Positions 1-64,000 of a DNA stretch of 64,000 nucleotides are shown here, one piece after another. The notes beneath the pieces were generated by a model, which saw only the letters and a list, made by a program, of their open reading frames with translations, made no database searches and was not told the origin of the DNA. Made by a program: the position numbers and the translations under genes. The stretch comes from Roseovarius sp. S88 (GTDB taxonomy: Bacteria > Pseudomonadota > Alphaproteobacteria > Rhodobacterales > Rhodobacteraceae): NCBI RefSeq assembly GCF_037023735.1, contig NZ_CP146069.1, positions 1,529,501-1,593,500 of the forward strand. The letters run 5' to 3'. Numbering within the stretch: position 1 is the stretch's first letter; each line of letters starts with the position of its first letter.

Positions 1-1295
1 CGTTCACAAGACCGGGCAAAAGCGGCGGCCTCTACCACGTCTGGATGCGTATAGAGCGCTTCATCGACCTCTCGCGGGGCGATGTTCTCTCCGCCCTTGA
101 TGATCAACTCTTTCAACCTGCCAGTGACAAAGACGTAACCTTCCGCATCTTTCCGCGCCAGATCACCCGTCCGGAGCCAGCCGTTTCGAAAGGTGTCAGC
201 CGTAGCGTCCGGGTTCTTGAGATACCCGCGCATGACGTTGGGTCCACGCACCACGATCTCGCCTTCTGTCTCAACAGGCACGGACGCTCCCGCGCCATCC
301 TGAATGTCCACTTCGCAGCCAAAGGCGATGCCCGGTGAGCCAATTTTACGGACGCCTGGGGGCAGGGGGTTTGAGAGAATTTGCGCTGCAGTTTCTGTGA
401 GCCCCATGGTCTCAACAATGGGAATTCCAAACCGGGCTTCAAAGGATGACTGCGTCTCAACCGCCAGTGCCGAGGAGGCTGAGCGGCCAAATCGCATCCG
501 CGCGCGGCACGCTGCGGCTGGTTCCGCCGATCCATGCAGAAGATGCGAGATGATCGTTGGCACCACGGAGAACCACGTGATCTCTGCATCGTCCGCCTGT
601 TCCCAGAACTTTGAAGCCGAGAACTTTGGCACAATCGCAAGCGATCCACCTGACACCAGGCTGCCTATGACCGTCACGCACAGCCCGTTGATGTGGTAGA
701 CCGGCAAAACGCAAAACCCGCGATCCTGCGGCCCGAGATCATGTGCGATGGCTGTGGTCCATCCACCGGCCAGAAGACTTGCATGGCTGTGAAGCACACC
801 TTTGGGACGCCCCGTAGTGCCGGATGTGTACATTAAGAGCGCGTCATCACCGGGCATGATCTCATGCAGTTGGGCTGTGGCATGGCCCTTCAGGGGAAGG
901 GCGATCACGCCAGCATCATTTGCCGCGTCAAAAAGTGCAGTGCAGTCTGGATGCACATAGCCAAACCGTGCCTCGGAATGATCCAGCGCATAGGCAATGG
1001 CATCCCGTCCAGCGGCCAGGTTAATCATCGTGGCGCGAAACCCACCATAGAGCGCGCCATAAAACGCCAAAAGGCTTTCAAAACTGTTGGGGGCAACCAC
1101 CGCAACACTTTCGCCTTTGCCGCAGCCAATGGCGGTCAGTTGCGCAGCGAAGGCCTGTGCGCCATCACGCAAGTCGCGCCAACTTTGCGTTTGTCCGTCT
1201 TCCGGCAACACCACTGCGACGCCGCCCGACGCCGCCCGCGCGTCAAGCCAATCGCGAACAGTTCCCTCAGGCGGCGTTGTGCGCGACAGAATCAT
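1..1295 (-). CDS. AMP-forming acyl-CoA ligase, C-terminus cut by window edge
   Basis: The gene reads leftwards from an ATG at 1295 and runs off the window, leaving about 431 residues. It is an ANL-superfamily adenylating enzyme that would join a carboxylic acid to CoA through an acyl-AMP. Visible motifs are YTSGTTGRPKG (the ATP-binding P-loop), the MGLTETAA stretch (A5 region), RTGDLARKDAEGY (A7) and GRLKELIIKGGENI (A8 hinge). Its start overlaps the stop of the upstream aldehyde dehydrogenase gene by 4 bases, so the two are translationally coupled. Next to a SauS-type acylating dehydrogenase, the likely role is that of SauT (sulfoacetate-CoA ligase), but the sequence alone does not fix the substrate. 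A general medium-chain or malonate-like acid remains possible. Confidence 0.9.
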   Translation of the reverse strand, partial: MILSRTTPPEGTVRDWLDARAASGGVAVVLPEDGQTQSWRDLRDGAQAFAAQLTAIGCGKGESVAVVAPNSFESLLAFYGALYGGFRATMINLAAGRDAIAYALDHSEARFGYVHPDCTALFDAANDAGVIALPLKGHATAQLHEIMPGDDALLMYTSGTTGRPKGVLHSHASLLAGGWTTAIAHDLGPQDRGFCVLPVYHINGLCVTVIGSLVSGGSLAIVPKFSASKFWEQADDAEITWFSVVPTIISHLLHGSAEPAAACRARMRFGRSASSALAVETQSSFEARFGIPIVETMGLTETAAQILSNPLPPGVRKIGSPGIAFGCEVDIQDGAGASVPVETEGEIVVRGPNVMRGYLKNPDATADTFRNGWLRTGDLARKDAEGYVFVTGRLKELIIKGGENIAPREVDEALYTHPDVVEAAAFARSCE

Positions 1296-2695
1296 TGCCC
1301 TGCAACGTCCCAATACTCAGCGAAGATGTCCTCTAGGCTGGGTTCGCATGCTGGAATTTCACGAATGATCTTAGTGGTTTGCAGAAAATGCTTCCAGTGC
1401 ACATTCTCATCCACCGCATTGCCGCCCCACGCCCCGCAACCCATCGAGAGTGAAAACGGCATTCCGTTGGTGAAAGACCCGCCTGTGGCAAAGGTATGCG
1501 CCTGATTGACGATGATGCGGCTTGTTGGGATTTCCCGCGCGAGCCTGTGCGCGCGGTCGTCTTTGGATGAATGCAGGCCGATCGAATGTCCTGCGCCCTG
1601 ATGGTTTTGAATGGCCCGTGTGATCGCAACCGCATCGTCAAAATCCTGCGCACGATAGAGCGCCAGAACCCGGCTGAGTTTCTCGCCGCTTAGTGGATGA
1701 TCCGGGCCGATGCCGTTGGTGGGCACAGCGATGTATTCCGTGCCGTCAGGTACCGCATCTTTGAGTCCAAGCGCCGTGATCATCTTGTCGGCATCCTGCG
1801 CGATGACCGCGCGGTTGAGATGCCCATCAGGCCAGAGCCGCGCCACGATACCCGCCTCATCCTCGACCACCGCGCCACCCGCGCGCGCCATGGCGGCGAC
1901 AAAGGCGTCATAGACCGCGTCCACGACCACCACAGCGTTCTCCGACGAACAAGATGTGGCGTTGTCAAAGGTCTTGGAGGCCCGGATTTTCTCTGCAGCC
2001 TGATCGAGATCGGCGGTTTCGTCCACGATCACAGTGACATTGCCTGCGCCCACCGCCACCGCAGGCGTGCCGCAGGTCTGAGCCCGCACAACGTTGTTCT
2101 GACTGCCCGTGGCCACGACCTTGTCGCAGGTTTCCATCAGGCGTTGAGTTTTCTCCTTCGATCCAGGGGCTGGGATCACTTGCACCAAATCGGGGTTTTC
2201 CCCGATCTTGGCGAATTCCGCGTGAATGAACTCAAGTAGTTTTTCGCAAGAGGCCACGCCCTTGGGCGACGGGGCCACGACGATGGCATTGCCGCATTTC
2301 AGCGCGTTAATGATGTTGTTCGCCGGCGTCGCCGCCGGGTTGGTTGAGGGCACAATCGCGCCGATGACCCCCATGGGACGCGCAATCTCGGTAATTCCTG
2401 TTTCTGCATCATCGCGGATAACACCAAAGGTTTTTACATCCTTGATGTCGCGCATCAGACCTAGAGTCTTGCGATGGTTCTTGGTGATCTTGTCCGGCAC
2501 ATTGCCCAGCCCGGTCGTTTCAACCGCGAGCTTGGCCAGGGTCTCATTGCGCCCCGGTTCCATGATCGCCCAGGCAGCGGCCTGTGCCGCGCGGTCATAA
2601 CGTGTCTGACTACCCTCAGCCTCATACCGCGCCTGTGCTGCGCGTGCACGCGCTACGATGGCATCAAGCTCTGCAATGGGATCAGGGGCATTCAT
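1292..2695 (-). CDS. sauS: Acylating (CoA-dependent) aldehyde dehydrogenase, SauS type
   Basis: This 467-residue cytoplasmic enzyme is of the acylating aldehyde dehydrogenase family, which interconverts an acyl-CoA and an aldehyde with NAD(P)H. The catalytic cysteine lies in NATSCSSENA (about residue 247). The PSTNPAATPANN stretch and the C-terminal SMGCGAWGGNAVDEN segment are typical of sulfoacetaldehyde dehydrogenase (SauS) and its EutE/AdhE relatives. In the known sulfoacetate route SauS reduces sulfoacetyl-CoA to sulfoacetaldehyde, which Xsc then desulfonates; no xsc is in this window. The gene lies between the TTT transporter genes and the CoA ligase on the same strand. The family call is firm. 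The sulfoacetaldehyde specificity is inferred from overall resemblance and from the neighbouring ligase. Confidence 0.8.
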   Translation of the reverse strand: MNAPDPIAELDAIVARARAAQARYEAEGSQTRYDRAAQAAAWAIMEPGRNETLAKLAVETTGLGNVPDKITKNHRKTLGLMRDIKDVKTFGVIRDDAETGITEIARPMGVIGAIVPSTNPAATPANNIINALKCGNAIVVAPSPKGVASCEKLLEFIHAEFAKIGENPDLVQVIPAPGSKEKTQRLMETCDKVVATGSQNNVVRAQTCGTPAVAVGAGNVTVIVDETADLDQAAEKIRASKTFDNATSCSSENAVVVVDAVYDAFVAAMARAGGAVVEDEAGIVARLWPDGHLNRAVIAQDADKMITALGLKDAVPDGTEYIAVPTNGIGPDHPLSGEKLSRVLALYRAQDFDDAVAITRAIQNHQGAGHSIGLHSSKDDRAHRLAREIPTSRIIVNQAHTFATGGSFTNGMPFSLSMGCGAWGGNAVDENVHWKHFLQTTKIIREIPACEPSLEDIFAEYWDVAGQ

Positions 2696-2721
2696 GTCGG
2701 GTCATGTCCGTTTGTGTTGGG

Positions 2722-2748
2722 GTAGGGTGGGTTTCAAACCCACCCTAC
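2722..2748. repeat. Perfect 27-base palindrome between tctC and sauS
   Basis: Two 13-base arms, GTAGGGTGGGTTT and AAACCCACCCTAC, flank a single C. The element starts 8 bases after the stop of the TTT binding-protein gene and 26 bases before the sauS start. In RNA it gives a strong hairpin, likely limiting 3' decay or reading-through from the abundant binding-protein mRNA. Similar GTAGGGTGGG palindromes occur as dispersed intergenic repeats in many bacteria (recalled, not searched). Confidence 0.85.
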
Positions 2749-2755
2749 GGTTGGT

Positions 2756-3724
2756 TTAAAGACCTGCGAGCAGCTCTTTGAGCGTCTCTTCGCGGGCTTT
2801 CCACATCGCAAGCACCTCGTCGCGGGTCATGATGTGCATTGGACTGCCGCCCGCCTTCATGCGCTTGGCCACACGGGCGTTTTCGAACATCGCGGGCACG
2901 GTCTCAGCCAGCTTGTCGATGATGCCTTGTGGCGTGCCCTTGGGCACCATAACGCCGCGGAAATTCACCGACGCGTTGTCGATATCGAAGCCTTGCTCTT
3001 TCATCGTTGGCACGTCTTCAAGGAACTCGTTGCGCTCCAGATCAAAAACGCCGAGGATTTTTACATTGCCCGCTTCGCGCGCACGAAAGGCATCCGAGAG
3101 GTTGTTGACCCCGCCCAGCACTTCGCCCGCAATCACGGCTTTCATGGCACCCGCACCACCCTTGTTGTTGGGAATATAGGCCAGCTTTACGCCTGCAGCT
3201 TTTTCAAGCTGAAGCGCTGCAATGTGGTGACCCACAAAGAGGCCCGCACCGGAAAAGGTAAGCTTTCCAGGGTTTTCCTTGGCGTAGTTCACCACGTCTT
3301 CCATTGAGTTGAACTCGCTGTCAGCGGCGACAACAAAAACCGCTGGGTCGGCGCCCCAGTTGGCGATGGGCTCAAAGTTTTCGGTAGAATACTCCACGCC
3401 GCCCTCAATGGACTGCGCGATGAAGTGCGGCACGTTGTAGGCCGCCAGCGTATAGCCATCCGCATCGGCCTGCGTGGCAAACCAGTTCCAGCCGACCCGA
3501 CCGCCCGCACCGGGTTTGTTGATGATGGCAATAGGCATGCCAAGCGCATCCTCGTTGCCTGCCGTCATGGTCACGATACGCGCCTGAAAGTCGGTGGCAC
3601 CCCCGGCGCCATAGCTGACCATCAGCATCACAGGACGGTCAGGGTATTCCGCATGACCATCGGCAAATGCGCCGCCTGTCAGGCCCATTAAGGCAATGGA
3701 TGCCGCTGCAAGTAGTTTCTTCAT
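2756..3724 (-). CDS. TTT transporter periplasmic binding protein (TctC/BugT family)
   Basis: This 322-residue protein has a cleavable signal peptide (cut near AFA-DG, residue 22). It then shows the Bug/TctC fold signatures: YPDRPVMLMVSYGAGGATD near the N-terminus and NKPGAGGRVGWN at about residues 70-80. It would capture a carboxylate in the periplasm and deliver it to TctAB. AGGGAGG lies about 7 bases before the ATG. It is the first of the three transporter genes after tctA-tctB and is followed by a perfect hairpin. The substrate is not defined by sequence. The linked ligase and acylating dehydrogenase point to a short acid such as sulfoacetate. Confidence 0.93.
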   Translation of the reverse strand: MKKLLAAASIALMGLTGGAFADGHAEYPDRPVMLMVSYGAGGATDFQARIVTMTAGNEDALGMPIAIINKPGAGGRVGWNWFATQADADGYTLAAYNVPHFIAQSIEGGVEYSTENFEPIANWGADPAVFVVAADSEFNSMEDVVNYAKENPGKLTFSGAGLFVGHHIAALQLEKAAGVKLAYIPNNKGGAGAMKAVIAGEVLGGVNNLSDAFRAREAGNVKILGVFDLERNEFLEDVPTMKEQGFDIDNASVNFRGVMVPKGTPQGIIDKLAETVPAMFENARVAKRMKAGGSPMHIMTRDEVLAMWKAREETLKELLAGL

Positions 3725-3763
3725 AGGTTTTCCTCCCTTGGTGTGATCTGCCGCCTTTGCGGT

Positions 3764-4228
3764 TCAGAATAAGATTTCTTTTGGTGTGAAGACGGTGAGC
3801 AATTGGGCAAAGAGCCCGTACATCACCGCAAGAAAACCGGCTGTGATGAGTGCGCGTTTGATCCATGTGCGCGCCTCGCCATGCGGAGCCGGGTCGTAAA
3901 GCGATAACAGAATGAAAAAGGTGATCGTTGATGCGGTGTAAAAGCCCAAAGCCTTGGCTGCCCAGAAGATGTATATCAACGCGACAATCAGGCCTGGCAA
4001 GATGTTGATGATCGCGACGCGGCTCAGGCCATTGCCTACCTTGGTGCGCCCCAGTACCGCCTTGCCAAAGGTCCAGAGGGCCAGAACCAAAAAGACCGTC
4101 GAGATCAAGCGCGGGAACAGAAACGCATCTGCAGGTTCCTGCGTGTAACTGATGTAAGCGACCGCTATGCCGACGGCGGCAACAAGACCGCTGGCGATGA
4201 TGTGCTGCATGCGGGGCAGGTCGGTCAT
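3764..4228 (-). CDS. TTT transporter small membrane subunit (TctB family)
   Basis: This 154-residue protein has four predicted membrane spans (about residues 10-30, 40-58, 72-105, 125-148), matching the usual TctB length and topology. TctB is the poorly conserved small subunit that partners the large channel subunit TctA. The ATG overlaps the stop codon of tctA by 4 bases, so the two are coupled. The identification rests mostly on position between tctA and tctC and on hydrophobicity, because the family has few invariant motifs. Confidence 0.88.
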   Translation of the reverse strand: MTDLPRMQHIIASGLVAAVGIAVAYISYTQEPADAFLFPRLISTVFLVLALWTFGKAVLGRTKVGNGLSRVAIINILPGLIVALIYIFWAAKALGFYTASTITFFILLSLYDPAPHGEARTWIKRALITAGFLAVMYGLFAQLLTVFTPKEILF

Positions 4229-5754
4229 GACAGGCTCTCCTCTTTGAGCACCGCGTCATCCTTTGTGGTGTAACGTTTGTCGCGCAGTTCCATCCAGAGC
4301 GAGTAGCCGATGGAGGCCACGACAATGCCGATCAGAACAAGGTTGAGCGTGCCGGAGAAGAAGTATTCCCCCATGCTCGACGTGGCATTGGCAATCATCG
4401 AGCCTTGGATAAAGTTGGCCTCGGCGATCGGCCCAAGGATAAGGCCGAGCACCAGGGGGGCTGCTGAAAAGCCGAAGCGCTCAAGGAAATACATGCCCGT
4501 TCCAAGCGCCATCATGACATAGACATCGCCCATGGAATTTTGCACCGAGTAGCTCCCGAAAAGCGCAAGGCCCAGCACCACAGCGGCCATCACTGCATTT
4601 GGAACCTGCGCCACCCGCGCTGCCAACCCGGCCACGTAGAGACCAAAGATACACATAAGGATCTGGCCAATGAGCATGGAATTAATGAAGGTCCAGGCGA
4701 CATCAGGGTAGTTGTCAAAGAGATCGCTGCCCGGAAAAATACCATGGATCAGCAACCCGCCCAGCAGCACGGCGGCGGTGGGCGAGCCGGGGATCGACAG
4801 GGTGAGAAGCGGTACAAGCGAGGGGCCAACCATGGCGTTGTTGGCACTTTCCGCAGCGATGACACCCTCGGAATGCCCGGTGCCGAATTTCTCGCGTTCT
4901 GGACTGGTTTTCTTGGTTTGGTCATAGGCCACGAGACCCGCGATCTGACCGCCCACACCGGGAATGAGCCCGATAATGGACCCGGTGATCGTCCCGATGG
5001 AGAGCGCACGCTTGCGGCGGAACACCTCGCCAACCGCTTGGCCAATAGGATGTTTTTCGACTGCAATGACTTCTGCGTCCAGTCGTTTACGCCCCTTGGC
5101 AAACATGGTGATGACTTGTGGAATGGCAAAAAGCCCAATCAGGGCCGGGATCACGTTGATGCCCCCGGCCACCGCGTCATGGAAGATGAACCGCTGCGCG
5201 CCCATGATGTCGTCAAAGCCAATTGTCGCCAGCCATAGGCCGATGCAGCCTGACAAAAGCCCTTTGACAACAGAGCTTGAATCCAAAGAGCCAATGATGG
5301 TCACACCCAGAATGGCCAGCCAGAAAAGGTGACTTGGCCCAAAGGCCAGCGCCCATTGCGCCAGAACCGGGGTCAGGAAAATGAGCAACAACACCCCGAA
5401 CACCCCTCCGACGGCCGAGGCGAGAAAGGATAGCTGCAGCGCTCGCGCGCCTTGTCCTTTCTGCGCCATCGTATGCCCGTCGAGAGTGGTGGCAATATTG
5501 GCCGGGGCACCGGGTATCTTAAGCAGAATGGCACTCACAGCGCCGCCAGCCACGGTTGATGTGTAGGCGGCCCCAAGCAGGATCAGACCCTGTGCAGGCT
5601 CCAGTCGGAAGGTGAAGGGGATCAAGAGTGCCACGGCCATGGTCGGCGACAACCCCGGCGTCGCCCCAAGGATCAGACCGCCAATCGTTCCAATCAACAG
5701 CAGCCCGAAATTGATTGGCGTGAACACGTCGCCCATATAGGCCAGAAATTCCAA
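4225..5754 (-). CDS. TTT transporter large membrane subunit (TctA family)
   Basis: This 509-residue integral membrane protein has about 11-12 hydrophobic segments. It carries the family hallmarks GATPGLSPTMAVALLIPFTF near residue 30, KIPGAPANIATTLDGH near 80 and a second, inverted half with GLIPGVGGQIAG (about 265) and TLSIPGSPTAAVLLGG (about 330). It is the channel subunit of a binding-protein-dependent secondary transporter. The chosen start is a TTG at 5754, preceded by GGAGG with a 9-base spacer; the resulting MEFLAYMGDVFTPINF matches the normal TctA N-terminus. The next ATG, at 5736, would shorten it by six residues. It is the promoter-proximal gene of the operon, divergent from a LacI regulator. 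Confidence 0.95.
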   Translation of the reverse strand: MEFLAYMGDVFTPINFGLLLIGTIGGLILGATPGLSPTMAVALLIPFTFRLEPAQGLILLGAAYTSTVAGGAVSAILLKIPGAPANIATTLDGHTMAQKGQGARALQLSFLASAVGGVFGVLLLIFLTPVLAQWALAFGPSHLFWLAILGVTIIGSLDSSSVVKGLLSGCIGLWLATIGFDDIMGAQRFIFHDAVAGGINVIPALIGLFAIPQVITMFAKGRKRLDAEVIAVEKHPIGQAVGEVFRRKRALSIGTITGSIIGLIPGVGGQIAGLVAYDQTKKTSPEREKFGTGHSEGVIAAESANNAMVGPSLVPLLTLSIPGSPTAAVLLGGLLIHGIFPGSDLFDNYPDVAWTFINSMLIGQILMCIFGLYVAGLAARVAQVPNAVMAAVVLGLALFGSYSVQNSMGDVYVMMALGTGMYFLERFGFSAAPLVLGLILGPIAEANFIQGSMIANATSSMGEYFFSGTLNLVLIGIVVASIGYSLWMELRDKRYTTKDDAVLKEESLS

Positions 5755-5787
5755 CTCAGATGTCCTCCCCCAGTCCGCGAAAGTGAT

Positions 5788-5834
5788 TGACCGGTCAGGG
5801 TAAGTGATGAAAATAGTTTTGCAAATGTTTTCAT
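5788..5834. promoter_or_regulatory. Probable LacI-family operator region between tctA and the regulator
   Basis: The 104-base divergent gap holds a 28-base imperfect palindrome at 5807-5834 (half-sites ATGAAAA and TTTTCAT with a central TTTTGCAAA). It also holds a perfect 10-base palindrome TGACCGGTCA at 5788-5797, which is partly repeated as AACCGGTGA at 5839-5847. AT-rich TGAAAA/TTTTCA dyads are normal for LacI-family binding sites. The location between the two divergent genes suggests joint control of the regulator and the operon. Confidence 0.6.
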
Positions 5835-5858
5835 TTTTAACCGGTGAATGCTTGGTAT

Positions 5859-6893
5859 ATGACTGATAAAAATATCAAAAAAGCGGATATTATAGCGGTT
5901 GCAAAGGCCGCGCGCGTATCGCCGTCGACCGTATCGCGTAGCTTCAATCATCCAGAACTGGTCAAAGCCAACACGCGCAAGAAGATCGACGCGGCGGTGC
6001 GCAGGCTGGGATACATCCGCAACCGTGCTGCCCAAACCATTCACGGCATTCGTAGCGGCACAATCGGGTTGATTGTGCCCACGATCGACCACGCGATCTT
6101 TGCCGAACTTGTGCAGAGTTTCTCGGATGCGGTCGAGGATCTAGGATTTACTATTTTGTTGGCCTCGCATGGGTACAGTCTTGACCGCGAATATGCGCTC
6201 ACCCGCAAGATGCTGGAACATCGCGTGGACGGGATGGCGTTGATTGGCATTGAGCATTCCGAAGATACCTACGGCCTGCTTGACCAGCAGTCGATGCCGA
6301 GTGTTCTGCTTTGGAACTACTCCGACGAGGCCCCGTTCACCTGCGTTGGGTCGGATAACTTTGAGGCGGGCAAACTCATTGGGACGCATGTGGCTGGTCT
6401 GGGGCATAGGGACATCGCGACATTGTTTCCTCCGCTTGCCGGAAATGATCGCGCGCAGCTGCGATTTGACGGCGTGCGACATGCATTGAACGCCCATGGT
6501 GTACGCATCCGTGATGACTGGATATTTGAAACGCCCTACAGCGTGGCCGAGGCGAAAATGGCGGTCGAGACCCTGATCAAGGCCGACAAACAGCCCACAG
6601 CTGTGATTTGCGGGAATGACGTCCTGGCTTGGGGCGCCATCTATGGGTTGATGAAAAACGGTCTTAGTGTCCCCGATGATCTGACGGTGACTGGTATTGG
6701 CGATTTCAAAGGATCCAAGGAATTTGAACCCGGACTGACAACCGTACGCATCCCGGCGCGGCAAATCGGGGCGCAGGGGGCCAAACGGATCGTCGAGGCC
6801 ATTGTATCGGACGCGCCGGTGAGCTTCGGGGACCGCATTGCGCCAGAACTCATTGTGCGCGCAACAAGCGCAATTCGCGACATCGAACACTAG
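5859..6893 (+). CDS. LacI/GalR-family transcriptional regulator
   Basis: The 344-residue protein has an N-terminal helix-turn-helix (VAKAARVSPSTVSRSFNHP, residues about 13-31, the second helix contacting DNA), a hinge region and a periplasmic-binding-protein-like sensor domain (about residues 65-340). It probably senses the acid or CoA-pathway intermediate of the divergent TTT operon. The start is uncertain: the ATG at 5859 and a GTG at 5844 are both in frame, and neither has a clear Shine-Dalgarno sequence. LacI proteins more often control sugar genes, so pairing with a TTT operon for an acid is slightly unusual. Confidence 0.92.
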   Translation: MTDKNIKKADIIAVAKAARVSPSTVSRSFNHPELVKANTRKKIDAAVRRLGYIRNRAAQTIHGIRSGTIGLIVPTIDHAIFAELVQSFSDAVEDLGFTILLASHGYSLDREYALTRKMLEHRVDGMALIGIEHSEDTYGLLDQQSMPSVLLWNYSDEAPFTCVGSDNFEAGKLIGTHVAGLGHRDIATLFPPLAGNDRAQLRFDGVRHALNAHGVRIRDDWIFETPYSVAEAKMAVETLIKADKQPTAVICGNDVLAWGAIYGLMKNGLSVPDDLTVTGIGDFKGSKEFEPGLTTVRIPARQIGAQGAKRIVEAIVSDAPVSFGDRIAPELIVRATSAIRDIEH

Positions 6894-7164
6894 CTTGAGT
6901 TTTTCGAATGAATAGGCGTCAAACGATAACGCAAGAATGGCGCGTAAGTCTGCGGCGGCAAGTCCCGATTGTTTCCAGATCGATCATTTTTTCAGCACGC
7001 TTGGGCGACAAACCGCCAGCCCGTCGAAGCTGAGGAAAAGAACCACAGTTTGGCCACATTTTCCGGCGATTCCGGGAGCGTGGATGCGGGCGTTCTTCCG
7101 GGGTCAAGATGTCGGTTATGACTCGCAAAACAGGCATGTTTTCAAGGCTATCGGGGCAAATGAT

Positions 7165-8046
7165 ATGAAACCAACTGTGATCGGAATAGGAGCGCAGAAA
7201 TGCGCAACCTCATGGATGCATTCAGTGCTGGGTGTGCACCCGCAAGTGGGGGTGTCTGACCCCAAGGAAGTGGATTTCTTTTCTTACTATTTTGACCGTG
7301 GATATCAGTGGTACGAGCGCCATTTCAGCCACCTGGCAGATTGTGTGGCGCGGTGCGATACATCGCCGTCTTACTTCTATGATCCGCGTGCGGCTGAGCG
7401 CGCTTGGGGCTACAACAACGAACTCAAGATCATTGTGCTACTGCGCGACCCCGTGGCACGCGCCTACTCCAACCATTTGCACGAGGTGATCAAAGGGCAC
7501 ATTGAACCGCAGAGCTTTGAAGAGGGCCTGCTGAACAATCCGGCCTACCTTGAGCAAGGGCGCTATTACACGCATCTGAAGCGCTGGGTGGACACATTTG
7601 GACCACAACAGGTTCTGGTGTTGATCGCCGAAGAGATATTTGCCGATCCAGTCAGATCTGCGGCAAGCGTCTATGACTTTGTTGGCGTGAACGCCAATTT
7701 CGTCTCGGCCGTGGCGTCTGAACGACGCAATATAAGCGATGTGGCGCGCTCGCCCGGATTGCGCCGTGCGCTGCGTAGTGGCGGAGACTTGATGCGGCGC
7801 GTCGGTCTGGAAGAACAGCTTGTGAGGATAAAATCCACCTCGCCAGTGGCCGGTATTCTGAAGGCAAACAGCGCCGACATCCGCGACCAAGTCCCACCAA
7901 TGCAGGAGAGCACCAAACACCACCTGTCGGAGTATTTCGCCCCTGAGGTTCTGGACCTTGTGGACATGTTAGGGCGCCAGTCTTTGCCGTGGCCAACATG
8001 GGAGCATGCGGCCGAAGATATGACTAGGACACCGATTGCGAGTTGA
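7165..8046 (+). CDS. PAPS-dependent sulfotransferase
   Basis: This 293-residue protein carries the sulfotransferase 5'-phosphosulfate loop at its N-terminus (GAQKCATSWMHSVL, residues 8-21). It also has the 3'-phosphate-binding motif LLRDPVARAYSNHLHEV (about residues 93-109). It would move sulfate from PAPS to a hydroxyl or amine, most likely on a sugar given the exopolysaccharide locus that follows. The reading frame is open upstream to 6937, but that stretch has no family resemblance, so the ATG at 7165, giving MKPTVIGIGAQK, is preferred. It is separated from exoP by a 107-base gap with an inverted repeat, so it may be a separate transcription unit. Confidence 0.88.
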   Translation: MKPTVIGIGAQKCATSWMHSVLGVHPQVGVSDPKEVDFFSYYFDRGYQWYERHFSHLADCVARCDTSPSYFYDPRAAERAWGYNNELKIIVLLRDPVARAYSNHLHEVIKGHIEPQSFEEGLLNNPAYLEQGRYYTHLKRWVDTFGPQQVLVLIAEEIFADPVRSAASVYDFVGVNANFVSAVASERRNISDVARSPGLRRALRSGGDLMRRVGLEEQLVRIKSTSPVAGILKANSADIRDQVPPMQESTKHHLSEYFAPEVLDLVDMLGRQSLPWPTWEHAAEDMTRTPIAS

Positions 8047-8070
8047 CCTGTCCAAAAGACACAGTCGCGA

Positions 8071-8133
8071 AAGCGTTTCAACTGTTGTGCGCGTTTCGAC
8101 TTTGTTTGATGTCCCAAGTTGAAGTCGAAACGC
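8071..8133. repeat. Nested inverted repeats upstream of the exopolysaccharide operon
   Basis: GCGTTTCGAC at 8091-8100 is perfectly matched by GTCGAAACGC at 8124-8133. Just upstream is a related copy, GCGTTTCAACT (from 8072), whose complement AGTTGAA sits at 8118-8123. The cluster of GTTTC-type half-sites ends 20 bases before the exoP start. It could be an operator for an exopolysaccharide regulator or a terminator for the preceding gene. The lack of a T-tract favours the former. Confidence 0.5.
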
Positions 8134-8153
8134 TCTAGTCAGGAGTTCACAAC

Positions 8154-10424
8154 GTGACACTGATTGAAAGAAATATGCTGACCCCGCCGCACGGAGAGGG
8201 CAGAGAACCCCCGAGCATGGCGCATGTCTTGTCCTCAGCAATCAAGGCCATTCGCCGTCATCTTTGGCTCGTGGCGGCATCGGTCGGCGCTTGTTTTGTC
8301 CTCTCGCTGATCAGCATCGTCGTCATGACCCCTGTCTATCAGGCGACCACGACGATCTATATCGACCCGCGCGAAAGCCGCGGGTTCCAAGAGGCGGGCG
8401 GCATTTTGCTGAGTTCAGATGCGCTGGTGGTGGATTCCGAAGTGGAAATCCTGATGTCGAACGCGCTGGCCGAACGTGTTGTGGACAAGCTTGGCCTTGC
8501 AACACTTGATCCCGGAGAAGACGAAGAGCCTGCAAGCCCAAACTTCACAGCCCGGCTCAAATCACTCTTTGTGGCAACCGAAGACGCCGACCAAACGGGC
8601 GTGCTGAGCCCACAGGAGGCAGCCAAGCGACGGGCGGTCTCGAAACTGCGCCGATCCATGGAGATCGGGCGACTGGGCAACACCTATGTGATCGAGATCA
8701 CCGCCAAGCACACCGACAAACAAAAAGTTGCGGCCATCGCCAATGCCTATAGCGCCGAATATCTCACCAGCGGCCTGGAAGTGCAGGCCGAACGCCTCGC
8801 CCAACTCAACACCTGGTCCTCCACAGCGCTTCGGGAGGCGGTGGAAGAACTGGAACTGGCCGAACAGGAGGTCAACCAGTTCCGTCTTGTGAACCAAATC
8901 GATTCCGGGGACAGGCAGGTGGTGGGCACCGAATTGTCAGAATTGAACATTGCACTGGTCACGCTGCGCAATGAACGGTTTGACAAGGAGCTTTTGCTTG
9001 AACGCGTGCGCAAGGTTCTCGGCGATGGCACCACCGCAACCGACGTGACCGATCTTGGCGTGGCAGAGATCGAACAAATCCGCGCGGAAATCCTGCAGGC
9101 CGAGATTGAGGTCGCGCGAATGACCGCAAATGGCACGCGCAGCTCGTTGCAGGCCAGCATTATCACCGGTGAACTGGAGGCGATGAAATCGCAGCTTGCT
9201 CTTCAATATGAGCGGTACGCTCGTGAGCTTCAGACCCAGATCGAGTTTTCGCTGGCCGAAGAAAAACGATTGTCAGACCGGGGCGATGCCTTGCGCGCGG
9301 ATGTGGCGACCGTCTCTGAAAAGGAGGCCAAGCTGCGTGAGTTGCAGATGCGTGCCAATGGCGCACGTGCGGTGTACCAGGCCTTGCTGACGCGGTTCCA
9401 CGAAACTTCGGATGATTTTGCCTATAACACCAGCTCGGCAAGGGTTCTCACCGCTGCGCAAGTGCCCGCAGGACCTAGCGCTCCGCAAAGCACAAAAATT
9501 CTGGCGCTGGGTCTTGTGGCTGGAGTTTTCCTCGCGCTCGTCGCCATCTTCCTGCTTGAGCAACTCGACAATCGCATTCGCCAGCCCCGCCAGATCGAGG
9601 CGCTGGGCCTGCGCTACATTGGTGCGGTCCCACGTATGTCGGCCGTGTCGTTGCCTTTTGGGTTGCACCGGCTTTGGAAACAAAAGGACATCAATGCCCC
9701 TGCATTGAGCGGGGGTAAACGCGAACGTGACATCGCACAGCTCAGTTACGCGGTGGATTTTCCTTTGTCAGAATTTTCAGAAACCATCCGGTCTATTGTC
9801 TTTGATGCCGTGGCGAGCAACCCTTCGGCAGAAAACGCACAGATCATAGCTGTGACCTCGACCTCACCGGGGCAGGGCAAGTCGACCCTCGCGGCCAATA
9901 TCGCCGCCTACTACGCCAAACAGGGCAAACGCGCGCATCTGATTGACTTTGACCTGCGCAATCCCGACTTGTCACAGGTTTTTGCCACCCGCCGGTTCGA
10001 AGGCAAGAGCGAAGATGGTTCAGGTGCGGACGCAACAGTGCAGTCCGAAAACCCGATTACCGACTTTGACTTTTCAGGGCGTCTTGAGGCCTCCAACGCC
10101 GCCGACATGATCGAATTGATCAACCCTGGCACCATTGTGAAGTATCTCGAAAGCCTGAAGGCGGACTATGACGTGGTGGTGCTGGATATTGGTTCGCTTA
10201 GTGAAAGCTCGGATGCACGTATGTGCGCCGATCTGGCCGACTATGTCGTCCTTGCGGTTCGGTGGGGCTTCAACACAGCTGAACAGTTTGAGCTGTCACT
10301 TGCGCGTGGCCTCAATCGAACGGGCAAATCGGTGGGGGCGGTTTTGACCATGGTGCCACCGTCGGCCGAGCTGGAAAGGTCAGACCTGCGTGAAGGCCCG
10401 GCACGCCCGCAAGTCGCCGCATAG
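8154..10424 (+). CDS. Exopolysaccharide co-polymerase with BY-kinase-like domain (ExoP/Wzc type)
   Basis: This 756-residue inner-membrane protein controls polymer length and export. Segments in order: an N-terminal membrane span (about residues 42-62) followed by a Wzz domain, a long periplasmic coiled-coil region (about 200-420), a second span (about 447-467) and a cytoplasmic P-loop domain (about 540-740). The kinase part has Walker A SPGQGKSTLAAN (near 570), Walker A' HLIDFDLRNPDL and Walker B VVVLDIG. The C-terminal tail, ending GPARPQVAA, has no tyrosine cluster, unlike classical autophosphorylating Wzc, so regulation may differ. The GTG start is supported by AGGAG nine bases upstream. 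It is the first gene of a plus-strand polysaccharide operon. Confidence 0.93.
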   Translation: MTLIERNMLTPPHGEGREPPSMAHVLSSAIKAIRRHLWLVAASVGACFVLSLISIVVMTPVYQATTTIYIDPRESRGFQEAGGILLSSDALVVDSEVEILMSNALAERVVDKLGLATLDPGEDEEPASPNFTARLKSLFVATEDADQTGVLSPQEAAKRRAVSKLRRSMEIGRLGNTYVIEITAKHTDKQKVAAIANAYSAEYLTSGLEVQAERLAQLNTWSSTALREAVEELELAEQEVNQFRLVNQIDSGDRQVVGTELSELNIALVTLRNERFDKELLLERVRKVLGDGTTATDVTDLGVAEIEQIRAEILQAEIEVARMTANGTRSSLQASIITGELEAMKSQLALQYERYARELQTQIEFSLAEEKRLSDRGDALRADVATVSEKEAKLRELQMRANGARAVYQALLTRFHETSDDFAYNTSSARVLTAAQVPAGPSAPQSTKILALGLVAGVFLALVAIFLLEQLDNRIRQPRQIEALGLRYIGAVPRMSAVSLPFGLHRLWKQKDINAPALSGGKRERDIAQLSYAVDFPLSEFSETIRSIVFDAVASNPSAENAQIIAVTSTSPGQGKSTLAANIAAYYAKQGKRAHLIDFDLRNPDLSQVFATRRFEGKSEDGSGADATVQSENPITDFDFSGRLEASNAADMIELINPGTIVKYLESLKADYDVVVLDIGSLSESSDARMCADLADYVVLAVRWGFNTAEQFELSLARGLNRTGKSVGAVLTMVPPSAELERSDLREGPARPQVAA

Positions 10425-10434
10425 GAATACCACT

Positions 10435-11340
10435 ATGAGCCAGTATCACAGCACCTCGGTTGCCGTTTTCGCCCATAATGAAGCGGACGGGATTGCCGCC
10501 AATATCCGCGCGATTCAGAATGCGGGACTGGGCGCTGATGATCTGGTCTTTGTACTGATCAACGGAACCACGGACACCACGGAAAGCATCGTCGCCGCGA
10601 TGGCTCAGGACGACCCACGTATTCGCCCTGTGGTGATTGAACTGGGTGACAAGGCCAACGCCTGGAGCTTCTACGTCAATCATCTGGCGCCCCAGGCATC
10701 TGATTTGCATGTTTTCGTCGACGGCGATGTGCAGGTTTCCAAAGGAGCATTTGACGAAATCCATGCCAGCCTTGCCGTGCATCCCGAAGCCATGGCCGCA
10801 TCGACCTTGCCCCGCGGCGGGCGCACGGCGAAAGCCTGGGCGCGGCGCATCCTTCATCATCATGGCATGCCGGGCAATTTCTACGCCCTGCGCGGAGAGA
10901 CGCTGGCCCGCATAAAGGCGCAGTCGATCAACATGCCGGTGGGACTGATTGGCGATGATCCGTTCCTGCGCTGGCTGTTGCTCAGCGGGCTGGAACCGGG
11001 CGCGCGTCCTGACCCCGCCCGTATACGTCCAGTGCCAAATGCCACATTCACCTATCAATCCATTCCGATCACAAGCTGGCGTGGGCTTCGGGCGCTTTGG
11101 GCACGACAGATGCGTTACCAGTTGCGCGACCTGCAGATGAACCTGCTGCGCGAGCACCTGACGACATATGGTCTTTCGGCCATGCCACGCAGGATTGATA
11201 GCCTATATGACCGCGCAACCCCGCTGATGGCGCTCAAAGGACAGATCAAGCTGCGCAAACTGGCATTCTTCTACACCTACCTGCGGGCCCGTGCGAGCCG
11301 CGCGCGGCCACTTCGCGCCGCGGCCTGGTACGAAAAATGA
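10435..11340 (+). CDS. Family 2 glycosyltransferase
   Basis: The 301-residue protein has a GT-A fold: AVFAHNEADGI at the N-terminus (nucleotide-sugar binding start), then VFVDGDVQVSKGAF (about residues 96-109) with the DxD motif as DGD. The C-terminal third is basic and may lie at the membrane. It would add a sugar to the lipid-linked repeat unit. The ATG at 10435 lies 10 bases after exoP, which indicates one transcript. The sugar donor cannot be read from sequence. Confidence 0.85.
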   Translation: MSQYHSTSVAVFAHNEADGIAANIRAIQNAGLGADDLVFVLINGTTDTTESIVAAMAQDDPRIRPVVIELGDKANAWSFYVNHLAPQASDLHVFVDGDVQVSKGAFDEIHASLAVHPEAMAASTLPRGGRTAKAWARRILHHHGMPGNFYALRGETLARIKAQSINMPVGLIGDDPFLRWLLLSGLEPGARPDPARIRPVPNATFTYQSIPITSWRGLRALWARQMRYQLRDLQMNLLREHLTTYGLSAMPRRIDSLYDRATPLMALKGQIKLRKLAFFYTYLRARASRARPLRAAAWYEK

Positions 11341-11371
11341 AACATGTGACAGCGAGAGGGGCGATCGCGAT

Positions 11372-12262
11372 ATGGCGCTGTTGAAATCGGGCAAGCCCAA
11401 ACGCCCCACATCACGCAAAACAAACCGAGCCCATGCGTTTGCGCCTGATTTTTTCATCATTGGCGCCATGAAATCCGGCACAACGACCCTGCACCAATAT
11501 CTTGACCAGCGCGATGATGTTGGCATGGCGCGCATCAAGGAAACTGACTATTTTTTGCAAGATACCCACAAGGCTTTGGGGGTTGATTGGTACAAATCGC
11601 AATTTGATCTGACACGTGCCTGCCTGGGCGAGGCGTCGCCGAATTACACGAAATACGATATTTTCCCCGGTGTGCCGGATCGTATCTATGCTGCGGCTCC
11701 AGAGGCCAAGCTCATCTTTATTGCCCGCGATCCCGTGACGCGATTTGCGTCGCACTACCGACATTCCTGGCTGCACGGGCATATGCGTGTAGCGCCCGAA
11801 GATCTGCTGGCCAGCGACAATGGTCGCCACATGGTTGAATGCAGCCGTTATGCCGCGCAGCTCGAAAAGTACCTTGAGGTGTTTGACCGCTCGCAGCTTT
11901 TGATCGTCGACTTTGACCAGCTTTGCGAAATCCCCCAAACGGTTCTCGATGAGATCGCCAGGTTTCTGGAACTGGATCCCGAACGTGTGAGCGAGCTGGC
12001 CGCAGCCAACACCGCGGACCATGTCGCCCGTATTCCACCTTTTATCAAACGGGCTGCCCGATCCAAACTGGCGCGAAGGGTTGACCGGTTCTTTCCCAAT
12101 GGGACCAGGCAGGCGCTGGGCCGCGCCCTGTCACGCCGCGATCCGATCGATGTGCCGGGTTTGGGCGAAGAGATTCTCAAGGCGGCGGCTGAGATGATGC
12201 GCGACGACGCACGTCGCTTTCGAACACTGGCTGGACAGGATTTTTCGCAATGGTCCGTGTGA
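11372..12262 (+). CDS. PAPS-dependent sulfotransferase
   Basis: This 296-residue sulfotransferase has the PAPS loop as GAMKSGTTTLHQYL (about residues 31-44) and the 3'-phosphate site as IARDPVTRFASHYRHSW (about 115-131). The family includes heparan and carbohydrate sulfotransferases. The chosen ATG at 11372 follows GAGAGGGG and avoids an upstream open stretch that overlaps the previous gene. It is 31 bases after the glycosyltransferase and overlaps the GH16 gene by 13 bases. It is embedded in the polysaccharide operon, so sulfation of the repeat unit or polymer is the likely role. Confidence 0.9.
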   Translation: MALLKSGKPKRPTSRKTNRAHAFAPDFFIIGAMKSGTTTLHQYLDQRDDVGMARIKETDYFLQDTHKALGVDWYKSQFDLTRACLGEASPNYTKYDIFPGVPDRIYAAAPEAKLIFIARDPVTRFASHYRHSWLHGHMRVAPEDLLASDNGRHMVECSRYAAQLEKYLEVFDRSQLLIVDFDQLCEIPQTVLDEIARFLELDPERVSELAAANTADHVARIPPFIKRAARSKLARRVDRFFPNGTRQALGRALSRRDPIDVPGLGEEILKAAAEMMRDDARRFRTLAGQDFSQWSV

Positions 12263-13665
12263 GCTGCATCATTTTGGTATCGTTGTTCTTCCTGGGGGCA
12301 GCGCCTCTACAGGTGCAGGCAGGTCCGGACATGTCGCGTTACACGCCTGTGCTGATCGAGGAGTTTGATCGCCCGCTTAGCCGCTTTGATGGCACAACCG
12401 GCATATGGCGAGATTATCCGCGACGTCAGAAATATATCGGAAACGGCCCGCCGTCGCTTTACGTCAATCCCACGATGACCCGGCAGGACGGTTCACCGCT
12501 TGGGCTTGATCCGTTCAAGGTTGAGGGTGGCAAGCTGCACATTGCCGCCGCACCCATTCCAGCGGCCGACCTGCACGATGTGCAGGCCCTGTTACGACAG
12601 GCAGGCTACAAAGAGAAAGCGGTGCAGACCGTGCGCTACTACACCGGCTCGCTGTCCACATTTTCCAGTTGGTCGCAAACCTACGGATATTTTGAAATGC
12701 GCGCCAAATTGCCCGAGGGCAAGGGGCACTGGTCTGCCTTCTGGCTCGTGCCGTCGGTCAACGGCTGGCCGCCGGAGATCGACATATTCGAAGTACTGGG
12801 CCGCGAAAATGGCAGCAAAGGGCGCGGGTCGCCAGACAATCGCGTACATCTTCGCGTGCATTTTGATGAAATCGCGGCGGATGGGTCCCATGCGCCTGAG
12901 CTAACCTTGTTCAACCCGTTTGAAATCGTCGAAGGCGCGCCGCAACCCGCCATTCGGCGCGAACGCGACAGGGGACCGAGATTCACCTTTGCCAAGACCG
13001 TAGATGTCGAAGCCGCCTTTGAGCGTCAGATTTTTGATGAGTTCAACACATATGCGCTCAGCTGGACGCCAGACGAGATCGTCTGGTGGTTTGGCTCCAG
13101 TAGCAATGACTTGCGTGAGATCTATCGCGCGCCCACTCCTCGTGACGTCACTGGGCCCATGGCAGTTATTTTCAACAATCAGATCGGCGGTAAATGGGCA
13201 GGCGCGCCCGATCCGGACAAGGACGCGCATACATTCGCAAGTACGTTTGTCATCGACTATGTCAAAATCTATGCGCAATCCCCTGAAACGAAAATAGAAA
13301 CCGACGAAGCTATTATCTTTGGAAGCAACGCCGATGAGCACCTCGCCGGAAGTGCGGCGTCACAGGCATTTCATCCCAAGGGAGGATTTGACATCCTGTC
13401 TGGTGGCGGAGGTGCAGATCGGTTTGTGATCGCAGGGGATAGCGGGTCCAAGGTTATAACGGATTTTACGACTGACGATGTTCTCGTGCTGACAGGCTGG
13501 ACGTTCAACACCAGTGCCGATGCCCTAAGCCGATTGGAACAGGTCGGACCCGATCTATGGCTGATCGACGAACAAGAGCCGCACGCCCCTCAAACCTTGA
13601 TCTTCCGCGATCTCAACCGTGCGGATATGACAGCAGCGAATTTCGACTTTAGGCCGCGCGGATGA
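12250..13665 (+). CDS. Secreted GH16-family glycanase with C-terminal RTX-like segment
   Basis: This 471-residue protein has a signal peptide (cleavage near VQA-GP, residue 25). Its GH16 catalytic domain spans about residues 35-345, with the active-site motif EIDIFE at about 176-181 (two catalytic glutamates and the helper aspartate). The last about 110 residues contain GGFDILSGGGGADRFV, which resembles a degenerate calcium-binding RTX nonapeptide repeat of the type found in secreted ExsH-like glycanases. It would trim the nascent exopolysaccharide and set its molecular weight, as ExoK and ExsH do for succinoglycan. The gene overlaps its neighbours at both ends (13 and 4 bases), so it belongs to the operon. 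Confidence 0.88.
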   Translation: MVRVSCIILVSLFFLGAAPLQVQAGPDMSRYTPVLIEEFDRPLSRFDGTTGIWRDYPRRQKYIGNGPPSLYVNPTMTRQDGSPLGLDPFKVEGGKLHIAAAPIPAADLHDVQALLRQAGYKEKAVQTVRYYTGSLSTFSSWSQTYGYFEMRAKLPEGKGHWSAFWLVPSVNGWPPEIDIFEVLGRENGSKGRGSPDNRVHLRVHFDEIAADGSHAPELTLFNPFEIVEGAPQPAIRRERDRGPRFTFAKTVDVEAAFERQIFDEFNTYALSWTPDEIVWWFGSSSNDLREIYRAPTPRDVTGPMAVIFNNQIGGKWAGAPDPDKDAHTFASTFVIDYVKIYAQSPETKIETDEAIIFGSNADEHLAGSAASQAFHPKGGFDILSGGGGADRFVIAGDSGSKVITDFTTDDVLVLTGWTFNTSADALSRLEQVGPDLWLIDEQEPHAPQTLIFRDLNRADMTAANFDFRPRG

Positions 13666-14951
13666 CCACGACGGCCGTCACCAAATTCGCCGCGCCATCA
13701 GTGCCCAAACCGGGCCGGGTCCCCGCCGGTGGTCTTGTTTGGGCCGCTGCGGGCTATGACCTGATGCTGGCGACCATGATCATCGTCGCGGGCAGCCAGG
13801 GCATTCACCGCTTTCTGCCGCCCTTGCTGTTGTGGGCCTTGATCTACGCCATGGTGTCTTTGAAATACGCCACCCAGCTGCGCACGCTCTTTGATGTACT
13901 GCGGCAGAATATTGCGATCATGGCCTTTCCTTTAGTCGCGGCGTTATCTGCGGTCTGGTCGGTGGCACCGGGGGCGTCCGCCTATGCGGCGATGCAATTG
14001 ATCGTGACATATTTGGCTGCGATGTGGATAGGCTGGCGATATGCACCTCGAGATATCGCTCTGATCGTGCTTTTGGCCCTGTCGCCGCTGACAGCCCTGT
14101 CTCTGGTCAACTGGGCCACGGGCATGTTTGGTGAGGTCTATTCCTACACAGGCGGTCTATTGGGCATCTTCAGCAACAAGAACACGCTGGGGCGCATGTC
14201 ACTGCTCTTGGGGATTGTGACCATAGCTCTTCTCGTCGGACGCAAATCGAGCATTCCGCGTCTGGTTTTTCTGGGTGGAGTGTTTGCCATGGCGGCCCTG
14301 GCGCTCTTTCTCTCAAAGTCCGCCACATCGGCGATTGTCATGCTGGCCTCCGCCGGGTTTTTTGTTCTGCTCACGCAACATCGCTATCCCGCAGCGCTTC
14401 GATTGGCGATCTTCGGCTTGGGTGTAATTGCGGTCATGACCACATTGATATCCATGGCCTTCGGCGGATTTGATCCCATCGCAGAAATTCTAAACGCCTT
14501 TGGCAAAAGCTCTAACCTCACAGGGCGCACGACGCTTTGGGATATTGCCACGCATCAGATTGCGCAGACACCGTGGTTGGGCGTCGGTTTTGACGCTTAT
14601 TGGGACACTGGTGCGTTTCTCGCGGTTGATCACGTACAGCGCGCCTATGGCGAAGGGTTGATCAGTTTTCACAATTTCATACTGGATATCTGGGTGACCT
14701 TGGGTTTGCCCGGTCTGATCGGAATCGCGATCACACTCCTGTCAATCCTGCTCATCTTTGTGCGCTACTACATAATATCGCCCGCGGTCTGGCCGGCCAT
14801 GACCCTGACGCTCTTTGTGGCGGGGGTCGGCGTGGCCTTCTTCAACCCGCTGCTGCATGCACAACATGGCAACCTGATTGTCATTTTTGTTGCGCTCGCA
14901 GTTTCGTCGCGCATCGAAATTGCCCGCCTGAGCGCGCAAACTCGAACGTAG
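13662..14951 (+). CDS. Exopolysaccharide polymerase / O-antigen-ligase-family protein (ExoQ/Wzy type)
   Basis: This 429-residue membrane protein has 10-12 predicted spans. Its large periplasmic loop carries the family motifs SNKNTLGRMSLLLGIV (about residues 168-183) and LTGRTTLWDIATHQI...TPWLGVGFDAYW (about 286-313). Such proteins join lipid-linked repeat units into polymer in the periplasm. It is the last gene of the first plus-strand operon and ends three bases before the convergent pyruvyl transferase gene. It could instead be a ligase, but the ExoP, ExoY and flippase partners favour a Wzy-dependent polymerase role. Confidence 0.88.
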   Translation: MTTTAVTKFAAPSVPKPGRVPAGGLVWAAAGYDLMLATMIIVAGSQGIHRFLPPLLLWALIYAMVSLKYATQLRTLFDVLRQNIAIMAFPLVAALSAVWSVAPGASAYAAMQLIVTYLAAMWIGWRYAPRDIALIVLLALSPLTALSLVNWATGMFGEVYSYTGGLLGIFSNKNTLGRMSLLLGIVTIALLVGRKSSIPRLVFLGGVFAMAALALFLSKSATSAIVMLASAGFFVLLTQHRYPAALRLAIFGLGVIAVMTTLISMAFGGFDPIAEILNAFGKSSNLTGRTTLWDIATHQIAQTPWLGVGFDAYWDTGAFLAVDHVQRAYGEGLISFHNFILDIWVTLGLPGLIGIAITLLSILLIFVRYYIISPAVWPAMTLTLFVAGVGVAFFNPLLHAQHGNLIVIFVALAVSSRIEIARLSAQTRT

Positions 14952-14954
14952 TCG

Positions 14955-15905
14955 TCAGGCGGCCAGCCTGTCGCGGATTTCATTGACCCGTGCCGTGATC
15001 TGCTCTTGCCGGGTGCGCAGGATTTTGTCGCCACTCAGAAAGCCGGGAAACATAGCGGCACGTCTCAGGTCGCGCACAAGCATCACCTCAATCGCCGGTG
15101 CAAGGCGGGCGATCCATTTGCGCCCCTGTGCTTTTTCCTCCTGGGTCACGACCTGTGCGACACGCGTGCCGCTGGCTTCATCGCGTGGGGCAGATGGTTT
15201 GACCCCAAGCAAGGTTTTTTTGATCTGTACCAACCGTTTGCGCGTCTGTTTTAGACCTGCAAGAAACTCTTCGAACTCGATATCCATATCAAGCGACTCT
15301 GCCCAATCCTGCCATTTATGGGTGTTAAACGTGGGTGAGATACACACCGGCACAAACGGCACGCGGAAAGCGTCGGCAATGATGGCCCCATGCAGCGACT
15401 CGGCAAGAACAAGCTTGGCGCGTGCGAGCTTGAGGATCACGTGCTCACTGTCATCGGCGGGCGACACATAGGCAACACCTGCGCGCGCTGCCACCCGCTC
15501 CCAGTTGAGCGGCAGTTTGGCCGTGCCGACATGCGGAATGAAGACAATCTCGCCACTGGTGTTGAAATCCTGAAACCGGTCAAAGGTCGATACCATCGCA
15601 GCGGGGTCCGTGATCGCGTGCTCTGGCGACAACCCCAAAAGCTGGGCCGTGCGCGGTCCACGAACAAACCCGATCTCGGTGCCTTTGGGCAATTCGCTGG
15701 GCACCACACCGTAACCCGATCCACTGCCCATCACGATCACCTTGCCATTGTCGACAAAGTTCTGTCTCCACAAGATGCTGCCAATCCCAAAAAGCGTGGT
15801 GTCCGGCGCAATTTCGGAATGCCCCGGGAACAGGTCATCCCAGAACCATTCATTCATATCATCACCAAAATTGCCGCCATCCACTTTGCAGAAAAAGACT
15901 TTCAT
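14955..15905 (-). CDS. Polysaccharide pyruvyl transferase
   Basis: The 316-residue protein starts MKVFFCKVDGGNFGDDMNEW, where GGNFGDDMN is the typical N-terminal signature of the family. The C-terminal half has AESLHGAIIADAFRVPFV (about residues 180-197), the conserved nucleotide-binding ESLHG segment. It would add a pyruvate ketal from phosphoenolpyruvate to a sugar, giving a negative charge, as ExoV does in succinoglycan. AAGGAGG lies 6 bases before the ATG. The ATG overlaps the flippase stop by 4 bases. It runs convergently to the polymerase gene, three bases away. Confidence 0.9.
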   Translation of the reverse strand: MKVFFCKVDGGNFGDDMNEWFWDDLFPGHSEIAPDTTLFGIGSILWRQNFVDNGKVIVMGSGSGYGVVPSELPKGTEIGFVRGPRTAQLLGLSPEHAITDPAAMVSTFDRFQDFNTSGEIVFIPHVGTAKLPLNWERVAARAGVAYVSPADDSEHVILKLARAKLVLAESLHGAIIADAFRVPFVPVCISPTFNTHKWQDWAESLDMDIEFEEFLAGLKQTRKRLVQIKKTLLGVKPSAPRDEASGTRVAQVVTQEEKAQGRKWIARLAPAIEVMLVRDLRRAAMFPGFLSGDKILRTRQEQITARVNEIRDRLAA

Positions 15906-17317
15906 GCATCCACCTCCTTGTCTTTGTGATGGGTCGGCATGTGTCGGTACCAACGGGCCAGCGCGCCGATGGCAGAGACGTCTATGCCCGTGGTGATCCT
16001 GCACAGCGCCCACCGCACCGCCTGCAGAGCGATCATGGTCACCGCAAAACCTGCTGCTGTGACGATCAGCGCGTCGTGTCCAAGGGCCACGATCATGGGC
16101 ACGACGGAAATGCCTACAGCCACAAGTGTCAAAAGCGCGGCCACGCTTGTAAGGAAAAACGCGCGCCGCTTGTCAAAAAGCTGCATGACCAGAGCCGTGT
16201 TGCCAAAAAAGGCACTGGCCAGAGGTATCAGGAACACCCACCAGATCACCGCCTCACTTGCCGCGTAGTCCGAACCGAATAGCCGGATCACCAAGGGCAT
16301 GAAGAGCCACAGAACAGCGGCACCTGCCGCCATAAGACCAAGCTTCAACGCGCCGGATATGGCAATGAAATGCAGGGTCCTCGGATCCTCATGGGCATGG
16401 TCCCCCTCTGATAAGGCACGCGCAATTGAACGCGATATCTTGGGCGCGAAACTGGTCTCAACGGCGTTCACAGCAAAGCTAAGGAATGTCACCACGCTGA
16501 GCGCGACGGCCATTTGCGCCACGCCGACCGCGCCCAATGGGATGGCCGCAACAAGCAAGAGCACGTCGCGCAGCCGATCCGTCAAAAGCCGGTTCGGTGC
16601 CAACAAAAGACCCGTCGTGATCCAACGTTGCCAGCCTTTGGTGTCAGGCGTTGTGTTTCGCATGAAGTCGAAGAAGCGCCGCAGCAGGACGAATTGCACC
16701 ATGGCAATCAACCCCACAATCGACAGGTACAACCCTACCACAATCTCAAGCGAAACTGAGATGCCGATAAGCCATGCACATCCCAAAACCACACAGAAAA
16801 CCAATGGTCGAAGCACCATACCCGGCACCTGGCTGCGCAGCACCTTGTCCAGTGCAACCGCTTGCGCAGCATTGGTTGCGTTCCAGCCCATCACAGGGAT
16901 CATCGCCGCAGCCATCAGGACCGCGATGGGATAGCTCTCTGCCATGTCGGGGTTGCGAAACCAAATCAGTCCCAAGAAGGTCGCGACGACCGGTAGGCAT
17001 GCAAGCAAGAGAACCCGCCTGCTAACGATGACAAATCCAGCGGCCGCCGCGTCATTGCCGGATGCGCGCGCACGCACGACTTCGCGAATGGCCGTTGCGC
17101 CAATGTTGAGGGTAGACAGGTAGGCGGCAATAAATGCACCTGACCAAAGCGTCCAGACAAGGCCGAAGTCTTGCGGGCTGAGCATGCGCGCAAGTATCAC
17201 CGTATAGGCCAGAGTGCCAAACGCGCCGAGCACGCGGATGGAGATCATGATCCCCGCCGCACCGCCTGCACGCAGGGTCTCTGACCCCGCCGCTGATCTA
17301 CCAATCGCAGCCATCAT
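15902..17317 (-). CDS. Polysaccharide flippase (Wzx/MOP family)
   Basis: This 471-residue membrane protein has about 12-14 predicted spans and the MOP-family N-terminus (GIMISIRVLGAFGTLAYTVI, then LARMLSPQDFGLVWTL at about residues 44-59). It would flip the completed undecaprenyl-pyrophosphate repeat unit from the cytoplasmic to the periplasmic face. It is coupled by a 4-base overlap to the pyruvyl transferase gene, which suggests that pyruvylation precedes flipping. It is divergent from exoY across a 509-base gap. Confidence 0.88.
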   Translation of the reverse strand: MMAAIGRSAAGSETLRAGGAAGIMISIRVLGAFGTLAYTVILARMLSPQDFGLVWTLWSGAFIAAYLSTLNIGATAIREVVRARASGNDAAAAGFVIVSRRVLLLACLPVVATFLGLIWFRNPDMAESYPIAVLMAAAMIPVMGWNATNAAQAVALDKVLRSQVPGMVLRPLVFCVVLGCAWLIGISVSLEIVVGLYLSIVGLIAMVQFVLLRRFFDFMRNTTPDTKGWQRWITTGLLLAPNRLLTDRLRDVLLLVAAIPLGAVGVAQMAVALSVVTFLSFAVNAVETSFAPKISRSIARALSEGDHAHEDPRTLHFIAISGALKLGLMAAGAAVLWLFMPLVIRLFGSDYAASEAVIWWVFLIPLASAFFGNTALVMQLFDKRRAFFLTSVAALLTLVAVGISVVPMIVALGHDALIVTAAGFAVTMIALQAVRWALCRITTGIDVSAIGALARWYRHMPTHHKDKEVDA

Positions 17318-17826
17318 GCGCTGACGTTACCTCTGAAGGCGGCGACGAAAGCGCTTTGCGACAAACCTGAACCACACATGATCAGGAAACGCTTTGGCAA
17401 CCCATGAGCCAAGGAGCAAAAGCCATAGTGGCCAGACATGTAAAAACCCCTCAACTGAGTTCGTCCCAGGCGTTAATCGCGACTGCAGAAACACCTGATT
17501 CTGCTGTGCGGCGTTAGCGCAGATCAAAAAACTACGTTTGAAAAGCACCGTATTGCGAGAATGCGGCTGAAATTGGGACGGAACACGCAGGAAAGTCAGG
17601 TCGGCAAATTCCAGCCTGCTTAGTTTTTGTAACGTGCAGATGACGGTTTTTATGGGGTTTATTCAGATTCTGCTCAATTTTGAGGCGAATTCAGCGAAAC
17701 TCTGCCCAAACACTTGGTGACCAGCGGAATGTGGAACATTGCTCAGGTCCCAAGCCTTAGTTCCGACACATTTCGGCACTTATTAGGCTGGGCACTGCGG
17801 AATACTCCATCCGGGGGGATGAACCA
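17318..17826. other. 509-base divergent intergenic region between flippase and exoY
   Basis: No convincing gene was found. A 73-codon reading frame on the minus strand (17327-17548) has a hydrophobic stretch but no Shine-Dalgarno sequence and only a GTG start. The region must contain promoters for both divergent units. It is AT-richer than its flanks (for example 17625-17700), but no clear dyad operator was identified. Confidence 0.5.
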
Positions 17827-18519
17827 ATGAACTCTTGTCGAGCCAAAGTCGAGGCTGATGAACCTCATTTGAATACTGCGCCTGAAAACGACGTCAATGT
17901 TCCGGTTGGCGGTGGGATTAAGCGTGTTTTTGATGTTGCGTTTAGCCTGGTCGCGGTCCTGAGCACTTTGCCGTTTTTTGTTGTTTTGCCGCTCATCATC
18001 ATGGTCGTGTCCCCCGGCCCAATCTTGTTTGCACATACGCGTGTTGGGTATGGCGGCACGCCATTTCCCTGTTTGAAATTCCGCACCATGGTGCCCAACG
18101 CGGATCAGATGCTGAAAGAACATTTGGCATCGAACCCCGAGGCACAAGCCGAATGGGACCAGCATCGCAAACTGAAAAACGATCCTCGGATCATTCCTTT
18201 GGTCGGCAACTTGATGCGGCGTCTGAGCTTTGATGAGTTGCCTCAGTTTTTCAATGTACTGCGTGGTGACATGAGTGTCGTTGGTCCACGTCCTTTAACG
18301 GTGGATGAGGTCAAGGACTATGGCGAAGCCGCGCGCCGGTATCAGGCGGCGCGCCCCGGCATCACAGGGCTATGGCAGGTCTCTGGTCGCAGCGACATCT
18401 CATTTCGCGAACGTATCGAACTGGACTGCCGCTATGTCGCAACCTGCAACTTGACCAGCGATATGCGGCTTATTGCCAAGACAATCGGCGTCCTTCTGAA
18501 CGGGCGCGGCGCGTATTGA
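17827..18519 (+). CDS. exoY: Undecaprenyl-phosphate sugar-1-phosphate transferase (ExoY type)
   Basis: This 230-residue protein has one N-terminal hydrophobic segment (about residues 38-62) followed by the bacterial sugar-transferase domain. Motifs are KFRTMVPNAD (about 95-104), LSFDELPQFFNVLRGDMS (about 136-153), VGPRPLTVDE and ARPGITGLWQVSGRSD (about 177-192). It starts repeat-unit synthesis by moving a sugar-1-phosphate to undecaprenyl phosphate; ExoY in rhizobia uses UDP-galactose. It heads a second plus-strand group with a small membrane protein and two ExoA/ExoM-like transferases. Galactose specificity is inferred only from resemblance. Confidence 0.9.
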   Translation: MNSCRAKVEADEPHLNTAPENDVNVPVGGGIKRVFDVAFSLVAVLSTLPFFVVLPLIIMVVSPGPILFAHTRVGYGGTPFPCLKFRTMVPNADQMLKEHLASNPEAQAEWDQHRKLKNDPRIIPLVGNLMRRLSFDELPQFFNVLRGDMSVVGPRPLTVDEVKDYGEAARRYQAARPGITGLWQVSGRSDISFRERIELDCRYVATCNLTSDMRLIAKTIGVLLNGRGAY

Positions 18520-18582
18520 CCCAAATTTGAGAGGCGAGAGAGGCAAATCAGCTTCAGCGCCTTTGACCCAAGGACAAACCAA

Positions 18583-18825
18583 ATGAACATTCCAAAATCC
18601 AAATACACCGCTATAGTTAGCGCTGTTTCGACTGGGGGGTATGTTTTGAAGGGGCTGTTGCTGCTGGCGCCGGTACTAAGCTGCGCGCTGGCCTTGATCG
18701 TGTATCTGGCGGATGGGGGCTTCTGGATGATCCTGGCAGCATTCTTCCTTGCCGGTCCTTTGTGTCTTTTGGTGATTGGCCTGATCCTGGATCGACGGCC
18801 CGATGACAGCGGAGACCCCAAATAG
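18583..18825 (+). CDS. Small two-span membrane protein
   Basis: This 80-residue protein has two hydrophobic segments (about residues 19-42 and 46-68) and a short polar C-terminus. No family was recognised. AAGGA lies 8 bases before the ATG. The gene sits between exoY and the ExoA-like gene and overlaps the latter by 23 bases, so it is co-translated with the polysaccharide enzymes. It could help anchor or pair the cytoplasmic transferases, but that is a guess. Confidence 0.75.
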   Translation: MNIPKSKYTAIVSAVSTGGYVLKGLLLLAPVLSCALALIVYLADGGFWMILAAFFLAGPLCLLVIGLILDRRPDDSGDPK

Positions 18826-19867
18826 CAGCTGGGTTGCCGACCCCGAGATCGCACCAGGTGCGGTAGAGCCAGGCGATGTTCTTGTGGTTCTGCCCGCGCT
18901 GAATGAAGCAGAACACATCGAAAGCTGCCTGCAGTCGCTGATGCGCCCGGCGCATTGGATGTCACACTGCACGGTGGTTGTCGCCGATGGCGGCAGCACC
19001 GATGGCACGCAGGATATCGTTTTGCGCCTGAAGCGCACCTATCCAAACTTGCATCTGCTGCACAATCCACACCGCTTGCAAGCAGCTGGGGTCAATGCCG
19101 CCGTGACACATCTGTCCAAGCCATATCACAAGCTTTTGGTGAGATGCGATGTGCATGCCATCTACCCCGTGGGATATGTTCAGGCGCTTGCCCGGGAACA
19201 TGCTCGTGTCAAATCTGCATCCGTTGTAACGGCCATGGACGCCACAGGGCAGGGTGGGTTTCAAAAAGCCGCCGCCTGGATTGTCGATACGCCATTGGGA
19301 TCAGGCGGATCGACCCATCGTGGCGGGCAAAAAGCACAGTATGTGGACCACGGTCATCACGCAGCCTTTGACATTGATTGGTTCCGCCGCGTTGGAGGGT
19401 ATGACCCCGCCATCAGTCACAATGAAGACGCCGAATACGATATGCGTCTGACGCAATCCGGAGGAAAGATCTGGCTCACCGATCAAACGCGGATTGCCTA
19501 TGTGATGCGACCCACATTGGGCGCCGTTTGGCGTCAGTACTGGAATTATGGGCACGGCCGGGCGAATACCTTGCTGAAACACAACGCCCGTCCTCGCCTG
19601 CGTCAACTGGCACCGGTGCTCAACCTGCTGGTGTTGCTGGTCTCGGCGTGCGCGATGCCCTTCACATCGCTCGGTCTGGTGTGGCCAGCGCTCTATGCAG
19701 GCGTGCTTTTGGGCACGTCCCTCATCGCTGCAGGCCTGTTGCGCAGTGCCGAAGGGCTTTGGGCCGGACTTGCGCTTGGCGCGATGCACATAGCCTGGGC
19801 GCTTGGATTTCTGCGTCGGGTCTGCACGATCTCCAAGCCGCGCTCTTCCGAGGTGCAAACAGGGTGA
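18803..19867 (+). CDS. exoA: Glycosyltransferase, succinoglycan ExoA type
   Basis: This 354-residue family 2 glycosyltransferase starts the GT-A fold with VLVVLPALNEAEHIESCL and has VVVADGGSTDGTQDI at about residues 54-68. Further on come GSGGSTHRGG (about 167) and GYDPAISHNEDAEYDMRL (about 201-218), with the catalytic-base-type ED of ExoA proteins. Two or three hydrophobic segments near the C-terminus (about 275-340) anchor it in the membrane. In succinoglycan synthesis ExoA adds a glucose early in repeat-unit assembly. It overlaps the next transferase gene by 4 bases (GTGA). Confidence 0.82.
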   Translation: MTAETPNSSWVADPEIAPGAVEPGDVLVVLPALNEAEHIESCLQSLMRPAHWMSHCTVVVADGGSTDGTQDIVLRLKRTYPNLHLLHNPHRLQAAGVNAAVTHLSKPYHKLLVRCDVHAIYPVGYVQALAREHARVKSASVVTAMDATGQGGFQKAAAWIVDTPLGSGGSTHRGGQKAQYVDHGHHAAFDIDWFRRVGGYDPAISHNEDAEYDMRLTQSGGKIWLTDQTRIAYVMRPTLGAVWRQYWNYGHGRANTLLKHNARPRLRQLAPVLNLLVLLVSACAMPFTSLGLVWPALYAGVLLGTSLIAAGLLRSAEGLWAGLALGAMHIAWALGFLRRVCTISKPRSSEVQTG

Positions 19868-20769
19868 AGACCAAGATGCGACCATGGCACATCGATATCT
19901 GTATTTGCACCTACAGGCGGCCGCATCTGGCCAAAACGCTCACCTCCCTGAGTGAAATTGAGCGACCTGACGGCACAGTTGTCCAAGTTAGGGTGGCAGA
20001 TAACGATGCCAAGCCAAGTGCCCGACCCATCATCGACACATGTGCAACATCCTTGCCCGTCGCTTATGTCCACGCCCCTGCGCGCAACATTTCGATTGCA
20101 CGGAATGCTTGCCTGGACAGTTCTGACGCAGATTTCGTGGCCTGGCTTGATGACGATGAAATCGTCGACCAGACCTGGCTTCGACGTCTTTTCGAGGCAC
20201 TCCTGAGCAAAGGACACGACGCGGTGTTTGGCCCGGCCATCGCCATCTACCCGCAAGACGCCCCCACTCACATTGCCAACGGGGACTTTCATTCCAACCG
20301 GCCGGTTGTGCGTCGCGGCGAGGTGCGCACCGGGCACACTTGTAATGCGCTTGTTGATATGCGCCCCGCGTCCACACGCGCGCTCCGGTTTGATGTGGCC
20401 AAAGGTCGGACTGGCGGAGAAGACACCGACTATTTCCACAGGCTTTGGCAAACCGGTGCGCAATTTGGCATTTGCGACGATGCAAAGGTCTATGAGGATG
20501 TCGCACCGGCCCGGCTGCACCCCGGCTGGCTCATGCGCAGAAGCTTTAATGCCGGGCATGTGTTTGGCGAGCTTAGCCGCAGGGATGCGCGCTTATGGGC
20601 GCTTCCCAAGCTGATCCTTGTGGCGTTGACGAAGGCGCTTTACTGCCTGCTCCGGGCTTTGGTGTCAGCCGGATTTGCGACAAGCAGACTTTGGTGGTTG
20701 CGACGGGGCGTCATGCATTTGGGCGTGATGGCGGGTCTGGCGCGGATCACACCGAAGACGCAATACTAG
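19864..20769 (+). CDS. Family 2 glycosyltransferase, ExoM-like
   Basis: The 301-residue protein begins with DICICTYRRPHLAKTLTSL, the usual ExoM-type start. It has ARNISIARNACLDSS (about residues 75-89), FVAWLDDDEIVDQTWL (about 93-108, with the DxD-like DDDE motif) and TGGEDTDYFHRL (about 183). It would add another sugar to the repeat unit. The start is a GTG whose last two bases join the exoA stop (GTGA); an ATG four codons later is the alternative. The 3' end overlaps the convergent glycosyltransferase gene by 23 bases. Confidence 0.83.
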   Translation: MKTKMRPWHIDICICTYRRPHLAKTLTSLSEIERPDGTVVQVRVADNDAKPSARPIIDTCATSLPVAYVHAPARNISIARNACLDSSDADFVAWLDDDEIVDQTWLRRLFEALLSKGHDAVFGPAIAIYPQDAPTHIANGDFHSNRPVVRRGEVRTGHTCNALVDMRPASTRALRFDVAKGRTGGEDTDYFHRLWQTGAQFGICDDAKVYEDVAPARLHPGWLMRRSFNAGHVFGELSRRDARLWALPKLILVALTKALYCLLRALVSAGFATSRLWWLRRGVMHLGVMAGLARITPKTQY

Positions 20770-21940
20770 ACGTTGTTTGTTCAGAAGATGCGGTTTGCGT
20801 CGGCGGCGGGTCTTGGGTAATAGCCGCGTCCACCAGCATCCTTAGTGTGCCAATGGGTTCAACGAACACTTCGTCGGGCAACTCAAGCAGAGTCTGTCGC
20901 GCTTTGTGCACTAGGCTTCGGTCTTCTAGAATACGCGAAACAACGGACGGCAGGGTGCGTTCAAGCGGTTCCTTGATGACAATACCACTCGCGTGTCCCG
21001 AGATCCATTGACCGGTCTGCGAAGACGCCGGGGCAATGGGCGGGCAGCCATACCACCCCCCTTCATACAGCCGGTTGGGTAAGAGCCATTGTGAGTTCAG
21101 GCCTGCATCCATGAAATCCCCGGCCCAAACCATATCGACCTGGGCATAAAGAGCCGCCAATTCATCCGGCCAACGATAGCGCCCGCCATAAGTCAAATTT
21201 GGGTGCGCCGCGATGATCTGATGAAAATCAGGAAGTTCCGCCTCCGCCGGATATCCGCGCAAAATGACCTCAACACGGCCCTCGAACTGTTTGGACAGAC
21301 TGCATAAAAGCTTCAGAGACCGCGCGCAGCGCAAATTGCCAAACCAACCGATCCGCAGTTTGCTACTCTTGTCAGTCACGTCATCTGGTCGCGGCCCAAT
21401 GCGCGTTTGCAAACGGTTTTCCAACACCTGCGCGCCGCCTGCATCCGGGTAGTACCGCTCAAAATGTGCGCTCAGAAACGCAGGAGACGAGACCCAATGC
21501 CCAACACAATGTCGCAAAGCGCGGCGCTCGATGGCCCGAAAGAGTGCGCCGATACGGTCCCGCCGTGCAACAAGTCGATGAATGTCCAGACATTCATAGA
21601 TCACAGGCGTGCTCAGCCGCGCGCGCCGCCGCGCAAGCAGTGCCGTTAACAGCATGTCGAGATTGCGTGCCACGATCAGATCAGCGTCTGCCAAGGCAGG
21701 GACCTGCGCTTTTTTTGCGCCCTGTAGCACCGCACGTACTCGGTGCAGATACCCATTGTCGTAGGTTCGACCCAGATCCGTCACGACCCAGTCTGGCCGC
21801 GCGAGGTCAGTCCGATAGCTGGCAAATCCTGCCACGTCGATGCCATCGCGCGCGAACCCCGCCACGCGCCGTTTGATCGCCGCGTCGCCCCAATCATGCG
21901 CGAAATACGCCAGTCGTATTGGCCGTCGGGCGTCACGCAC
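20747..21940 (-). CDS. GT-B-type (family 1/4-like) glycosyltransferase
   Basis: The 397-residue protein shows an N-terminal half starting RLAYFAHDWGDAAIKRR. The C-terminal Rossmann half has RIGWFGNLRCARSL (about residues 196-209) and LNSQWLLPNRLYEGGWYGCPPI (about 300-321, quoted in part), where family 4 enzymes place the donor-binding acidic loop. The match is looser than for the other transferases. The start is taken as the GTG at 21940, overlapping the sulfotransferase stop by 8 bases; the frame extends to 22003 but that part is shadowed by the sulfotransferase gene. It probably finishes the repeat unit. Confidence 0.72.
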   Translation of the reverse strand: MRDARRPIRLAYFAHDWGDAAIKRRVAGFARDGIDVAGFASYRTDLARPDWVVTDLGRTYDNGYLHRVRAVLQGAKKAQVPALADADLIVARNLDMLLTALLARRRARLSTPVIYECLDIHRLVARRDRIGALFRAIERRALRHCVGHWVSSPAFLSAHFERYYPDAGGAQVLENRLQTRIGPRPDDVTDKSSKLRIGWFGNLRCARSLKLLCSLSKQFEGRVEVILRGYPAEAELPDFHQIIAAHPNLTYGGRYRWPDELAALYAQVDMVWAGDFMDAGLNSQWLLPNRLYEGGWYGCPPIAPASSQTGQWISGHASGIVIKEPLERTLPSVVSRILEDRSLVHKARQTLLELPDEVFVEPIGTLRMLVDAAITQDPPPTQTASSEQTTSSIASSV

Positions 21941-22772
21941 CGGCAAGGCCCTGCAACTCTTTGGCCCGCGCGTAGAGTGCGGCGTCGGCCGCGCACATCT
22001 CATAAAGCCGGTCCAGTTGATCAGGCGTGAACGCGATGTCAGGTCCCTTGCCCTGATTGTACTTGTGCAAACTCAGTCCAGCGCCAAAAAGCTGTTCGAA
22101 TTCAGCCGCAAACTGTTCTATATCTTCAAGAAATCCGATTAAAGCGAACTCCTCCAAAGCCTTCGTCGCATACACCAAGCTGGCGGTTTCCGCGTCCTTA
22201 GGAACGCTGTGTTGGCCTGACAGATATCGCAGGTAAGTCGTGCAATGCGCCCGTGCGATCGGGCTTTGCAGCCAGACGTCCGGGTCCCGATCGGCGATGC
22301 CGGCAGCCACGGCCATGCGATAATTCGAAATCGTGCGTGCCACCGGATCCCGCATGATCGTCAAAAGCTTATACCGACCCAGCAGATGCGTGCGCACGCG
22401 CTCAGTCAATAAAACATGCCCATGCACCAAATCGGTGTTCCAGCACCCATGCGTCAGCAAAAGCCGCTCGCGCAGATCGAACGTGTGGTGACCATGTTCC
22501 AGGTCATCGTGACACCGCCACGGATCGTCTTCGCCAAAGGCAAGAACAGAGGCAGCACGCCGGGTTGAGAGGGCATCAATCACGCCAACGCGTTTGTGAA
22601 TCGGCACCGTGGCATAGAGCGCCTCAGACAGAGACGTGCCACCACATTTCGGCAAATGCAGGAAAATCGCCGGATGCCGCAATCCAGCGCCCAGAAGCGA
22701 CCGCTTGATCCGACCGGAGTAGACCCGGGACCGGCGTGTTGTGCGGCTTTGCGTGACGTCAAAAAGGCTCAT
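21933..22772 (-). CDS. Sulfotransferase family protein (third in the locus)
   Basis: This 279-residue protein has a PAPS-binding loop as FLHLPKCGGTSLSEAL (about residues 36-51), the LPKxGGT form typical of Golgi-type carbohydrate sulfotransferases (Sulfotransfer_2). The 3'-phosphate motif is IMRDPVARTISNYRMAV (about 138-154). The ATG at 22772 follows AGGGG by nine bases; a GTG three codons upstream is possible. It is coupled to the downstream glycosyltransferase gene, so it probably sulfates the sugar that enzyme adds. Its PAPS loop differs from those of the two other sulfotransferases here, which implies a different acceptor. Confidence 0.85.
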   Translation of the reverse strand: MSLFDVTQSRTTRRSRVYSGRIKRSLLGAGLRHPAIFLHLPKCGGTSLSEALYATVPIHKRVGVIDALSTRRAASVLAFGEDDPWRCHDDLEHGHHTFDLRERLLLTHGCWNTDLVHGHVLLTERVRTHLLGRYKLLTIMRDPVARTISNYRMAVAAGIADRDPDVWLQSPIARAHCTTYLRYLSGQHSVPKDAETASLVYATKALEEFALIGFLEDIEQFAAEFEQLFGAGLSLHKYNQGKGPDIAFTPDQLDRLYEMCAADAALYARAKELQGLAGA

Positions 22773-22931
22773 TGGCAGCACCCCTGGGAACCTTGGTGAA
22801 TTCCTTGTTTGCTTACATGTTTCGAAAAAGTGGCGAGATTGCGTCGGCTCAGATGGCTGCCTGGGTTTCAGCGAGGATTTGCCATCAGTTGATGAAAACT
22901 TGAGCAGACTTGTGCCGGTCAGAAACTGGAC

Positions 22932-23597
22932 CTATTCCGCCGCGGGTTTCAGACTACTCATCAGGTGGTGAAACTTCTCACCCTGCACCGCGACATGTGT
23001 GCGGATCACGTTGGCCGCCATGTCCCCATCACCGTCTTCGAGGGCCGCCACGATCTGCTCATGTTCGCCCATAGACTGCTTCAACCGGCCTCTAAGGCGC
23101 AATTGAATACGCCGAAAGGGCTGCAAGCGCCGTTGCAGCCGCAGGCATTCTTGTTCCAGAAACCGGTTGCCGGAGTGCCGGTAGAGAAGGGCATGAAACC
23201 TCTCGTTCTCACGGTAGTATCTGTCGGTATCCTGCGCTTCGACCGCGGCGTTGCAGCGCGCGTTGATCTTGTTGAGGTCGCGAAGAGCCTCGTCAGAAAT
23301 GCGCGACGCCGCAAAGCGGGCGCTGGTGGCTTCCAACTCCGCCATAACTTCGAACATCTCGATGAGCTCAATGGGGCCGGGCTGTCGGACAAATACGCCC
23401 CGCCGAGGGATCTGTTCGACCAGGCCAGATTGAGCAAGGCGCTGTAAAGCTTCCCGAATTGGGGTGCGCGATACCGAAAAGCGTTCGGACAGTTGGACTT
23501 CATCCAGCCGTTCACCATCGGCAAATGTGCCGTCAAAAATCAGCCCTTCAAGCTCATCCGCGATGATGTCTGCCCGCTTGCGTTCCATGTTTCGCAT
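22932..23597 (-). CDS. matR: GntR-family (FadR subgroup) regulator of malonate genes
   Basis: This 221-residue regulator has an N-terminal winged helix (LSERFSVSRTPIREALQRLA, residues about 36-55). Its all-helical FCD sensor domain (about 80-215) carries the metal-binding histidines in RENERFHALLYRHSGN and GEHEQIVAAL. It lies divergently from the malonate TRAP and enzyme operon, which fits MatR/GtrA-type regulators that respond to malonate or malonyl-CoA. A TTGTATACAA palindrome in the gap is its probable operator. An ATG three codons downstream (23588) is an alternative start. Confidence 0.85.
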   Translation of the reverse strand: MRNMERKRADIIADELEGLIFDGTFADGERLDEVQLSERFSVSRTPIREALQRLAQSGLVEQIPRRGVFVRQPGPIELIEMFEVMAELEATSARFAASRISDEALRDLNKINARCNAAVEAQDTDRYYRENERFHALLYRHSGNRFLEQECLRLQRRLQPFRRIQLRLRGRLKQSMGEHEQIVAALEDGDGDMAANVIRTHVAVQGEKFHHLMSSLKPAAE

Positions 23598-23634
23598 TTA
23601 ACATGCCACGTAATCGTGCGCAAGATTGTTATTA

Positions 23635-23644
23635 TTGTATACAA
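23635..23644. promoter_or_regulatory. Probable GntR-type operator
   Basis: A perfect palindrome TTGTATACAA lies in the 125-base gap between the divergent GntR regulator and the TRAP operon, 38 bases upstream of the regulator start. Sites of the form TNGTNNNACNA or TTGTATACAA are typical of the FadR/VanR subgroup. It would allow autorepression and control of the malonate operon. Confidence 0.65.
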
Positions 23645-23722
23645 AAATGTTGACTCTGAACGCACGCACTGCAACTTGAAAGCAGTCCGATCTAGAATCG
23701 GAAGCGCAATGGGAGGAATGTT

Positions 23723-24709
23723 ATGACTATAAAGTTCACCGCCACCGTGGCGGCGACCGCGCTTTTGGCAGGCACATGGGCCGCCGAAGCCGCAGAGCTA
23801 AGGCTGTCGCACCAATGGTCCACATCAGATGTCCGTCATAAGGTGGCAGAGATCGTCGCGAACGAAGTCGCCGCGGCTGACGTAGACTTGGAAATCAAGA
23901 TTTTCCCGTCCAAATCGCTGTTCAAACCGCGTGAACAATACAAGCCCCTGAGCCGGGGTCAGTTGGATATGACGGTGTTCCCGCTCAGCTACGCAGGTGG
24001 ACAGCGCCCAGAGTTCAATCTGACTTTGATGCCCGGCTTGGTGAAAAACCATGACCATGCCGCTCGCCTGAATGAAAGCGAATTCATGGGCAAGCTGGAA
24101 GATCTGATGGCCGAGGATGATGTGAAGGTGCTAGTGCACGGCTATCTCGCAGGTGGCTTTGTTGGCAAAGACGGGTGCATCACAAGCCCGGAGGACGTCA
24201 AAGGTCAACAAACCCGCGCCGCTGGCAAAGCGTTTGAACAGATGCTGGCCGGGGCAGGGGCATCTATTGCCTCGATGGCCTCATCCGAGATCTACAACGC
24301 CATGCAGACGGGTGTTTTGACAGCGGCGAACACCTCGTCATCATCCTTCGTCAGCTACCGCATCTACGAACAAGTGGCCTGCTATACACCGGCCAGCGAC
24401 TTTGCCTTGTGGTTCATGTATCAGCCGCTCTTGATGAACAAATCCACATTTGAGGGTCTCACCGAAGCGCAGCAAGCCGCCATCATGGCGGGCGCGGAAA
24501 AGGCTGAGGCCTTCTATCTTGAAGAAGCCAAGAAACAAGACGCGGAATCGGCCAAGGTCTTTGCGGACAACGGCGTTGAGATTGCCAACATGACACTCGA
24601 AGAATTCGACGCCTGGCGCGCTTTGGCGCAAGAAACGTCCTACAAAGCCTTTGTGAAGGACACACCGGGTGGTCAGGACCTGCTTGACCTTGCTCTTTCA
24701 GTTGAGTGA
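23723..24709 (+). CDS. matP: TRAP transporter binding protein (DctP family), malonate
   Basis: This 328-residue periplasmic protein has a signal peptide (cleavage near AEA-AE, residue 23). The DctP fold shows LRLSHQWSTSDVRHKVAE at the N-terminus, the conserved GGFVGKDGCITSPEDVKGQQTR region (quoted in part; arginine binding the substrate carboxylate at about residue 165) and IYNAMQTGVLTAANTSSSSF (about 193-212). It would bind malonate for uptake. GGAGG precedes the ATG. The gene is followed by a GC-rich hairpin and then the two membrane subunits. The malonate assignment comes from the decarboxylase and ligase genes in the same operon. Confidence 0.9.
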   Translation: MTIKFTATVAATALLAGTWAAEAAELRLSHQWSTSDVRHKVAEIVANEVAAADVDLEIKIFPSKSLFKPREQYKPLSRGQLDMTVFPLSYAGGQRPEFNLTLMPGLVKNHDHAARLNESEFMGKLEDLMAEDDVKVLVHGYLAGGFVGKDGCITSPEDVKGQQTRAAGKAFEQMLAGAGASIASMASSEIYNAMQTGVLTAANTSSSSFVSYRIYEQVACYTPASDFALWFMYQPLLMNKSTFEGLTEAQQAAIMAGAEKAEAFYLEEAKKQDAESAKVFADNGVEIANMTLEEFDAWRALAQETSYKAFVKDTPGGQDLLDLALSVE

Positions 24710-24722
24710 CACACGGCTGAGC

Positions 24723-24743
24723 GGGGCCGCCCGATGCGGCCCC
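24723..24743 (+). promoter_or_regulatory. Intra-operon hairpin after matP
   Basis: Perfect 8-base GC arms, GGGGCCGC and GCGGCCCC, with a CCGAT loop start 13 bases after the matP stop and end 26 bases before matQ. No T-tract follows, so it is more likely an mRNA-stabilising or partial-attenuation structure than a full terminator. Confidence 0.75.
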
Positions 24744-24769
24744 ACCACATTCTGAATCAGGAGTGAGCC

Positions 24770-25318
24770 ATGGCTGGCCAAAGCAACGCCTCGGTCGCAC
24801 GCGTCGGGGACAATCTCTTTTTGCGCTCAGTTGCGGCGGTCTCCACGCTGGCGGGGTGGTGCTCGGCGGCCATGATCGTGGCGGCGGTGATGATCACCTG
24901 CCAGATGATCTTTGTGCGCTTTGTGCTCAACGGCTCAACCGTGTGGCAGACCGAGGCGGTGATCTACCTGGTCATCGCAGCCACGCTTATTGGCCTGCCA
25001 TATGTGCAGCGCTTGCGCGGTCACGTGAATGTCGATCTGATCCCGCTGGCCTTGCCACCAAAGGCACGGTTTGGCTTGGCCATGGTTACGCTCAGCCTAT
25101 CGATCCTGATCGTGGGCGTCATGCTTTTCTACGGCTACGACTATTGGCATTTCGCATGGGAACGCGGCTGGAAATCAGATACAGTATGGGGCGTAAGGCT
25201 TTGGATTCCTTACCTTGCTTTGCCTGTTGGGTTTGGCCTTCTGCTGCTACAACTGATTGCTGACCTGGTGGCTGTGATCATCGGCGTTGACAAACCCTTT
25301 GGGCTGGAGGACGGCTGA
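24770..25318 (+). CDS. matQ: TRAP transporter small membrane subunit (DctQ family)
   Basis: The 182-residue protein has four predicted spans (about residues 25-48, 58-78, 100-120, 142-165). It carries the DctQ-type VMITCQMIFVRFVLNGSTVW segment (about residues 39-58) and LPYVQRLRGHVNVDLI, in which RGHVNVD is a conserved DctQ motif. It is a subunit of the secondary importer with matM and matP. Its stop codon overlaps the matM ATG by one base (TGATG). AGGAG precedes the start. Confidence 0.9.
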   Translation: MAGQSNASVARVGDNLFLRSVAAVSTLAGWCSAAMIVAAVMITCQMIFVRFVLNGSTVWQTEAVIYLVIAATLIGLPYVQRLRGHVNVDLIPLALPPKARFGLAMVTLSLSILIVGVMLFYGYDYWHFAWERGWKSDTVWGVRLWIPYLALPVGFGLLLLQLIADLVAVIIGVDKPFGLEDG

Positions 25319-26634
25319 TGGATCCTCTTGTCCTTGGCGCGCTGGTCGCCTTTTTCACTATATTTGTTCTCTTCTCAGGCGTTTCGGTTGCCCTGGGACT
25401 TCTCATCGTCTCAGCTGGTTTTTTGATCGTCTTTGATGGGATGCGCTCGCTGGAGCTCATGCCCGAAATTCTCTTTGGCAAGCTCGACAACTTCGCTCTT
25501 TTGTCGATCCCGATGTTCATCATCATGGGCGCGTCGATTGCGTCCACGCGGGCAGGCGCGGATCTATACGAGGCTCTGGAGCGTTGGCTCACCCGCGTAC
25601 CCGGAGGACTGGTGGTTTCGAACCTTGGGGCCTGCGCGCTCTTCTCGGCCATGTCGGGGTCATCACCGGCAACATGTGCGGCCATCGGTAAAATGGGTAT
25701 CCCCGAGATGCGCAAACGCGGCTACCCGGATGCCGTGGCCGCTGGCTCCATCGCAGCCGGTGGCACGCTGGGCATCCTGATCCCGCCTTCCGTGACCATG
25801 ATCGTTTATGGCATCGCCACCGAGACATCGATTGGGCGATTGTTCCTGGCCGGGGTGTTCCCCGGCCTGCTTCTGGTTGGGCTCTTCATGGCGTGGTCGC
25901 TCTATTCGACCTGGCGCTCCGGTGACGCGACTGTACTCAGCTCAGGCAGCTACACATGGCGTGAAAAATTCGAAATCCTGCCGCGCGTCTTGCCGTTTCT
26001 CGGTATCATATTCGGCGTACTTTATGCCATGTACGGTGGTATCGCGACGCCGTCTGAGACCGCCGCTGTGGGTGCGCTCATGTGCCTGCTCATTGCGATG
26101 ATCATCTACAAGCTCTGGAATCCACGCGATCTCTGGGTTGTTTTGCGCGACAGCACCAAGGAATCTGTGATGATCCTCTTCATCATCGCAGCGGCGGGCG
26201 TTTTCAGCTACATGCTCTCATCGCTCTTCATCACCCAGGCCATTGCTGAATGGATTGGCACACTCGACGTAAACCGCTGGGTTTTGATGGGCGCGATCAA
26301 TGTCTTCCTGCTAATCGCCGGTTTCTTCCTGCCGCCGGTGGCTGTGATCCTGATGGCGGCCCCAATCCTGTTGCCCATCATCACCACCGCCGGGTTCGAC
26401 CCAATCTGGTTTGCCGTGGTGCTGACCATCAATATGGAAATCGGCCTGATTTCACCGCCTGTCGGTCTCAACCTTTATGTCATCAACGGCATCGCGCCTG
26501 ACATCTCGCTCAAAACGATCCTCAAAGGCTCGTTGCCATTCGTCGCCTGCATGATCATCGCAATCATCCTCTTGTGCCTGTTTCCCGGCATCGCCACATG
26601 GTTACCAGATGCCGTGATGGGAGCCACAAAATGA
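25318..26634 (+). CDS. matM: TRAP transporter large membrane subunit (DctM family)
   Basis: The 438-residue protein has about 12 spans and the DctM signatures: SIPMFIIMGASIASTRAG (about residues 61-78), SGSSPATCAAIGKMGIPEM (about 115-133) and AAGGTLGILIPPSVTMIVYG (about 141-160). The second half has the matching MEIGLISPPVGLNLYVING. It forms the sodium-driven transport channel. It is coupled on both sides by overlapping start and stop codons. Confidence 0.93.
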   Translation: MDPLVLGALVAFFTIFVLFSGVSVALGLLIVSAGFLIVFDGMRSLELMPEILFGKLDNFALLSIPMFIIMGASIASTRAGADLYEALERWLTRVPGGLVVSNLGACALFSAMSGSSPATCAAIGKMGIPEMRKRGYPDAVAAGSIAAGGTLGILIPPSVTMIVYGIATETSIGRLFLAGVFPGLLLVGLFMAWSLYSTWRSGDATVLSSGSYTWREKFEILPRVLPFLGIIFGVLYAMYGGIATPSETAAVGALMCLLIAMIIYKLWNPRDLWVVLRDSTKESVMILFIIAAAGVFSYMLSSLFITQAIAEWIGTLDVNRWVLMGAINVFLLIAGFFLPPVAVILMAAPILLPIITTAGFDPIWFAVVLTINMEIGLISPPVGLNLYVINGIAPDISLKTILKGSLPFVACMIIAIILLCLFPGIATWLPDAVMGATK

Positions 26635-27908
26635 CAATGCTCGCCGATCTGTTGTCGACAGTTTTTGACCGCAGGGTGAAGTTTGCAAACCTGTTTTCCG
26701 ATGATGCGCGCAGCACGGAAGATCTTGCCGCGGCGCTGGTCAATGCCAGCAGCGAAGGCGAAGGGCGTGCGCTGGGGCAATTGATCCTGACCCGCTTTGC
26801 CGAGATGGACGATGATGGAAAACGCGCGTTCTTCCGCCACGTGGCCGAAGACATGAATATCGACCCAGAAACTGTGCGCGGGGCGCTGTCGACTTACGAG
26901 GCTGATCCGGGCAGAGCGAGCTACAAAAGCTTTTTGTTGGCGGCCGAACCGCAGCGACAGGAATTGATCCGGCGCCTCAACATGGTGCCCAATGCCACCG
27001 GGCAACTGGTCAACATGCGTGCAGACCTATTGCGCCTGTCAGTGGGTGATCCATCACTTGAGGCGCTCGATATCGATTTTCGCCATCTCTTTGCGTCCTG
27101 GTTCAACCGCGGCTTTCTGGTGCTGCGACCAATTAACTGGCAAAGCCCGGCGCATATTCTGGAAAAGATCATCGCCTATGAGGCGGTCCATGCCATCGAT
27201 AGCTGGGAAGACCTGCGCCGCCGTCTTGAACCTGCTGACCGGCGCTGTTTCGCATTTTTCCATCCAGCGATGCCAGATGAGCCTCTGATTTTTGTCGAAG
27301 TGGCGTTGACCTTGGGTATTCCAGGCTCTGTCCAGAACCTGCTGTCCGAAGAGCGCGCGGGCATTCTGGCCGATGACGCGGACACAGCGGTGTTCTACTC
27401 GATCTCCAACTGTCAGGCCGGGCTTGCGGGAATTTCCTTTGGCAATTCGTTGATCAAGCAAGTGGCGGCTGACCTGTCGCTAGAACTACCGGGGTTGAAA
27501 ACCTTTGTCACGCTGTCACCGATCCCCGGCTTTGCCCGCTGGCTGAGTGACGCGCTGCCAGAGGCAGCTCCAGGGGATCACGACCTGATGCGCGCGATGG
27601 CGGCGCATTACCTTGTTGCAGCCAAACGGCCAGATGACACACCGCGTGATCCTGTCGCGCGGTTCCACTTGGGCAATGGCGCACAGGTTCAGATGGTACA
27701 TGCCCAGGCCGATGTTTCGGAGAAAGGGCTGCAACAGTCCCATGGCGTGATGGTCAACTATCTCTACGACCTCGCAAAAGTGGCGCAAAACCATGAACAC
27801 TTTGCCGTTCAGAACAAAATCGCCATGTCCTCGGAAATCCGTTCTCTGAGCCAATCTGCGGCAAAAACCCTCAAGCAGGGGGTGGTCGATGACAAACCCG
27901 CTTTATGA
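26631..27908 (+). CDS. matA: Malonyl-CoA decarboxylase
   Basis: This 425-residue enzyme converts malonyl-CoA to acetyl-CoA and CO2. The N-terminal helical domain (about 1-170) is followed by a GNAT-like catalytic domain. Catalytic residues are seen in FYSISNCQAGLAGISFGN (about 254-271, with the serine) and RFHLGNGAQVQMVHAQ (about 344-359, with the histidine of the HLxNGA motif). The ATG at 26631 overlaps the matM stop by four bases, so the longer in-frame extension to 26574 is not used. With MatB it forms a cycle that turns imported malonate into acetyl-CoA. Confidence 0.94.
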   Translation: MTMLADLLSTVFDRRVKFANLFSDDARSTEDLAAALVNASSEGEGRALGQLILTRFAEMDDDGKRAFFRHVAEDMNIDPETVRGALSTYEADPGRASYKSFLLAAEPQRQELIRRLNMVPNATGQLVNMRADLLRLSVGDPSLEALDIDFRHLFASWFNRGFLVLRPINWQSPAHILEKIIAYEAVHAIDSWEDLRRRLEPADRRCFAFFHPAMPDEPLIFVEVALTLGIPGSVQNLLSEERAGILADDADTAVFYSISNCQAGLAGISFGNSLIKQVAADLSLELPGLKTFVTLSPIPGFARWLSDALPEAAPGDHDLMRAMAAHYLVAAKRPDDTPRDPVARFHLGNGAQVQMVHAQADVSEKGLQQSHGVMVNYLYDLAKVAQNHEHFAVQNKIAMSSEIRSLSQSAAKTLKQGVVDDKPAL

Positions 27909-29406
27909 TGAGCTATTCGGTAAACATGCCGGTCAAAGCACACCGTTCCTCATCCTGCCGGATGGGACGGTCTGGACGCACAACGCGTTTCTGGCGAAAG
28001 CCGCTCAATATGCGCACGTTCTGAAAGCAATGGGCCTACAGACCGGCGACCGCGTAGCCGTACAGGTCGAGAAGTCTCCCGATGCCCTGGCGCTCTATGC
28101 GGCTTGCGTGCAGGCCGGATTGGTCTTTCTACCTTTGAACACGGCCTACACGGTCGATGAACTTAGCTATTTCATCGATAACAGCGGCGCGCGCGCGGTG
28201 ATCTGTGATCCCGCACAGCGCGACGGGTTGGCGCCCGTTGTCGCAAGTTCAGGCGCGGTTCTGGAAACGCTGGATGCAGCCGGGTGTGGCACCTTGGTGG
28301 GCAAGGCAAGCCATCAGCCAGACATTTTTGATACCGCCGCACGCGTCGAAGATGACCTTGCTGCGTTTCTCTACACCTCTGGCACAACGGGGCGCTCAAA
28401 AGGCGCAATGCTCACGCAAGCCAACCTGCTGTCCAATGCGCGCACCCTGGCCGAGCGCTGGCATTTCACCGACAAGGACGTGCTGTTGCACGCCTTGCCG
28501 ATCTTTCACACCCATGGGCTTTTTGTTGGAACCAACATCACGCTCATTGCTGGCGGTGCGATGATTTTCGTTTCCAAATTCAATGTCGAGGACATGATCG
28601 CGCTGATGCCGCAGGCGACATCAATGATGGGTGTGCCCACGTTCTATACACGTCTCATGAGCGATGAGCGCTTTACCAAGGACCTGACAGCACATATGCG
28701 CCTGTTCATTTCGGGGTCTGCTCCGCTTCTGGCCGAGACGCACGCACAGTTCGAGGCCCGCACCGGTCACCGTATCCTTGAACGCTACGGTATGACCGAG
28801 ACCAACATGAACACGTCCAACCCTTATGACGGTGAACGTCGGGCAGGCACGGTTGGCTTTCCTTTGCCGGGTGTCGAATTGAAGATCACTGATCCTGAAA
28901 CTGGAGAAACCCTGCCCAAAGACACAGTGGGGCAGATCGAAGTGCGCGGCCCCAACGTCTTCAAAGGCTACTGGCAGATGCCAGAAAAAACCGCCGCTGA
29001 GCTGCGCGAAGACGGGTTCTTTATCACCGGCGATCTCGGCCTGATCGATGATCGTGGCTATGTGCATATTGTCGGGCGCAACAAGGACCTGATCATCTCG
29101 GGCGGCTACAACATCTACCCTAAAGAAATTGAGCTGGTGCTTGATGCGCAACCCGGTGTGCTGGAAAGCGCCGTGATCGGCGTGCCTCATGCGGATTTCG
29201 GGGAAACGGTCGTCGGGGTTGTCGTTCCGGAATCCGGTGAAACGCCTGACCTTGACGCCATAGCCTGTGCCGCCACCACATCCCTGGCGCGCTTCAAACA
29301 TCCACGTAAGCTCGTGTGCCTTGACGCCTTGCCGCGCAATGCGATGGGGAAGGTGCAAAAGAACATCCTGCGGGACCAGTACAAGGACCTCTTTGTGCCT
29401 GCATAA
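27889..29406 (+). CDS. matB: Malonyl-CoA synthetase (malonate-CoA ligase)
   Basis: This 505-residue AMP-forming ligase makes malonyl-CoA from malonate, ATP and CoA. Motifs: YTSGTTGRSKGAMLT (about residues 163-177), ERYGMTETNMNTSNPYDG (about 299-316, typical of MatB), ITGDLGLIDDRGYVHIVGR (about 378-396) and the catalytic lysine in PRNAMGKVQKN near the C-terminus. RKxxI-type malonate-contacting context in the LPIFHTHGLFVG segment (about 203) is consistent with the family. It overlaps matA by 20 bases, the last gene of the malonate operon. Confidence 0.93.
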   Translation: MTNPLYDELFGKHAGQSTPFLILPDGTVWTHNAFLAKAAQYAHVLKAMGLQTGDRVAVQVEKSPDALALYAACVQAGLVFLPLNTAYTVDELSYFIDNSGARAVICDPAQRDGLAPVVASSGAVLETLDAAGCGTLVGKASHQPDIFDTAARVEDDLAAFLYTSGTTGRSKGAMLTQANLLSNARTLAERWHFTDKDVLLHALPIFHTHGLFVGTNITLIAGGAMIFVSKFNVEDMIALMPQATSMMGVPTFYTRLMSDERFTKDLTAHMRLFISGSAPLLAETHAQFEARTGHRILERYGMTETNMNTSNPYDGERRAGTVGFPLPGVELKITDPETGETLPKDTVGQIEVRGPNVFKGYWQMPEKTAAELREDGFFITGDLGLIDDRGYVHIVGRNKDLIISGGYNIYPKEIELVLDAQPGVLESAVIGVPHADFGETVVGVVVPESGETPDLDAIACAATTSLARFKHPRKLVCLDALPRNAMGKVQKNILRDQYKDLFVPA

Positions 29407-29430
29407 GTCAGGGATGTTTGCTGGCTCAAA

Positions 29431-31557
29431 TCAGGCCGTTTGCTTTCCTGCCTTCCAGCCGATGAGTATCAAGGACCCCGCAATCGCGATCCCCAAAAGG
29501 TCGGTGCGCCAGTCCCCTGAAATCATGAAAACGGCCCCAACCAACAATAAAACCCGCATAAACGGCCCTGCTGATCCGATAAACCAGCCCTGGACAGCGC
29601 CTGCCAGCATGTAAACGCCTACAAGCGCCGTGACGAGATTGCGCAGGCTGACATACCAGGGCGCTTCCATCAAAAGGCCCGGGCTATAGTAGAACATGAA
29701 AGGTACGATAAAGGCCGCAAGTCCGACCTTGAAGCTGGTGATCGACGTGCGCATCGGCTCAGAGCCTGCGATCGCGGCACCTGCATAGGCCGCAAGAGCC
29801 ACGGGGGGCGTGATTGCTGAGACCACGGCAAAGTAGAAGACAAAGAAATGTGCAACCAGAGGCTTGATCCCGATCTCGATGAGCCCTGGCGCTACAACCG
29901 ATGCGGCAACAGCATAGGCGGCTGTTGTGGGCATGCCCATACCGAGGATCACGGCGATCATCATCGCAAAGACAAGTGCCAGAAGGGTGCTTTGTTGTGC
30001 CAGATCAAACAGCAAGTTGGAAAAGCGGGCCCCGACTCCGGTTAGAGAGATAACCCCAACAATCAATCCAGCACAGGCGCACACAATGATGATCTGAAGC
30101 GACATGCGCCCGCCGTTGCCGAGCGCCTCATAGACTTGCTTTGGACCCATGCGGTAGGGGGTCAGCCAACTGACAACCGCCGCTGAGGCAATGGCCAATG
30201 TACCGGCGCGAATGACGGAGTACCCGCTGAAGAGAGCTCCGATCAAAATAACGATCGGAAGGAAAAGATATACCTGCCGGATGAGTTCAGACATCTTTGG
30301 CAACTCATCTGATCTCAAACCTCGCATGCCCGTCCGGCTGGCCTCAAAATCGACCATGAAATAAATTGAGGCAAAGTAGAGGATGGCAGGGATCAGAGCC
30401 GCGACAACCAATTCCGTGTAAGGGATGCCTGTGATCTCGGCCATGATGAACGCACCGGCCCCCATGATGGGGGGCATGATTTGACCACCCGTAGAAGCCG
30501 CCGCTTCGATCGCAGCTGCTGATTTGGGCTGGTATCCCACTTTTTTCATCAAGGGAATGGTGAGCGAACCAGTAGATACAACGTTGCCCGCAGACGTACC
30601 GTTGATCATGCCCATGAGGCCCGAGGCCAGGACGGACACTTTAGCTGGCCCACCGCGTGCTCTACCTGCGGCGGCAAAGGCAAAGTTGACAAAGTAGTCG
30701 CCCACCTTCGAGCTTTGCAGAAATGCGGCGAATACAATGAAGAGAATGATGTATGTGGACGATACTGCAGTCGTCGGCCCGAGCACGCCATTGTCAGTGA
30801 ATACATAAGTAAAAAAGCGGTTGGCGTCATACCCTTTGTGTTCCAGGAATCCGGGCATCCAGGGACCCGCAAAGGCGTAGGCGATAAATACCAGGGCGAT
30901 CACAACCAGAGCCATTCCCGCAACACGTCGTGTCAGCTCCGCAATCAGCAAGACGATCACGAATGCGGCCCAACCATTGTTTGGATCGGCAAATGGCGTA
31001 CCAGCACGCAGGCGCAGCGACAACGTGTCAAGGCTGAACAAGATGAACCCGCAACTCGACAATGTGGCTACAATCAGTGCAATATTGGACAATGGCAGTT
31101 GTCCGCGCCGAGCTGGGTAGAGCCAACCGGTTACCAAAGCAACAAGCGTGCCGATGGCCAACGTCCAGCCGAAGAACGCCAATGTCCAGTCAGGTGGTGC
31201 CGTTGCATCGGGCGACATCAGCAGAACGGCTGCGGAAAGAAAACCAAGCGCAGTCAAAGTGGCAACCAAGGCCAACCCACCAAGCACAACTGAAAATCGA
31301 CCCGCCGCGGTGTCTGGAACCGGGCGCACCGAAACAGCGGCGCTCATGCCAAATCCAAGCACAAGAGCACCTGCAATGTGCATTATCCGAAATGTCCAGG
31401 TTTCAAGGGGCGCTATATTCAAAACATAGAGATGCCAGCCGCTATAAATTGCGCACAGCAAAAAGCCGACCTGAGTTAACAGGTCGTGCGTTTCAAGGGC
31501 AGGCGTGTCCTGCTCTGTTTGTGTTACCTCCACCCGCTGCGTGCGCGCATCTGTCAT
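29431..31557 (-). CDS. Fused TRAP transporter membrane protein (DctQM, TAXI type)
   Basis: This 708-residue protein is the fused form of the two TRAP membrane subunits that pairs with TAXI binding proteins. The N-terminal part (about 1-230) has several spans equivalent to DctQ plus extra helices. The C-terminal DctM part has MGMINGTSAGNVVSTGSLTI (about 313-332), AAASTGGQIMPPIMGAGAFI (about 348-367) and GMGMPTTAAYAVAASVVAPG (about 543-562). Substrate is unknown. It is the downstream gene of a two-gene operon with the TAXI protein and converges on matB with a gap of 24 bases. Confidence 0.93.
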   Translation of the reverse strand: MTDARTQRVEVTQTEQDTPALETHDLLTQVGFLLCAIYSGWHLYVLNIAPLETWTFRIMHIAGALVLGFGMSAAVSVRPVPDTAAGRFSVVLGGLALVATLTALGFLSAAVLLMSPDATAPPDWTLAFFGWTLAIGTLVALVTGWLYPARRGQLPLSNIALIVATLSSCGFILFSLDTLSLRLRAGTPFADPNNGWAAFVIVLLIAELTRRVAGMALVVIALVFIAYAFAGPWMPGFLEHKGYDANRFFTYVFTDNGVLGPTTAVSSTYIILFIVFAAFLQSSKVGDYFVNFAFAAAGRARGGPAKVSVLASGLMGMINGTSAGNVVSTGSLTIPLMKKVGYQPKSAAAIEAAASTGGQIMPPIMGAGAFIMAEITGIPYTELVVAALIPAILYFASIYFMVDFEASRTGMRGLRSDELPKMSELIRQVYLFLPIVILIGALFSGYSVIRAGTLAIASAAVVSWLTPYRMGPKQVYEALGNGGRMSLQIIIVCACAGLIVGVISLTGVGARFSNLLFDLAQQSTLLALVFAMMIAVILGMGMPTTAAYAVAASVVAPGLIEIGIKPLVAHFFVFYFAVVSAITPPVALAAYAGAAIAGSEPMRTSITSFKVGLAAFIVPFMFYYSPGLLMEAPWYVSLRNLVTALVGVYMLAGAVQGWFIGSAGPFMRVLLLVGAVFMISGDWRTDLLGIAIAGSLILIGWKAGKQTA

Positions 31558-31580
31558 TTGTTTTGTCCGTTGATCCGCAT

Positions 31581-31619
31581 GAAATTAGCACCCTGTCGTG
31601 CTGACAGAGTGCTAATTTC
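31581..31619 (-). promoter_or_regulatory. Long hairpin between TAXI binding-protein and permease genes, CIRCE-like in sequence
   Basis: Arms of 17 bases (GAAATTAGCACCCTGTC at 31581-31597; GACAGAGTGCTAATTTC at 31603-31619) pair at 16 of 17 positions around a 5-base loop. The structure starts 20 bases after the stop of the TAXI gene and ends 24 bases before the permease start. It contains TTAGCACCC and GAGTGCTAA half-sites as in CIRCE, but with 13 rather than 9 bases between them. It most likely acts in RNA as an attenuator or decay block. Confidence 0.75.
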
Positions 31620-31639
31620 GAGTTCTCTAGCGACGCGTC

Positions 31640-32632
31640 TCAGCCCTTGAGTTCATCTGGAATGTCGAAGCCGTTTTCTTCAAACCAACGCACTGCACCG
31701 GGATGCCAGGGAATAAAGGTATTCTTATCGAAATTTTCCGGCAGGGTTTCAGCTGCTGCTTTATGGATCTCCAACATTTGTGGATTGCTGGTCATTACCG
31801 TTTTCACAACTTCATACACAAGACTTTCTGGCACGTCCGCATGCGCGATAGCAAAATTCCACATTGAGACGCTCAATTGATCGTCTTCCAGTGAAGGATA
31901 GGTGCCAGCTGGAATTGTGAAAGTCGCCACGGGTTGGGTGGCAACAACTTCACCTTGTTCCTCGGGCGTAAATCCAAAATAGGTCACATCAGTTTGTGCA
32001 TCGAGCTGACTAAAAGCTGGATAGGGCAGGCCGCCTGCCCAAGTGTAAACGTCGATCAAGCCATCCTGAAGTTGACCAGCAAGGTCAGCTGCACCGCCGT
32101 TCCGGAACTCAACGTTTTTTCCCATACCTTCGAGGATACGTGGCCAGTAAGTTCCCGGCGTGCCACCCGCAGGTCCAACCCCTACAACGGTGCCATCAGG
32201 TATATCTGCGAAACTTGAAATACCCGAACCAGCGAGCGTTACGGCATGAAAGCCGGTTTTGTACATAGGAAAAATCGCGCGGATTTTGTCGTGCTTGAGG
32301 CCGGGCGCCAGAGCGCTTTCGCCATTAATTGCATCAAATGCCGGCCCCATCGTGACCATTGCCATGTCAAGTTCGCCAGTCTGAACAAGCGCAGCGTTTT
32401 GAACTGGTCCGCCTGTCACCTCTGTGCCGCCGGGGATGCCCAATGCTTCTGAGACCATGTTGGCCCACCCGGCACCGTATACAAAATACGTGCCACCTTG
32501 GCTCGCTGTTCCGACAGAAAAGCTGTCGGGCCAGTCGCTTTTGTCCTCAGCAAATACCGCTGGCGCCGCCAACCCGATTGCGCCTGCCAAGGCAAGCGTT
32601 TTGAAGGCACCAAATTTGTGCAAGATCGTCAT
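31640..32632 (-). CDS. TRAP transporter binding protein, TAXI family
   Basis: This 330-residue periplasmic protein has a signal peptide (cleavage near VFA-ED, residue 28). The TAXI core follows: FSVGTASQGGTYFVYGAGWA (about residues 37-56), AFDAINGESALAPG and VGVGPAGGTPGTYWPRILEG (about 149-168). TAXI proteins bind small acids such as glutamate, but the ligand here is unknown. AGGAGG lies five bases before the ATG at 32632; an adjacent ATG at 32635 is too close to it. The fused permease follows after a hairpin. Confidence 0.92.
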   Translation of the reverse strand: MTILHKFGAFKTLALAGAIGLAAPAVFAEDKSDWPDSFSVGTASQGGTYFVYGAGWANMVSEALGIPGGTEVTGGPVQNAALVQTGELDMAMVTMGPAFDAINGESALAPGLKHDKIRAIFPMYKTGFHAVTLAGSGISSFADIPDGTVVGVGPAGGTPGTYWPRILEGMGKNVEFRNGGAADLAGQLQDGLIDVYTWAGGLPYPAFSQLDAQTDVTYFGFTPEEQGEVVATQPVATFTIPAGTYPSLEDDQLSVSMWNFAIAHADVPESLVYEVVKTVMTSNPQMLEIHKAAAETLPENFDKNTFIPWHPGAVRWFEENGFDIPDELKG

Positions 32633-32811
32633 CATGTCCTCCTGTCAGAGTTTCGCTGAAACAGCGCTTGTTTTGTATTCTTTGTAGTGTGGAAAACTAA
32701 GTCGGGCATGCCCGACGGCAAGGTCTTCAACGGATTGTGATGTGGGACTCTTCGGCGGCAAGAGCCAAAGGGTGGGCAAATTTTAAAAAGTGAAAACCAG
32801 ATCAGAGCTGT

Positions 32812-33693
32812 TCAGAACTTTCGAAACAGCTTGGTGCGGTCGAACATGTCTTCCAAGGCTTCCATGCGTGCTTGCGTGTGCTCCCAGTCACGCTCCTGCA
32901 CTTCGGCAATCACGATCTCGGACATGAGCATGAGTGTCAGGTTTGAGTCCCATGCGGAGGGCACAGCAATGTGGCTGGCAAAACTAACCGTTGCGTGCTC
33001 CGCGATGGGCGACACCCATTGATCGGTGAACAGCACGATATCGGCCCCACGCTCGCGCGCCATTTCCGCTAATTTGAGCGTGCCGTTTTCGTATCTGCGA
33101 ATGTCAAAGATCACGACGACGTCTTTTTCATTAAGGTCCAGCAAATAATGTGGCCAGGCATTTGAGCTTGAGGTGATCTGCACGACATCATCCCGAATGA
33201 CCTGCAGGTGCAAAAAGAAGTAATCTGCCAAGGTCCGCGTGATACGTCCGCCGATGACATAGATTTTGCGAGAGGGATCACTGATCAAATCGCAGCAATG
33301 CTCAAACTCAGCAGGGGCGATTTTGGACATGGATTGACCAATGTTGTCGATGACCGCCTTGGTGAAACGGTTGAGCACATGACCCTCAGGCGCATCATCC
33401 ACCCAAGAGGCGCGCTTGGTCAGGGGGCTTGAGATTTTTTCGTTCAACTCGGCCCTCAAGGCGCGTTGAAACTCGGGAAACCCCGAAAACCCAAGTTTTT
33501 GCACAAGCCTTGCCACCGTGGGGGTCGAGACCTCAGCCGCTTCGGCCAATGAGGTGATCGTGCCAAGGCCCGACGCGGGGTAGTTCTGCAAGATCACGTC
33601 GCAAAGCTGTCGTTCCGATCGTGTCAAGTCATCCGAGCGGTCCTGCAGTTTTTCGGCAATCGTATTGGTGCTCAACGTCCAGTCTCTTGTCAC
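32812..33693 (-). CDS. RpiR-family transcriptional regulator with SIS domain
   Basis: The 293-residue protein has an N-terminal HTH_6 domain (LTRSERQLCDVILQNYP, then VSTPTVARLVQKLGFSGFPEF at about residues 55-75, quoted within limits). Its C-terminal sugar isomerase (SIS) domain (about 130-265) has KIYVIGGRITRTLADYF. SIS domains usually bind phosphorylated sugars, but many RpiR members near amino-acid genes bind other ligands. The GTG start at 33693 is the most upstream in-frame option. It is divergent from the amidohydrolase-TRAP-ligase operon and is the probable regulator of it. Confidence 0.9.
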   Translation of the reverse strand: MTRDWTLSTNTIAEKLQDRSDDLTRSERQLCDVILQNYPASGLGTITSLAEAAEVSTPTVARLVQKLGFSGFPEFQRALRAELNEKISSPLTKRASWVDDAPEGHVLNRFTKAVIDNIGQSMSKIAPAEFEHCCDLISDPSRKIYVIGGRITRTLADYFFLHLQVIRDDVVQITSSSNAWPHYLLDLNEKDVVVIFDIRRYENGTLKLAEMARERGADIVLFTDQWVSPIAEHATVSFASHIAVPSAWDSNLTLMLMSEIVIAEVQERDWEHTQARMEALEDMFDRTKLFRKF

Positions 33694-33717
33694 TGTGTGT
33701 GCGGAATTTTTGGTCGA

Positions 33718-33748
33718 TTTTTTACATGATGTACGATCTTGTAAAAAA
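33718..33748. promoter_or_regulatory. Probable RpiR operator
   Basis: Perfect 9-base arms, TTTTTTACA at 33718-33726 and TGTAAAAAA at 33740-33748, lie in the 118-base divergent gap, 25 bases upstream of the regulator start. A-tract-flanked TGTAAAA/TTTTACA dyads resemble other RpiR sites. A TAC-rich centre may also contain the -10 of one of the two promoters. Confidence 0.6.
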
Positions 33749-33811
33749 ATTCATCAAAAAACATTTGACAGTCGCAAGTCTGATGAAGAAAAATCTTCAT
33801 TGGAGGGTGGG

Positions 33812-34627
33812 ATGATCAAGACAGCTGCGACTTCGAGTTTGGACCCGGTGGTCCAGGTGATAAATCCCGAAGGGTTGCACGAGGTTGTCCTGGTTTGCGA
33901 ACATGCAAGCGCCTATATCCCGCCGAATTTCAATGACTTGGGCCTCGATAAGCAGACGGCCACCAGCCACATCGCCTGGGATCCGGGGGCCTTGGAAACA
34001 GCAAAGGCGATGTCGAAACACCTGAACGCTGTGCTTGTGGCAGGATGCGTGTCGCGTCTGGTCTATGATTGCAACCGCCCCCCCGAAGCGCCAAGTGCCA
34101 TGCCGGACGTAAGCGAAATCTATACGGTGCCTGGAAATCAGGGCCTGTCCGATCAAGCCCGGCGCGCTCGGGCCGAAACTTATTACCGCCCCTTTGAACA
34201 GGCACTGAAGGAGACACTTTCGAACCATGAAAAACCGCCTGTCGTGGTTACGGTCCACAGTTTCACGCCAACCTTTCTTAGACAGAAGAGGGACGTCGAA
34301 ATCGGCATTCTGCATGACGAAGATGCCCGGCTGGCTGATGCGGTGTTGTCCATCGCAAGCGGATACGATGTGCGGCGCAACCAACCCTATGGTCCTGAGG
34401 ATGGGGTCACGCATACGCTGCGGCGTCATGCGCTGCGGAAGAACCTTCTCAACGTCATGATTGAGGTCCGAAATGATCTCATTGCCTCTCCAGACGCATG
34501 TTCAAGGATGGCAAAAACGCTGTCGCTATGGGTTGAACAGGCGCTAACCACTCTACGAGCCCTCCCGGAAAAAGGGGGCGCCCATGACAGTTCTGCGCGC
34601 CTATATCGGCTGGGTAGATACCTTTAA
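33812..34627 (+). CDS. N-formylglutamate amidohydrolase-family protein
   Basis: The 271-residue protein belongs to the FGase family of zinc hydrolases. Signatures are VLVCEHASAYIPPNFNDLGL (about residues 26-45), HIAWDPGALETAKAMSKHL, SRLVYDCNRPP (about 84-94), VVTVHSFTPTFL (about 145-156) and IEVRND near the end. Family members cleave N-formyl-glutamate in histidine catabolism, but no hut genes are here, so it may cut another N-acyl or gamma-glutamyl product. GGAGGG precedes the ATG. The 3' end overlaps the TRAP small subunit gene by 44 bases. Confidence 0.85.
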   Translation: MIKTAATSSLDPVVQVINPEGLHEVVLVCEHASAYIPPNFNDLGLDKQTATSHIAWDPGALETAKAMSKHLNAVLVAGCVSRLVYDCNRPPEAPSAMPDVSEIYTVPGNQGLSDQARRARAETYYRPFEQALKETLSNHEKPPVVVTVHSFTPTFLRQKRDVEIGILHDEDARLADAVLSIASGYDVRRNQPYGPEDGVTHTLRRHALRKNLLNVMIEVRNDLIASPDACSRMAKTLSLWVEQALTTLRALPEKGGAHDSSARLYRLGRYL

Positions 34628-35156
34628 CCGCCGTGTCGGGCGGTTCATCATGTACGGCATTTTCGCCATGATGGCCGTGCTCTTGTGGTCTACCATCAGC
34701 AAATTCTCCGACCAACCCTCACTTTGGACGCTGGAAGTCGCGCAATTTGCGATGATTGCTTATTTCTTTCTGGGTGGGCCGTATGCGATCCAGATGGGTG
34801 CGCATGTGCGCATGGACCTCTTTTACGAAAACTGGTCCGTGAAACGCAAAGCAGCCACGGATGCGCTCATGGTGCTTTGCCTGATCACCTATCTTGGCGT
34901 GCTGCTCTGGGGCGGGCTCAGTTCCACCGCCTATTCTCTGGGGCACTTTGGATCAAACCCGGTGGGGTTCTTAGTTGATCTGGCCACGGGCGAGAAATCC
35001 CTCGGGACACTGGAACGCAGCCGCACGATCTGGCGTCCATATCTCTGGCCGATCAAATCGATCATGTGTCTGGGCATCACACTGATGCTGCTGCAAGCGC
35101 TCTCGGAACTGTTCAAAGACATCCTGCGCCTGCGCGGCGAAGAGGTGGCACAATGA
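34584..35156 (+). CDS. TRAP transporter small membrane subunit (DctQ family)
   Basis: This 190-residue protein has four predicted spans and the DctQ segment FLGGPYAIQMGAHVRMDLFY (about residues 53-72), where GAHVRMD corresponds to the conserved RGHVRVD motif. An additional loop between spans three and four (about 108-145) is typical of the subgroup with longer DctQ proteins. It is coupled by a four-base overlap to the large subunit gene. Confidence 0.9.
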   Translation: MTVLRAYIGWVDTFNRRVGRFIMYGIFAMMAVLLWSTISKFSDQPSLWTLEVAQFAMIAYFFLGGPYAIQMGAHVRMDLFYENWSVKRKAATDALMVLCLITYLGVLLWGGLSSTAYSLGHFGSNPVGFLVDLATGEKSLGTLERSRTIWRPYLWPIKSIMCLGITLMLLQALSELFKDILRLRGEEVAQ

Positions 35157-36478
35157 GTTATGAGGCCATCGCTCTTTTGATGTTCGCCTCGATGATGGTG
35201 CTTCTGTTTAGCGGTCAGCGCGTGTTTGGTGCGATCGGCTTTGTGGCCGTTATCGCCGCGCTCGCCCTTTGGGGGGATCGCGGCGGCTTTGACATTGCGT
35301 TTTCGCAGTCGATCAAGTTGATGCGGTGGTATCCGCTTTTGACAGTGCCGATGTTTGTGTTCATGGGCTATATCCTCTCTGAGAGCCGAATTGCCGACGA
35401 TCTTTACAAGATGTTCCACGTCTGGATGGGCGGCTTACGCGGCGGGTTGGCCATTGGCACAATCGGGTTGATGGTTTTGATCTCGGCCATGAACGGCCTG
35501 AGCGTCGCAGGTATGGCCATCGGGGCCACCATCGCGCTGCCAGAGCTGCTGCGTCGGGGCTATGACAAGCGCATGGTGACGGGTGTCATTCAGGCGGGTA
35601 GCTCTCTGGGCATTCTGGTGCCGCCGTCTGTTGTTCTGGTGCTCTACGCCATGATCGCGCGCCAGCCGGTGGGGCAGTTGTGGCTCGCTGGGATCATTCC
35701 CGGCCTGATGATGGCGGGAATGTTCATCCTTTACATCGCCATCCGGTGTCGCGTGAACCCAAGCCTTGGCCCGGTTCTGTCCGAGGAAGAACGTGACATG
35801 CCCAAGGCCGAGAAATACCGGCTATTGCTGGCGGGATTGCTACCCTTTGCCATTTTCTTTGCGATGATGATCCCTTTCGTGAACGGCTGGACGTCACTGG
35901 TGGAAAGCTCGGCCATCGGGGCAATCACCGCCTTTCTCGCGGCTGTCTTGAAAGGCCGGATGACATGGACCGTTTTTGAAACATCTGTCCGCAGCACGCT
36001 TGGCATCACTTGCATGTTCATGTGGATCATCCTTGCCGCTCTGGCCTTTGGCGCGGTGTTTGATGGGCTAGGGGCCGTCAAAGCCATCGAGAGCCTTTTC
36101 ACCGAACGGCTTGGCCTCAGCCCCTGGATGATCCTTATCCTGATGCAGCTCAGCTTCATCCTGATGGGCACGTTTCTGGACGACACGGCCATGTTGGTGA
36201 TCGTTGCCCCGCTCTATATTCCGCTTGTGGGAGCGCTTGGGTTCGATCTGATCTGGTATGGTGTGCTTTATACCATCACCACGCAGATCGCCTATATGAC
36301 CCCGCCCTTTGGCTATAACCTCTTTTTGATGCGCGCCATGTCGCCGCCTGAGATTGGCCTTGGCGACATCTACCGCTCTATCATCCCCTTTGTCGCGGTC
36401 ATGGTTCTGGCGCTCACCGTCATCATGCTCTTTCCGCAGATCGCTCTGTGGCTGCCGCAATATGTGTACGGAAATTAA
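35153..36478 (+). CDS. TRAP transporter large membrane subunit (DctM family)
   Basis: The 441-residue membrane protein has about 12 spans and the motifs VPMFVFMGYILSESRIADDL (about residues 65-84), GVIQAGSSLGILVPPSVVLV (about 144-163) and, in the second half, GTFLDDTAMLVIVAPLYIPL (about 341-360). The chosen ATG at 35153 overlaps the small subunit stop. It forms the importer with the preceding small subunit and the binding protein downstream, which carries a frameshift as given. Confidence 0.92.
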   Translation: MSYEAIALLMFASMMVLLFSGQRVFGAIGFVAVIAALALWGDRGGFDIAFSQSIKLMRWYPLLTVPMFVFMGYILSESRIADDLYKMFHVWMGGLRGGLAIGTIGLMVLISAMNGLSVAGMAIGATIALPELLRRGYDKRMVTGVIQAGSSLGILVPPSVVLVLYAMIARQPVGQLWLAGIIPGLMMAGMFILYIAIRCRVNPSLGPVLSEEERDMPKAEKYRLLLAGLLPFAIFFAMMIPFVNGWTSLVESSAIGAITAFLAAVLKGRMTWTVFETSVRSTLGITCMFMWIILAALAFGAVFDGLGAVKAIESLFTERLGLSPWMILILMQLSFILMGTFLDDTAMLVIVAPLYIPLVGALGFDLIWYGVLYTITTQIAYMTPPFGYNLFLMRAMSPPEIGLGDIYRSIIPFVAVMVLALTVIMLFPQIALWLPQYVYGN

Positions 36479-36533
36479 TCAATAAGAAGAAAAGCATTGA
36501 AGCCAATCGAGTAACCAACAAGGAGACATCAAA

Positions 36534-37564
36534 ATGACCACAAGACGTAAGTTTATCAAAGGCGCCGCCGTCGCTGCGCCCGCCGCTCTTGCCACACCGG
36601 CTTTGGCGCAATCGACCATCACCTGGCGGATGCAAACCTATGCAGGCGCTGCCTTGGCCGCCGAAGTGGTGGTGCCGGCGATTGAGACCTTCAACAAAAT
36701 CGCGGGCGATCGGATGCAGATCGAGCTTTTCTTTGCTGATCAGCTTGTCCCCACTGGAGAGCTTTTCCAGGCGATGCAACGTGGTACGATTGACGCGGTA
36801 CAGTCGGATGACGACTCCATGGCGTCCCCCACCGAAGTTACCGTCTTTGGCGGTTACTTCCCTTTGGATCTCGCTACTCGCTCGATGTGCCGGTTCTGTT
36901 CAACCAGTACGGGCTAAAGGAAATCTGGGATGACGAATATTCCAAGGTTGGGGTCAAGCATATCTCGGCTGGCGCCTGGGATCCGTGCCATTTCGCGACC
37001 AAAGACCCGATCAACAGCCTTGAGGACCTCAAAGGCAAGCGCGTCTTTACCTTCCCAACGGCGGGCCGCTTCCTGTCGCAATTTGGCGTAGTGCCTGTCA
37101 CCTTGCCGTGGGAAGACATTGAGGTGGCGGTGCAAACCGGCGAGTTGGACGGCATCGCCTGGTCCGGCATCACCGAAGACTACACAGTCGGATGGGCGGA
37201 TGTGACTGACTACTTCCTGACCAACAACATCTCCGGTGCGTGGATCGGCCATTTCTTTGCCAACATGGAACGCTGGAATGAGCTTCCCGAAGACCTGCAG
37301 GCGCTTCTGGAAGTCTGCATGGAGCAAAGCCACTACTACCGCCAGTGGTGGTATTGGGGCGGTGAGGCCAATCTGCGTGTGAACGGCACAAAGATGAAGC
37401 TCACCTCGATCCCCGACGAAGAATGGGCACAGGTCGAGAATGCAGCCGTCAAATTCTGGGACGAGATCGCAGCAGAGTCTGAGACCAAGGCCAAGATCGT
37501 CGACATCTTCCGCAAATACAATTCCGATATGCAAAAAGCCGGACGGCCCTATCGCTACGGCTAG
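36534..37564 (+). pseudogene. TRAP binding protein (DctP family, Tat signal) interrupted by a frameshift
   Basis: Two adjoining frames together make one DctP-type protein of about 343 residues. The first (36534-36917) has a twin-arginine signal (TTRRKFIKGAAVAAPAALA) and the N-terminal lobe; the second carries GLKEIWDDEYSKVGVKH through to the stop at 37564. Alignment by eye puts the break at the C-run at 36860-36862: adding one C gives GGYFPFGSRYSLDVPVLFNQ without interruption. Both parts keep good codon use, so this is either a recent loss, a phase-variable site or a sequencing error. If intact, it is the binding subunit for the two membrane subunits upstream. The resemblance is to TakP/Tat-exported TRAP proteins for keto acids. 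Confidence 0.88.
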
Positions 37565-37571
37565 AGACATG

Positions 37572-37595
37572 CGCCCCGGGGCGTGCTCCGGGGCG
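37572..37595 (+). promoter_or_regulatory. Intra-operon hairpin after the TRAP binding-protein gene
   Basis: Perfect 8-base arms CGCCCCGG and CCGGGGCG with an 8-base loop begin 8 bases after the stop of the frameshifted binding-protein gene and end 32 bases before the ligase start. No T-tract follows. It matches the binding-protein hairpins after other transporter genes in this window. Confidence 0.75.
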
Positions 37596-37627
37596 TACTC
37601 CTGCGCTATTGATAAAAGGTGTACTGT

Positions 37628-38995
37628 ATGACTTCGCCGCTGCTGACCCTTGATGATCTAAACAACCTCGCAGCCTCGGGCAACATCGACACCGTTCTGG
37701 TGTGTCTTGTAGACATGCAAGGCCGCCTTATGGGTAAGCGCTTTCACGTCACCAATTTCCTTGAAAGCGGGCACGAAGAAACTCATTGCTGCAATTACCT
37801 GCTCGCCACAGACCTAGAGATGGCCACCCCCGATGGCTATGCCGCTACCAGTTGGCAAGCGGGTTATGGTGACTACGTGATGAAGCCGGATCTTGGCACG
37901 TTGCGCCTGATGCCCTGGCTCGAAGGGACAGCCTTGGTGCTGTGCGATATCCTCGATCACCATACCCACGCGCCGGTGCCACCTGCCCCTCGGCAAGTCC
38001 TTAAAGAACAGATTGCACGACTGACCGCCCACGGGTTCACGCCTATGATGGCGACCGAGCTGGAGTTTTTCATCTTCCGCAAATCCCTTGATGAGATGCG
38101 CGCCGAGGGCTACCGCGATCTGGCGACACTTGGACCTTACAACGAAGATTATCACATCCTGCAAACCACCAAGGAAGAACATGTGATGCGCCCGCTGCGC
38201 AATCATCTGGTGGCTGCTGGAGTTCCGGTTGAAAACTCCAAAGGCGAGGCCGAGGTCGGGCAAGAAGAGCTTAACATCAAATATGCCGATGCACTGGGAT
38301 GTGCTGATCATCATACGATCGCAAAACACGCCACCAAAGAAATCGCCTGGCAGAAGGGCCATTCGGCCAGCTTCTTGCCCAAATGGCACCATGATCGCGT
38401 GGGCAGTGCGAGCCACGTGCATATGTCCCTTTGGGCGGATGGAAAGAACGTGTTTCACGATCCAGGTGGCGAGAACGGAATGTCGCAAACCATGCGCCAC
38501 TTTATGGGCGGTCTGATCGCCTTTGCCGCGGACTGCACGTACTTCTTTGCGCCTTATATCAACTCGTACAAGCGGTTTGTGAAAGGCACGTTTGCTCCTA
38601 CGAAAACCGCCTGGTCGGTCGACAATCGCACAGCCGGGTTCCGGCTCTGCGGGGCGGATACAAAATCAGTTCGGGTTGAGTGCCGCATTCCCGGCTCGGA
38701 CATCAATCCTTATCTGACACAAGCTGCACTTCTTGCTGCGGGACTGAAAGGCATCGAGGACAAGCTTGACCTTTCTCCCGCCGCGACGGGGGACATGTAC
38801 GAAGATGAAAGCGTGCCGGAAATTCCCAATACACTACGGGCCGCGACTGAAAGCCTACGCAGCTCCACGATGCTCCGTGCGGCCATGGGCGATTTCGTGA
38901 TCGATCACTACACCCGCGCGGCGGAGTGGGAACAAGAGGAATTCGACCGCGTGGTGACGGACTGGGAAGTCGCCCGTGGGTTTGAGAAAGCGTAA
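37628..38995 (+). CDS. Glutamine synthetase-like ligase (probable gamma-glutamyl-amine ligase)
   Basis: This 455-residue protein keeps the glutamine-synthetase active-site elements. They are MATELEFFIF (glutamate metal ligands, about residue 143), GEAEVGQEELNI (about 203), GSASHVHMSLW (about 259, the conserved histidine), INSYKRFVKGTFAPT (about 312), WSVDNRTAGFRL (about 329) and VECRIPGSDINPYL (about 347). It lacks the C-terminal adenylylation loop sequence of GSI. Stand-alone GS-like ligases next to transporters commonly attach glutamate to an amine for catabolism (PuuA, IpuC, GMAS), which is the most likely role here. The start ATG at 37628 is preferred over a codon nine bases upstream because AAAGGTG lies 7 bases before it. 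Confidence 0.88.
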   Translation: MTSPLLTLDDLNNLAASGNIDTVLVCLVDMQGRLMGKRFHVTNFLESGHEETHCCNYLLATDLEMATPDGYAATSWQAGYGDYVMKPDLGTLRLMPWLEGTALVLCDILDHHTHAPVPPAPRQVLKEQIARLTAHGFTPMMATELEFFIFRKSLDEMRAEGYRDLATLGPYNEDYHILQTTKEEHVMRPLRNHLVAAGVPVENSKGEAEVGQEELNIKYADALGCADHHTIAKHATKEIAWQKGHSASFLPKWHHDRVGSASHVHMSLWADGKNVFHDPGGENGMSQTMRHFMGGLIAFAADCTYFFAPYINSYKRFVKGTFAPTKTAWSVDNRTAGFRLCGADTKSVRVECRIPGSDINPYLTQAALLAAGLKGIEDKLDLSPAATGDMYEDESVPEIPNTLRAATESLRSSTMLRAAMGDFVIDHYTRAAEWEQEEFDRVVTDWEVARGFEKA

Positions 38996-39050
38996 CCTGT
39001 GTTGTATGCCAAGTCGTGCGTACCACCACATCGAACAAGAAGTGAAAGAC

Positions 39051-40196
39051 ATGACCCTGACTGCAAACTGGAGTTACCCCAACCCGATCCGTTTTGGCGC
39101 AGGCCGCATTGCCGAGATCGCTGATGCCTGCGCTGCAGCGGGCATCAAGAAGCCGCTCTTGGTGACGGATAAGGGGTTGGCCGACAACGAGATAACGCAT
39201 CGCACCGTGAGTTTGATGGACGAGGCTGGGCTGGGCCGTGCACTTTTTGCAGATGTGGACCCCAACCCAACGGACAAGAACGCCGAAGCCGGGGTGCAGG
39301 TCTATCGCGACGGCGGCTATGACGGCGTGATCGCCTTTGGGGGCGGCTCGGGGTTGGACCTTGGCAAGGTCATCGCCTTCATGGCGGGACAAACACGCCC
39401 GATCTGGGATTTTGAGGATATTGGCGATTGGTGGACGCGCGCTGATCCGGATGGCATCGCGCCGGTGGTGGCCGTGCCGACCACGGCAGGGACGGGATCA
39501 GAGGTGGGTCGCGCCAGTGTGATCACCAATTCCGAAAGCCACGAAAAGAAGATTATTTTCCACCCCAAGATGCTGCCCGCTGTTGTTATTGCCGACCCGG
39601 AACTCACGGTTGGCATGCCCAAATTCATCACAGCTGGCACGGGCCTTGATGCTTTTGCCCATTGCGTCGAGGCTTATAGCTCTCCGCACTATCACCCGAT
39701 GAGCCAGGGGATTGCTCTGGAAGGGATGCGTTTGGTGAAGGAGTATCTGCCCCGCGCATATGCGGATGGCACCGACATTGAGGCCCGCGCCAACATGATG
39801 AGCGCGGCGGCCATGGGAGCGACGGCTTTTCAAAAGGGGCTAGGCGCCATCCATGCGCTCAGTCACCCCATTGGGGCCATGCACCACACCCACCACGGCA
39901 CCACCAATGCGGTCTGCATGCCCGTGGTGCTCCAATTCAACGCGTCGGAAATTCGGGATCGGTTCGGCTCTGTGGCTGCTTATCTGGGCATTGACGGCGG
40001 CTTTGACGGGTTCTGCAGCTACGTCGATGCGCTGAACGCCGCAATGAACATTCCCAAAACGCTCACAGATCTTGGCGTGAAGGATCCAGACATGGATAGC
40101 CTTGTAGATGCAGCCCTGCGTGACCCAAGTACCGGCGGTAATCCTGTTAAGATGACGGTTAACAACACGCGCGCTTTGTTCCAGGCTCTTCTCTAG
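39051..40196 (+). CDS. Iron-containing alcohol dehydrogenase
   Basis: The 381-residue protein is a group III (Fe-dependent) alcohol dehydrogenase. The NAD-binding GGGSGLDLGKVIAFM is at about residues 96-110 and VPTTAGTGSEVGRASVI at about 141-157. Metal ligands fall in GTGLDAFAHCVEAYSS (about 195-210) and GAIHALSHPIGAMHHTHHGT (about 265-284). It would oxidise a hydroxyl group or reduce an aldehyde in the pathway handled by the preceding ligase. A gamma-glutamyl amino-alcohol is one candidate substrate. It is the last gene of the cluster. Confidence 0.92.
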   Translation: MTLTANWSYPNPIRFGAGRIAEIADACAAAGIKKPLLVTDKGLADNEITHRTVSLMDEAGLGRALFADVDPNPTDKNAEAGVQVYRDGGYDGVIAFGGGSGLDLGKVIAFMAGQTRPIWDFEDIGDWWTRADPDGIAPVVAVPTTAGTGSEVGRASVITNSESHEKKIIFHPKMLPAVVIADPELTVGMPKFITAGTGLDAFAHCVEAYSSPHYHPMSQGIALEGMRLVKEYLPRAYADGTDIEARANMMSAAAMGATAFQKGLGAIHALSHPIGAMHHTHHGTTNAVCMPVVLQFNASEIRDRFGSVAAYLGIDGGFDGFCSYVDALNAAMNIPKTLTDLGVKDPDMDSLVDAALRDPSTGGNPVKMTVNNTRALFQALL

Positions 40197-40571
40197 CTGG
40201 AAACGTTGAGTGAGTGCCTTCGAAAATTGGCACGTGCTCCTGAAAGTGCTGCCAAGTCGCATTTGCAACTTGCATGAGTTCATCGGATTGTCGAGCGCTC
40301 CATGAGCGGCCTGCGGTTTTCATTTGCCTGTGGGCAATTCCGTTCACAATCATGTAGGATTGGCTTTCGGTCGGGCGAGGTGCCGGATACACAGGTGGCA
40401 GTATCACAGCCGGTCTATCGCGGCTGGACAAAGAACGCGGCAGTCGGGCATTGCAAACGTGATGAACTCTACCATTTTCAGTTGTAGAAGGGCTGTTGTT
40501 TCACAATGTTTGTGTGGCCAAAATTGCAAAGATAAGCACATAGAAGCACCGTTTACGAACTGGGTTGTCGC
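40197..40571. other. 375-base gap before the tonB-like gene
   Basis: No supported gene. Short frames on both strands (for example minus 40159-40431) lack coding character and overlap the dehydrogenase 3' end. The last 100 bases are AT-rich and should hold the promoter of the TonB/ExbB operon. No confident Fur, Irr or other metal-regulator box was recognised. Confidence 0.5.
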
Positions 40572-41702
40572 ATGATCAGAACCTCAGGCATTGTCGCAAT
40601 CGTGGCTATACTTGTGTCTCTTGTCTTGCATGGCTTGGGGTTGAGTCTGGGCACCCGTGAGACCCGCACGCAAACGCCAGATGCTTCCAATACGGACGTC
40701 ACCGAAACCGGGGGGGCGTTTGAGGATTTTGCGGAACCCGCTCCTCCTGCAGAACAGCCTGATGTCACACCTCCTGATGCTGTCGTGGAGGAGCCAACCT
40801 CGAATGCGCTTGTGGCGTCTGACAATCCGCAGAACACGCTGTCGCCCGATGCCGCGGCGGCAGAAGACACCGCGCCCGAAGCCGAAGAACAGGTCGAAGG
40901 CGAACCGGAGGTGAATGAACCCCAAGAACAAAGTGGCGCGGATGATGACAACATCGGAGAGTTGGCGGCATTACAGCCAGTTGAGACGCCGGCAGACGGC
41001 GCAATTTCTCAGACAGAACCCGACACGACCGAACCTGAACCCGCGGCAGATGACGCTCCGCAGATCGTGACGCCCGAAGTGCCAGAGCTTGCGCCGATCC
41101 AAGAACCGGACAGCTCTTCCGAGGTGGATGTGTCAGAGCCTGAAGAGACCGATGTAGACATTGCCTCGACCCCCGATGATCCAGAGATCTTGGCCACGGA
41201 CGAGACCGAAGATCTGTCGCAATCTGCTGTCACGCGCTCGCTGCGTCCACCAGCCGAGCGACCATCAACCGAAGAGCTGGGCGCAACCGAATATGTGCAA
41301 CAGAAACAGCAGCAACGGCAGGCAAGGGTGATCGAGTCGCCATTGGATGTCTATCGGCGCACCGGTGTTGATCAGTTGTCATTGGGTCGAAGCGGTGGGT
41401 CTGGGGCGACAAGTTTTGTCGGCTCTGGCGGTGCTGGCAACGCAAGCGTGACCAACTATGTCGGTCGCGTCCTGGTTCAGCTCAATCGCTTTCCGGTCGG
41501 TAAAACCTCCGACAGCGGCACCGCCCGTGTGCAATTTCAGATCAACCCCAATGGCTCACTTGCCTGGGTCCGTATCGTGCGCAGTTCCGGCTCGGCGGCG
41601 GTTGATCGTGCTGCAACAACGCAGGTGCGGCGCGCCGCACCCTTTCCACGAACGCCAAACGGCGCCAGCCAAAGGCTGGTCTTTTTGTACCGCAACAAAT
41701 GA
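40572..41702 (+). CDS. TonB-family energy-transducing protein
   Basis: The 376-residue protein has one N-terminal membrane anchor (about residues 5-27). A long proline- and glutamate-rich acidic stretch spanning the periplasm (about 35-230) follows, then a C-terminal TonB domain (about 290-376) with VQFQINPNGSLAWVRIVRSS and the RRAAPFPRTPNG segment. It would couple the inner-membrane ExbBD complex to an outer-membrane receptor. The acidic rather than basic Pro-rich linker is a departure from E. coli TonB but common in alphaproteobacteria. No TonB-dependent receptor gene lies nearby in the window. Confidence 0.85.
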   Translation: MIRTSGIVAIVAILVSLVLHGLGLSLGTRETRTQTPDASNTDVTETGGAFEDFAEPAPPAEQPDVTPPDAVVEEPTSNALVASDNPQNTLSPDAAAAEDTAPEAEEQVEGEPEVNEPQEQSGADDDNIGELAALQPVETPADGAISQTEPDTTEPEPAADDAPQIVTPEVPELAPIQEPDSSSEVDVSEPEETDVDIASTPDDPEILATDETEDLSQSAVTRSLRPPAERPSTEELGATEYVQQKQQQRQARVIESPLDVYRRTGVDQLSLGRSGGSGATSFVGSGGAGNASVTNYVGRVLVQLNRFPVGKTSDSGTARVQFQINPNGSLAWVRIVRSSGSAAVDRAATTQVRRAAPFPRTPNGASQRLVFLYRNK

Positions 41703-41779
41703 TCGGCAGGGACCGGTCGCAACCTCGATGAACGCAGATTTGAAATGGATGCTATGACTATGACGCAAGGGAGAGACAG

Positions 41780-42214
41780 ATGAACATGATCGCAAGGGCC
41801 GCCGCGATGCTGGCGGCTGGTCTGACACTTGCCACCGGCGCATTGGCGCAGGACGACGAGCTGGGAGAGGCCGTCCTGATTGAGTTGAACGCCGTGAAAT
41901 CCAACGAGGCAAGTTGCACTCTGACGTTTCTGGCTTTGAACGGGCATCCTGCGCCGATCAACAAGGTTGTTTATGAAACCGTCTTGTTTGATGCATCGGG
42001 GCAGGTGGATCGCCTGACATTGTTTGACTTTGGTACATTGCCACCCGGGCGCCCAAGGGTACGTCAATTCACCTTGCAAGGGCTCACCTGTGAGGGTGTG
42101 GGCAAGGTTTTGATCAACGGCGCACATACCTGCGACGCCCCCGATCTGGACGCCGCGGCTTGCGAGGCAGGGCTGATCGTTGACACGCGGACAAATATTG
42201 AGGTGATTGGATGA
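41780..42214 (+). CDS. Small secreted protein of unknown function within the tonB-exbBD operon
   Basis: This 144-residue protein has a signal peptide (cleavage near ALA-QD, residue 23). The mature part has four or five cysteines (SCTLTF, LTCEG, HTCDAP, ACEAG), which suggests disulfides, and a beta-rich look (NKVVYETVLFDASGQVDRL). The family was not recognised. The gene overlaps exbB by four bases, so it is made with the energising complex. A periplasmic adaptor is possible, but this is inference. Confidence 0.8.
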   Translation: MNMIARAAAMLAAGLTLATGALAQDDELGEAVLIELNAVKSNEASCTLTFLALNGHPAPINKVVYETVLFDASGQVDRLTLFDFGTLPPGRPRVRQFTLQGLTCEGVGKVLINGAHTCDAPDLDAAACEAGLIVDTRTNIEVIG

Positions 42215-42867
42215 CCATGATTATAGAAAGCCTGCGTCAGATCGCGGCGCTGGGTGGACCCGTTGTGGTCATCCTTCTCTTTATATCGGTCGTGACACTG
42301 GCGGCTATCCTCTACAAACTCTGGCAGTTTTCCGCAGCGGGGGTGGGACGCCACAAGGCGTTGCAAGCCTCTGTGGCAGCCTGGGACGGTGGCGACCGGG
42401 GCGCTGCCGTCGTGGCGCTGAAAAGGTCCAAAAGTTACCTGGTTCCAGTGGTGGAAATGGCCTTTGCCGCCGGACCGGGTGACGCCAAGCGCTTGGAGGC
42501 AGAAGCAGAAGTCAGGTTTGCGCGTCTGGAAGGTGGGTTTCGCCTCTTGGACAGCGTGGCACAGCTTGCGCCGCTTCTTGGGCTCTTTGGCACGGTTCTG
42601 GGCATGATCGAAGCCTTCCAATCGCTACAGGACGCAGGTTCGCAAGTCGATCCATCGCTTCTTGCCGGTGGTATTTGGGTGGCGCTGTTGACCACGGCGG
42701 TAGGGTTGGCCGTGGCCATGCCGACCGCGATGGTGCTGAGCTGGTTCGAAGGACGCATGGACGCCGAACGCGTCACCGCAGACCGCGCCATCACTTCGAT
42801 TTTGCACCCTCAGGGCCGTCGGGGCAGCCTGTCACGCGTCACAAACGAGGAACCGACTCTTGCGTAG
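42211..42867 (+). CDS. exbB: ExbB/TolQ-family proton-channel protein
   Basis: The 218-residue protein has three spans (about residues 17-38, 110-132, 150-172). Its MotA/TolQ/ExbB core has LDSVAQLAPLLGLFGTVLGM (about 112-131) and GIWVALLTTAVGLAVAMPTA (about 152-171), where channel polar residues lie. It uses the proton gradient to energise TonB. Its ATG overlaps the stop of the small secreted protein, and it is followed by two exbD genes. Confidence 0.9.
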   Translation: MTMIIESLRQIAALGGPVVVILLFISVVTLAAILYKLWQFSAAGVGRHKALQASVAAWDGGDRGAAVVALKRSKSYLVPVVEMAFAAGPGDAKRLEAEAEVRFARLEGGFRLLDSVAQLAPLLGLFGTVLGMIEAFQSLQDAGSQVDPSLLAGGIWVALLTTAVGLAVAMPTAMVLSWFEGRMDAERVTADRAITSILHPQGRRGSLSRVTNEEPTLA

Positions 42868-43240
42868 ACACATGCGGCGCAGACGTTTGTCTTTGACATC
42901 CCTGATCGATGTCATCTTCCTTTTGCTGCTTTTTTTCATGCTGTCCTCGACCTTTTCGAAATTTTCCGAGGTTGAGCTGGCCTCTGCCAGCGCCGGTGCC
43001 TCGGGCAATAGCGACGTGCAACGCAGTTTCCTTAAGCTGGGACAAGGTAGTCTGAGCCTGAACGGGGAAGAAATTGCGCCGGAGGCTCTGGCCGCCAGCT
43101 TTGGAAATATCTCGCCCGAGGCCGACAAAATTTCGGTCATTGTCAGCATGCAAGATGATGTCACGGCCCAGCGGTTGACCGATATTCTTGTTGTGCTGCG
43201 CGGCATTGACCGTCTCAAAATCAACGTGTTGGGGTCTTGA
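42860..43240 (+). CDS. exbD: ExbD/TolR-family protein (first copy)
   Basis: This 126-residue protein has one N-terminal span (SLTSLIDVIFLLLLFFML) that holds the key membrane aspartate (about residue 17). A periplasmic domain (about 45-126) follows. The TTG at 42860, eight bases inside exbB and nine bases after GAGG, is preferred; an ATG at 42872 would remove four residues. It works with ExbB as a stator. Confidence 0.87.
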   Translation: MRRHMRRRRLSLTSLIDVIFLLLLFFMLSSTFSKFSEVELASASAGASGNSDVQRSFLKLGQGSLSLNGEEIAPEALAASFGNISPEADKISVIVSMQDDVTAQRLTDILVVLRGIDRLKINVLGS

Positions 43241-43632
43241 TGCGACACCGTAAGCAAACCACCCGGCGTGAACCCACGATTGCCCTGATCAACGTGGTGT
43301 TCCTAATGCTTGTGTTTTTCATGGTGGCCAGCACGTTGGCCAGGCCGCTCGACCCCGACCTCAAGCTGGTGCGCACCTCGGAACTGGATGGCCGAGCGCC
43401 GCCCGATACACTTGTCTTGCATGCAGACGGGCGGCTCGCATATCGCGGAGAATCCGTCGCATCCGCGCAAGAATTCTATGCCGCATTGCCCGAGGACAAA
43501 ACAGATGTGGTGCGGATTGTACCGGATGAAGCAGCCCCTGCTGCAACCTTGGTCAATCTGGCACGTGAGCTTCGCGAGCAGGGCGCGACACGCGTACTGA
43601 TCGTAACCGAGCGTGGATTGGAGCAAAGATGA
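43240..43632 (+). CDS. exbD: ExbD/TolR-family protein (second copy)
   Basis: This 130-residue protein has one N-terminal span (PTIALINVVFLMLVFFMVAS). An asparagine (IALINVVF) stands where ExbD normally has the proton-carrying aspartate. Its start ATG joins the stop of the first copy (TGATG). Two tandem ExbD genes with one ExbB is a known variant, and the replaced aspartate suggests a structural rather than proton-carrying role for this copy. Confidence 0.85.
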   Translation: MRHRKQTTRREPTIALINVVFLMLVFFMVASTLARPLDPDLKLVRTSELDGRAPPDTLVLHADGRLAYRGESVASAQEFYAALPEDKTDVVRIVPDEAAPAATLVNLARELREQGATRVLIVTERGLEQR

Positions 43633-44108
43633 CCGACTTGCCGCATATCCTGAACTGGCGCAGATTGAGCGACCGGATCACAACGTCCGGCCAACCCTCC
43701 GAAGCCCAGCTTGCCGAGATCAGCGCGCTTGGCGTGACACATGTCATCAACCTTGGACCGCATCACAACAAGGGTGCGCTTGCGGACGAGCCTGGCACTG
43801 TCGCCGCGCTGGGTATGAAATACATCTATATTCCGGTGGAGTTTGAGACGCCGACAGACAAGGATTTTGATACGTTTTGCCAAGCGCTGGACAAGGTCAA
43901 GGACGAAAAGGTCCACGTGCATTGCATCTACAATGCGCGCGTCAGCGCTTTCTTTTTCCGATATGCCAAGTCAAATCCCTCGGCACTTGGTGTAGATGCC
44001 CAAGCGAATATGGAAGGCATCTGGAGACCAGGCAATGATTGGGCAACACTTGTCGAAAACCCGGACGCGATCGGAAAACCAAACTTGTATGCGGGTGAAG
44101 ATTACTGA
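43629..44108 (+). CDS. Protein-tyrosine-phosphatase-like protein
   Basis: The 159-residue cytoplasmic protein has the phosphatase P-loop HCIYNARVS (cysteine about residue 99, arginine six positions on: a C-x5-R motif) after VKDEKVHV. The N-terminal SGQPSEAQLAEISALGVTHV resembles the DUF442/BLH-type phosphatase family (about residues 20-39). It overlaps the second exbD by four bases and ends the operon. Its substrate is unknown. The link to TonB energising is by position only. Confidence 0.78.
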   Translation: MTDLPHILNWRRLSDRITTSGQPSEAQLAEISALGVTHVINLGPHHNKGALADEPGTVAALGMKYIYIPVEFETPTDKDFDTFCQALDKVKDEKVHVHCIYNARVSAFFFRYAKSNPSALGVDAQANMEGIWRPGNDWATLVENPDAIGKPNLYAGEDY

Positions 44109-44151
44109 CCCGTATGCCAGTCGCACGAACAATACGAAACTGAGCGAGGCG

Positions 44152-44457
44152 TCAGGTTTTCTCCGGCCATTTCCAGGCCATAGCACCCAGGTAATTGCCG
44201 GTATCCACGGAAACCACGGTCATACGCTCCGGCGCGTACCCATCCGCCTTGCGCGGGTTGCGAAACGTCTTCCGGTTCCGTGCCATTCTCGTAAGCCCGG
44301 ACACCGTCAGAACCAGAAACGCGCCTTCTCCGCGAAGGGGAACGGTGTCCATGGTGCTCCATCCATTTTGAAGTGCTTGCTCCAGCATCTCAAACGGGTC
44401 TCGGCGCTTTGGCGTAGAATGCTTCACAGAAAACGTCCCCAATTCCCTCACCCACAT
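44152..44457 (-). CDS. Small conserved-looking hypothetical protein
   Basis: This 101-residue protein has GWSTMDTVPLRGEGAFLVL (about residues 32-50), which resembles the W-x-x-x-x-T-x-P-x-x-G start of many small proteins of unknown function. It ends ...DTGNYLGAMAWKWPEK. The ATG at 44457 follows AGAAGAG; a longer form starting at 44484 would need TTG. It is convergent with the phosphatase gene. No function can be given. Confidence 0.6.
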   Translation of the reverse strand: MWVRELGTFSVKHSTPKRRDPFEMLEQALQNGWSTMDTVPLRGEGAFLVLTVSGLTRMARNRKTFRNPRKADGYAPERMTVVSVDTGNYLGAMAWKWPEKT

Positions 44458-44618
44458 CTCTTCTAATTGCAGAACAAACGCCAATTCAAGAGGTCACATC
44501 GCACGTCGCCGCGCTCAGATCATAAAAGGCCAGCAAAGCTGCGTGGGCCTCATGCTTACACTTTGGCAAGAAAGCGGATATTGTTTGTGATGCAAAGAGC
44601 GTGGGGAACGCAAAGACC

Positions 44619-45317
44619 ATGATCAACATGCAAGAAAAACAGGTCGTTCAGAACTCAACCTTGTTCAAATCTCTACCAGAAAACGAGGCTGAGTGGCTTA
44701 TAGAAACGGCACATGTTCGCGACTACACGAGTGGCGAAACGATCTTTATTCAGGGCGACCGCGCCGAACACGTTTTTGTGGTGTTGCGGGGATGGGTCAA
44801 GCTTTACCGGATTGATGAACATGGGCAAGAAGCGGTTGTGACGGTTTTCTCGGAGGGGCACAGCTTTGCCGAGGCCGTCGCGCTGAAGGGCGAGCGTTTT
44901 CCTGTTTCCTCAGAATGCGTATCGGAGAGCAGGCTCCTCTTGATACCTGCTGCCGGACTTGTGAAGCGGTTAAACCAGCGCCCGGACCTGGCTCTGTCAT
45001 TGGTGGCCTCAACCTTTCAGCACCTTCATGAACTGATTGGTCAGGTTGAGAGTTTGAAAGCAAGAACCGGGGCACAAAGGGTTGCCAATTTCCTGATTGA
45101 TCTGTGTGCTGAAGAGACCGGGTCTTGCGTGATAAGGTTGCCCTATGAGAAACACCTGATCGCCGGACGCCTTGGATTGAAACCAGAAAGTCTGTCACGT
45201 GTTTTCTCGCGGCTTGCAGAGCACGGCGTGGCGATTGACAGGGATCTGGCCAAAATCGAAAGCGTTACCGCTTTGAAAAAGCTGTGTAATCAGGACAGAG
45301 CCGCCAACTGGAAGTGA
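44619..45317 (+). CDS. Crp/Fnr-family regulator, Dnr-like
   Basis: The 232-residue protein has a cyclic-nucleotide-binding-type sensor domain (about residues 10-125, with GETIFIQGDRAEHVFVVLRG) and a C-terminal winged helix (about 150-220) with LPYEKHLIAGRLGLKPESLS as recognition region. It lacks the N-terminal cysteines of Fnr, so it is more like Dnr, which senses NO through heme. A TTGATCTTCGTCAA site that could be its target lies just downstream. The ATG at 44619 is preferred to a GTG at 44601. Confidence 0.85.
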   Translation: MINMQEKQVVQNSTLFKSLPENEAEWLIETAHVRDYTSGETIFIQGDRAEHVFVVLRGWVKLYRIDEHGQEAVVTVFSEGHSFAEAVALKGERFPVSSECVSESRLLLIPAAGLVKRLNQRPDLALSLVASTFQHLHELIGQVESLKARTGAQRVANFLIDLCAEETGSCVIRLPYEKHLIAGRLGLKPESLSRVFSRLAEHGVAIDRDLAKIESVTALKKLCNQDRAANWK

Positions 45318-45380
45318 ACCGGATTGGTGGCGCGTTTGATCTGTCTGGCGCGTCAAGGTTGCACCGTGCGTTTCACGACT

Positions 45381-45394
45381 TTGATCTTCGTCAA
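45381..45394. promoter_or_regulatory. Fnr/Dnr-type binding site
   Basis: TTGATCTTCGTCAA matches the Fnr/Dnr consensus TTGAT-N4-ATCAA at nine of ten defined positions. It lies 64 bases after the Dnr-like gene and 114 bases before the truncated flavodoxin gene. It would activate that gene under low oxygen or NO. Confidence 0.65.
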
Positions 45395-45507
45395 ACCTCG
45401 CCACGCTGAGTTGGGCTAAACTGCTGTAAAGGTCATGCGACAGCACCGCAGGCCCATGGCACTTCACGCTGCTCGCACAACGTAATGTCGACCAACATGA
45501 GTGGTTG

Positions 45508-45657
45508 ATGAAAGTCCTGATCGTTTTCGAGACCGTAGAGGGGAAAACGCAAAAGATTGCCGAATTTGTCAACCAGCAGATGTCTGCCGCGGGCCATGAG
45601 GTTCATCTGCTGAACACGCAGCTGCGCTCAACGCCCTTGCTTCCGTGCATTGGATGA
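45508..45657 (+). pseudogene. Truncated flavodoxin gene (N-terminal fragment)
   Basis: A 49-codon frame starts MKVLIVFETVEGKTQKIAEF, which is the start of a flavodoxin fold with the phosphate loop ETVEGKTQKI. It continues through VNQQMSAAGHEVHLLN and then loses resemblance at about base 45620. A full flavodoxin (HemG-like, about 170 residues) is expected. The remainder is missing because the sequence turns into the 3' part of an acetyltransferase gene on the other strand. Confidence 0.7.
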
Positions 45658-45902
45658 ACAGCCACATTGGCAAGTTTCATGAAACCATCTTCGGAAACGA
45701 GGAAAAGGCCCGCAATTATTTCACCTTGCTGAACAGCAACCCACACTTGGTTGTGTGTAATTTCGTGAGCGACGCCCTCAGATACATTCGGCAAACCAGG
45801 GACTTGGCTAGCATATTTGGAGTATGCGGCATCAATGCACAAAACGATTGCCTCAGCATCCGCCAATCTCGCGTTTCGAATGATTAGGTTTTCCAAACAC
45901 AT
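45603..45902 (-). pseudogene. Truncated GNAT acetyltransferase gene
   Basis: The frame starts MCLENLIIRNARLADAEAIV and proceeds through VWVAVQQGEIIAGLFLV and LANVAVHPMHGSKGVER, the acetyl-CoA-binding motif A of GNAT proteins (normally continuing G-x-G-x-A/L...). After about base 45625 the reading runs into the flavodoxin fragment and stops at 45603. The last third of the normal protein (about 50 residues) is missing. With the flavodoxin fragment it marks a deletion or rearrangement junction at about 45616-45630. Confidence 0.7.
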
Positions 45903-45948
45903 GTCCGTGCCGTTTTTCAACGAGTTTTTCAGGGCGGGTTGGCTTTGC

Positions 45949-46866
45949 CTACAGCTGCGCTTCACGCAGAATCCAGTTTACAAACTTCTGAACCTTAGAG
46001 CGATCAAGAGCCTGCGTCGTCGTGACTACATCGTACCCAATACCTGGGTGAGCGGACACATCGAAAGGGTCAACCAGTAAGCCGCTGGAAATATAGTTTT
46101 GAAGGATGGGCTTACTGCCCAGAATGAACCCCTGACCAGAAACAGCTGCTTGTACAGCTTGATTATAGTCTGTGTAGTTGATGCCTCCACCTGGTTTCAC
46201 ATCATTGGCACCGACGGCTTCAAGCCATGTATGCCAAAAATTCCATTTTGTTGTTTCGACTGCCCAAGGATATGCTGATAAATCCCATCGTAGTAAGGCA
46301 ACGTTTTGCAGATCGGCTATCTCCGTCATCGGGGGTGGACCAGCAGCCAAGCCTGGACTGCAAAGCGCACTCAAGTGCTCATCGAAAAGCCTGTGCGCGA
46401 TATGTTCACCATGGTCTTGCACACCGAAACGAACAGCCACGCTTACGGCGTCGTCACTCAGATCAACTATGGCCAAAGACGAATCCACGAGGATCTCGAT
46501 ATCTGGGTGTTGATCACGGAAATGCTGCAAGCGGGGGACAAGCCACGCAGACGCGATAGAAGGCTCGACTGAGACAATCAAACGGTCATCTTCGCAAGCG
46601 TTTCGGATACGTTCTACGGCGAAAGAAATTTGACGAAATGCGCTGCTAAGATCGTAGTGGGCCTGTGCTCCAATGCGGGTCAAAACCATTTCCCGCCCTT
46701 CAAACCTCATGAGGGGTTCTCCAAAGGCGTCTTCAAGTTTTGCGACCAGTTGCTTGACTGCTGCCGGTGTGACGGACAGTTCGTCTGCAGCTTTTTTGTA
46801 GCTGCCCAACCGGCCGGTAGCCTCAAAGGCGCGTAGTGCGTTTAAGGAGGGTAACCAGCGAGACAT
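45949..46866 (-). CDS. LysR-family regulator (GcvA-like)
   Basis: The 305-residue protein has an N-terminal winged helix (LNALRAFEATGRLGSYKKAA, residues about 8-27, with ELSVTPAAVKQLVAKLE as recognition helix). A LysR substrate domain (about 92-295) follows. The RxxPSLNALRAFEATGR start is typical of the GcvA subgroup. It lies divergently from the GlxA-type regulator across a 196-base gap; its targets are unknown. Confidence 0.9.
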   Translation of the reverse strand: MSRWLPSLNALRAFEATGRLGSYKKAADELSVTPAAVKQLVAKLEDAFGEPLMRFEGREMVLTRIGAQAHYDLSSAFRQISFAVERIRNACEDDRLIVSVEPSIASAWLVPRLQHFRDQHPDIEILVDSSLAIVDLSDDAVSVAVRFGVQDHGEHIAHRLFDEHLSALCSPGLAAGPPPMTEIADLQNVALLRWDLSAYPWAVETTKWNFWHTWLEAVGANDVKPGGGINYTDYNQAVQAAVSGQGFILGSKPILQNYISSGLLVDPFDVSAHPGIGYDVVTTTQALDRSKVQKFVNWILREAQL

Positions 46867-47062
46867 TATTAAGAATACCTAAATGAAGTATGCAGATCAA
46901 ATTGCTATTTTGTCGTGGGCAGCACGCTTATTGTCAGACAAATGGGTTGGTTTCCTATGGCCAACATCTGGACGTGAAATGTTTCAGACTTAGTTTTTCT
47001 GAGCAGCCGAGGCGCTGGGTGTGGGGATCATTGGCCGGACCAACGAGGAAGTTGTCTGAACC

Positions 47063-48058
47063 ATGTTTCACTCCACAAATTCTAACGGATACGTCGCTGT
47101 TGTTCTTATGGACGGATTCTCGGCGCTGAGCCTTGGCGCTATTGTCGAGCCGTTTTCATATCTGTCGCAGGCATATCCCGACATCGCGCCGAACATGATC
47201 CTAGTCGGCCTTGACGGTTTACAGACGCAATCGCAAAGCGGTGTAGAGGTGCATTGTGACGAGGACAGCAAGACGCTGATCAAGCGTTTGAACCTTGGGC
47301 GTGCAAAAGCGCGGATAATTGTATGTGGTCCAACGCATGCGGGGCCTGTCCAAGATCATGATTTATCATCTGTTTTGCGCGCGGCGACACGACATGGCGC
47401 ATCAATCTGCACTCTTGGAGGCGCGACCTGGAAGATGGCCGAAATTGGACTGTTAAAGGATCGTGCAACTACCGTGCACTGGTCATTGCTCGCAGCATTT
47501 TCAGAAAGTTATGCTGAGGTCGACACGCGTGACGCTCTCTATATCCCGGATGAAAAGATTACCAGCTGCGCGGGGGAGACTGCTACGCTCGACATGGTGC
47601 TTGAACTAATCTCATCTATCTCCCCGGCTGCGGCAGAAAGAGCTGCTAATCACTTCTTGGTGGCCTCTCCACGGAACGGGTTGGCCTCTCAACCCGGGGC
47701 TCGGGCTAATCGATTGAGGGGCGTCCCATCACTTTTGTCTGACGCTGTAAGAGTGATGGCCGACAACATAGAAGAACCTTTGAAGGCTGCCTCGATTGCT
47801 ACTTACTGCAATGTATCTGTGCGCAAGCTAGAGCGACTTTTCCAGTCGCATCTGGGTACATCACCGATCCAATACTATACGCAGCTTCGTATGGGGCATG
47901 CTCGTGACCTGCTGATGCAAACCGACATGTCGTTGTTGGATATCGCTGTGGCGTCCGGTTTTTCGTCAACCGGGCTGCTGACGAAGAAGTTCAAAAAAAA
48001 TTATGGGCTGACACCAACACAGATGCGGAATGAGGCAAGGATCGGCACGATTGCCTGA
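47063..48058 (+). CDS. GlxA-type transcriptional regulator (DJ-1/PfpI domain plus AraC HTH)
   Basis: The 331-residue protein has an N-terminal class I glutamine-amidotransferase-like domain (about residues 10-190, with GASICTLGGATWKMAEIGLL at about 112-131). A C-terminal AraC/XylS DNA-binding domain (about 228-325) contains KAASIATYCNVSVRKLERLF and GFSSTGLLTKKFKKNYGLTP. GbdR, CdhR and SouR, which sense glycine betaine, carnitine and sarcosine, share this architecture. It precedes the catabolic island by 200 bases and is likely to control it. Confidence 0.9.
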   Translation: MFHSTNSNGYVAVVLMDGFSALSLGAIVEPFSYLSQAYPDIAPNMILVGLDGLQTQSQSGVEVHCDEDSKTLIKRLNLGRAKARIIVCGPTHAGPVQDHDLSSVLRAATRHGASICTLGGATWKMAEIGLLKDRATTVHWSLLAAFSESYAEVDTRDALYIPDEKITSCAGETATLDMVLELISSISPAAAERAANHFLVASPRNGLASQPGARANRLRGVPSLLSDAVRVMADNIEEPLKAASIATYCNVSVRKLERLFQSHLGTSPIQYYTQLRMGHARDLLMQTDMSLLDIAVASGFSSTGLLTKKFKKNYGLTPTQMRNEARIGTIA

Positions 48059-48261
48059 CCACTCGAAGAGTCAGATTTCCTATATTGAACGTTCAGATCA
48101 TATGGCTAATTGGATTCCCCGGCTGAGGCTAGTCTTCAAGCGAATACGCTAGGACATGGGCGGGCCGGATTTTCGTAACGTGAACACGACTCGTCAATTC
48201 CTGTGAAAAATCCGGGTGCGTCAATGCCTGCGCGGTTCGATGCACAATACAAGGTTCACGC

Positions 48262-50202
48262 ATGAACAACGATATCCTATGGGTCCCTGATGAGTCGGCC
48301 TTTACCGACAGTGGTTTGGCTAGATTTGCCAAATCCTGTGGTTTTGATCCCAAGAATTACGCCGATCTGCACCGTTGGTCTGTTAGTGATTCTGGATCTT
48401 TCTGGTCTGCAGTGTGGGATTTCACGGATGTGGTCGGCGAGAAAGGAGATGTGTTCTTCGTACCGGATGAAACTGCCTGGATGACCGGTGCACGGTTTTT
48501 TCCAGAAGCTCAGCTTAACCTCGCCGAGAATCTGGTGCGCGGCAATGGTGCAGAAGTTGCCGTGTATGAAATGCTCGAAAGTGGTTCGATGAGCGTGATT
48601 ACGAGGGCCGAGTTGCGTCAGCGGGTGGGCCGAGTTGCGCAGGGGCTCAGGTCTGAAGGTGTGATGCCTGGTGACCGGGTGGCTGGTGTCATGCCAAACA
48701 CGATTGATGGGTTGGTGGCCGCTCAAGCTACAATTTCAATTGGGGCGGTCTGGACCTCGTGTTCCCCCGATTTTGGTACATCAGCCATTGTAGATCGTAT
48801 CGGTCAGGTGGATCCAAAGGTATTGTTTGCGGCACCACGGTATCGCTATGGCGGCAAAGACCACGACATTGGTGCGCGGATCGCAGATGTTATGTTGCAG
48901 TTGCCATCGGTCCGGACCCTGGTCCAAAGCGGGGAGGGGGAGGTGCCAGGGTTGTCTTCGGTGCTTATGGGGGATTTTGGCAAAGACGCGGAACCCGAGT
49001 TTACGCGTCTGCCCTTCGATCATCCGGTGTATATTCTGTATACATCGGGGACAACCGGCGCGCCCAAAGCCATCGTTCACCGCGCTGGTGGGGTCTTGTT
49101 GCAACATCTCAAGGAACACATCCTGCATGGTGATGTTCGCCCGGGCGACAAGGTGATTTGGTACACCAACACTGCGTGGATGATGTACCACTGGATGGTG
49201 TCAGCTCTTGGTGCGGGGGCCGCAGTCGTGCTTTACGACGGAGCTCCGATACTCAAAAGAGAAGGTGTTTTGGACCCCTCGCCGTTGTGGACCCTGGCGG
49301 AACAGATTGGTGTCACACATTTGGGAACCAGCCCGAAGTACCTCGCGACGCTTGCCGCAGAGGGTTATGCGCCGGGTGAATTGCATGATCTATCCGCTCT
49401 GCGAAGTCTGCTTGTGTGCGGTGCGCCGACGCTGCCTCATCAATTTGATTGGGTCTATCAGTCGATCAAAAGTGATATGGTCTTTTCGTCAATCTCTGGC
49501 GGCACAGAAATTCTTGGTTCCTTTTTGATCGGGTCGCCGCTGCATCCTGTGCGACGAGGGCAATTGACGGTCAAGGCGCTTGGCCATGCGATTGACGTGC
49601 TTGACGAACGCGATGCACCTTGTATCGCGCGGCGTGGTGATCTTGTCTGTACAGAGCCCTTTCCATCTATGCCGCTGACCTTCTGGGGCAAGGGTGGTGA
49701 TCAACGATATCGTGATACCTACTTTGCGGATCGGGACGAGATTTGGACTCACGGGGACGTTGCTGAACTGACTCACGTGGGCGGTGGATACGTCCATGGA
49801 CGATCTGACAATACTCTCAAGCCTGGCGGCGTGCGCATCGGCATTTCCGAGATTTATGCCGTGTGCGAGTCCTATCCCGAATTGGAGGATTTTCTGGTCT
49901 TCGGGGTTTCACACGAAGGAGATGAAGAAGTAGTTCTTTGCCTCAAACCAAAGAAAACTTCGGAGATAACTGCCGATCTGGTGAAGAGTATTCGGGGGCA
50001 TATCCGCACCGCTGCGTCACCGCGCCATGTCCCGGCGAGGGTGCATGTGGTGTCGGACATACCTTACACAATCAACGGCAAACGTGTGGAGGGCGCTGCG
50101 CGCACGGCAGCCGCCGGAGGTCAGGTAAAGAACCTTGGCTCGATCGCCAACCCGGAAAGCCTTGAGCACTACAAGTCACTACGCCGGGAGGACACTCTTT
50201 GA
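48262..50202 (+). CDS. Acetoacetyl-CoA synthetase-like AMP-forming ligase
   Basis: This 646-residue protein matches the acetoacetate-CoA ligase (AacS) subgroup of the ANL family by length and motifs. These are FWSAVWDFTDVVGE (about residues 53-66), ILYTSGTTGAPKAIVHRAGG (about 257-276), SGGTEILGSFL (about 413), WTHGDVAELTHVGGGYVHGR (about 494) and YTINGKRVEGAAR (about 601, catalytic lysine). It makes a short beta-keto or similar acid into a CoA ester. It heads a gene string with a thiolase whose TTG start overlaps its stop. Confidence 0.88.
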   Translation: MNNDILWVPDESAFTDSGLARFAKSCGFDPKNYADLHRWSVSDSGSFWSAVWDFTDVVGEKGDVFFVPDETAWMTGARFFPEAQLNLAENLVRGNGAEVAVYEMLESGSMSVITRAELRQRVGRVAQGLRSEGVMPGDRVAGVMPNTIDGLVAAQATISIGAVWTSCSPDFGTSAIVDRIGQVDPKVLFAAPRYRYGGKDHDIGARIADVMLQLPSVRTLVQSGEGEVPGLSSVLMGDFGKDAEPEFTRLPFDHPVYILYTSGTTGAPKAIVHRAGGVLLQHLKEHILHGDVRPGDKVIWYTNTAWMMYHWMVSALGAGAAVVLYDGAPILKREGVLDPSPLWTLAEQIGVTHLGTSPKYLATLAAEGYAPGELHDLSALRSLLVCGAPTLPHQFDWVYQSIKSDMVFSSISGGTEILGSFLIGSPLHPVRRGQLTVKALGHAIDVLDERDAPCIARRGDLVCTEPFPSMPLTFWGKGGDQRYRDTYFADRDEIWTHGDVAELTHVGGGYVHGRSDNTLKPGGVRIGISEIYAVCESYPELEDFLVFGVSHEGDEEVVLCLKPKKTSEITADLVKSIRGHIRTAASPRHVPARVHVVSDIPYTINGKRVEGAARTAAAGGQVKNLGSIANPESLEHYKSLRREDTL

Positions 50203-51362
50203 AGGCGCTATGGAGCGAGGCGGTAATTTCAGGCATCGGTGAGCTGAAGCCTGAACGCAAGACGGATGGCATCAACACGATGGACCTGTTGATGAGGGTT
50301 TCGGCCGAGGCCGCTCAGGATGCAGGTATTGAGGTTGGCGAAATTGATGGGTTGCTTGTCGGTCCTCAAGTTGGCGAGACACCACAGCACGTGCCTGCAA
50401 CGGTGGCAGAGTACTTCGGAATGCAGCCTACGATGTCCAACGTGGTCGATCTAGGCGGGGCATCAGGCCCAGGCATGATCTGGCGAGCGGCGGCTGCCAT
50501 CCAGATGGGCATGTGCGAGACGGTGCTCTGTGTACTGGGAAATCATCGTAATCCGGTGCTACCTCGTTCGCACAATCGCAACCCGGCGCGAGAGTTTGAC
50601 ACGCCCTTCGGAGCATCGGGGGCCAACACGTCCTACGCCTTACTCATGCAAGCACATATGTCGCAATATGGTTGCGCGGCCGAGGACTACGCCGCTATCG
50701 CCGCTGGTGCACGTGCCAATGCTCAGTTGAACCCGCTGGCGATCTTTCACGGTAAGCCGGTGGATGTGGAAGGTGTCTTGGCCTCGCCGATGGTGACATC
50801 GCCTCTGCACCTTCTTGAGATTGTGATGCCCGTTGCAGGCGGTGAGGCGGTGATAGTTACAACGCCGGGGAAAGCCAGGAAGTCCGCGCACAGACCAGTG
50901 CGTTTGTTGGGCGCGGGTGAGAAAATCACGCACCGTGCTGTGAGTCAGGCGCCTAGCTTGACCTCTGGCCCTTTGAAGCCATCGATTGCACGCGCGTTAC
51001 AACAGGCCGCGATGGACGTCTCTGATATACGTTTTTTGTCGCTCTATGATTGTTACACCATAATGGTAGCCGCAACCATTGAAGATGCCGGGCTGTGTAA
51101 ACCCGGAGATTTTGGACAATGGCTTAGCGCCAATGGCGGCATGGGTCTTGGTGCGCGTCAGCCGATCAACACACATGGAGGTCAGCTTGGTTTTGGTCAG
51201 CCTGATCTTGCTGGTGGAATGACCCATGTGGTCGAAGCAGTGCGCCAGTTGCGAGGCACAGCCAACGGGCGCCAGATCGAAGACTGCGAAACGGCGCTGG
51301 TTACCGGAAACGGAGCAACTATGAGTGAGGCTGTGGCGCTAATATTGGGAAGCGTATCATGA
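50199..51362 (+). CDS. Thiolase-family protein (SCP-x type), partner of DUF35
   Basis: The 387-residue protein belongs to the non-decarboxylating thiolase superfamily. It starts EAVISGIGELKPERKTDGIN, with a first half of LDLGGASGPGMIWRAAAAIQ-like character (about residues 85-104) and a C-terminal GMGLGARQPINTHGGQLGFG (about 313-332, histidine of the GGxGFG-type loop). The usual active-site cysteine motif is not obvious in the first half, as in SCP-x/DUF35-linked thiolases. The start is taken as TTG at 50199, supported by GGGAGGA 7 bases before it. It is coupled with the DUF35 gene by a 4-base overlap. Confidence 0.82.
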   Translation: MKALWSEAVISGIGELKPERKTDGINTMDLLMRVSAEAAQDAGIEVGEIDGLLVGPQVGETPQHVPATVAEYFGMQPTMSNVVDLGGASGPGMIWRAAAAIQMGMCETVLCVLGNHRNPVLPRSHNRNPAREFDTPFGASGANTSYALLMQAHMSQYGCAAEDYAAIAAGARANAQLNPLAIFHGKPVDVEGVLASPMVTSPLHLLEIVMPVAGGEAVIVTTPGKARKSAHRPVRLLGAGEKITHRAVSQAPSLTSGPLKPSIARALQQAAMDVSDIRFLSLYDCYTIMVAATIEDAGLCKPGDFGQWLSANGGMGLGARQPINTHGGQLGFGQPDLAGGMTHVVEAVRQLRGTANGRQIEDCETALVTGNGATMSEAVALILGSVS

Positions 51363-51772
51363 AGACAGTTTTGCAAGAACTTTCGGTGCCTGGGCCAACC
51401 GTGACAGCGCTTACAGAACCCTTCTGGAACGCCGTCAAGTTTGGCAGGTTGATGATTCAACATTGCGCCGCCTGTCACCGCGCGGTCTTTTACCCGCGCA
51501 CGATTTGCCCGCATTGCTGGGCGGATGCTTTGACCTGGACAGAGGCCACAGGTCAAGGGCGGCTCAAGAGCTATTCAGAGATTTGGAAGCCGGGTCATCC
51601 AGGATGGATTCCAGCAACGCCGTATCTGGTGGGCTTGGTTGAATTGGATGAGGGACCGACCATGCTTAGCCACATCCTGGCAGACGGTGCGAAAGTGACT
51701 GTCGGGGATGCTGTGCACTTCGCCCCCACCCAGATCGGCGACCAGATACTTCCTTGTTTCAAAATTACTTAA
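51359..51772 (+). CDS. DUF35 OB-fold/zinc-ribbon protein
   Basis: The 137-residue protein has an N-terminal rubredoxin-like zinc ribbon (CAACHRAVFYPRTICPHCW, four cysteines at about residues 39-57). An OB-fold (about 65-130) with the typical YLVGLVELDEGPTMLSHI follows. DUF35 proteins form complexes with SCP-x-type thiolases, bind acyl-CoA and are needed for their activity. The coupled preceding gene matches this pairing. Confidence 0.9.
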   Translation: MKTVLQELSVPGPTVTALTEPFWNAVKFGRLMIQHCAACHRAVFYPRTICPHCWADALTWTEATGQGRLKSYSEIWKPGHPGWIPATPYLVGLVELDEGPTMLSHILADGAKVTVGDAVHFAPTQIGDQILPCFKIT

Positions 51773-51791
51773 CACAAATCGGGAGAGCAAG

Positions 51792-52244
51792 ATGACTGAC
51801 AAGATCAAAGATGGCTGGATTGGTGTCACCAACGGAAAACCAACGGTTGGGCAAGCCAGTGAACGCAGCCGCACCACGCTAATGCAAGATATCCATTCTT
51901 TCACCGATATGACGGGTGACCGTAACCCCGTGCACTATGACGAGGCACTCGCGAAGAAGACTGCGTTTGGGAAGTTGATCGTTCAAGGCGGCGTGACAAC
52001 GGGCATTCTTAATGCCTGTGTGGCCGAAGATTTACCAGGGCCAGGCACCGTGTTTCTCAACACCAACCTTAATTTTAAGAAAGCGGTAGGTGTGGGTGAA
52101 GAAATCACTGGCCGTGTAGAAGTGGCCTCTATGCGTGATGACAAGCCTATCTGTACGCTCAACGTCTCTGTGCGCGATGCAGACGGCGACGTTTGTGTCG
52201 AGGGAACCGCTACCACTTATACAATGCCTCTTGACGGGCTTTGA
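51792..52244 (+). CDS. MaoC-like hydratase
   Basis: The 150-residue protein is a single-hotdog-fold (R)-enoyl-CoA hydratase-type protein. The catalytic hydratase 2 motif is TGDRNPVHYDEALAKKTAFG (about residues 41-60; aspartate and histidine). GGVTTGILNACVAEDLPGPG follows. It would hydrate or dehydrate an acyl-CoA intermediate made by the ligase and thiolase upstream. The ATG at 51792 has GAGAG close before it. Confidence 0.88.
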   Translation: MTDKIKDGWIGVTNGKPTVGQASERSRTTLMQDIHSFTDMTGDRNPVHYDEALAKKTAFGKLIVQGGVTTGILNACVAEDLPGPGTVFLNTNLNFKKAVGVGEEITGRVEVASMRDDKPICTLNVSVRDADGDVCVEGTATTYTMPLDGL

Positions 52245-52276
52245 AGGTACGGGCTGAGAGCTTAAAGGACAATGAC

Positions 52277-53473
52277 ATGGGCAAATGGCAAGCGCTGACG
52301 CTTACTGGCGTCGCCGTGCTCTTGTCGCTGATGACATGGTTCTCGGCCACGGCCGTGTTGCCTGAGCTCACGTCGGTACATGATCTGACAGCGGGCCAAG
52401 CTGCATGGTTGACCAACGCAGTGCAGCTTGGCTTCGCAGTGGGTGCTTTGTTTGCGAGCAGTCTGGCGGTTGCTGATGTATTGCCACTGACTCGCTACAT
52501 GGCAGCTGCGGCGGCACTCGCTTGTGTTGCGAATGCATTGCTGCTTGTCGACATGGGAGCGACTGGAGCTATTGCGGCGAGGTTTTTGACGGGAGTCGCC
52601 CTTGCCGGTGTTTATCCGCCCGCAATGAAGCTCATCGCAACTTGGTTCAAGACGGGGCGCGGAATCGCGATGGGTGCTATGGTGGGCGCGCTCACGCTTG
52701 GTTCTGCCATGCCGCACTTGGTGCGCGGCACCGGCGGCATGGTAGCTTGGGAGGCGGTAGTGCTTATCTGCTCGTTGGGTAGTGCCGTCGCAGCGCTTTT
52801 GTTTGGGTTGGTCTTGCGAGAAGGCCCACACGCGTTTGCACGCACACGGGTCAGTGTGCGGCAGGTTGGGCAGATCCTAAGAAATGGACCGGTTATGCTC
52901 GCAAATCTGGGGTATTTCGGCCATATGTGGGAGCTTTACGCGATGTGGGGCTGGTTTCTGGCCTACGCCGGGCACGCGTCGACGGAAGGTATTGGTGCAA
53001 TCAACGTCTCGCTGCTCACCTTTGCGGTGATCGCTGCAGGTGCACCGGGGTGCCTTCTTGGTGGCTGGCTTGCTGAACGGATTGGGCGCTGCCGGACGAC
53101 AATCCTGATGATGGGTGTTTCCGGGGTATCTGCCCTCTTTATCGGTGTCTTCTTCGGTGGACCGACTTGGGCCTTTGCGACAATCGCGTTGATCTGGGGT
53201 TTTACTGTCGTCGCCGACAGCGCGCAGTTCTCTGCCGCAGTGTCTGAGCTTTCGGAGCCTCATCTGGTTGGATCGTCACTGACATTTCAGATGGGAGTTG
53301 GATTTGCGATCACCATTCTAACCATATGGCTTACCCCTTTGATGGCTGCATGGCTGGGAAGTTGGCAGTGGACTTTTGTCTTGCTGGCACCCGGGCCGCT
53401 GATTGGAGTAATTTCTATGTATCTGCTTTACCGTCATCCAAAATCCGCGCTGATGGCTGATGGGCAACGCTGA
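52277..53473 (+). CDS. MFS transporter
   Basis: The 398-residue protein has 12 predicted spans. It carries MFS signatures such as VGALFASSLAVADVLPLTRY (about residues 57-76) and GWLAERIGRCRTTILMMGVS (about 259-278), a loop 8-9 motif. It would carry an organic acid or other small solute. The ATG at 52277 has AAGGA seven bases before it. It is in the middle of the catabolic string, so the substrate may be an intermediate or product of the pathway. Confidence 0.88.
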   Translation: MGKWQALTLTGVAVLLSLMTWFSATAVLPELTSVHDLTAGQAAWLTNAVQLGFAVGALFASSLAVADVLPLTRYMAAAAALACVANALLLVDMGATGAIAARFLTGVALAGVYPPAMKLIATWFKTGRGIAMGAMVGALTLGSAMPHLVRGTGGMVAWEAVVLICSLGSAVAALLFGLVLREGPHAFARTRVSVRQVGQILRNGPVMLANLGYFGHMWELYAMWGWFLAYAGHASTEGIGAINVSLLTFAVIAAGAPGCLLGGWLAERIGRCRTTILMMGVSGVSALFIGVFFGGPTWAFATIALIWGFTVVADSAQFSAAVSELSEPHLVGSSLTFQMGVGFAITILTIWLTPLMAAWLGSWQWTFVLLAPGPLIGVISMYLLYRHPKSALMADGQR

Positions 53474-53490
53474 TGCAATGGAGGATCAAG

Positions 53491-54072
53491 ATGTACCGTT
53501 TCCGGTTGTTCGCCGTGCGTCACGCGCGTGGTTTTGAATGGATCTACAAGGTGGTGGAGCGTGCAATGGTCCTGCTCGATCCGGTGTTTGCCAAGGCCGG
53601 CTACAATCGGGTGGAAAGACCCATCGCCATGGTTGAAAAAGGCGTTAAATCATTGTTGTTTGATTGCAAGATGTGCGGTCAATGCGTGCTATCTTCAACC
53701 GGTATGTCCTGCCCGATGAATTGCCCAAAGCTGATACGCAACGGCCCCTGTGGTGGAGTGCGCGACGGTGGTTATTGCGAAGTCAAACCTGAGATGAAAT
53801 GTGTTTGGGTGTTGGCCTGGGATGGGGCCAGTCGGATGAAAAACGGAGGTGAAAAAATCCGCGAGGTCTTGCCCCCGGTCGAACATTCACTTCAAGGTTC
53901 ATCGTCTTGGTTGCGGGTCAGTCGCGAAAAAGCCAACGCGATCCGGGAAAGTCGGGATGCGTCACGCAAGGCGCTGGTTAAAGCCTTTCCCGAAGCTCGG
54001 CTGAACGAGCCTGCTGCAGCACCACTTAGCGTCGAGCCGTCGAAAGCTACGCGGGCAGAGGCTGAGAAATGA
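53491..54072 (+). CDS. MetV-like cysteine-rich partner of methylenetetrahydrofolate reductase
   Basis: This 193-residue protein has the MTHFR C-terminal (MetV) domain. Eight cysteines lie within CKMCGQCVLSSTGMSCPMNC and the following CGGVRDGGYCEV and MKCVW (about residues 52-105), suitable for iron-sulfur or zinc binding. In MetVF pairs of acetogens and some proteobacteria this subunit carries the electron route of the reductase. GGAGG lies 7 bases before the chosen ATG. It overlaps the metF-like gene by 4 bases. Confidence 0.85.
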   Translation: MYRFRLFAVRHARGFEWIYKVVERAMVLLDPVFAKAGYNRVERPIAMVEKGVKSLLFDCKMCGQCVLSSTGMSCPMNCPKLIRNGPCGGVRDGGYCEVKPEMKCVWVLAWDGASRMKNGGEKIREVLPPVEHSLQGSSSWLRVSREKANAIRESRDASRKALVKAFPEARLNEPAAAPLSVEPSKATRAEAEK

Positions 54073-55058
54073 TAGAGACTACTGCAAATGAAGAACTCTT
54101 GACCTATGCGCCGCCGCCTGAAGGGTATGTGTCGCACAGTCGACTGGAGCGCGTCTTACGTTCGGGTCGATTTGCTGTAACAGCGGAGTTAAATCCGCCT
54201 GACAGCGCGGATGCAGCGGATGTCTATCAGGCGGCGCGACCATTGGGCGAGGTGGCGGACGCGATCAATGCAACGGATGCCTCAGGTGCTAATTGTCATA
54301 TGTCATCCATCGGCATTTGCGCTCTCCTGACCCGGGCGGGGTATTCGCCTGTCTATCAGATTTCCTGCCGGGACCGGAACCGGATCGCGATACAGGGCGA
54401 TGTGCTGGGGGCTGCGGCGCTAGGTGTCTCCAATGTATTGTGCCTAACTGGAGATGGCGTCGGGGTCGGCGATCAGCCTGGGGCAAAAGCAGTTTTCGAT
54501 TTTGACTCTCTCTCGCTCTTGCGCACCATACGCACTATGCGAGACGAAGGTGTTTTTCTATCAGGTCGTAAGATCACGCGCCCGCCGCACCTGTTCCTTG
54601 GCGCTGCTGAGAACCCCTGCATTCAACCTTACGAATGGCGCCCAGACCGGTTAATCAAAAAGATCGACGCGGGTGCCGAATTCATTCAGACCAACTACAT
54701 TTACGACATTCCATTGTTTGAGGCTTTCATGGCGCGAGTGCGTGATGCGGGCGGCGATAAACGGGCTTTTATAATCGCGGGCGTGGGCCCGCTTGCTTCG
54801 GCCAAGGCAGCCCGATGGATGCGCAATAACGTGCCTGGCATTCACATCCCTGACCAAATCATCGACCGGATGGAAGCGGCCGACAACCCATCTGAGACGG
54901 GCAAGCAGATCTGTATCGAATTGATACAGCAGTTGCGCGAGATAAAAGGCGTCGCCGGCGTACACATAATGGCTTATCGCCGCGAGCAACTCGTCTCCAG
55001 CATCGTAATGGATTCCGGTGTTCTGACGGGGCGGCGAAAGGGAAAGGCACGCCCCTAA
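54069..55058 (+). CDS. metF: Methylenetetrahydrofolate reductase
   Basis: The 329-residue protein is an FAD-binding TIM-barrel enzyme of the MetF family, a size close to the norm (about 300-330). Motifs include AELNPPDSADAADVYQAA (about residues 39-56), DATDASGANCHMSSI-like folate contact region (about 70-85), NVLCLTGDGV (about 121-130), GAEFIQTNYIYDI (about 201-213) and AFIIAGVGPLASAKAARWM (about 231-249). Next to a GcvT-like methyltransferase it would run towards 5-methyl-THF oxidation, removing methyl groups taken from a substrate. A regulatory methionine role is less likely here. Confidence 0.92.
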   Translation: MIETTANEELLTYAPPPEGYVSHSRLERVLRSGRFAVTAELNPPDSADAADVYQAARPLGEVADAINATDASGANCHMSSIGICALLTRAGYSPVYQISCRDRNRIAIQGDVLGAAALGVSNVLCLTGDGVGVGDQPGAKAVFDFDSLSLLRTIRTMRDEGVFLSGRKITRPPHLFLGAAENPCIQPYEWRPDRLIKKIDAGAEFIQTNYIYDIPLFEAFMARVRDAGGDKRAFIIAGVGPLASAKAARWMRNNVPGIHIPDQIIDRMEAADNPSETGKQICIELIQQLREIKGVAGVHIMAYRREQLVSSIVMDSGVLTGRRKGKARP

Positions 55059-55739
55059 GCCGGAAGGCGCTTTGCTACGTATCTAATTCTTGATGGCAAT
55101 TTGCCGGTGCACGGCCACGCCAAATTCACCTATTCTGGACGGCTACAAGAATATACTCGGTTCGGTTTTGCCAAAGATTGAGTCGGCCAGAGGCTAATTC
55201 CATGCGCATCAAACGGGAAGAATTTTCAATGAAAGGTGACTCCCATGACATTCCAATATTCGGAAAAACGGATTCCTCGGAGTTTGAGTCCTCTGGGGTT
55301 TGACCAACTCAGATTTACGTGATCGCGGAGCTGACCGAGTTGGCCAAACTTCAAAATAAAATTTTAAATCAACGACCTGCCTAGCATTCCAAGATGCAGG
55401 TCGTCATGGAGTTTCACTGAATTGAACCCAGTGCATCGGTGCCCATGTCGCGTTTCGGAGCCTGCCACTCAGATAGATCAGCTTAATGCAGTGGTTAGAA
55501 TAACCGATTTCCCAATGAATGAAGCCACCCACATACTTTTCTTGAGTTAGCGAGCCAGCTGGATCGGCTGACCTGTGGTCATAACCAGACTCGCTCTCAT
55601 CAAAGATGCCTTCGGAGTGAGGACGGGTCTGAGTATTGGCCAAGTGTCACAACGCACGACCCATTGAAGGACAAAACATTCAGATGGTGGTGCCCGCATT
55701 TGCGATTGCCGCTACCGAAGTTACGGGAGGATAAGCAAG
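55059..55739. other. 681-base gap before the ABC-transporter operon
   Basis: No confident plus-strand gene. A 79-codon minus-strand frame (55404-55643) is followed directly by an inverted repeat (ACGACCTGC 55372-55380 and GCAGGTCGT 55396-55404). On that strand the repeat leads into a T-rich tract (55349-55371), so it is terminator-like, and a small gene or remnant may end here. The region should also hold the promoter for the TorT-like gene; GGGAGGA precedes its ATG. Confidence 0.5.
55372..55404 (-). terminator. Terminator-like hairpin, minus strand
   Basis: Perfect 9-base arms ACGACCTGC and GCAGGTCGT with a 15-base loop. Read on the minus strand they lead into TTGATTTAAAATTTTATTTT. The minus-strand frame 55404-55643 ends on the hairpin itself. 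This fits intrinsic termination of a short minus-strand transcript. Confidence 0.55.
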
Positions 55740-56822
55740 ATGAAGATAATGAATAAATCGCTGCGATTTGCTGCAATCGCAGGCCTGGCGTTGTCGCTGG
55801 GTGGGGCTGCCGCCGCGGGTGATACGTGGGAATGGTGGCCAAATTCGGCGGAGAAAATCAGCGGAGATGTTGTTGAGACATTTGACTACACGCCGCGGAT
55901 GGATGCGCCATCGCAAAAGTGGCATGTATGCGTTTTGCTGCCGCACCTGAAAGACACCTGGTGGGTCGGCATCGGCGTTGGTGCAATGAAGGAAGCCGAG
56001 CGGCAGGGTATTAAGGCTTCGCTCTTTCAAGCTGGTGGGTACACTGAGCTGAATAAACAGTTATCGCAATTTGATGACTGTGTTGCCCTAGGCGTGGATG
56101 CTATCCTGATTGCTGCAATCTCCGAAGGAGCACTGAAACCGAAGATCGAAGCCGCTCGAGAGAAGGGCGTTAAACTGGTGGCCGTCGGCAATCCGATGTC
56201 CGACGATGTCACGCTCGATTCAGCGGTTTTTGGGGACTACAACATTGATGCTGAAGTGGCCGGCAAGGCGCTGGTGGAGCATTATGAAGCCATGGGCAAG
56301 GAAAGCGCCCGCGTTATAAACTTTGCCGGTGTCGCCGGTGCAGGGTGGGCCGAGCAGGCTGCGCAAGGGTGGACCAACGCCTTTGAAGGCACGAGCGTTG
56401 AGCTAGTCGAGCACAAATATGGCGAAACCGGGAAAAGCACACAGCTCAAACTTGTTGAAGATACCATCCAGACCTATGACGATATCGACGCTTACGTCGG
56501 TGTGGCTGTCATGGCCGAAGTTGCACCTGACGTTTTGGAAGAAGCAGGGATGGCAGGTAACGTCGATATTCTGGCCTTCTACATGTCCGAAGGCGCTTTG
56601 AACGGCGTGATAGACGGATCGGTACTTGGCGTTGCCTCGAACCCTATGGTCGTTGAGTCAGCGGTGGCGATGGACACAGCAATACGTCTGCTTGAAGGAG
56701 AAGAGGTGCCGGGTCGCATGCGCTTGCCACCGGTCTGGATCGATAAGCAATTTGTTGAGACGCAGGACATGTCAAAGTTCACGCCTCCCGATGGCTGGGA
56801 AGTGATCTACACTGTCGAGTGA
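55740..56822 (+). CDS. TorT-like periplasmic binding protein of an ABC transporter
   Basis: This 360-residue protein has a signal peptide (cleavage near AAA-GD, residue 26). Its type-I periplasmic-binding fold resembles TorT: WHVCVLLPHLKDTWWVGIGV (about residues 60-79), QAGGYTELNKQLSQFDDCVA (about 98-117) and GVDAILIAAISEGAL follow. TorT senses TMAO with TorS in E. coli. Here no torS is present and RbsA/RbsC-type ABC genes follow, so it acts as an importer binding protein, possibly for an amine oxide or related N-methyl compound. Tryptophans near the N-terminus (WEWWPN) and in the first lobe could form a cation-binding cage. Confidence 0.85.
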   Translation: MKIMNKSLRFAAIAGLALSLGGAAAAGDTWEWWPNSAEKISGDVVETFDYTPRMDAPSQKWHVCVLLPHLKDTWWVGIGVGAMKEAERQGIKASLFQAGGYTELNKQLSQFDDCVALGVDAILIAAISEGALKPKIEAAREKGVKLVAVGNPMSDDVTLDSAVFGDYNIDAEVAGKALVEHYEAMGKESARVINFAGVAGAGWAEQAAQGWTNAFEGTSVELVEHKYGETGKSTQLKLVEDTIQTYDDIDAYVGVAVMAEVAPDVLEEAGMAGNVDILAFYMSEGALNGVIDGSVLGVASNPMVVESAVAMDTAIRLLEGEEVPGRMRLPPVWIDKQFVETQDMSKFTPPDGWEVIYTVE

Positions 56823-56848
56823 CCAACTCTAACGCCATTCACAATTGA

Positions 56849-56878
56849 TGCACGACCGCGTTTGAACGTGGTCGTGCA
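56849..56878 (+). promoter_or_regulatory. Intra-operon hairpin after the TorT-like gene
   Basis: Arms TGCACGACCGCG and CGTGGTCGTGCA pair at 11 of 12 positions, with a G-T wobble at the other, around a TTTGAA loop. It begins 26 bases after the stop codon and lies about 100 bases before the ATPase gene. No T-tract follows, so it probably stabilises the binding-protein mRNA or attenuates transcription. Confidence 0.75.
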
Positions 56879-56977
56879 GAAGGCCGCCAGAGGTTTTCAG
56901 ACTGCCTTGAAAAACCGACATTCTTTCTACAGGCACGCGTCTTCATTGATACCGACGGGTGCAGACTGGACATTCCA

Positions 56978-58561
56978 ATGACCGCGAATTCAGCCACCAA
57001 TCCAACAGGCGCATCTGCAAAGGTGGACACTCCTCTCATCGACATGAAGGGGATCCAAAAACGCTTTCCCGGTGTGTTGGCACTGGACCAGATCGAGTTC
57101 GAATTGCGTCCGGGAGAAGTGCACGTTCTATTTGGCGAGAACGGTGCTGGAAAATCCACATTGATCAATGTCATTTCAGGAACCTTCCCTCAGGACGGTG
57201 GTATTTACAAATTTTGTGGCGGAGTCTTAAGCAACCTCAATCCGTATCGTGCTCGCCAGATTGGGATCAGCCCGGTGTTTCAGGAGTTCAGCTTGGCTCC
57301 AGATCTGACCATAGAGGAAAACCTATTTCTGGGGCGGGAGGTCAGCAAGGGCGGGGTTTTAAACAAAGGCGAAATGCGCACGAAGGTCGCGCAGGTCCTG
57401 GAATCTCTCGGCTTCGATCTGTTGGCAAAACAGCGGGTGGCTGAGCTGTCACGCGCTCAACAACAGATGGCGGAAATTGCAAAGGCGCTTTTGCATGACG
57501 TACGCGTTTTGATCCTGGATGAGCCGACGGCGTCTCTGAGTGAGCGAGAAACTGAACGGTTGTTTGAAATTATTGACGATCTCAAAGCCCAGGGAGTCGG
57601 GATCATCTACGTGTCGCACCGCATGGCGGAAATCAAACGCTTAGCAGATCGCGTCACAGTGTTGCGGGATGGGCGGCTCGTCGGGACAGTTGAGGCCGAG
57701 CTGGTGAGTGAAGAGAAATTGATCGAAATGATGACCGGTCGAACATTTGAGGCGATGTTCCCCCAAATTGAAAATCGCGCAGGTGACACGCTTTTACAGA
57801 CCTCCGGACTAACGACGCGGGACCGGTTGGTGGATAACGTGGACTTCAGCGTCAAAGCTGGAGAGGTCGTGGGAATTGCCGGGCTGGTAGGCTGCGGCAA
57901 ATCGGAATTGGCACGTGCTGTTTTTGGTCTCGAAGACATTGAAAGTGGCAGGATAGAGTTGATGGGGCAAACGGTCACGCGACCGTCACCAGCACATATG
58001 CTTAATCGCGGCTTGTGTTACTTCCCATCAGACAGGGTGGCGGAGGGTTTGGCTTTACCTCGGTCGATCCGCGAGAACATGACGTTGGCGGCACTTGATT
58101 TGAAAGCCTTTGCATCTCACGGTTTTCTGAAAATTAACTCTGAACGTCGCATCGCAGAAGAGATGATCCGACGTTTAACAGTAGCCCCAAGTGATCCGGA
58201 GAAACGTGTCGAGTTCCTGTCGGGTGGGAACCGCCAAAAAGTGATGCTGGCCCGTGGGCTTGAGCGGGATGTTAAGGTTTATCTTTTTGACGAACCGACA
58301 GTTGGCATCGATGTCGGTGCGAAAACGGAAATTTATAACCTCATTAAGGAAATGGCAGAGGGCGGGGCTGCGGTGGTCGTCATCTCGTCAGAGTTGCCCG
58401 AAGTGATCCACCTGTCGCATCGAGCTTACGTGATGCACCGGGGTGCATTGGTGGCCGAGTTGACAGGAGATGAGATCAACGAAGCGACAATCCTCGCGCA
58501 CTTCTTTGACCGCGATCATCTGGACGAGGCAAGCTCGCCATCGCTTCGGGATGCAGGGTAG
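56978..58561 (+). CDS. ABC transporter ATP-binding protein (RbsA-type, two domains)
   Basis: The 527-residue protein has two fused ATPase domains. The first has Walker A FGENGAGKST (about residues 51-60), signature ELSRAQQQMA (about 160) and Walker B VLILDEPTASLS. The second has the modified Walker A GLVGCGKSEL (about 305), signature FLSGGNRQKVMLARGL (about 413) and Walker B VYLFDEPTVGID. The modified Walker A in the second domain is normal for the carbohydrate CUT2 family. It powers the two RbsC-type permeases downstream. Confidence 0.93.
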   Translation: MTANSATNPTGASAKVDTPLIDMKGIQKRFPGVLALDQIEFELRPGEVHVLFGENGAGKSTLINVISGTFPQDGGIYKFCGGVLSNLNPYRARQIGISPVFQEFSLAPDLTIEENLFLGREVSKGGVLNKGEMRTKVAQVLESLGFDLLAKQRVAELSRAQQQMAEIAKALLHDVRVLILDEPTASLSERETERLFEIIDDLKAQGVGIIYVSHRMAEIKRLADRVTVLRDGRLVGTVEAELVSEEKLIEMMTGRTFEAMFPQIENRAGDTLLQTSGLTTRDRLVDNVDFSVKAGEVVGIAGLVGCGKSELARAVFGLEDIESGRIELMGQTVTRPSPAHMLNRGLCYFPSDRVAEGLALPRSIRENMTLAALDLKAFASHGFLKINSERRIAEEMIRRLTVAPSDPEKRVEFLSGGNRQKVMLARGLERDVKVYLFDEPTVGIDVGAKTEIYNLIKEMAEGGAAVVVISSELPEVIHLSHRAYVMHRGALVAELTGDEINEATILAHFFDRDHLDEASSPSLRDAG

Positions 58562-58568
58562 CGCAATC

Positions 58569-59585
58569 ATGGAAAAAACACTCAATCCAATCCACAAAGC
58601 TGAAAGCCGGCAAAGTGCTGTCATGCGTCGCCTGATGGTTCTTGGACTTTTGCCGCTATTGATGATCGTTCTGTGCATCGTCCTGGGCCTGGTCGAGCCG
58701 AAGTTTCTGCGCAGCGCCAATCTTATCAACGTGCTGCGAAATGCCTCTTTCCTGATGCTGATTGCTTCAGGGCAGATGATGGTGCTGATCATCGGCGGCT
58801 TTGACTTGTCCATCGGAGCGGTGGTGGCGCTGACCTCTGTGACGACCGCACTGAGTATGAATGCACTGATTGCATTATTTCCGGATTCATATCTGCTTGT
58901 GATCTCTCTTGGCGTGCTGGCAGGACTGGGTGCTGGAGCTGCTGTTGGGTTGCTCAACGGTTTCGTCGTTGCCTTGATGAAGGTCAGCCCGTTCATGGTG
59001 ACGTTGGGCACGCTGTCAATTGCATCAGGTCTTGCGCTCTACATGACCCAAGGTGTGCCGGTTTACGGGATGCCGGATCTCTTCACGCGTGATTTCGGGC
59101 GAATGCGGATTTTTAATCTGCCTGTGGTTATCTATCTGACGGCAGCAATGCTGGTTCTCATCTGGTGGATGATGAACCATACGAAGTTCGGCAAGTACAT
59201 GTATGCCATTGGCAGCAATGAACATGCCGCGCGCGTCTCGGGCGTGAAGGTGACCTTCTATATCGTGGCAACCTACACTGTCTGTTCGATGGTGGCGGCC
59301 CTGACTGGTATTTTGCTTACAGCACGGGTTGGCTCCGGCGAGGCGGGCCTTGGCGCAACACTGATGATGGAAAGCATAGCCGCCGCGGTGATCGGAGGAG
59401 TTTCCCTGCGTGGTGGTGTGGGGCGTGTTGAAATGGTCGCCCTTGGTGCTCTCTTCCTGGCCCTTGTCACAAACGCAATGAACTTGTTGCGGGTGGACAG
59501 CAAATTGCAAACGATTGTCATTGGCGTCGTCATCATCCTGGCCGTCGGTATCGAAACCTATCAGTCCAAGAGGGCGAAACGATGA
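58569..59585 (+). CDS. ABC transporter permease (RbsC type), first copy
   Basis: The 338-residue membrane protein has about 9-10 spans and the branched/CUT2 permease signatures: GQMMVLIIGGFDLSIGAVVA (about residues 73-92), GAAVGLLNGFVVALMKVSPF (about 124-143) and RAxxxLxAIGSNEHAARVSG-type region (IGSNEHAARVSGVKV at about 214-228). The ATG at 58569 is chosen because the longer frame overlaps the ATPase gene. It is coupled to the second permease by 4 bases. Confidence 0.9.
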   Translation: MEKTLNPIHKAESRQSAVMRRLMVLGLLPLLMIVLCIVLGLVEPKFLRSANLINVLRNASFLMLIASGQMMVLIIGGFDLSIGAVVALTSVTTALSMNALIALFPDSYLLVISLGVLAGLGAGAAVGLLNGFVVALMKVSPFMVTLGTLSIASGLALYMTQGVPVYGMPDLFTRDFGRMRIFNLPVVIYLTAAMLVLIWWMMNHTKFGKYMYAIGSNEHAARVSGVKVTFYIVATYTVCSMVAALTGILLTARVGSGEAGLGATLMMESIAAAVIGGVSLRGGVGRVEMVALGALFLALVTNAMNLLRVDSKLQTIVIGVVIILAVGIETYQSKRAKR

Positions 59586-60604
59586 GCGATCAGGTGAATG
59601 TAAACACGGCGAGCGGTTCGGGTCTTTACAAAATGATGATGGGGTTTTTTGCTAGCTATGGGTTTTTGCCCGTGATCCTTGTCTTTATTTATCTGGGATT
59701 TGGCCTGGTTGAACCGGTCTTTCTAACCGGGGCAAATGCACTGAACATTATTGAACAGGCGAGCTATCTGATAGTTCTGGCGACCGCGCAAATGTTCGTG
59801 TTGCTTACTCGCGGTTTCGACTTGTCACTTGGCGTTGTTGTGTCTGTTGTCAGCGTGGCCAGTGCGATGGTTATGGTCTCGATCGCACCAGAAGGTGAAG
59901 GTCCTGTCATCCTAGCTTTAACCGCTGGTATCTTCACAGCACTAGCCGTTGGGGCAACGGCAGGGGGGATTAATGGTTTATGCGTTGCCTATCTCGGGAT
60001 CAATCCATTCGTCGTTACCCTAGGGATGCAGGGCATCGCATTTGGGTTGGCTACTACGATTTCTGGTGGATTCCCTGTCTTTGGCTTACCTGAAGTGTTG
60101 ATCAACAGTTTGGGGCAAGGCGGGGCATGGCTCGGTTTTTTGTCCCCGCCGGTTGGTGTCTGTATTGTCATACTTTTGCTGTCACATTTCATTCTGAATT
60201 ACACCGTTTTTGGGCGCAGTCTTTATTTGCTAGGATCCAATCCGCGAGCAGCAGAGGTGGGTGGTTTACCCTGGCGGCGGCACAACATGATGGCCTATGT
60301 GCTGTGTTCGACTATTGCCGCCATAGGCGCAATCCTAATCACCGCGCGCACCGGAACGGGCGAGCCAAGCACGGGCGGCGGCTTGGTGCTGCTCAGCATT
60401 GCGGCAGCTGTTGCAGGCGGGGTGTCCTTGCGCGGTGGGGAAGGTCGGGTAATCCATGTTGTTTTCGGGGGTCTCCTAGTATCGGTACTGTCGGTGGGCA
60501 TGAACCTGGCAAGGATCGACAGCTTCCTGCAGCAGGTTGTACTTGGGTTTGTCGTGGTCGGAGCAGTCTTTCTGGACCGTTTGCGTTTGCGCATCCGGCT
60601 TTAA
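59582..60604 (+). CDS. ABC transporter permease (RbsC type), second copy
   Basis: The 340-residue membrane protein has the same permease signatures as its neighbour, with RGFDLSLGVVVSVVSVASAM (about residues 79-98), GGINGLCVAYLGINPFVVTL (about 127-146) and LLGSNPRAAEVGGLPW (about 217). With the first copy it is likely to form a heterodimeric channel. It ends the ABC operon proper; 192 bases separate it from the ProX-like gene. Confidence 0.9.
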   Translation: MSDQVNVNTASGSGLYKMMMGFFASYGFLPVILVFIYLGFGLVEPVFLTGANALNIIEQASYLIVLATAQMFVLLTRGFDLSLGVVVSVVSVASAMVMVSIAPEGEGPVILALTAGIFTALAVGATAGGINGLCVAYLGINPFVVTLGMQGIAFGLATTISGGFPVFGLPEVLINSLGQGGAWLGFLSPPVGVCIVILLLSHFILNYTVFGRSLYLLGSNPRAAEVGGLPWRRHNMMAYVLCSTIAAIGAILITARTGTGEPSTGGGLVLLSIAAAVAGGVSLRGGEGRVIHVVFGGLLVSVLSVGMNLARIDSFLQQVVLGFVVVGAVFLDRLRLRIRL

Positions 60605-61729
<1,125 letters not shown>

Positions 61730-62038
61730 TCGGCAACATCTTCCTGTCCCGATCGCGCAATCTCCCAGCGCAATAGGGTTCTACTGCCGGCTTCGGATAT
61801 CTTCGCTTTAAGCGGCTTGTCCGAGGTCGGTTTTTGTCAATGCGACGTTCCGTTTCGTACAAGTAGAATTTCTGACTCTTGTGTTGAGATAATACCGTTT
61901 TTCGCAGGGGCTAAGCTTTCCTAAACTCATTGAAAATCTGGTGGACTCTTTTTTAGGCCTACCGCTGATTTTACCCGCAATCTTGAACGCAACCGCAGCA
62001 TACGCCGCGCCGTTCCCCAACAAGGATGGTACAGTAAA
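61730..62038. other. 309-base gap before the methyltransferase gene
   Basis: No convincing gene. Frames on the minus strand (for example 61808-62095) show no clear family and overlap the next gene. A weak inverted repeat (GATCGG 61728-61733, CCGATC 61749-61754) follows the ProX-like gene. The remainder must hold the start region of the methyltransferase gene. Confidence 0.45.
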
Positions 62039-63238
62039 TTGCCAGATACAGCTCAGACGCAAGGCCTCGATAAGGTCATTCACGCTCATTCGCACACAGT
62101 GCTTAAGCTGAACACAAAGCGGTTCGACAAATCACCCTATTTCGACAAATGGGCAACCAAAGATACGATCTTCGGTATCTACAACACGCGCTTGTATGCA
62201 GTGTCCTTTGGGGAGGATGTGATTGCTGACTATTGGCAGTTGCGCAAAGGCATTATGCTATATGATGTGCCTGAGATGCCGATTGCCATCAAGGGGCCCG
62301 ATGCAGTTAAGCTACTGGAACGTGCGCTTACCCGAAAGATAGGAAATATGGGCGTCTGGAAGGCGCGCTATGCTATTGCCTGCACACCGCAAGGCGGAAT
62401 CATCATGGATGGTGTCGTGATCCGTCTGGCTGAAGACCATTTCTGGTACGTTCAGGCCAATGGTGGCTTTGAGCATTGGCTTAATCTGATGTCCGATGGC
62501 ATGGATGTCGAGGTTAGCGATCCGCAATCGCGGGTCTTGCAGGTGCAAGGCCCCAAGGCTCTGGAATTCTTGGAAAAAGCCTGTCCTGGGCAGAAGCCGG
62601 AGCGTTGGGGGTACTTTAACGCAGGCCGCTTTAGCTTCAACGGTATGGAAGCAGTTGTGTCTCGAACCGGTTTCACGGGAGAGATGGGAATCGAGATTTA
62701 CGGTAATCCGGAAAACGACCCGCACAAGTTCTGGGATTACATCTTTGAGGTCGGGAAAGAGTTCGGCCTGCGCATGGGGGCGGGCGGGTCAATGACACTG
62801 CGTCGAGTGGAGGCTGGTATCCTCGACTACGACATGGACATCAATCCTGGCACGACCCCATTTGATGCAGGGCTTGAAAGCCTCGTGGAGTTTGACAACC
62901 CTGACTTCATCGGGCGCGATGCGCTGATGAAGGCCGACAAGCGGAGACGGCTATATGGGCTTAAGTGCGAAACTGGAATCCCGCGAGTAGGCACTCGGAT
63001 TTTGGATGACGGTCAAGACGTTGCCCGCATGACAATCGGGGACTGGTCTCCCACATTGGAGAAAGGCATCGGCTACGTCCTGTTTGACGAACCAGAGAGT
63101 TCCAGCGGAGCTTGGGTCGGACGAACGCTTCAGATCGAGACACCCGATGGGAATATGCACAAGGCAGAGATTGTCGAGCTTCCGTTTATGGACCCGGACA
63201 AGAGGATCCCGCGCGGGCTGGAAACGCCACCTGAATAA
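62039..63238 (+). CDS. GcvT-family tetrahydrofolate-dependent demethylase (DmdA-like)
   Basis: The 399-residue protein has the aminomethyltransferase fold: FGIYNTRLYAVSFGEDVIAD (about residues 45-64), LYDVPEMPIAIKGPDAVKLL, RTGFTGEMGIEIYGN (about 211-225) and GGSMTLRRVEAGILDYDMDI (about 255-274). The C-terminal GcvT domain follows. Members move a methyl group from a substrate to THF (DmdA with DMSP; GcvT with glycine; others with sarcosine or methoxy compounds). MetF and the MetV-like protein upstream would oxidise the resulting 5-methyl-THF. The start is TTG at 62039 (AAGGA 12 bases before) because no ATG fits. Confidence 0.87.
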   Translation: MPDTAQTQGLDKVIHAHSHTVLKLNTKRFDKSPYFDKWATKDTIFGIYNTRLYAVSFGEDVIADYWQLRKGIMLYDVPEMPIAIKGPDAVKLLERALTRKIGNMGVWKARYAIACTPQGGIIMDGVVIRLAEDHFWYVQANGGFEHWLNLMSDGMDVEVSDPQSRVLQVQGPKALEFLEKACPGQKPERWGYFNAGRFSFNGMEAVVSRTGFTGEMGIEIYGNPENDPHKFWDYIFEVGKEFGLRMGAGGSMTLRRVEAGILDYDMDINPGTTPFDAGLESLVEFDNPDFIGRDALMKADKRRRLYGLKCETGIPRVGTRILDDGQDVARMTIGDWSPTLEKGIGYVLFDEPESSSGAWVGRTLQIETPDGNMHKAEIVELPFMDPDKRIPRGLETPPE

Positions 63239-63315
63239 TCGGAAACAGAAATCAAAGTAGGCTGGTGCTTCACAAGGGCGCCTACCTGTTTTTCGACAGA
63301 AGAGGCAACTACTTC

Positions 63316-63789
63316 ATGGATATGAATGGCGAACAAAAAATTAACGCCCCGCAAGCCGTGGTTTGGCAGGCATTGAACGATCCGGATATGTTGCGTGATA
63401 GTATTCCAGGCTGCCAGGAACTGGAAAGAACCGGAGAAAATGGGTTTGAAGCCACAGTGAAGGCCAAGGTTGGTCCAGTCTCCGCGAAGTTCGCTGGAGT
63501 GGTCGAACTGCTCGATATAAATGAGCCTGAGAGCTACAGAATATCAGGAGAGGGCAAAGGCGGCGTCGCAGGATTCGCTTCGGGAAGTGCAAATGTCCGG
63601 CTTGTACCTAATGGTGAAACGACCACTTTGTTATACACCGTCAATGCCAAGGTAGGCGGCAAACTTGCTCAAATTGGCAGTCGGTTGATTGACAGTGCAG
63701 CCAAGAAGATGGCTAGCCAGTTTTTCACCAAGTTCTCAGATAATCTTGAGGCATATTCCCCAGAGTCACCGGCAGAACCAGCCGACTGA
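63316..63789 (+). CDS. CoxG-family SRPBCC protein
   Basis: The 157-residue protein starts MDMNGEQKINAPQAVVWQAL and continues DPDMLRDSIPGCQELERTGE, typical of CoxG, a START/SRPBCC-fold protein found with molybdenum hydroxylases. CoxG anchors CO dehydrogenase-type enzymes at the membrane. The ATG at 63316 is favoured by family resemblance to the usual MDMTGEYRI start. It is followed by a CoxS-type gene. Confidence 0.88.
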   Translation: MDMNGEQKINAPQAVVWQALNDPDMLRDSIPGCQELERTGENGFEATVKAKVGPVSAKFAGVVELLDINEPESYRISGEGKGGVAGFASGSANVRLVPNGETTTLLYTVNAKVGGKLAQIGSRLIDSAAKKMASQFFTKFSDNLEAYSPESPAEPAD

Positions 63790-63940
63790 TACTGGCCCAG
63801 CGTTAAGTTTAGCTAAACGCTGGGGGCAGATTAAACGAGTTCCCCAAATTTACAGGCAGAGATACTTTTTACACACGGGCGCACTGCGCCTGACCAATCG
63901 CGATGATCATGGTGATGCTAAACCGGGGAGGGGGTCGCAC

Positions 63941-64000
63941 GTGCCTACTATTTCTATGACTGTGAACGGCAGGGATGTGTCTGGTGACGTCGAAGGACGC
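63941..64000 (+). CDS. CoxS-type iron-sulfur subunit of a molybdenum hydroxylase, partial
   Basis: Only the first 20 codons are in the window. The GTG start at 63941 is preceded by GGGAGGGGG. The encoded VPTISMTVNGRDVSGDVEGR is the normal start of the [2Fe-2S] subunit (CoxS/CutS) of CO-dehydrogenase-like or heterocycle hydroxylases. Right after CoxG it predicts that a three-subunit enzyme continues beyond the window. Confidence 0.75.
   Translation, partial: MPTISMTVNGRDVSGDVEGR

Follow-up and report, generated by a model that had tools for sequence, protein, structure and literature searches.

Introduction

The DMSP demethylation pathway consists of DmdA, DmdB and DmdC/D with MetF, and BKACE belongs to the aerobic route of carnitine degradation. 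Corrinoid-dependent glycine betaine demethylation relies on MtgB, MtgC, MtgD, RamA and MetF2, and a catabolic MetF that oxidizes glycine betaine-derived methyl-THF has been proposed in R. pomeroyi (excerpts of PMC12478193). MaoC, DUF35 and a thiolase-fold aldolase form an established hydratase/retro-aldolase set, as in the steroid side-chain systems Shy-Sal and ChsH1-ChsH2-Ltp2 (excerpts of PMC11321319). The activity of form II CoxL is left unresolved in the available part of PMC13240472. Gonyol is used by four bacteria without DMS release, three of them also without MeSH, by a route not identified in the excerpted text of PMC7221440, where demethylation of DMSA by something other than DmdA is suggested.

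The window analysed here, a 64,000-nucleotide stretch of Roseovarius sp. S88 DNA, contains an island that resembles each of these systems in part. As in the DMSP pathway, genes for a putative THF-dependent GcvT-like demethylase, a CoA ligase, a hydratase and MetF share one neighbourhood, but the DmdA model gives GcvT and GcvT' scores far under its cut-off, the ligase belongs to the AACS type and the hydratase to the MaoC type, and there is also a Cys-less thiolase-like/OB pair. Elsewhere (L080, L081), a GbdR-like–MetV–MetF run has genes for a DmdA-like protein and a CoA ligase next to it, and L081 also shows a crotonase. Methyl-THF oxidation by MetV-MetF would be similar to that in corrinoid glycine betaine demethylation; on all three plasmids looked at, relatives of MetV-MetF (63-65%) are part of corrinoid clusters, two of which carry a GlxA-type regulator. 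The island, however, has a GcvT-like enzyme instead of MttB/corrinoid genes: none of the nine MTTB-family matches in the genome lies inside the window, island scans gave no corrinoid or RamA match, and the closest plasmid MetV-MetF relative (74%) lies with FolD and GlyA, not with corrinoid genes. MaoC, a DUF35/OB protein and a thiolase-fold protein are shared with Shy-Sal and ChsH1-ChsH2-Ltp2, but in the island these are small separate proteins accompanied by an AACS-type ligase, and no sterol genes were seen. With aerobic carnitine degradation under CdhR/GbdR (excerpts of PMC5806209) the island has in common a GATase-1 AraC regulator and a possible glycine betaine end product; it differs in its CoA ligase and aldolase-like pair, and profile scans of the island matched neither carnitine dehydrogenase nor BKACE. 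Finally, the AYRGAGR motif, the CoxSLM set and CoxG are those of form II CoxL systems (PMC13240472, in part), but the island copy is tied to a GcvT gene and a TorT-type importer.

Gene content of the island

Profile scans and tblastn located every gene family named in a preliminary description of this DNA on the plus strand at 47063-64000. The left edge is a minus-strand GcvA-like LysR regulator gene (45949..46866), relatives of which immediately precede TorT in L032 (58%) and adjoin GcvT' in genome G799 (63%). The first plus-strand gene (47063..48058) encodes the GlxA-type regulator expected from that description; profile scans identify it as a GATase-1 AraC regulator that is GbdR-like but far below the cut-off of the GbdR model (NF052371, 172.6 against 480 bits). 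It is followed by genes for an acetoacetate-CoA-ligase family enzyme (AACS, 48262..50202), a Cys-less SCP2-thiolase-like protein that is a candidate aldolase (50199..51362; profile and alignment), its OB-fold/zinc-ribbon partner of ChsH2/DUF35 type (51359..51772), and a MaoC-type hydratase (51792..52244) whose sequence reads GDRNPVH, which we take to be the hydratase Asp/His motif. An MFS transporter (52241..53473), a MetV-like DUF5981 protein (53473..54072) and a MetF of the methylene-THF reductase family (54069..55058) complete this run, all three identified by profile scans, as were the OB and MaoC proteins.

The stretch 55059-55739 looks intergenic but retains the degraded 3' portion of a second GcvT-like gene, here called GcvT' (plus strand, 55152..55289), recognized by its match to a relative (50% identity over 46 residues, E 5.5e-10 in a search limited to these 681 bases). 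Beyond it lie plus-strand genes for a TorT-type periplasmic binding protein (55740..56822) and a CUT2-type ABC ATPase (56978..58561), both found by profile scans, and for ABC permeases A (58563..59585; 71-98% to relatives) and B (59582..60604; 73-95%), two CUT2-type permeases assigned from gene position and tblastn to relatives, not from a profile scan. Next come a TmoX-like binding protein of ProX/OpuAC type (60797..61729), with no permease of its own adjoining, a GcvT-like methyltransferase that is a candidate THF-dependent demethylase (62039..63238), CoxG (63316..63789) and the 2Fe-2S subunit CoxS, which crosses the window end (63941..64000, on to about 64408).

The same-orientation run extends past the window with CoxL (64424-66781), CoxM (66794-67597), DUF3179 (67613-68815), a right-hand LysR gene (to 69753), ChoX (69987-70937), ChoW (70952-71848), ChoV (71854-72882) and BetA (72916-74565), ending at about window coordinate 74565. 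Gene order from the left LysR to BetA is identical in Pseudohalocynthiibacter aestuariivivens, except that GcvT' is intact there; because the order matches gene for gene, the set is beyond chance.

Two probable blocks joined in one island

The island is probably two joined methyl-group catabolic blocks and not one pathway, because the blocks occur separately elsewhere. Block I comprises 47063-55058 and what was once the GcvT' gene; the ChoXWV importer past the window end may belong to it as well. Block II, from 55740 to about 69750, holds genes for the TorT-type importer and the putative GcvT-like demethylase, together with CoxG and a molybdenum hydroxylase that carries the form II motif. Both blocks are present in Pseudohalocynthiibacter, ordered as in the window. 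Block II order is kept at 58-85% identity in three further genomes (G763, G764, G765), and block I is missing around it in the parts of G764 and G765 that were read, as well as on two short G763 contigs. These three genomes come via MAG records, where wrong binning is possible.

The preliminary description had proposed one pathway for everything, in which the TorT-ABC system or the ProX-like protein would import a single compound, GcvT would demethylate it, CoxSLM would hydroxylate it, and AACS, thiolase and MaoC would complete its breakdown. The window and Pseudohalocynthiibacter do have all the genes in one place, and the G765 bin holds both blocks. Moreover, four environmental contigs are common to the thiolase and GcvT match lists when paired by equal size; such size coincidences have a chance mean of 0.10, and four were reached in none of 200,000 jittered draws, which suggests that these contigs carry both blocks. 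Against this stand L090 and L091, where block II has no block I neighbour; G765, where each block is on a contig of its own and has its own importer and GcvT gene; and G799, where block I comes with an importer, a demethylase and an aldehyde dehydrogenase of its own, and the 44 kb read around it showed no block II gene. We consider a single pathway for the whole island quite improbable, and a single conserved island was likewise judged unlikely, the blocks having been found apart. The proposed sequence of import, demethylation, methyl-THF oxidation and CoA-ester breakdown is partly supported by the neighbourhoods in relatives. For the whole island it lacks support, with the TorT importer, GcvT and CoxSLM occurring without block I, and the CoA genes occurring without a demethylase on five plasmids (21-25 kb read from each); for block I it is supported.

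Block I: a candidate retro-aldol route

We regard it as an evenly balanced call that block I is a retro-aldol route for an onium acid while block II acts on another methylated compound. The case for block I as one pathway is supported by two differently arranged clusters, on contigs G765:C170 and G799:C4, in which its CoA genes recur alongside a GcvT-like demethylase and a choline-type importer. The G799 cluster reads LysR, GcvT', GbdR-like regulator, GMC oxidoreductase, small protein, EtfB, EtfA, Fe-S protein, AACS, thiolase-like, OB, MaoC, MFS, ALDH, MetV, MetF, ChoX, ChoW, ChoV, so that MetV-MetF and the regulator also fall within it; genes for a methyl-THF:corrinoid methyltransferase and a corrinoid activase adjoin. 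In G765 the same GMC-to-ALDH run is followed by GcvT', GST and ChoXWV. With the window/Pseudohalocynthiibacter version this makes three arrangements, all with CoA genes, GcvT' and a choline-type importer in the run. The top model of both aldehyde dehydrogenases is betaine aldehyde dehydrogenase, at 420.2 and 432.3 bits, below the cut-off of 668.6. Their GMC, ETF and Fe-S neighbours have no match in the window or in the flanks searched (L009, L010, L011), where the aldehyde dehydrogenase has one match, of only 37%. GcvT' proteins score 142.8, 158.1 and 164.2 bits with the DmdA model (NF009133, cut-off 410). Because GcvT' is decayed in the window, block I may be incomplete here, or the block II GcvT or an MTTB-family protein may replace it. 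GcvT' is also found as the sole island relative in what was read of G763:C99 and G764:C246, and next to MetF relatives 79-88% identical to that of the window no regulator or demethylase relative was recognized in four of six loci.

The ligase passes the acetoacetate-CoA ligase model (TIGR01217, 674.7 bits, cut-off 520.9) and is acetoacetate-CoA-ligase-type by that model, its substrate being predicted. In the thiolase-like protein, whose gene is found in 3 of 390 genomes of the order including this one, the usual nucleophilic Cys is Gly in all eight aligned sequences, the window's among them. Ordinary thiolysis was rejected for want of this Cys. A side-chain hydratase/aldolase-type set (MaoC, OB/DUF35, thiolase-like) is present in the window, and by analogy the thiolase-like/OB pair is a candidate retro-aldolase. 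Gene content, linkage, the missing Cys and the family assignments are observed; from them we infer each reaction, the sequence of steps and the substrates of both blocks. The choline-type ABC transporter would import a small hydroxylated acid with a methylated onium group; methyl groups would be transferred to THF by a GcvT-like enzyme, and MetV-MetF would oxidize the methyl-THF. The AACS-type ligase would form the CoA ester of the onium acid, MaoC would hydrate or dehydrate it, and the Cys-less protein with its OB partner would split the 3-hydroxyacyl-CoA in a retro-aldol reaction that releases acetyl-CoA and an aldehyde. An aldehyde dehydrogenase, whose gene is part of the G765 and G799 clusters but would lie elsewhere or be replaced in this genome, would oxidize the aldehyde to a betaine-type acid. 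Carnitine or crotonobetaine, giving glycine betaine, or gonyol, giving DMSP, would fit this chemistry. MaoC is unnecessary for a 3-hydroxy substrate, and the model that the ligase passes is that for plain acetoacetate; both observations speak against the retro-aldol reading.

The acid need not be methylated, since plasmid copies of the CoA genes lack a demethylase nearby: on five plasmids, from Sulfitobacter, Rhizobium (two), Mesorhizobium and Shinella, no GcvT, MetF or Cox match occurs in the sequence read. In every case the five genes there have a CUT2 sugar operon and a gene for an acetyl-CoA acetyltransferase as neighbours, and in four also a TetR gene. Rhodococcus combines thiolase, OB, MFS and MaoC genes with a different ligase. 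Together with the score of the ligase, this could mean that the CoA genes serve varied acetoacetate-like or beta-hydroxy acids, their demethylase neighbours reflecting a shared acetyl-CoA end product or chance. We find this unlikely, as in all three settings, the window/Pseudohalocynthiibacter arrangement, G765 and G799, the CoA genes go together with a choline-type importer and with GcvT', of which the window keeps a remnant.

ChoX (TIGR03414, 421.2 bits), ChoW (TIGR03416, 447.4) and ChoV (TIGR03415, 519.6) all exceed their cut-offs, and because these choline models are passed, ChoXWV-BetA may be an ordinary choline operon. The ChoX residue after GWT, which we presume to matter for choline and to which we gave no weight, is Asp in the Sinorhizobium protein, Ala in the window genome and G799, and Asn in G765. 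For homarine or trigonelline, two of the substrates first suggested, no supporting sign emerged, and they were rejected on the absence of a ring-cleavage enzyme from the island profile scans. A hom operon has reportedly been published; titles and abstract openings of the open-licence literature yielded no paper on a homarine operon.

Block II: binding proteins, GcvT and the form II-motif hydroxylase

In block II, the TorT-type importer, its own GcvT-like demethylase and the form II CoxL-type hydroxylase would have a different methylated substrate, which may be an N- or S-oxide. The TorT-type protein scores 217.3 bits with NF008185 (cut-off 200) and 155.1 with TIGR02955 (cut-off 310). The ProX-like binding protein of the preliminary description is indeed present, and among solved structures it is closest to 4xz6 (421 bits), which is TmoX, the TMAO-binding protein of Ruegeria pomeroyi DSS-3; six of the seven pocket residues listed in the available part of PMC8918994 are kept, and Phe220 is replaced by Gln. 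GcvT exceeds the gathering cut-off of Pfam GCV_T (145.1 against 25.6 bits) and is a folate-binding GcvT-type domain protein with predicted demethylase activity. It falls below the models of DmdA (NF009133, 171.9 against 410), glycine cleavage T protein (TIGR00528, 129.6 against 235.85) and Tdm (NF053776, 178 against 1100 for the full-length protein, with only the C-terminal half of the model matched). TMAO breakdown via Tdm was rejected on this last score.

A narrower proposal is that block II handles a TMAO- or DMSOP-like oxide, captured by the TorT- and TmoX-like proteins and demethylated by GcvT onto THF, with CoxSLM oxidizing the product. The TmoX-like pocket and the TorT family membership favour it, and in G764 a gene for a BisC-family S/N-oxide reductase adjoins block II. 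However, that neighbour occurs in one genome and lies below its model cut-off (922.1 against 1017.55 bits), neither G763 nor G764 showed a TmoX-like gene in its block II, TorT-type proteins also occur in other operons, for example with hydantoinase genes (42% identity), and GcvT scores far too low for the TMAO demethylase model. We hold the proposal to be improbable.

A bolder version of our two-block reading would make block I an undescribed CoA-dependent retro-aldol route for hydroxylated onium osmolytes with THF-linked demethylation, and would give form II CoxL its first pathway, oxidation of the demethylated osmolyte in block II; we put this forward tentatively and with considerable doubt. 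The route would split carnitine- or gonyol-type osmolytes into acetyl-CoA and a betaine-type aldehyde. No description of it was found in open-licence papers; one may exist elsewhere. The clusters of Pseudohalocynthiibacter aestuariivivens BS-W9 and G799 offer defined gene sets for the questions of the gonyol route and of form II CoxL.

The CoxL motif reads AYRGAGR, that of form II according to the excerpted text of PMC13240472, and form I CO oxidation was rejected, the motif (A/S)YRCS(F/L)R given there being absent. CoxL relatives at E <= 1e-230 occur in 89 of 120 genomes of the family. For the two plasmid relatives looked at (61.6% and 58.3%), the neighbours are MoxR, VWA and XdhC genes, with no annotated GcvT among them. 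AYRGAGR is found in all ten other CoxL loci read, leaving the window and Pseudohalocynthiibacter island copies out of the count, and the second CoxL of this genome, a separate copy at 59% to that of the island, has the same motif.

The island and its closest relative

The gene families named in the preliminary description are all present in the window (C1:1529501-1593500 of a 3.64 Mb genome), as judged from an open reading frame listing, profile scans and comparison. The island had been described as ending at 64000; its genes up to there stand, but this position is only the end of the window, and the island runs on in the same direction with CoxS, CoxL, CoxM, DUF3179, a LysR gene, ChoX, ChoW, ChoV and BetA. 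The run that starts with the left LysR gene and ends with BetA has an identical order in Pseudohalocynthiibacter aestuariivivens BS-W9, at 72-98% identity (loci L033 and L034; tblastn). In that genome it contains one extra gene: GcvT', a second GcvT-like gene that lies between MetF and TorT and shares 45% identity with the window's GcvT. Its place corresponds to 55059-55739 in the window, where a search limited to this interval finds a 3' remnant at 55152-55289 (50% identity over 46 residues, E 5.5e-10), and a 298-base stretch ahead of TorT is 75% identical between the two genomes.

The island is real, conserved and composite. It most likely comprises two THF-linked demethylation pathways: block I (GbdR-like regulator, acetoacetate-CoA-ligase-type enzyme AACS, thiolase-like protein, DUF35-type partner OB, MaoC, MFS, MetV and MetF) and block II (TorT-type importer, GcvT-like demethylase, CoxG and CoxS/L/M). 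The earlier outline was right in its block I and in its general theme and probably wrong in proposing a single pathway; homarine or trigonelline as substrate is unsupported.

At E <= 1e-150 the thiolase-like protein is found in 2/120 family genomes, and at E <= 1e-130 in 3/390 order genomes, 1/385 class genomes and none of 11 congeners among those listed. GcvT at E <= 1e-125 is found in 2/292 order genomes, 1/385 class genomes and none of 10 listed congeners (own genome counted throughout the order, class and family figures). Because the spread is patchy and the identity high, the pattern suggests that the island genes may have been transferred horizontally.

Block II occurs on its own

The order TorT, ATPase, two permeases, GcvT, CoxS, CoxL, CoxM is kept, at 58-85% identity, in three MAGs: G763 and G764, which carry a Hyphomicrobiales label, and G765, labelled Rhodobacterales; in G763 it is divided between two short contigs (L030, L089). 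A DUF3179 gene stays with block II (L009:3813-5015 in the flank right of the window, L089:2950-4149 in G763, L090:11354-12553 in G764). In G763 and G764 it separates GcvT from CoxS, in the window's genome and in Pseudohalocynthiibacter it follows CoxM, and in G765 none was found. A LysR gene adjoins CoxM in all three MAGs, with a GcvT' gene immediately next to it in G763 and, in G764, a gene for a BisC-family S/N-oxide reductase (922.1 bits against a cut-off of 1017.55). As a clue to the substrate, the window's TmoX-like protein keeps six of the seven TMAO pocket residues. Against this clue, no TmoX-like protein was found in block II of G763 or G764: among the three MAGs, the TmoX-like gene and CoxG are found in G765 only, where the TmoX-like reading frame is broken by unread bases.

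The form II motif AYRGAGR is present in the island CoxL, in its copies in Pseudohalocynthiibacter and the three MAGs, and in 10/10 other family loci read. CoxL relatives of about 54-61% identity occur in 89/120 family genomes, own included (E <= 1e-230). The window's genome itself has a second CoxL (C1:2291170-2293503) that also carries AYRGAGR and shares 59% identity with the island copy, which is therefore an addition.

DmdA, Tdm and the glycine cleavage T protein are all about equally distant from GcvT. A 44-row tree was built from 24 locus sequences and 20 of the 120 proteins listed by a GcvT protein search, with the GcvT' of genome G799 left out; in it, block II GcvTs form one clade with full support (100/100), separate from the clade with most GcvT' genes (97/95); the GcvT' of G763:C99 falls outside both. 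In the stretches read from G763:C99 and G764:C246, and in most family loci compared, GcvT' is the sole island relative, which speaks against tight linkage.

Block I with and without demethylation genes

On contig C170 of G765, the genes in transcription order are GMC oxidoreductase, small protein, EtfB, EtfA, Fe-S protein, AACS, thiolase-like, OB, MaoC, MFS, ALDH, GcvT', GST, ChoX, ChoW and ChoV. On contig C4 of G799 the order is GcvT', GbdR-like, GMC, small protein, EtfB, EtfA, Fe-S protein, AACS, thiolase-like, OB, MaoC, MFS, ALDH, MetV, MetF, ChoX, ChoW and ChoV, the cluster ending at a divergent LysR gene on one side and at methyl-THF:corrinoid methyltransferase and corrinoid-activase genes on the other. 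No counterpart of the GMC, ETF and Fe-S genes of these two clusters was found around the island of the window. Compared with G799, block II of the window occupies the gap between MetF and ChoX, and these few arrangements would be consistent with its insertion there. The window's ChoX is 81% identical to that of G799 and 52-65% identical to 15 plasmid relatives among the matches listed; ChoXWV-BetA may nevertheless be an ordinary choline operon.

AACS, thiolase-like, OB, MaoC and MFS genes also recur, at 49-81% identity, on five plasmids (Sulfitobacter dubius, two Rhizobium, Mesorhizobium and Shinella), where the 21-25 kb stretches read gave no match to GcvT, MetF or Cox (tblastn, E <= 1e-6). 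All five stretches have an adjoining acetyl-CoA acetyltransferase gene and a CUT2 sugar operon that includes genes for GntR, SDR and class II aldolase (one incomplete at the stretch end), and 4/5 have a TetR gene. In Rhodococcus, thiolase, OB, MFS and MaoC genes accompany a more distant ligase (29%). Occurrence of the CoA genes in plasmid stretches with no demethylase match, and in Rhodococcus, argues against a fixed, methylated substrate. Beside the five plasmid CoA genes the CUT2 operon also has a kinase gene where the stretch extends far enough; together they are perhaps a deoxy-sugar acid pathway.

The thiolase-like protein has, in 8/8 aligned sequences, Gly in place of the nucleophilic Cys of thiolases and Gln where thiolases have the His of the GHP motif. 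An AACS-type ligase would suit acids built like acetoacetate, and the ALDH of G765 and G799 is most like betaine aldehyde dehydrogenase, with a score under the cut-off. A substrate that fits block I is a 3-hydroxy acid carrying an onium group. From carnitine the products would be betaine aldehyde and, in turn, glycine betaine, and corrinoid demethylation-type genes adjoin the G799 cluster; gonyol would give DMSP; and MaoC would, given such a substrate, act on unsaturated forms. Steroid degradation involves hydratase/retro-aldolase complexes composed of MaoC, DUF35 and a thiolase-fold aldolase (PMC11321319), and bacterial use of gonyol is reported by a study that does not identify the route (PMC7221440).

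MetV-MetF beside several demethylases

Corrinoid clusters hold MetV-MetF relatives (63-65%) in 3/3 plasmids examined, and the closest plasmid relative (74%) adjoins FolD and GlyA. In G036:C40 (Pseudohalocynthiibacter) and in G055, the neighbours of relatives of 87-88% identity include a DmdA-like gene (378.7 and 382.3 bits against a cut-off of 410) as well as a GbdR-like gene and a CoA ligase. Since the pair is found beside different demethylase types, it probably serves several of them. At E <= 1e-120 no second MetF of this kind was found in the window's genome. Two further results speak against tight linkage: the MetV-MetF of G763 (76%) stands alone, and around MetF relatives of 79-88%, two of six loci (L080, L081) have relatives of both regulator and demethylase, while none was found by blastp in the other four (L082-L085), though the simple gene caller used misframes GC-rich DNA. 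In L080 and in L081 the DmdA-like gene, the CoA ligase, the GbdR-like regulator and the MetV-MetF pair form a single run, upstream of which lies an Lrp-type gene; the DmdA-like proteins of the two loci score slightly below the DmdA cut-off.

Environmental contigs and other loci

Protein searches give the longest contig behind each cluster, and linkage was read from equal contig sizes, not from contig sequences. Four sizes (13414, 18278, 18649, 29261) are common to the 26 closest GcvT relatives and 119 thiolase relatives among the matches listed, and the same four to all 120 listed GcvT relatives and the listed thiolase relatives. Two of them (13414, 18649) recur among 119 listed GcvT' relatives, which share one more size with GcvT (4004) and two with thiolase (3007, 10547) among the matches listed; these further sizes may be chance. 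When the 26 GcvT sizes were jittered by up to 10% in 200,000 draws, chance matches averaged 0.10 with thiolase and 0.20 with GcvT', and four thiolase matches arose in none of the draws.

The window's genome has 22 GCV_T matches (two weak) and nine MTTB matches in 3.64 Mb. At C1:2693000-2712999, importer matches of the ProX/V/W type, a further GcvT-like gene and a CoxM/S/L-type set (26-45% identity) lie near one another. Elsewhere, a BisC-family S/N-oxide reductase lies next to GcvT' relatives at three loci (L038:361-12276, called by profile scan; L039:1598-12045 and L041:7278-10839, called by eye). Additional genes at L038 and L039 encode an importer of the ProX/ProV/ProW type, an iron alcohol dehydrogenase and an ALDH, and the pathway encoded at the three loci possibly acts on an osmolyte that is an S- or N-oxide.
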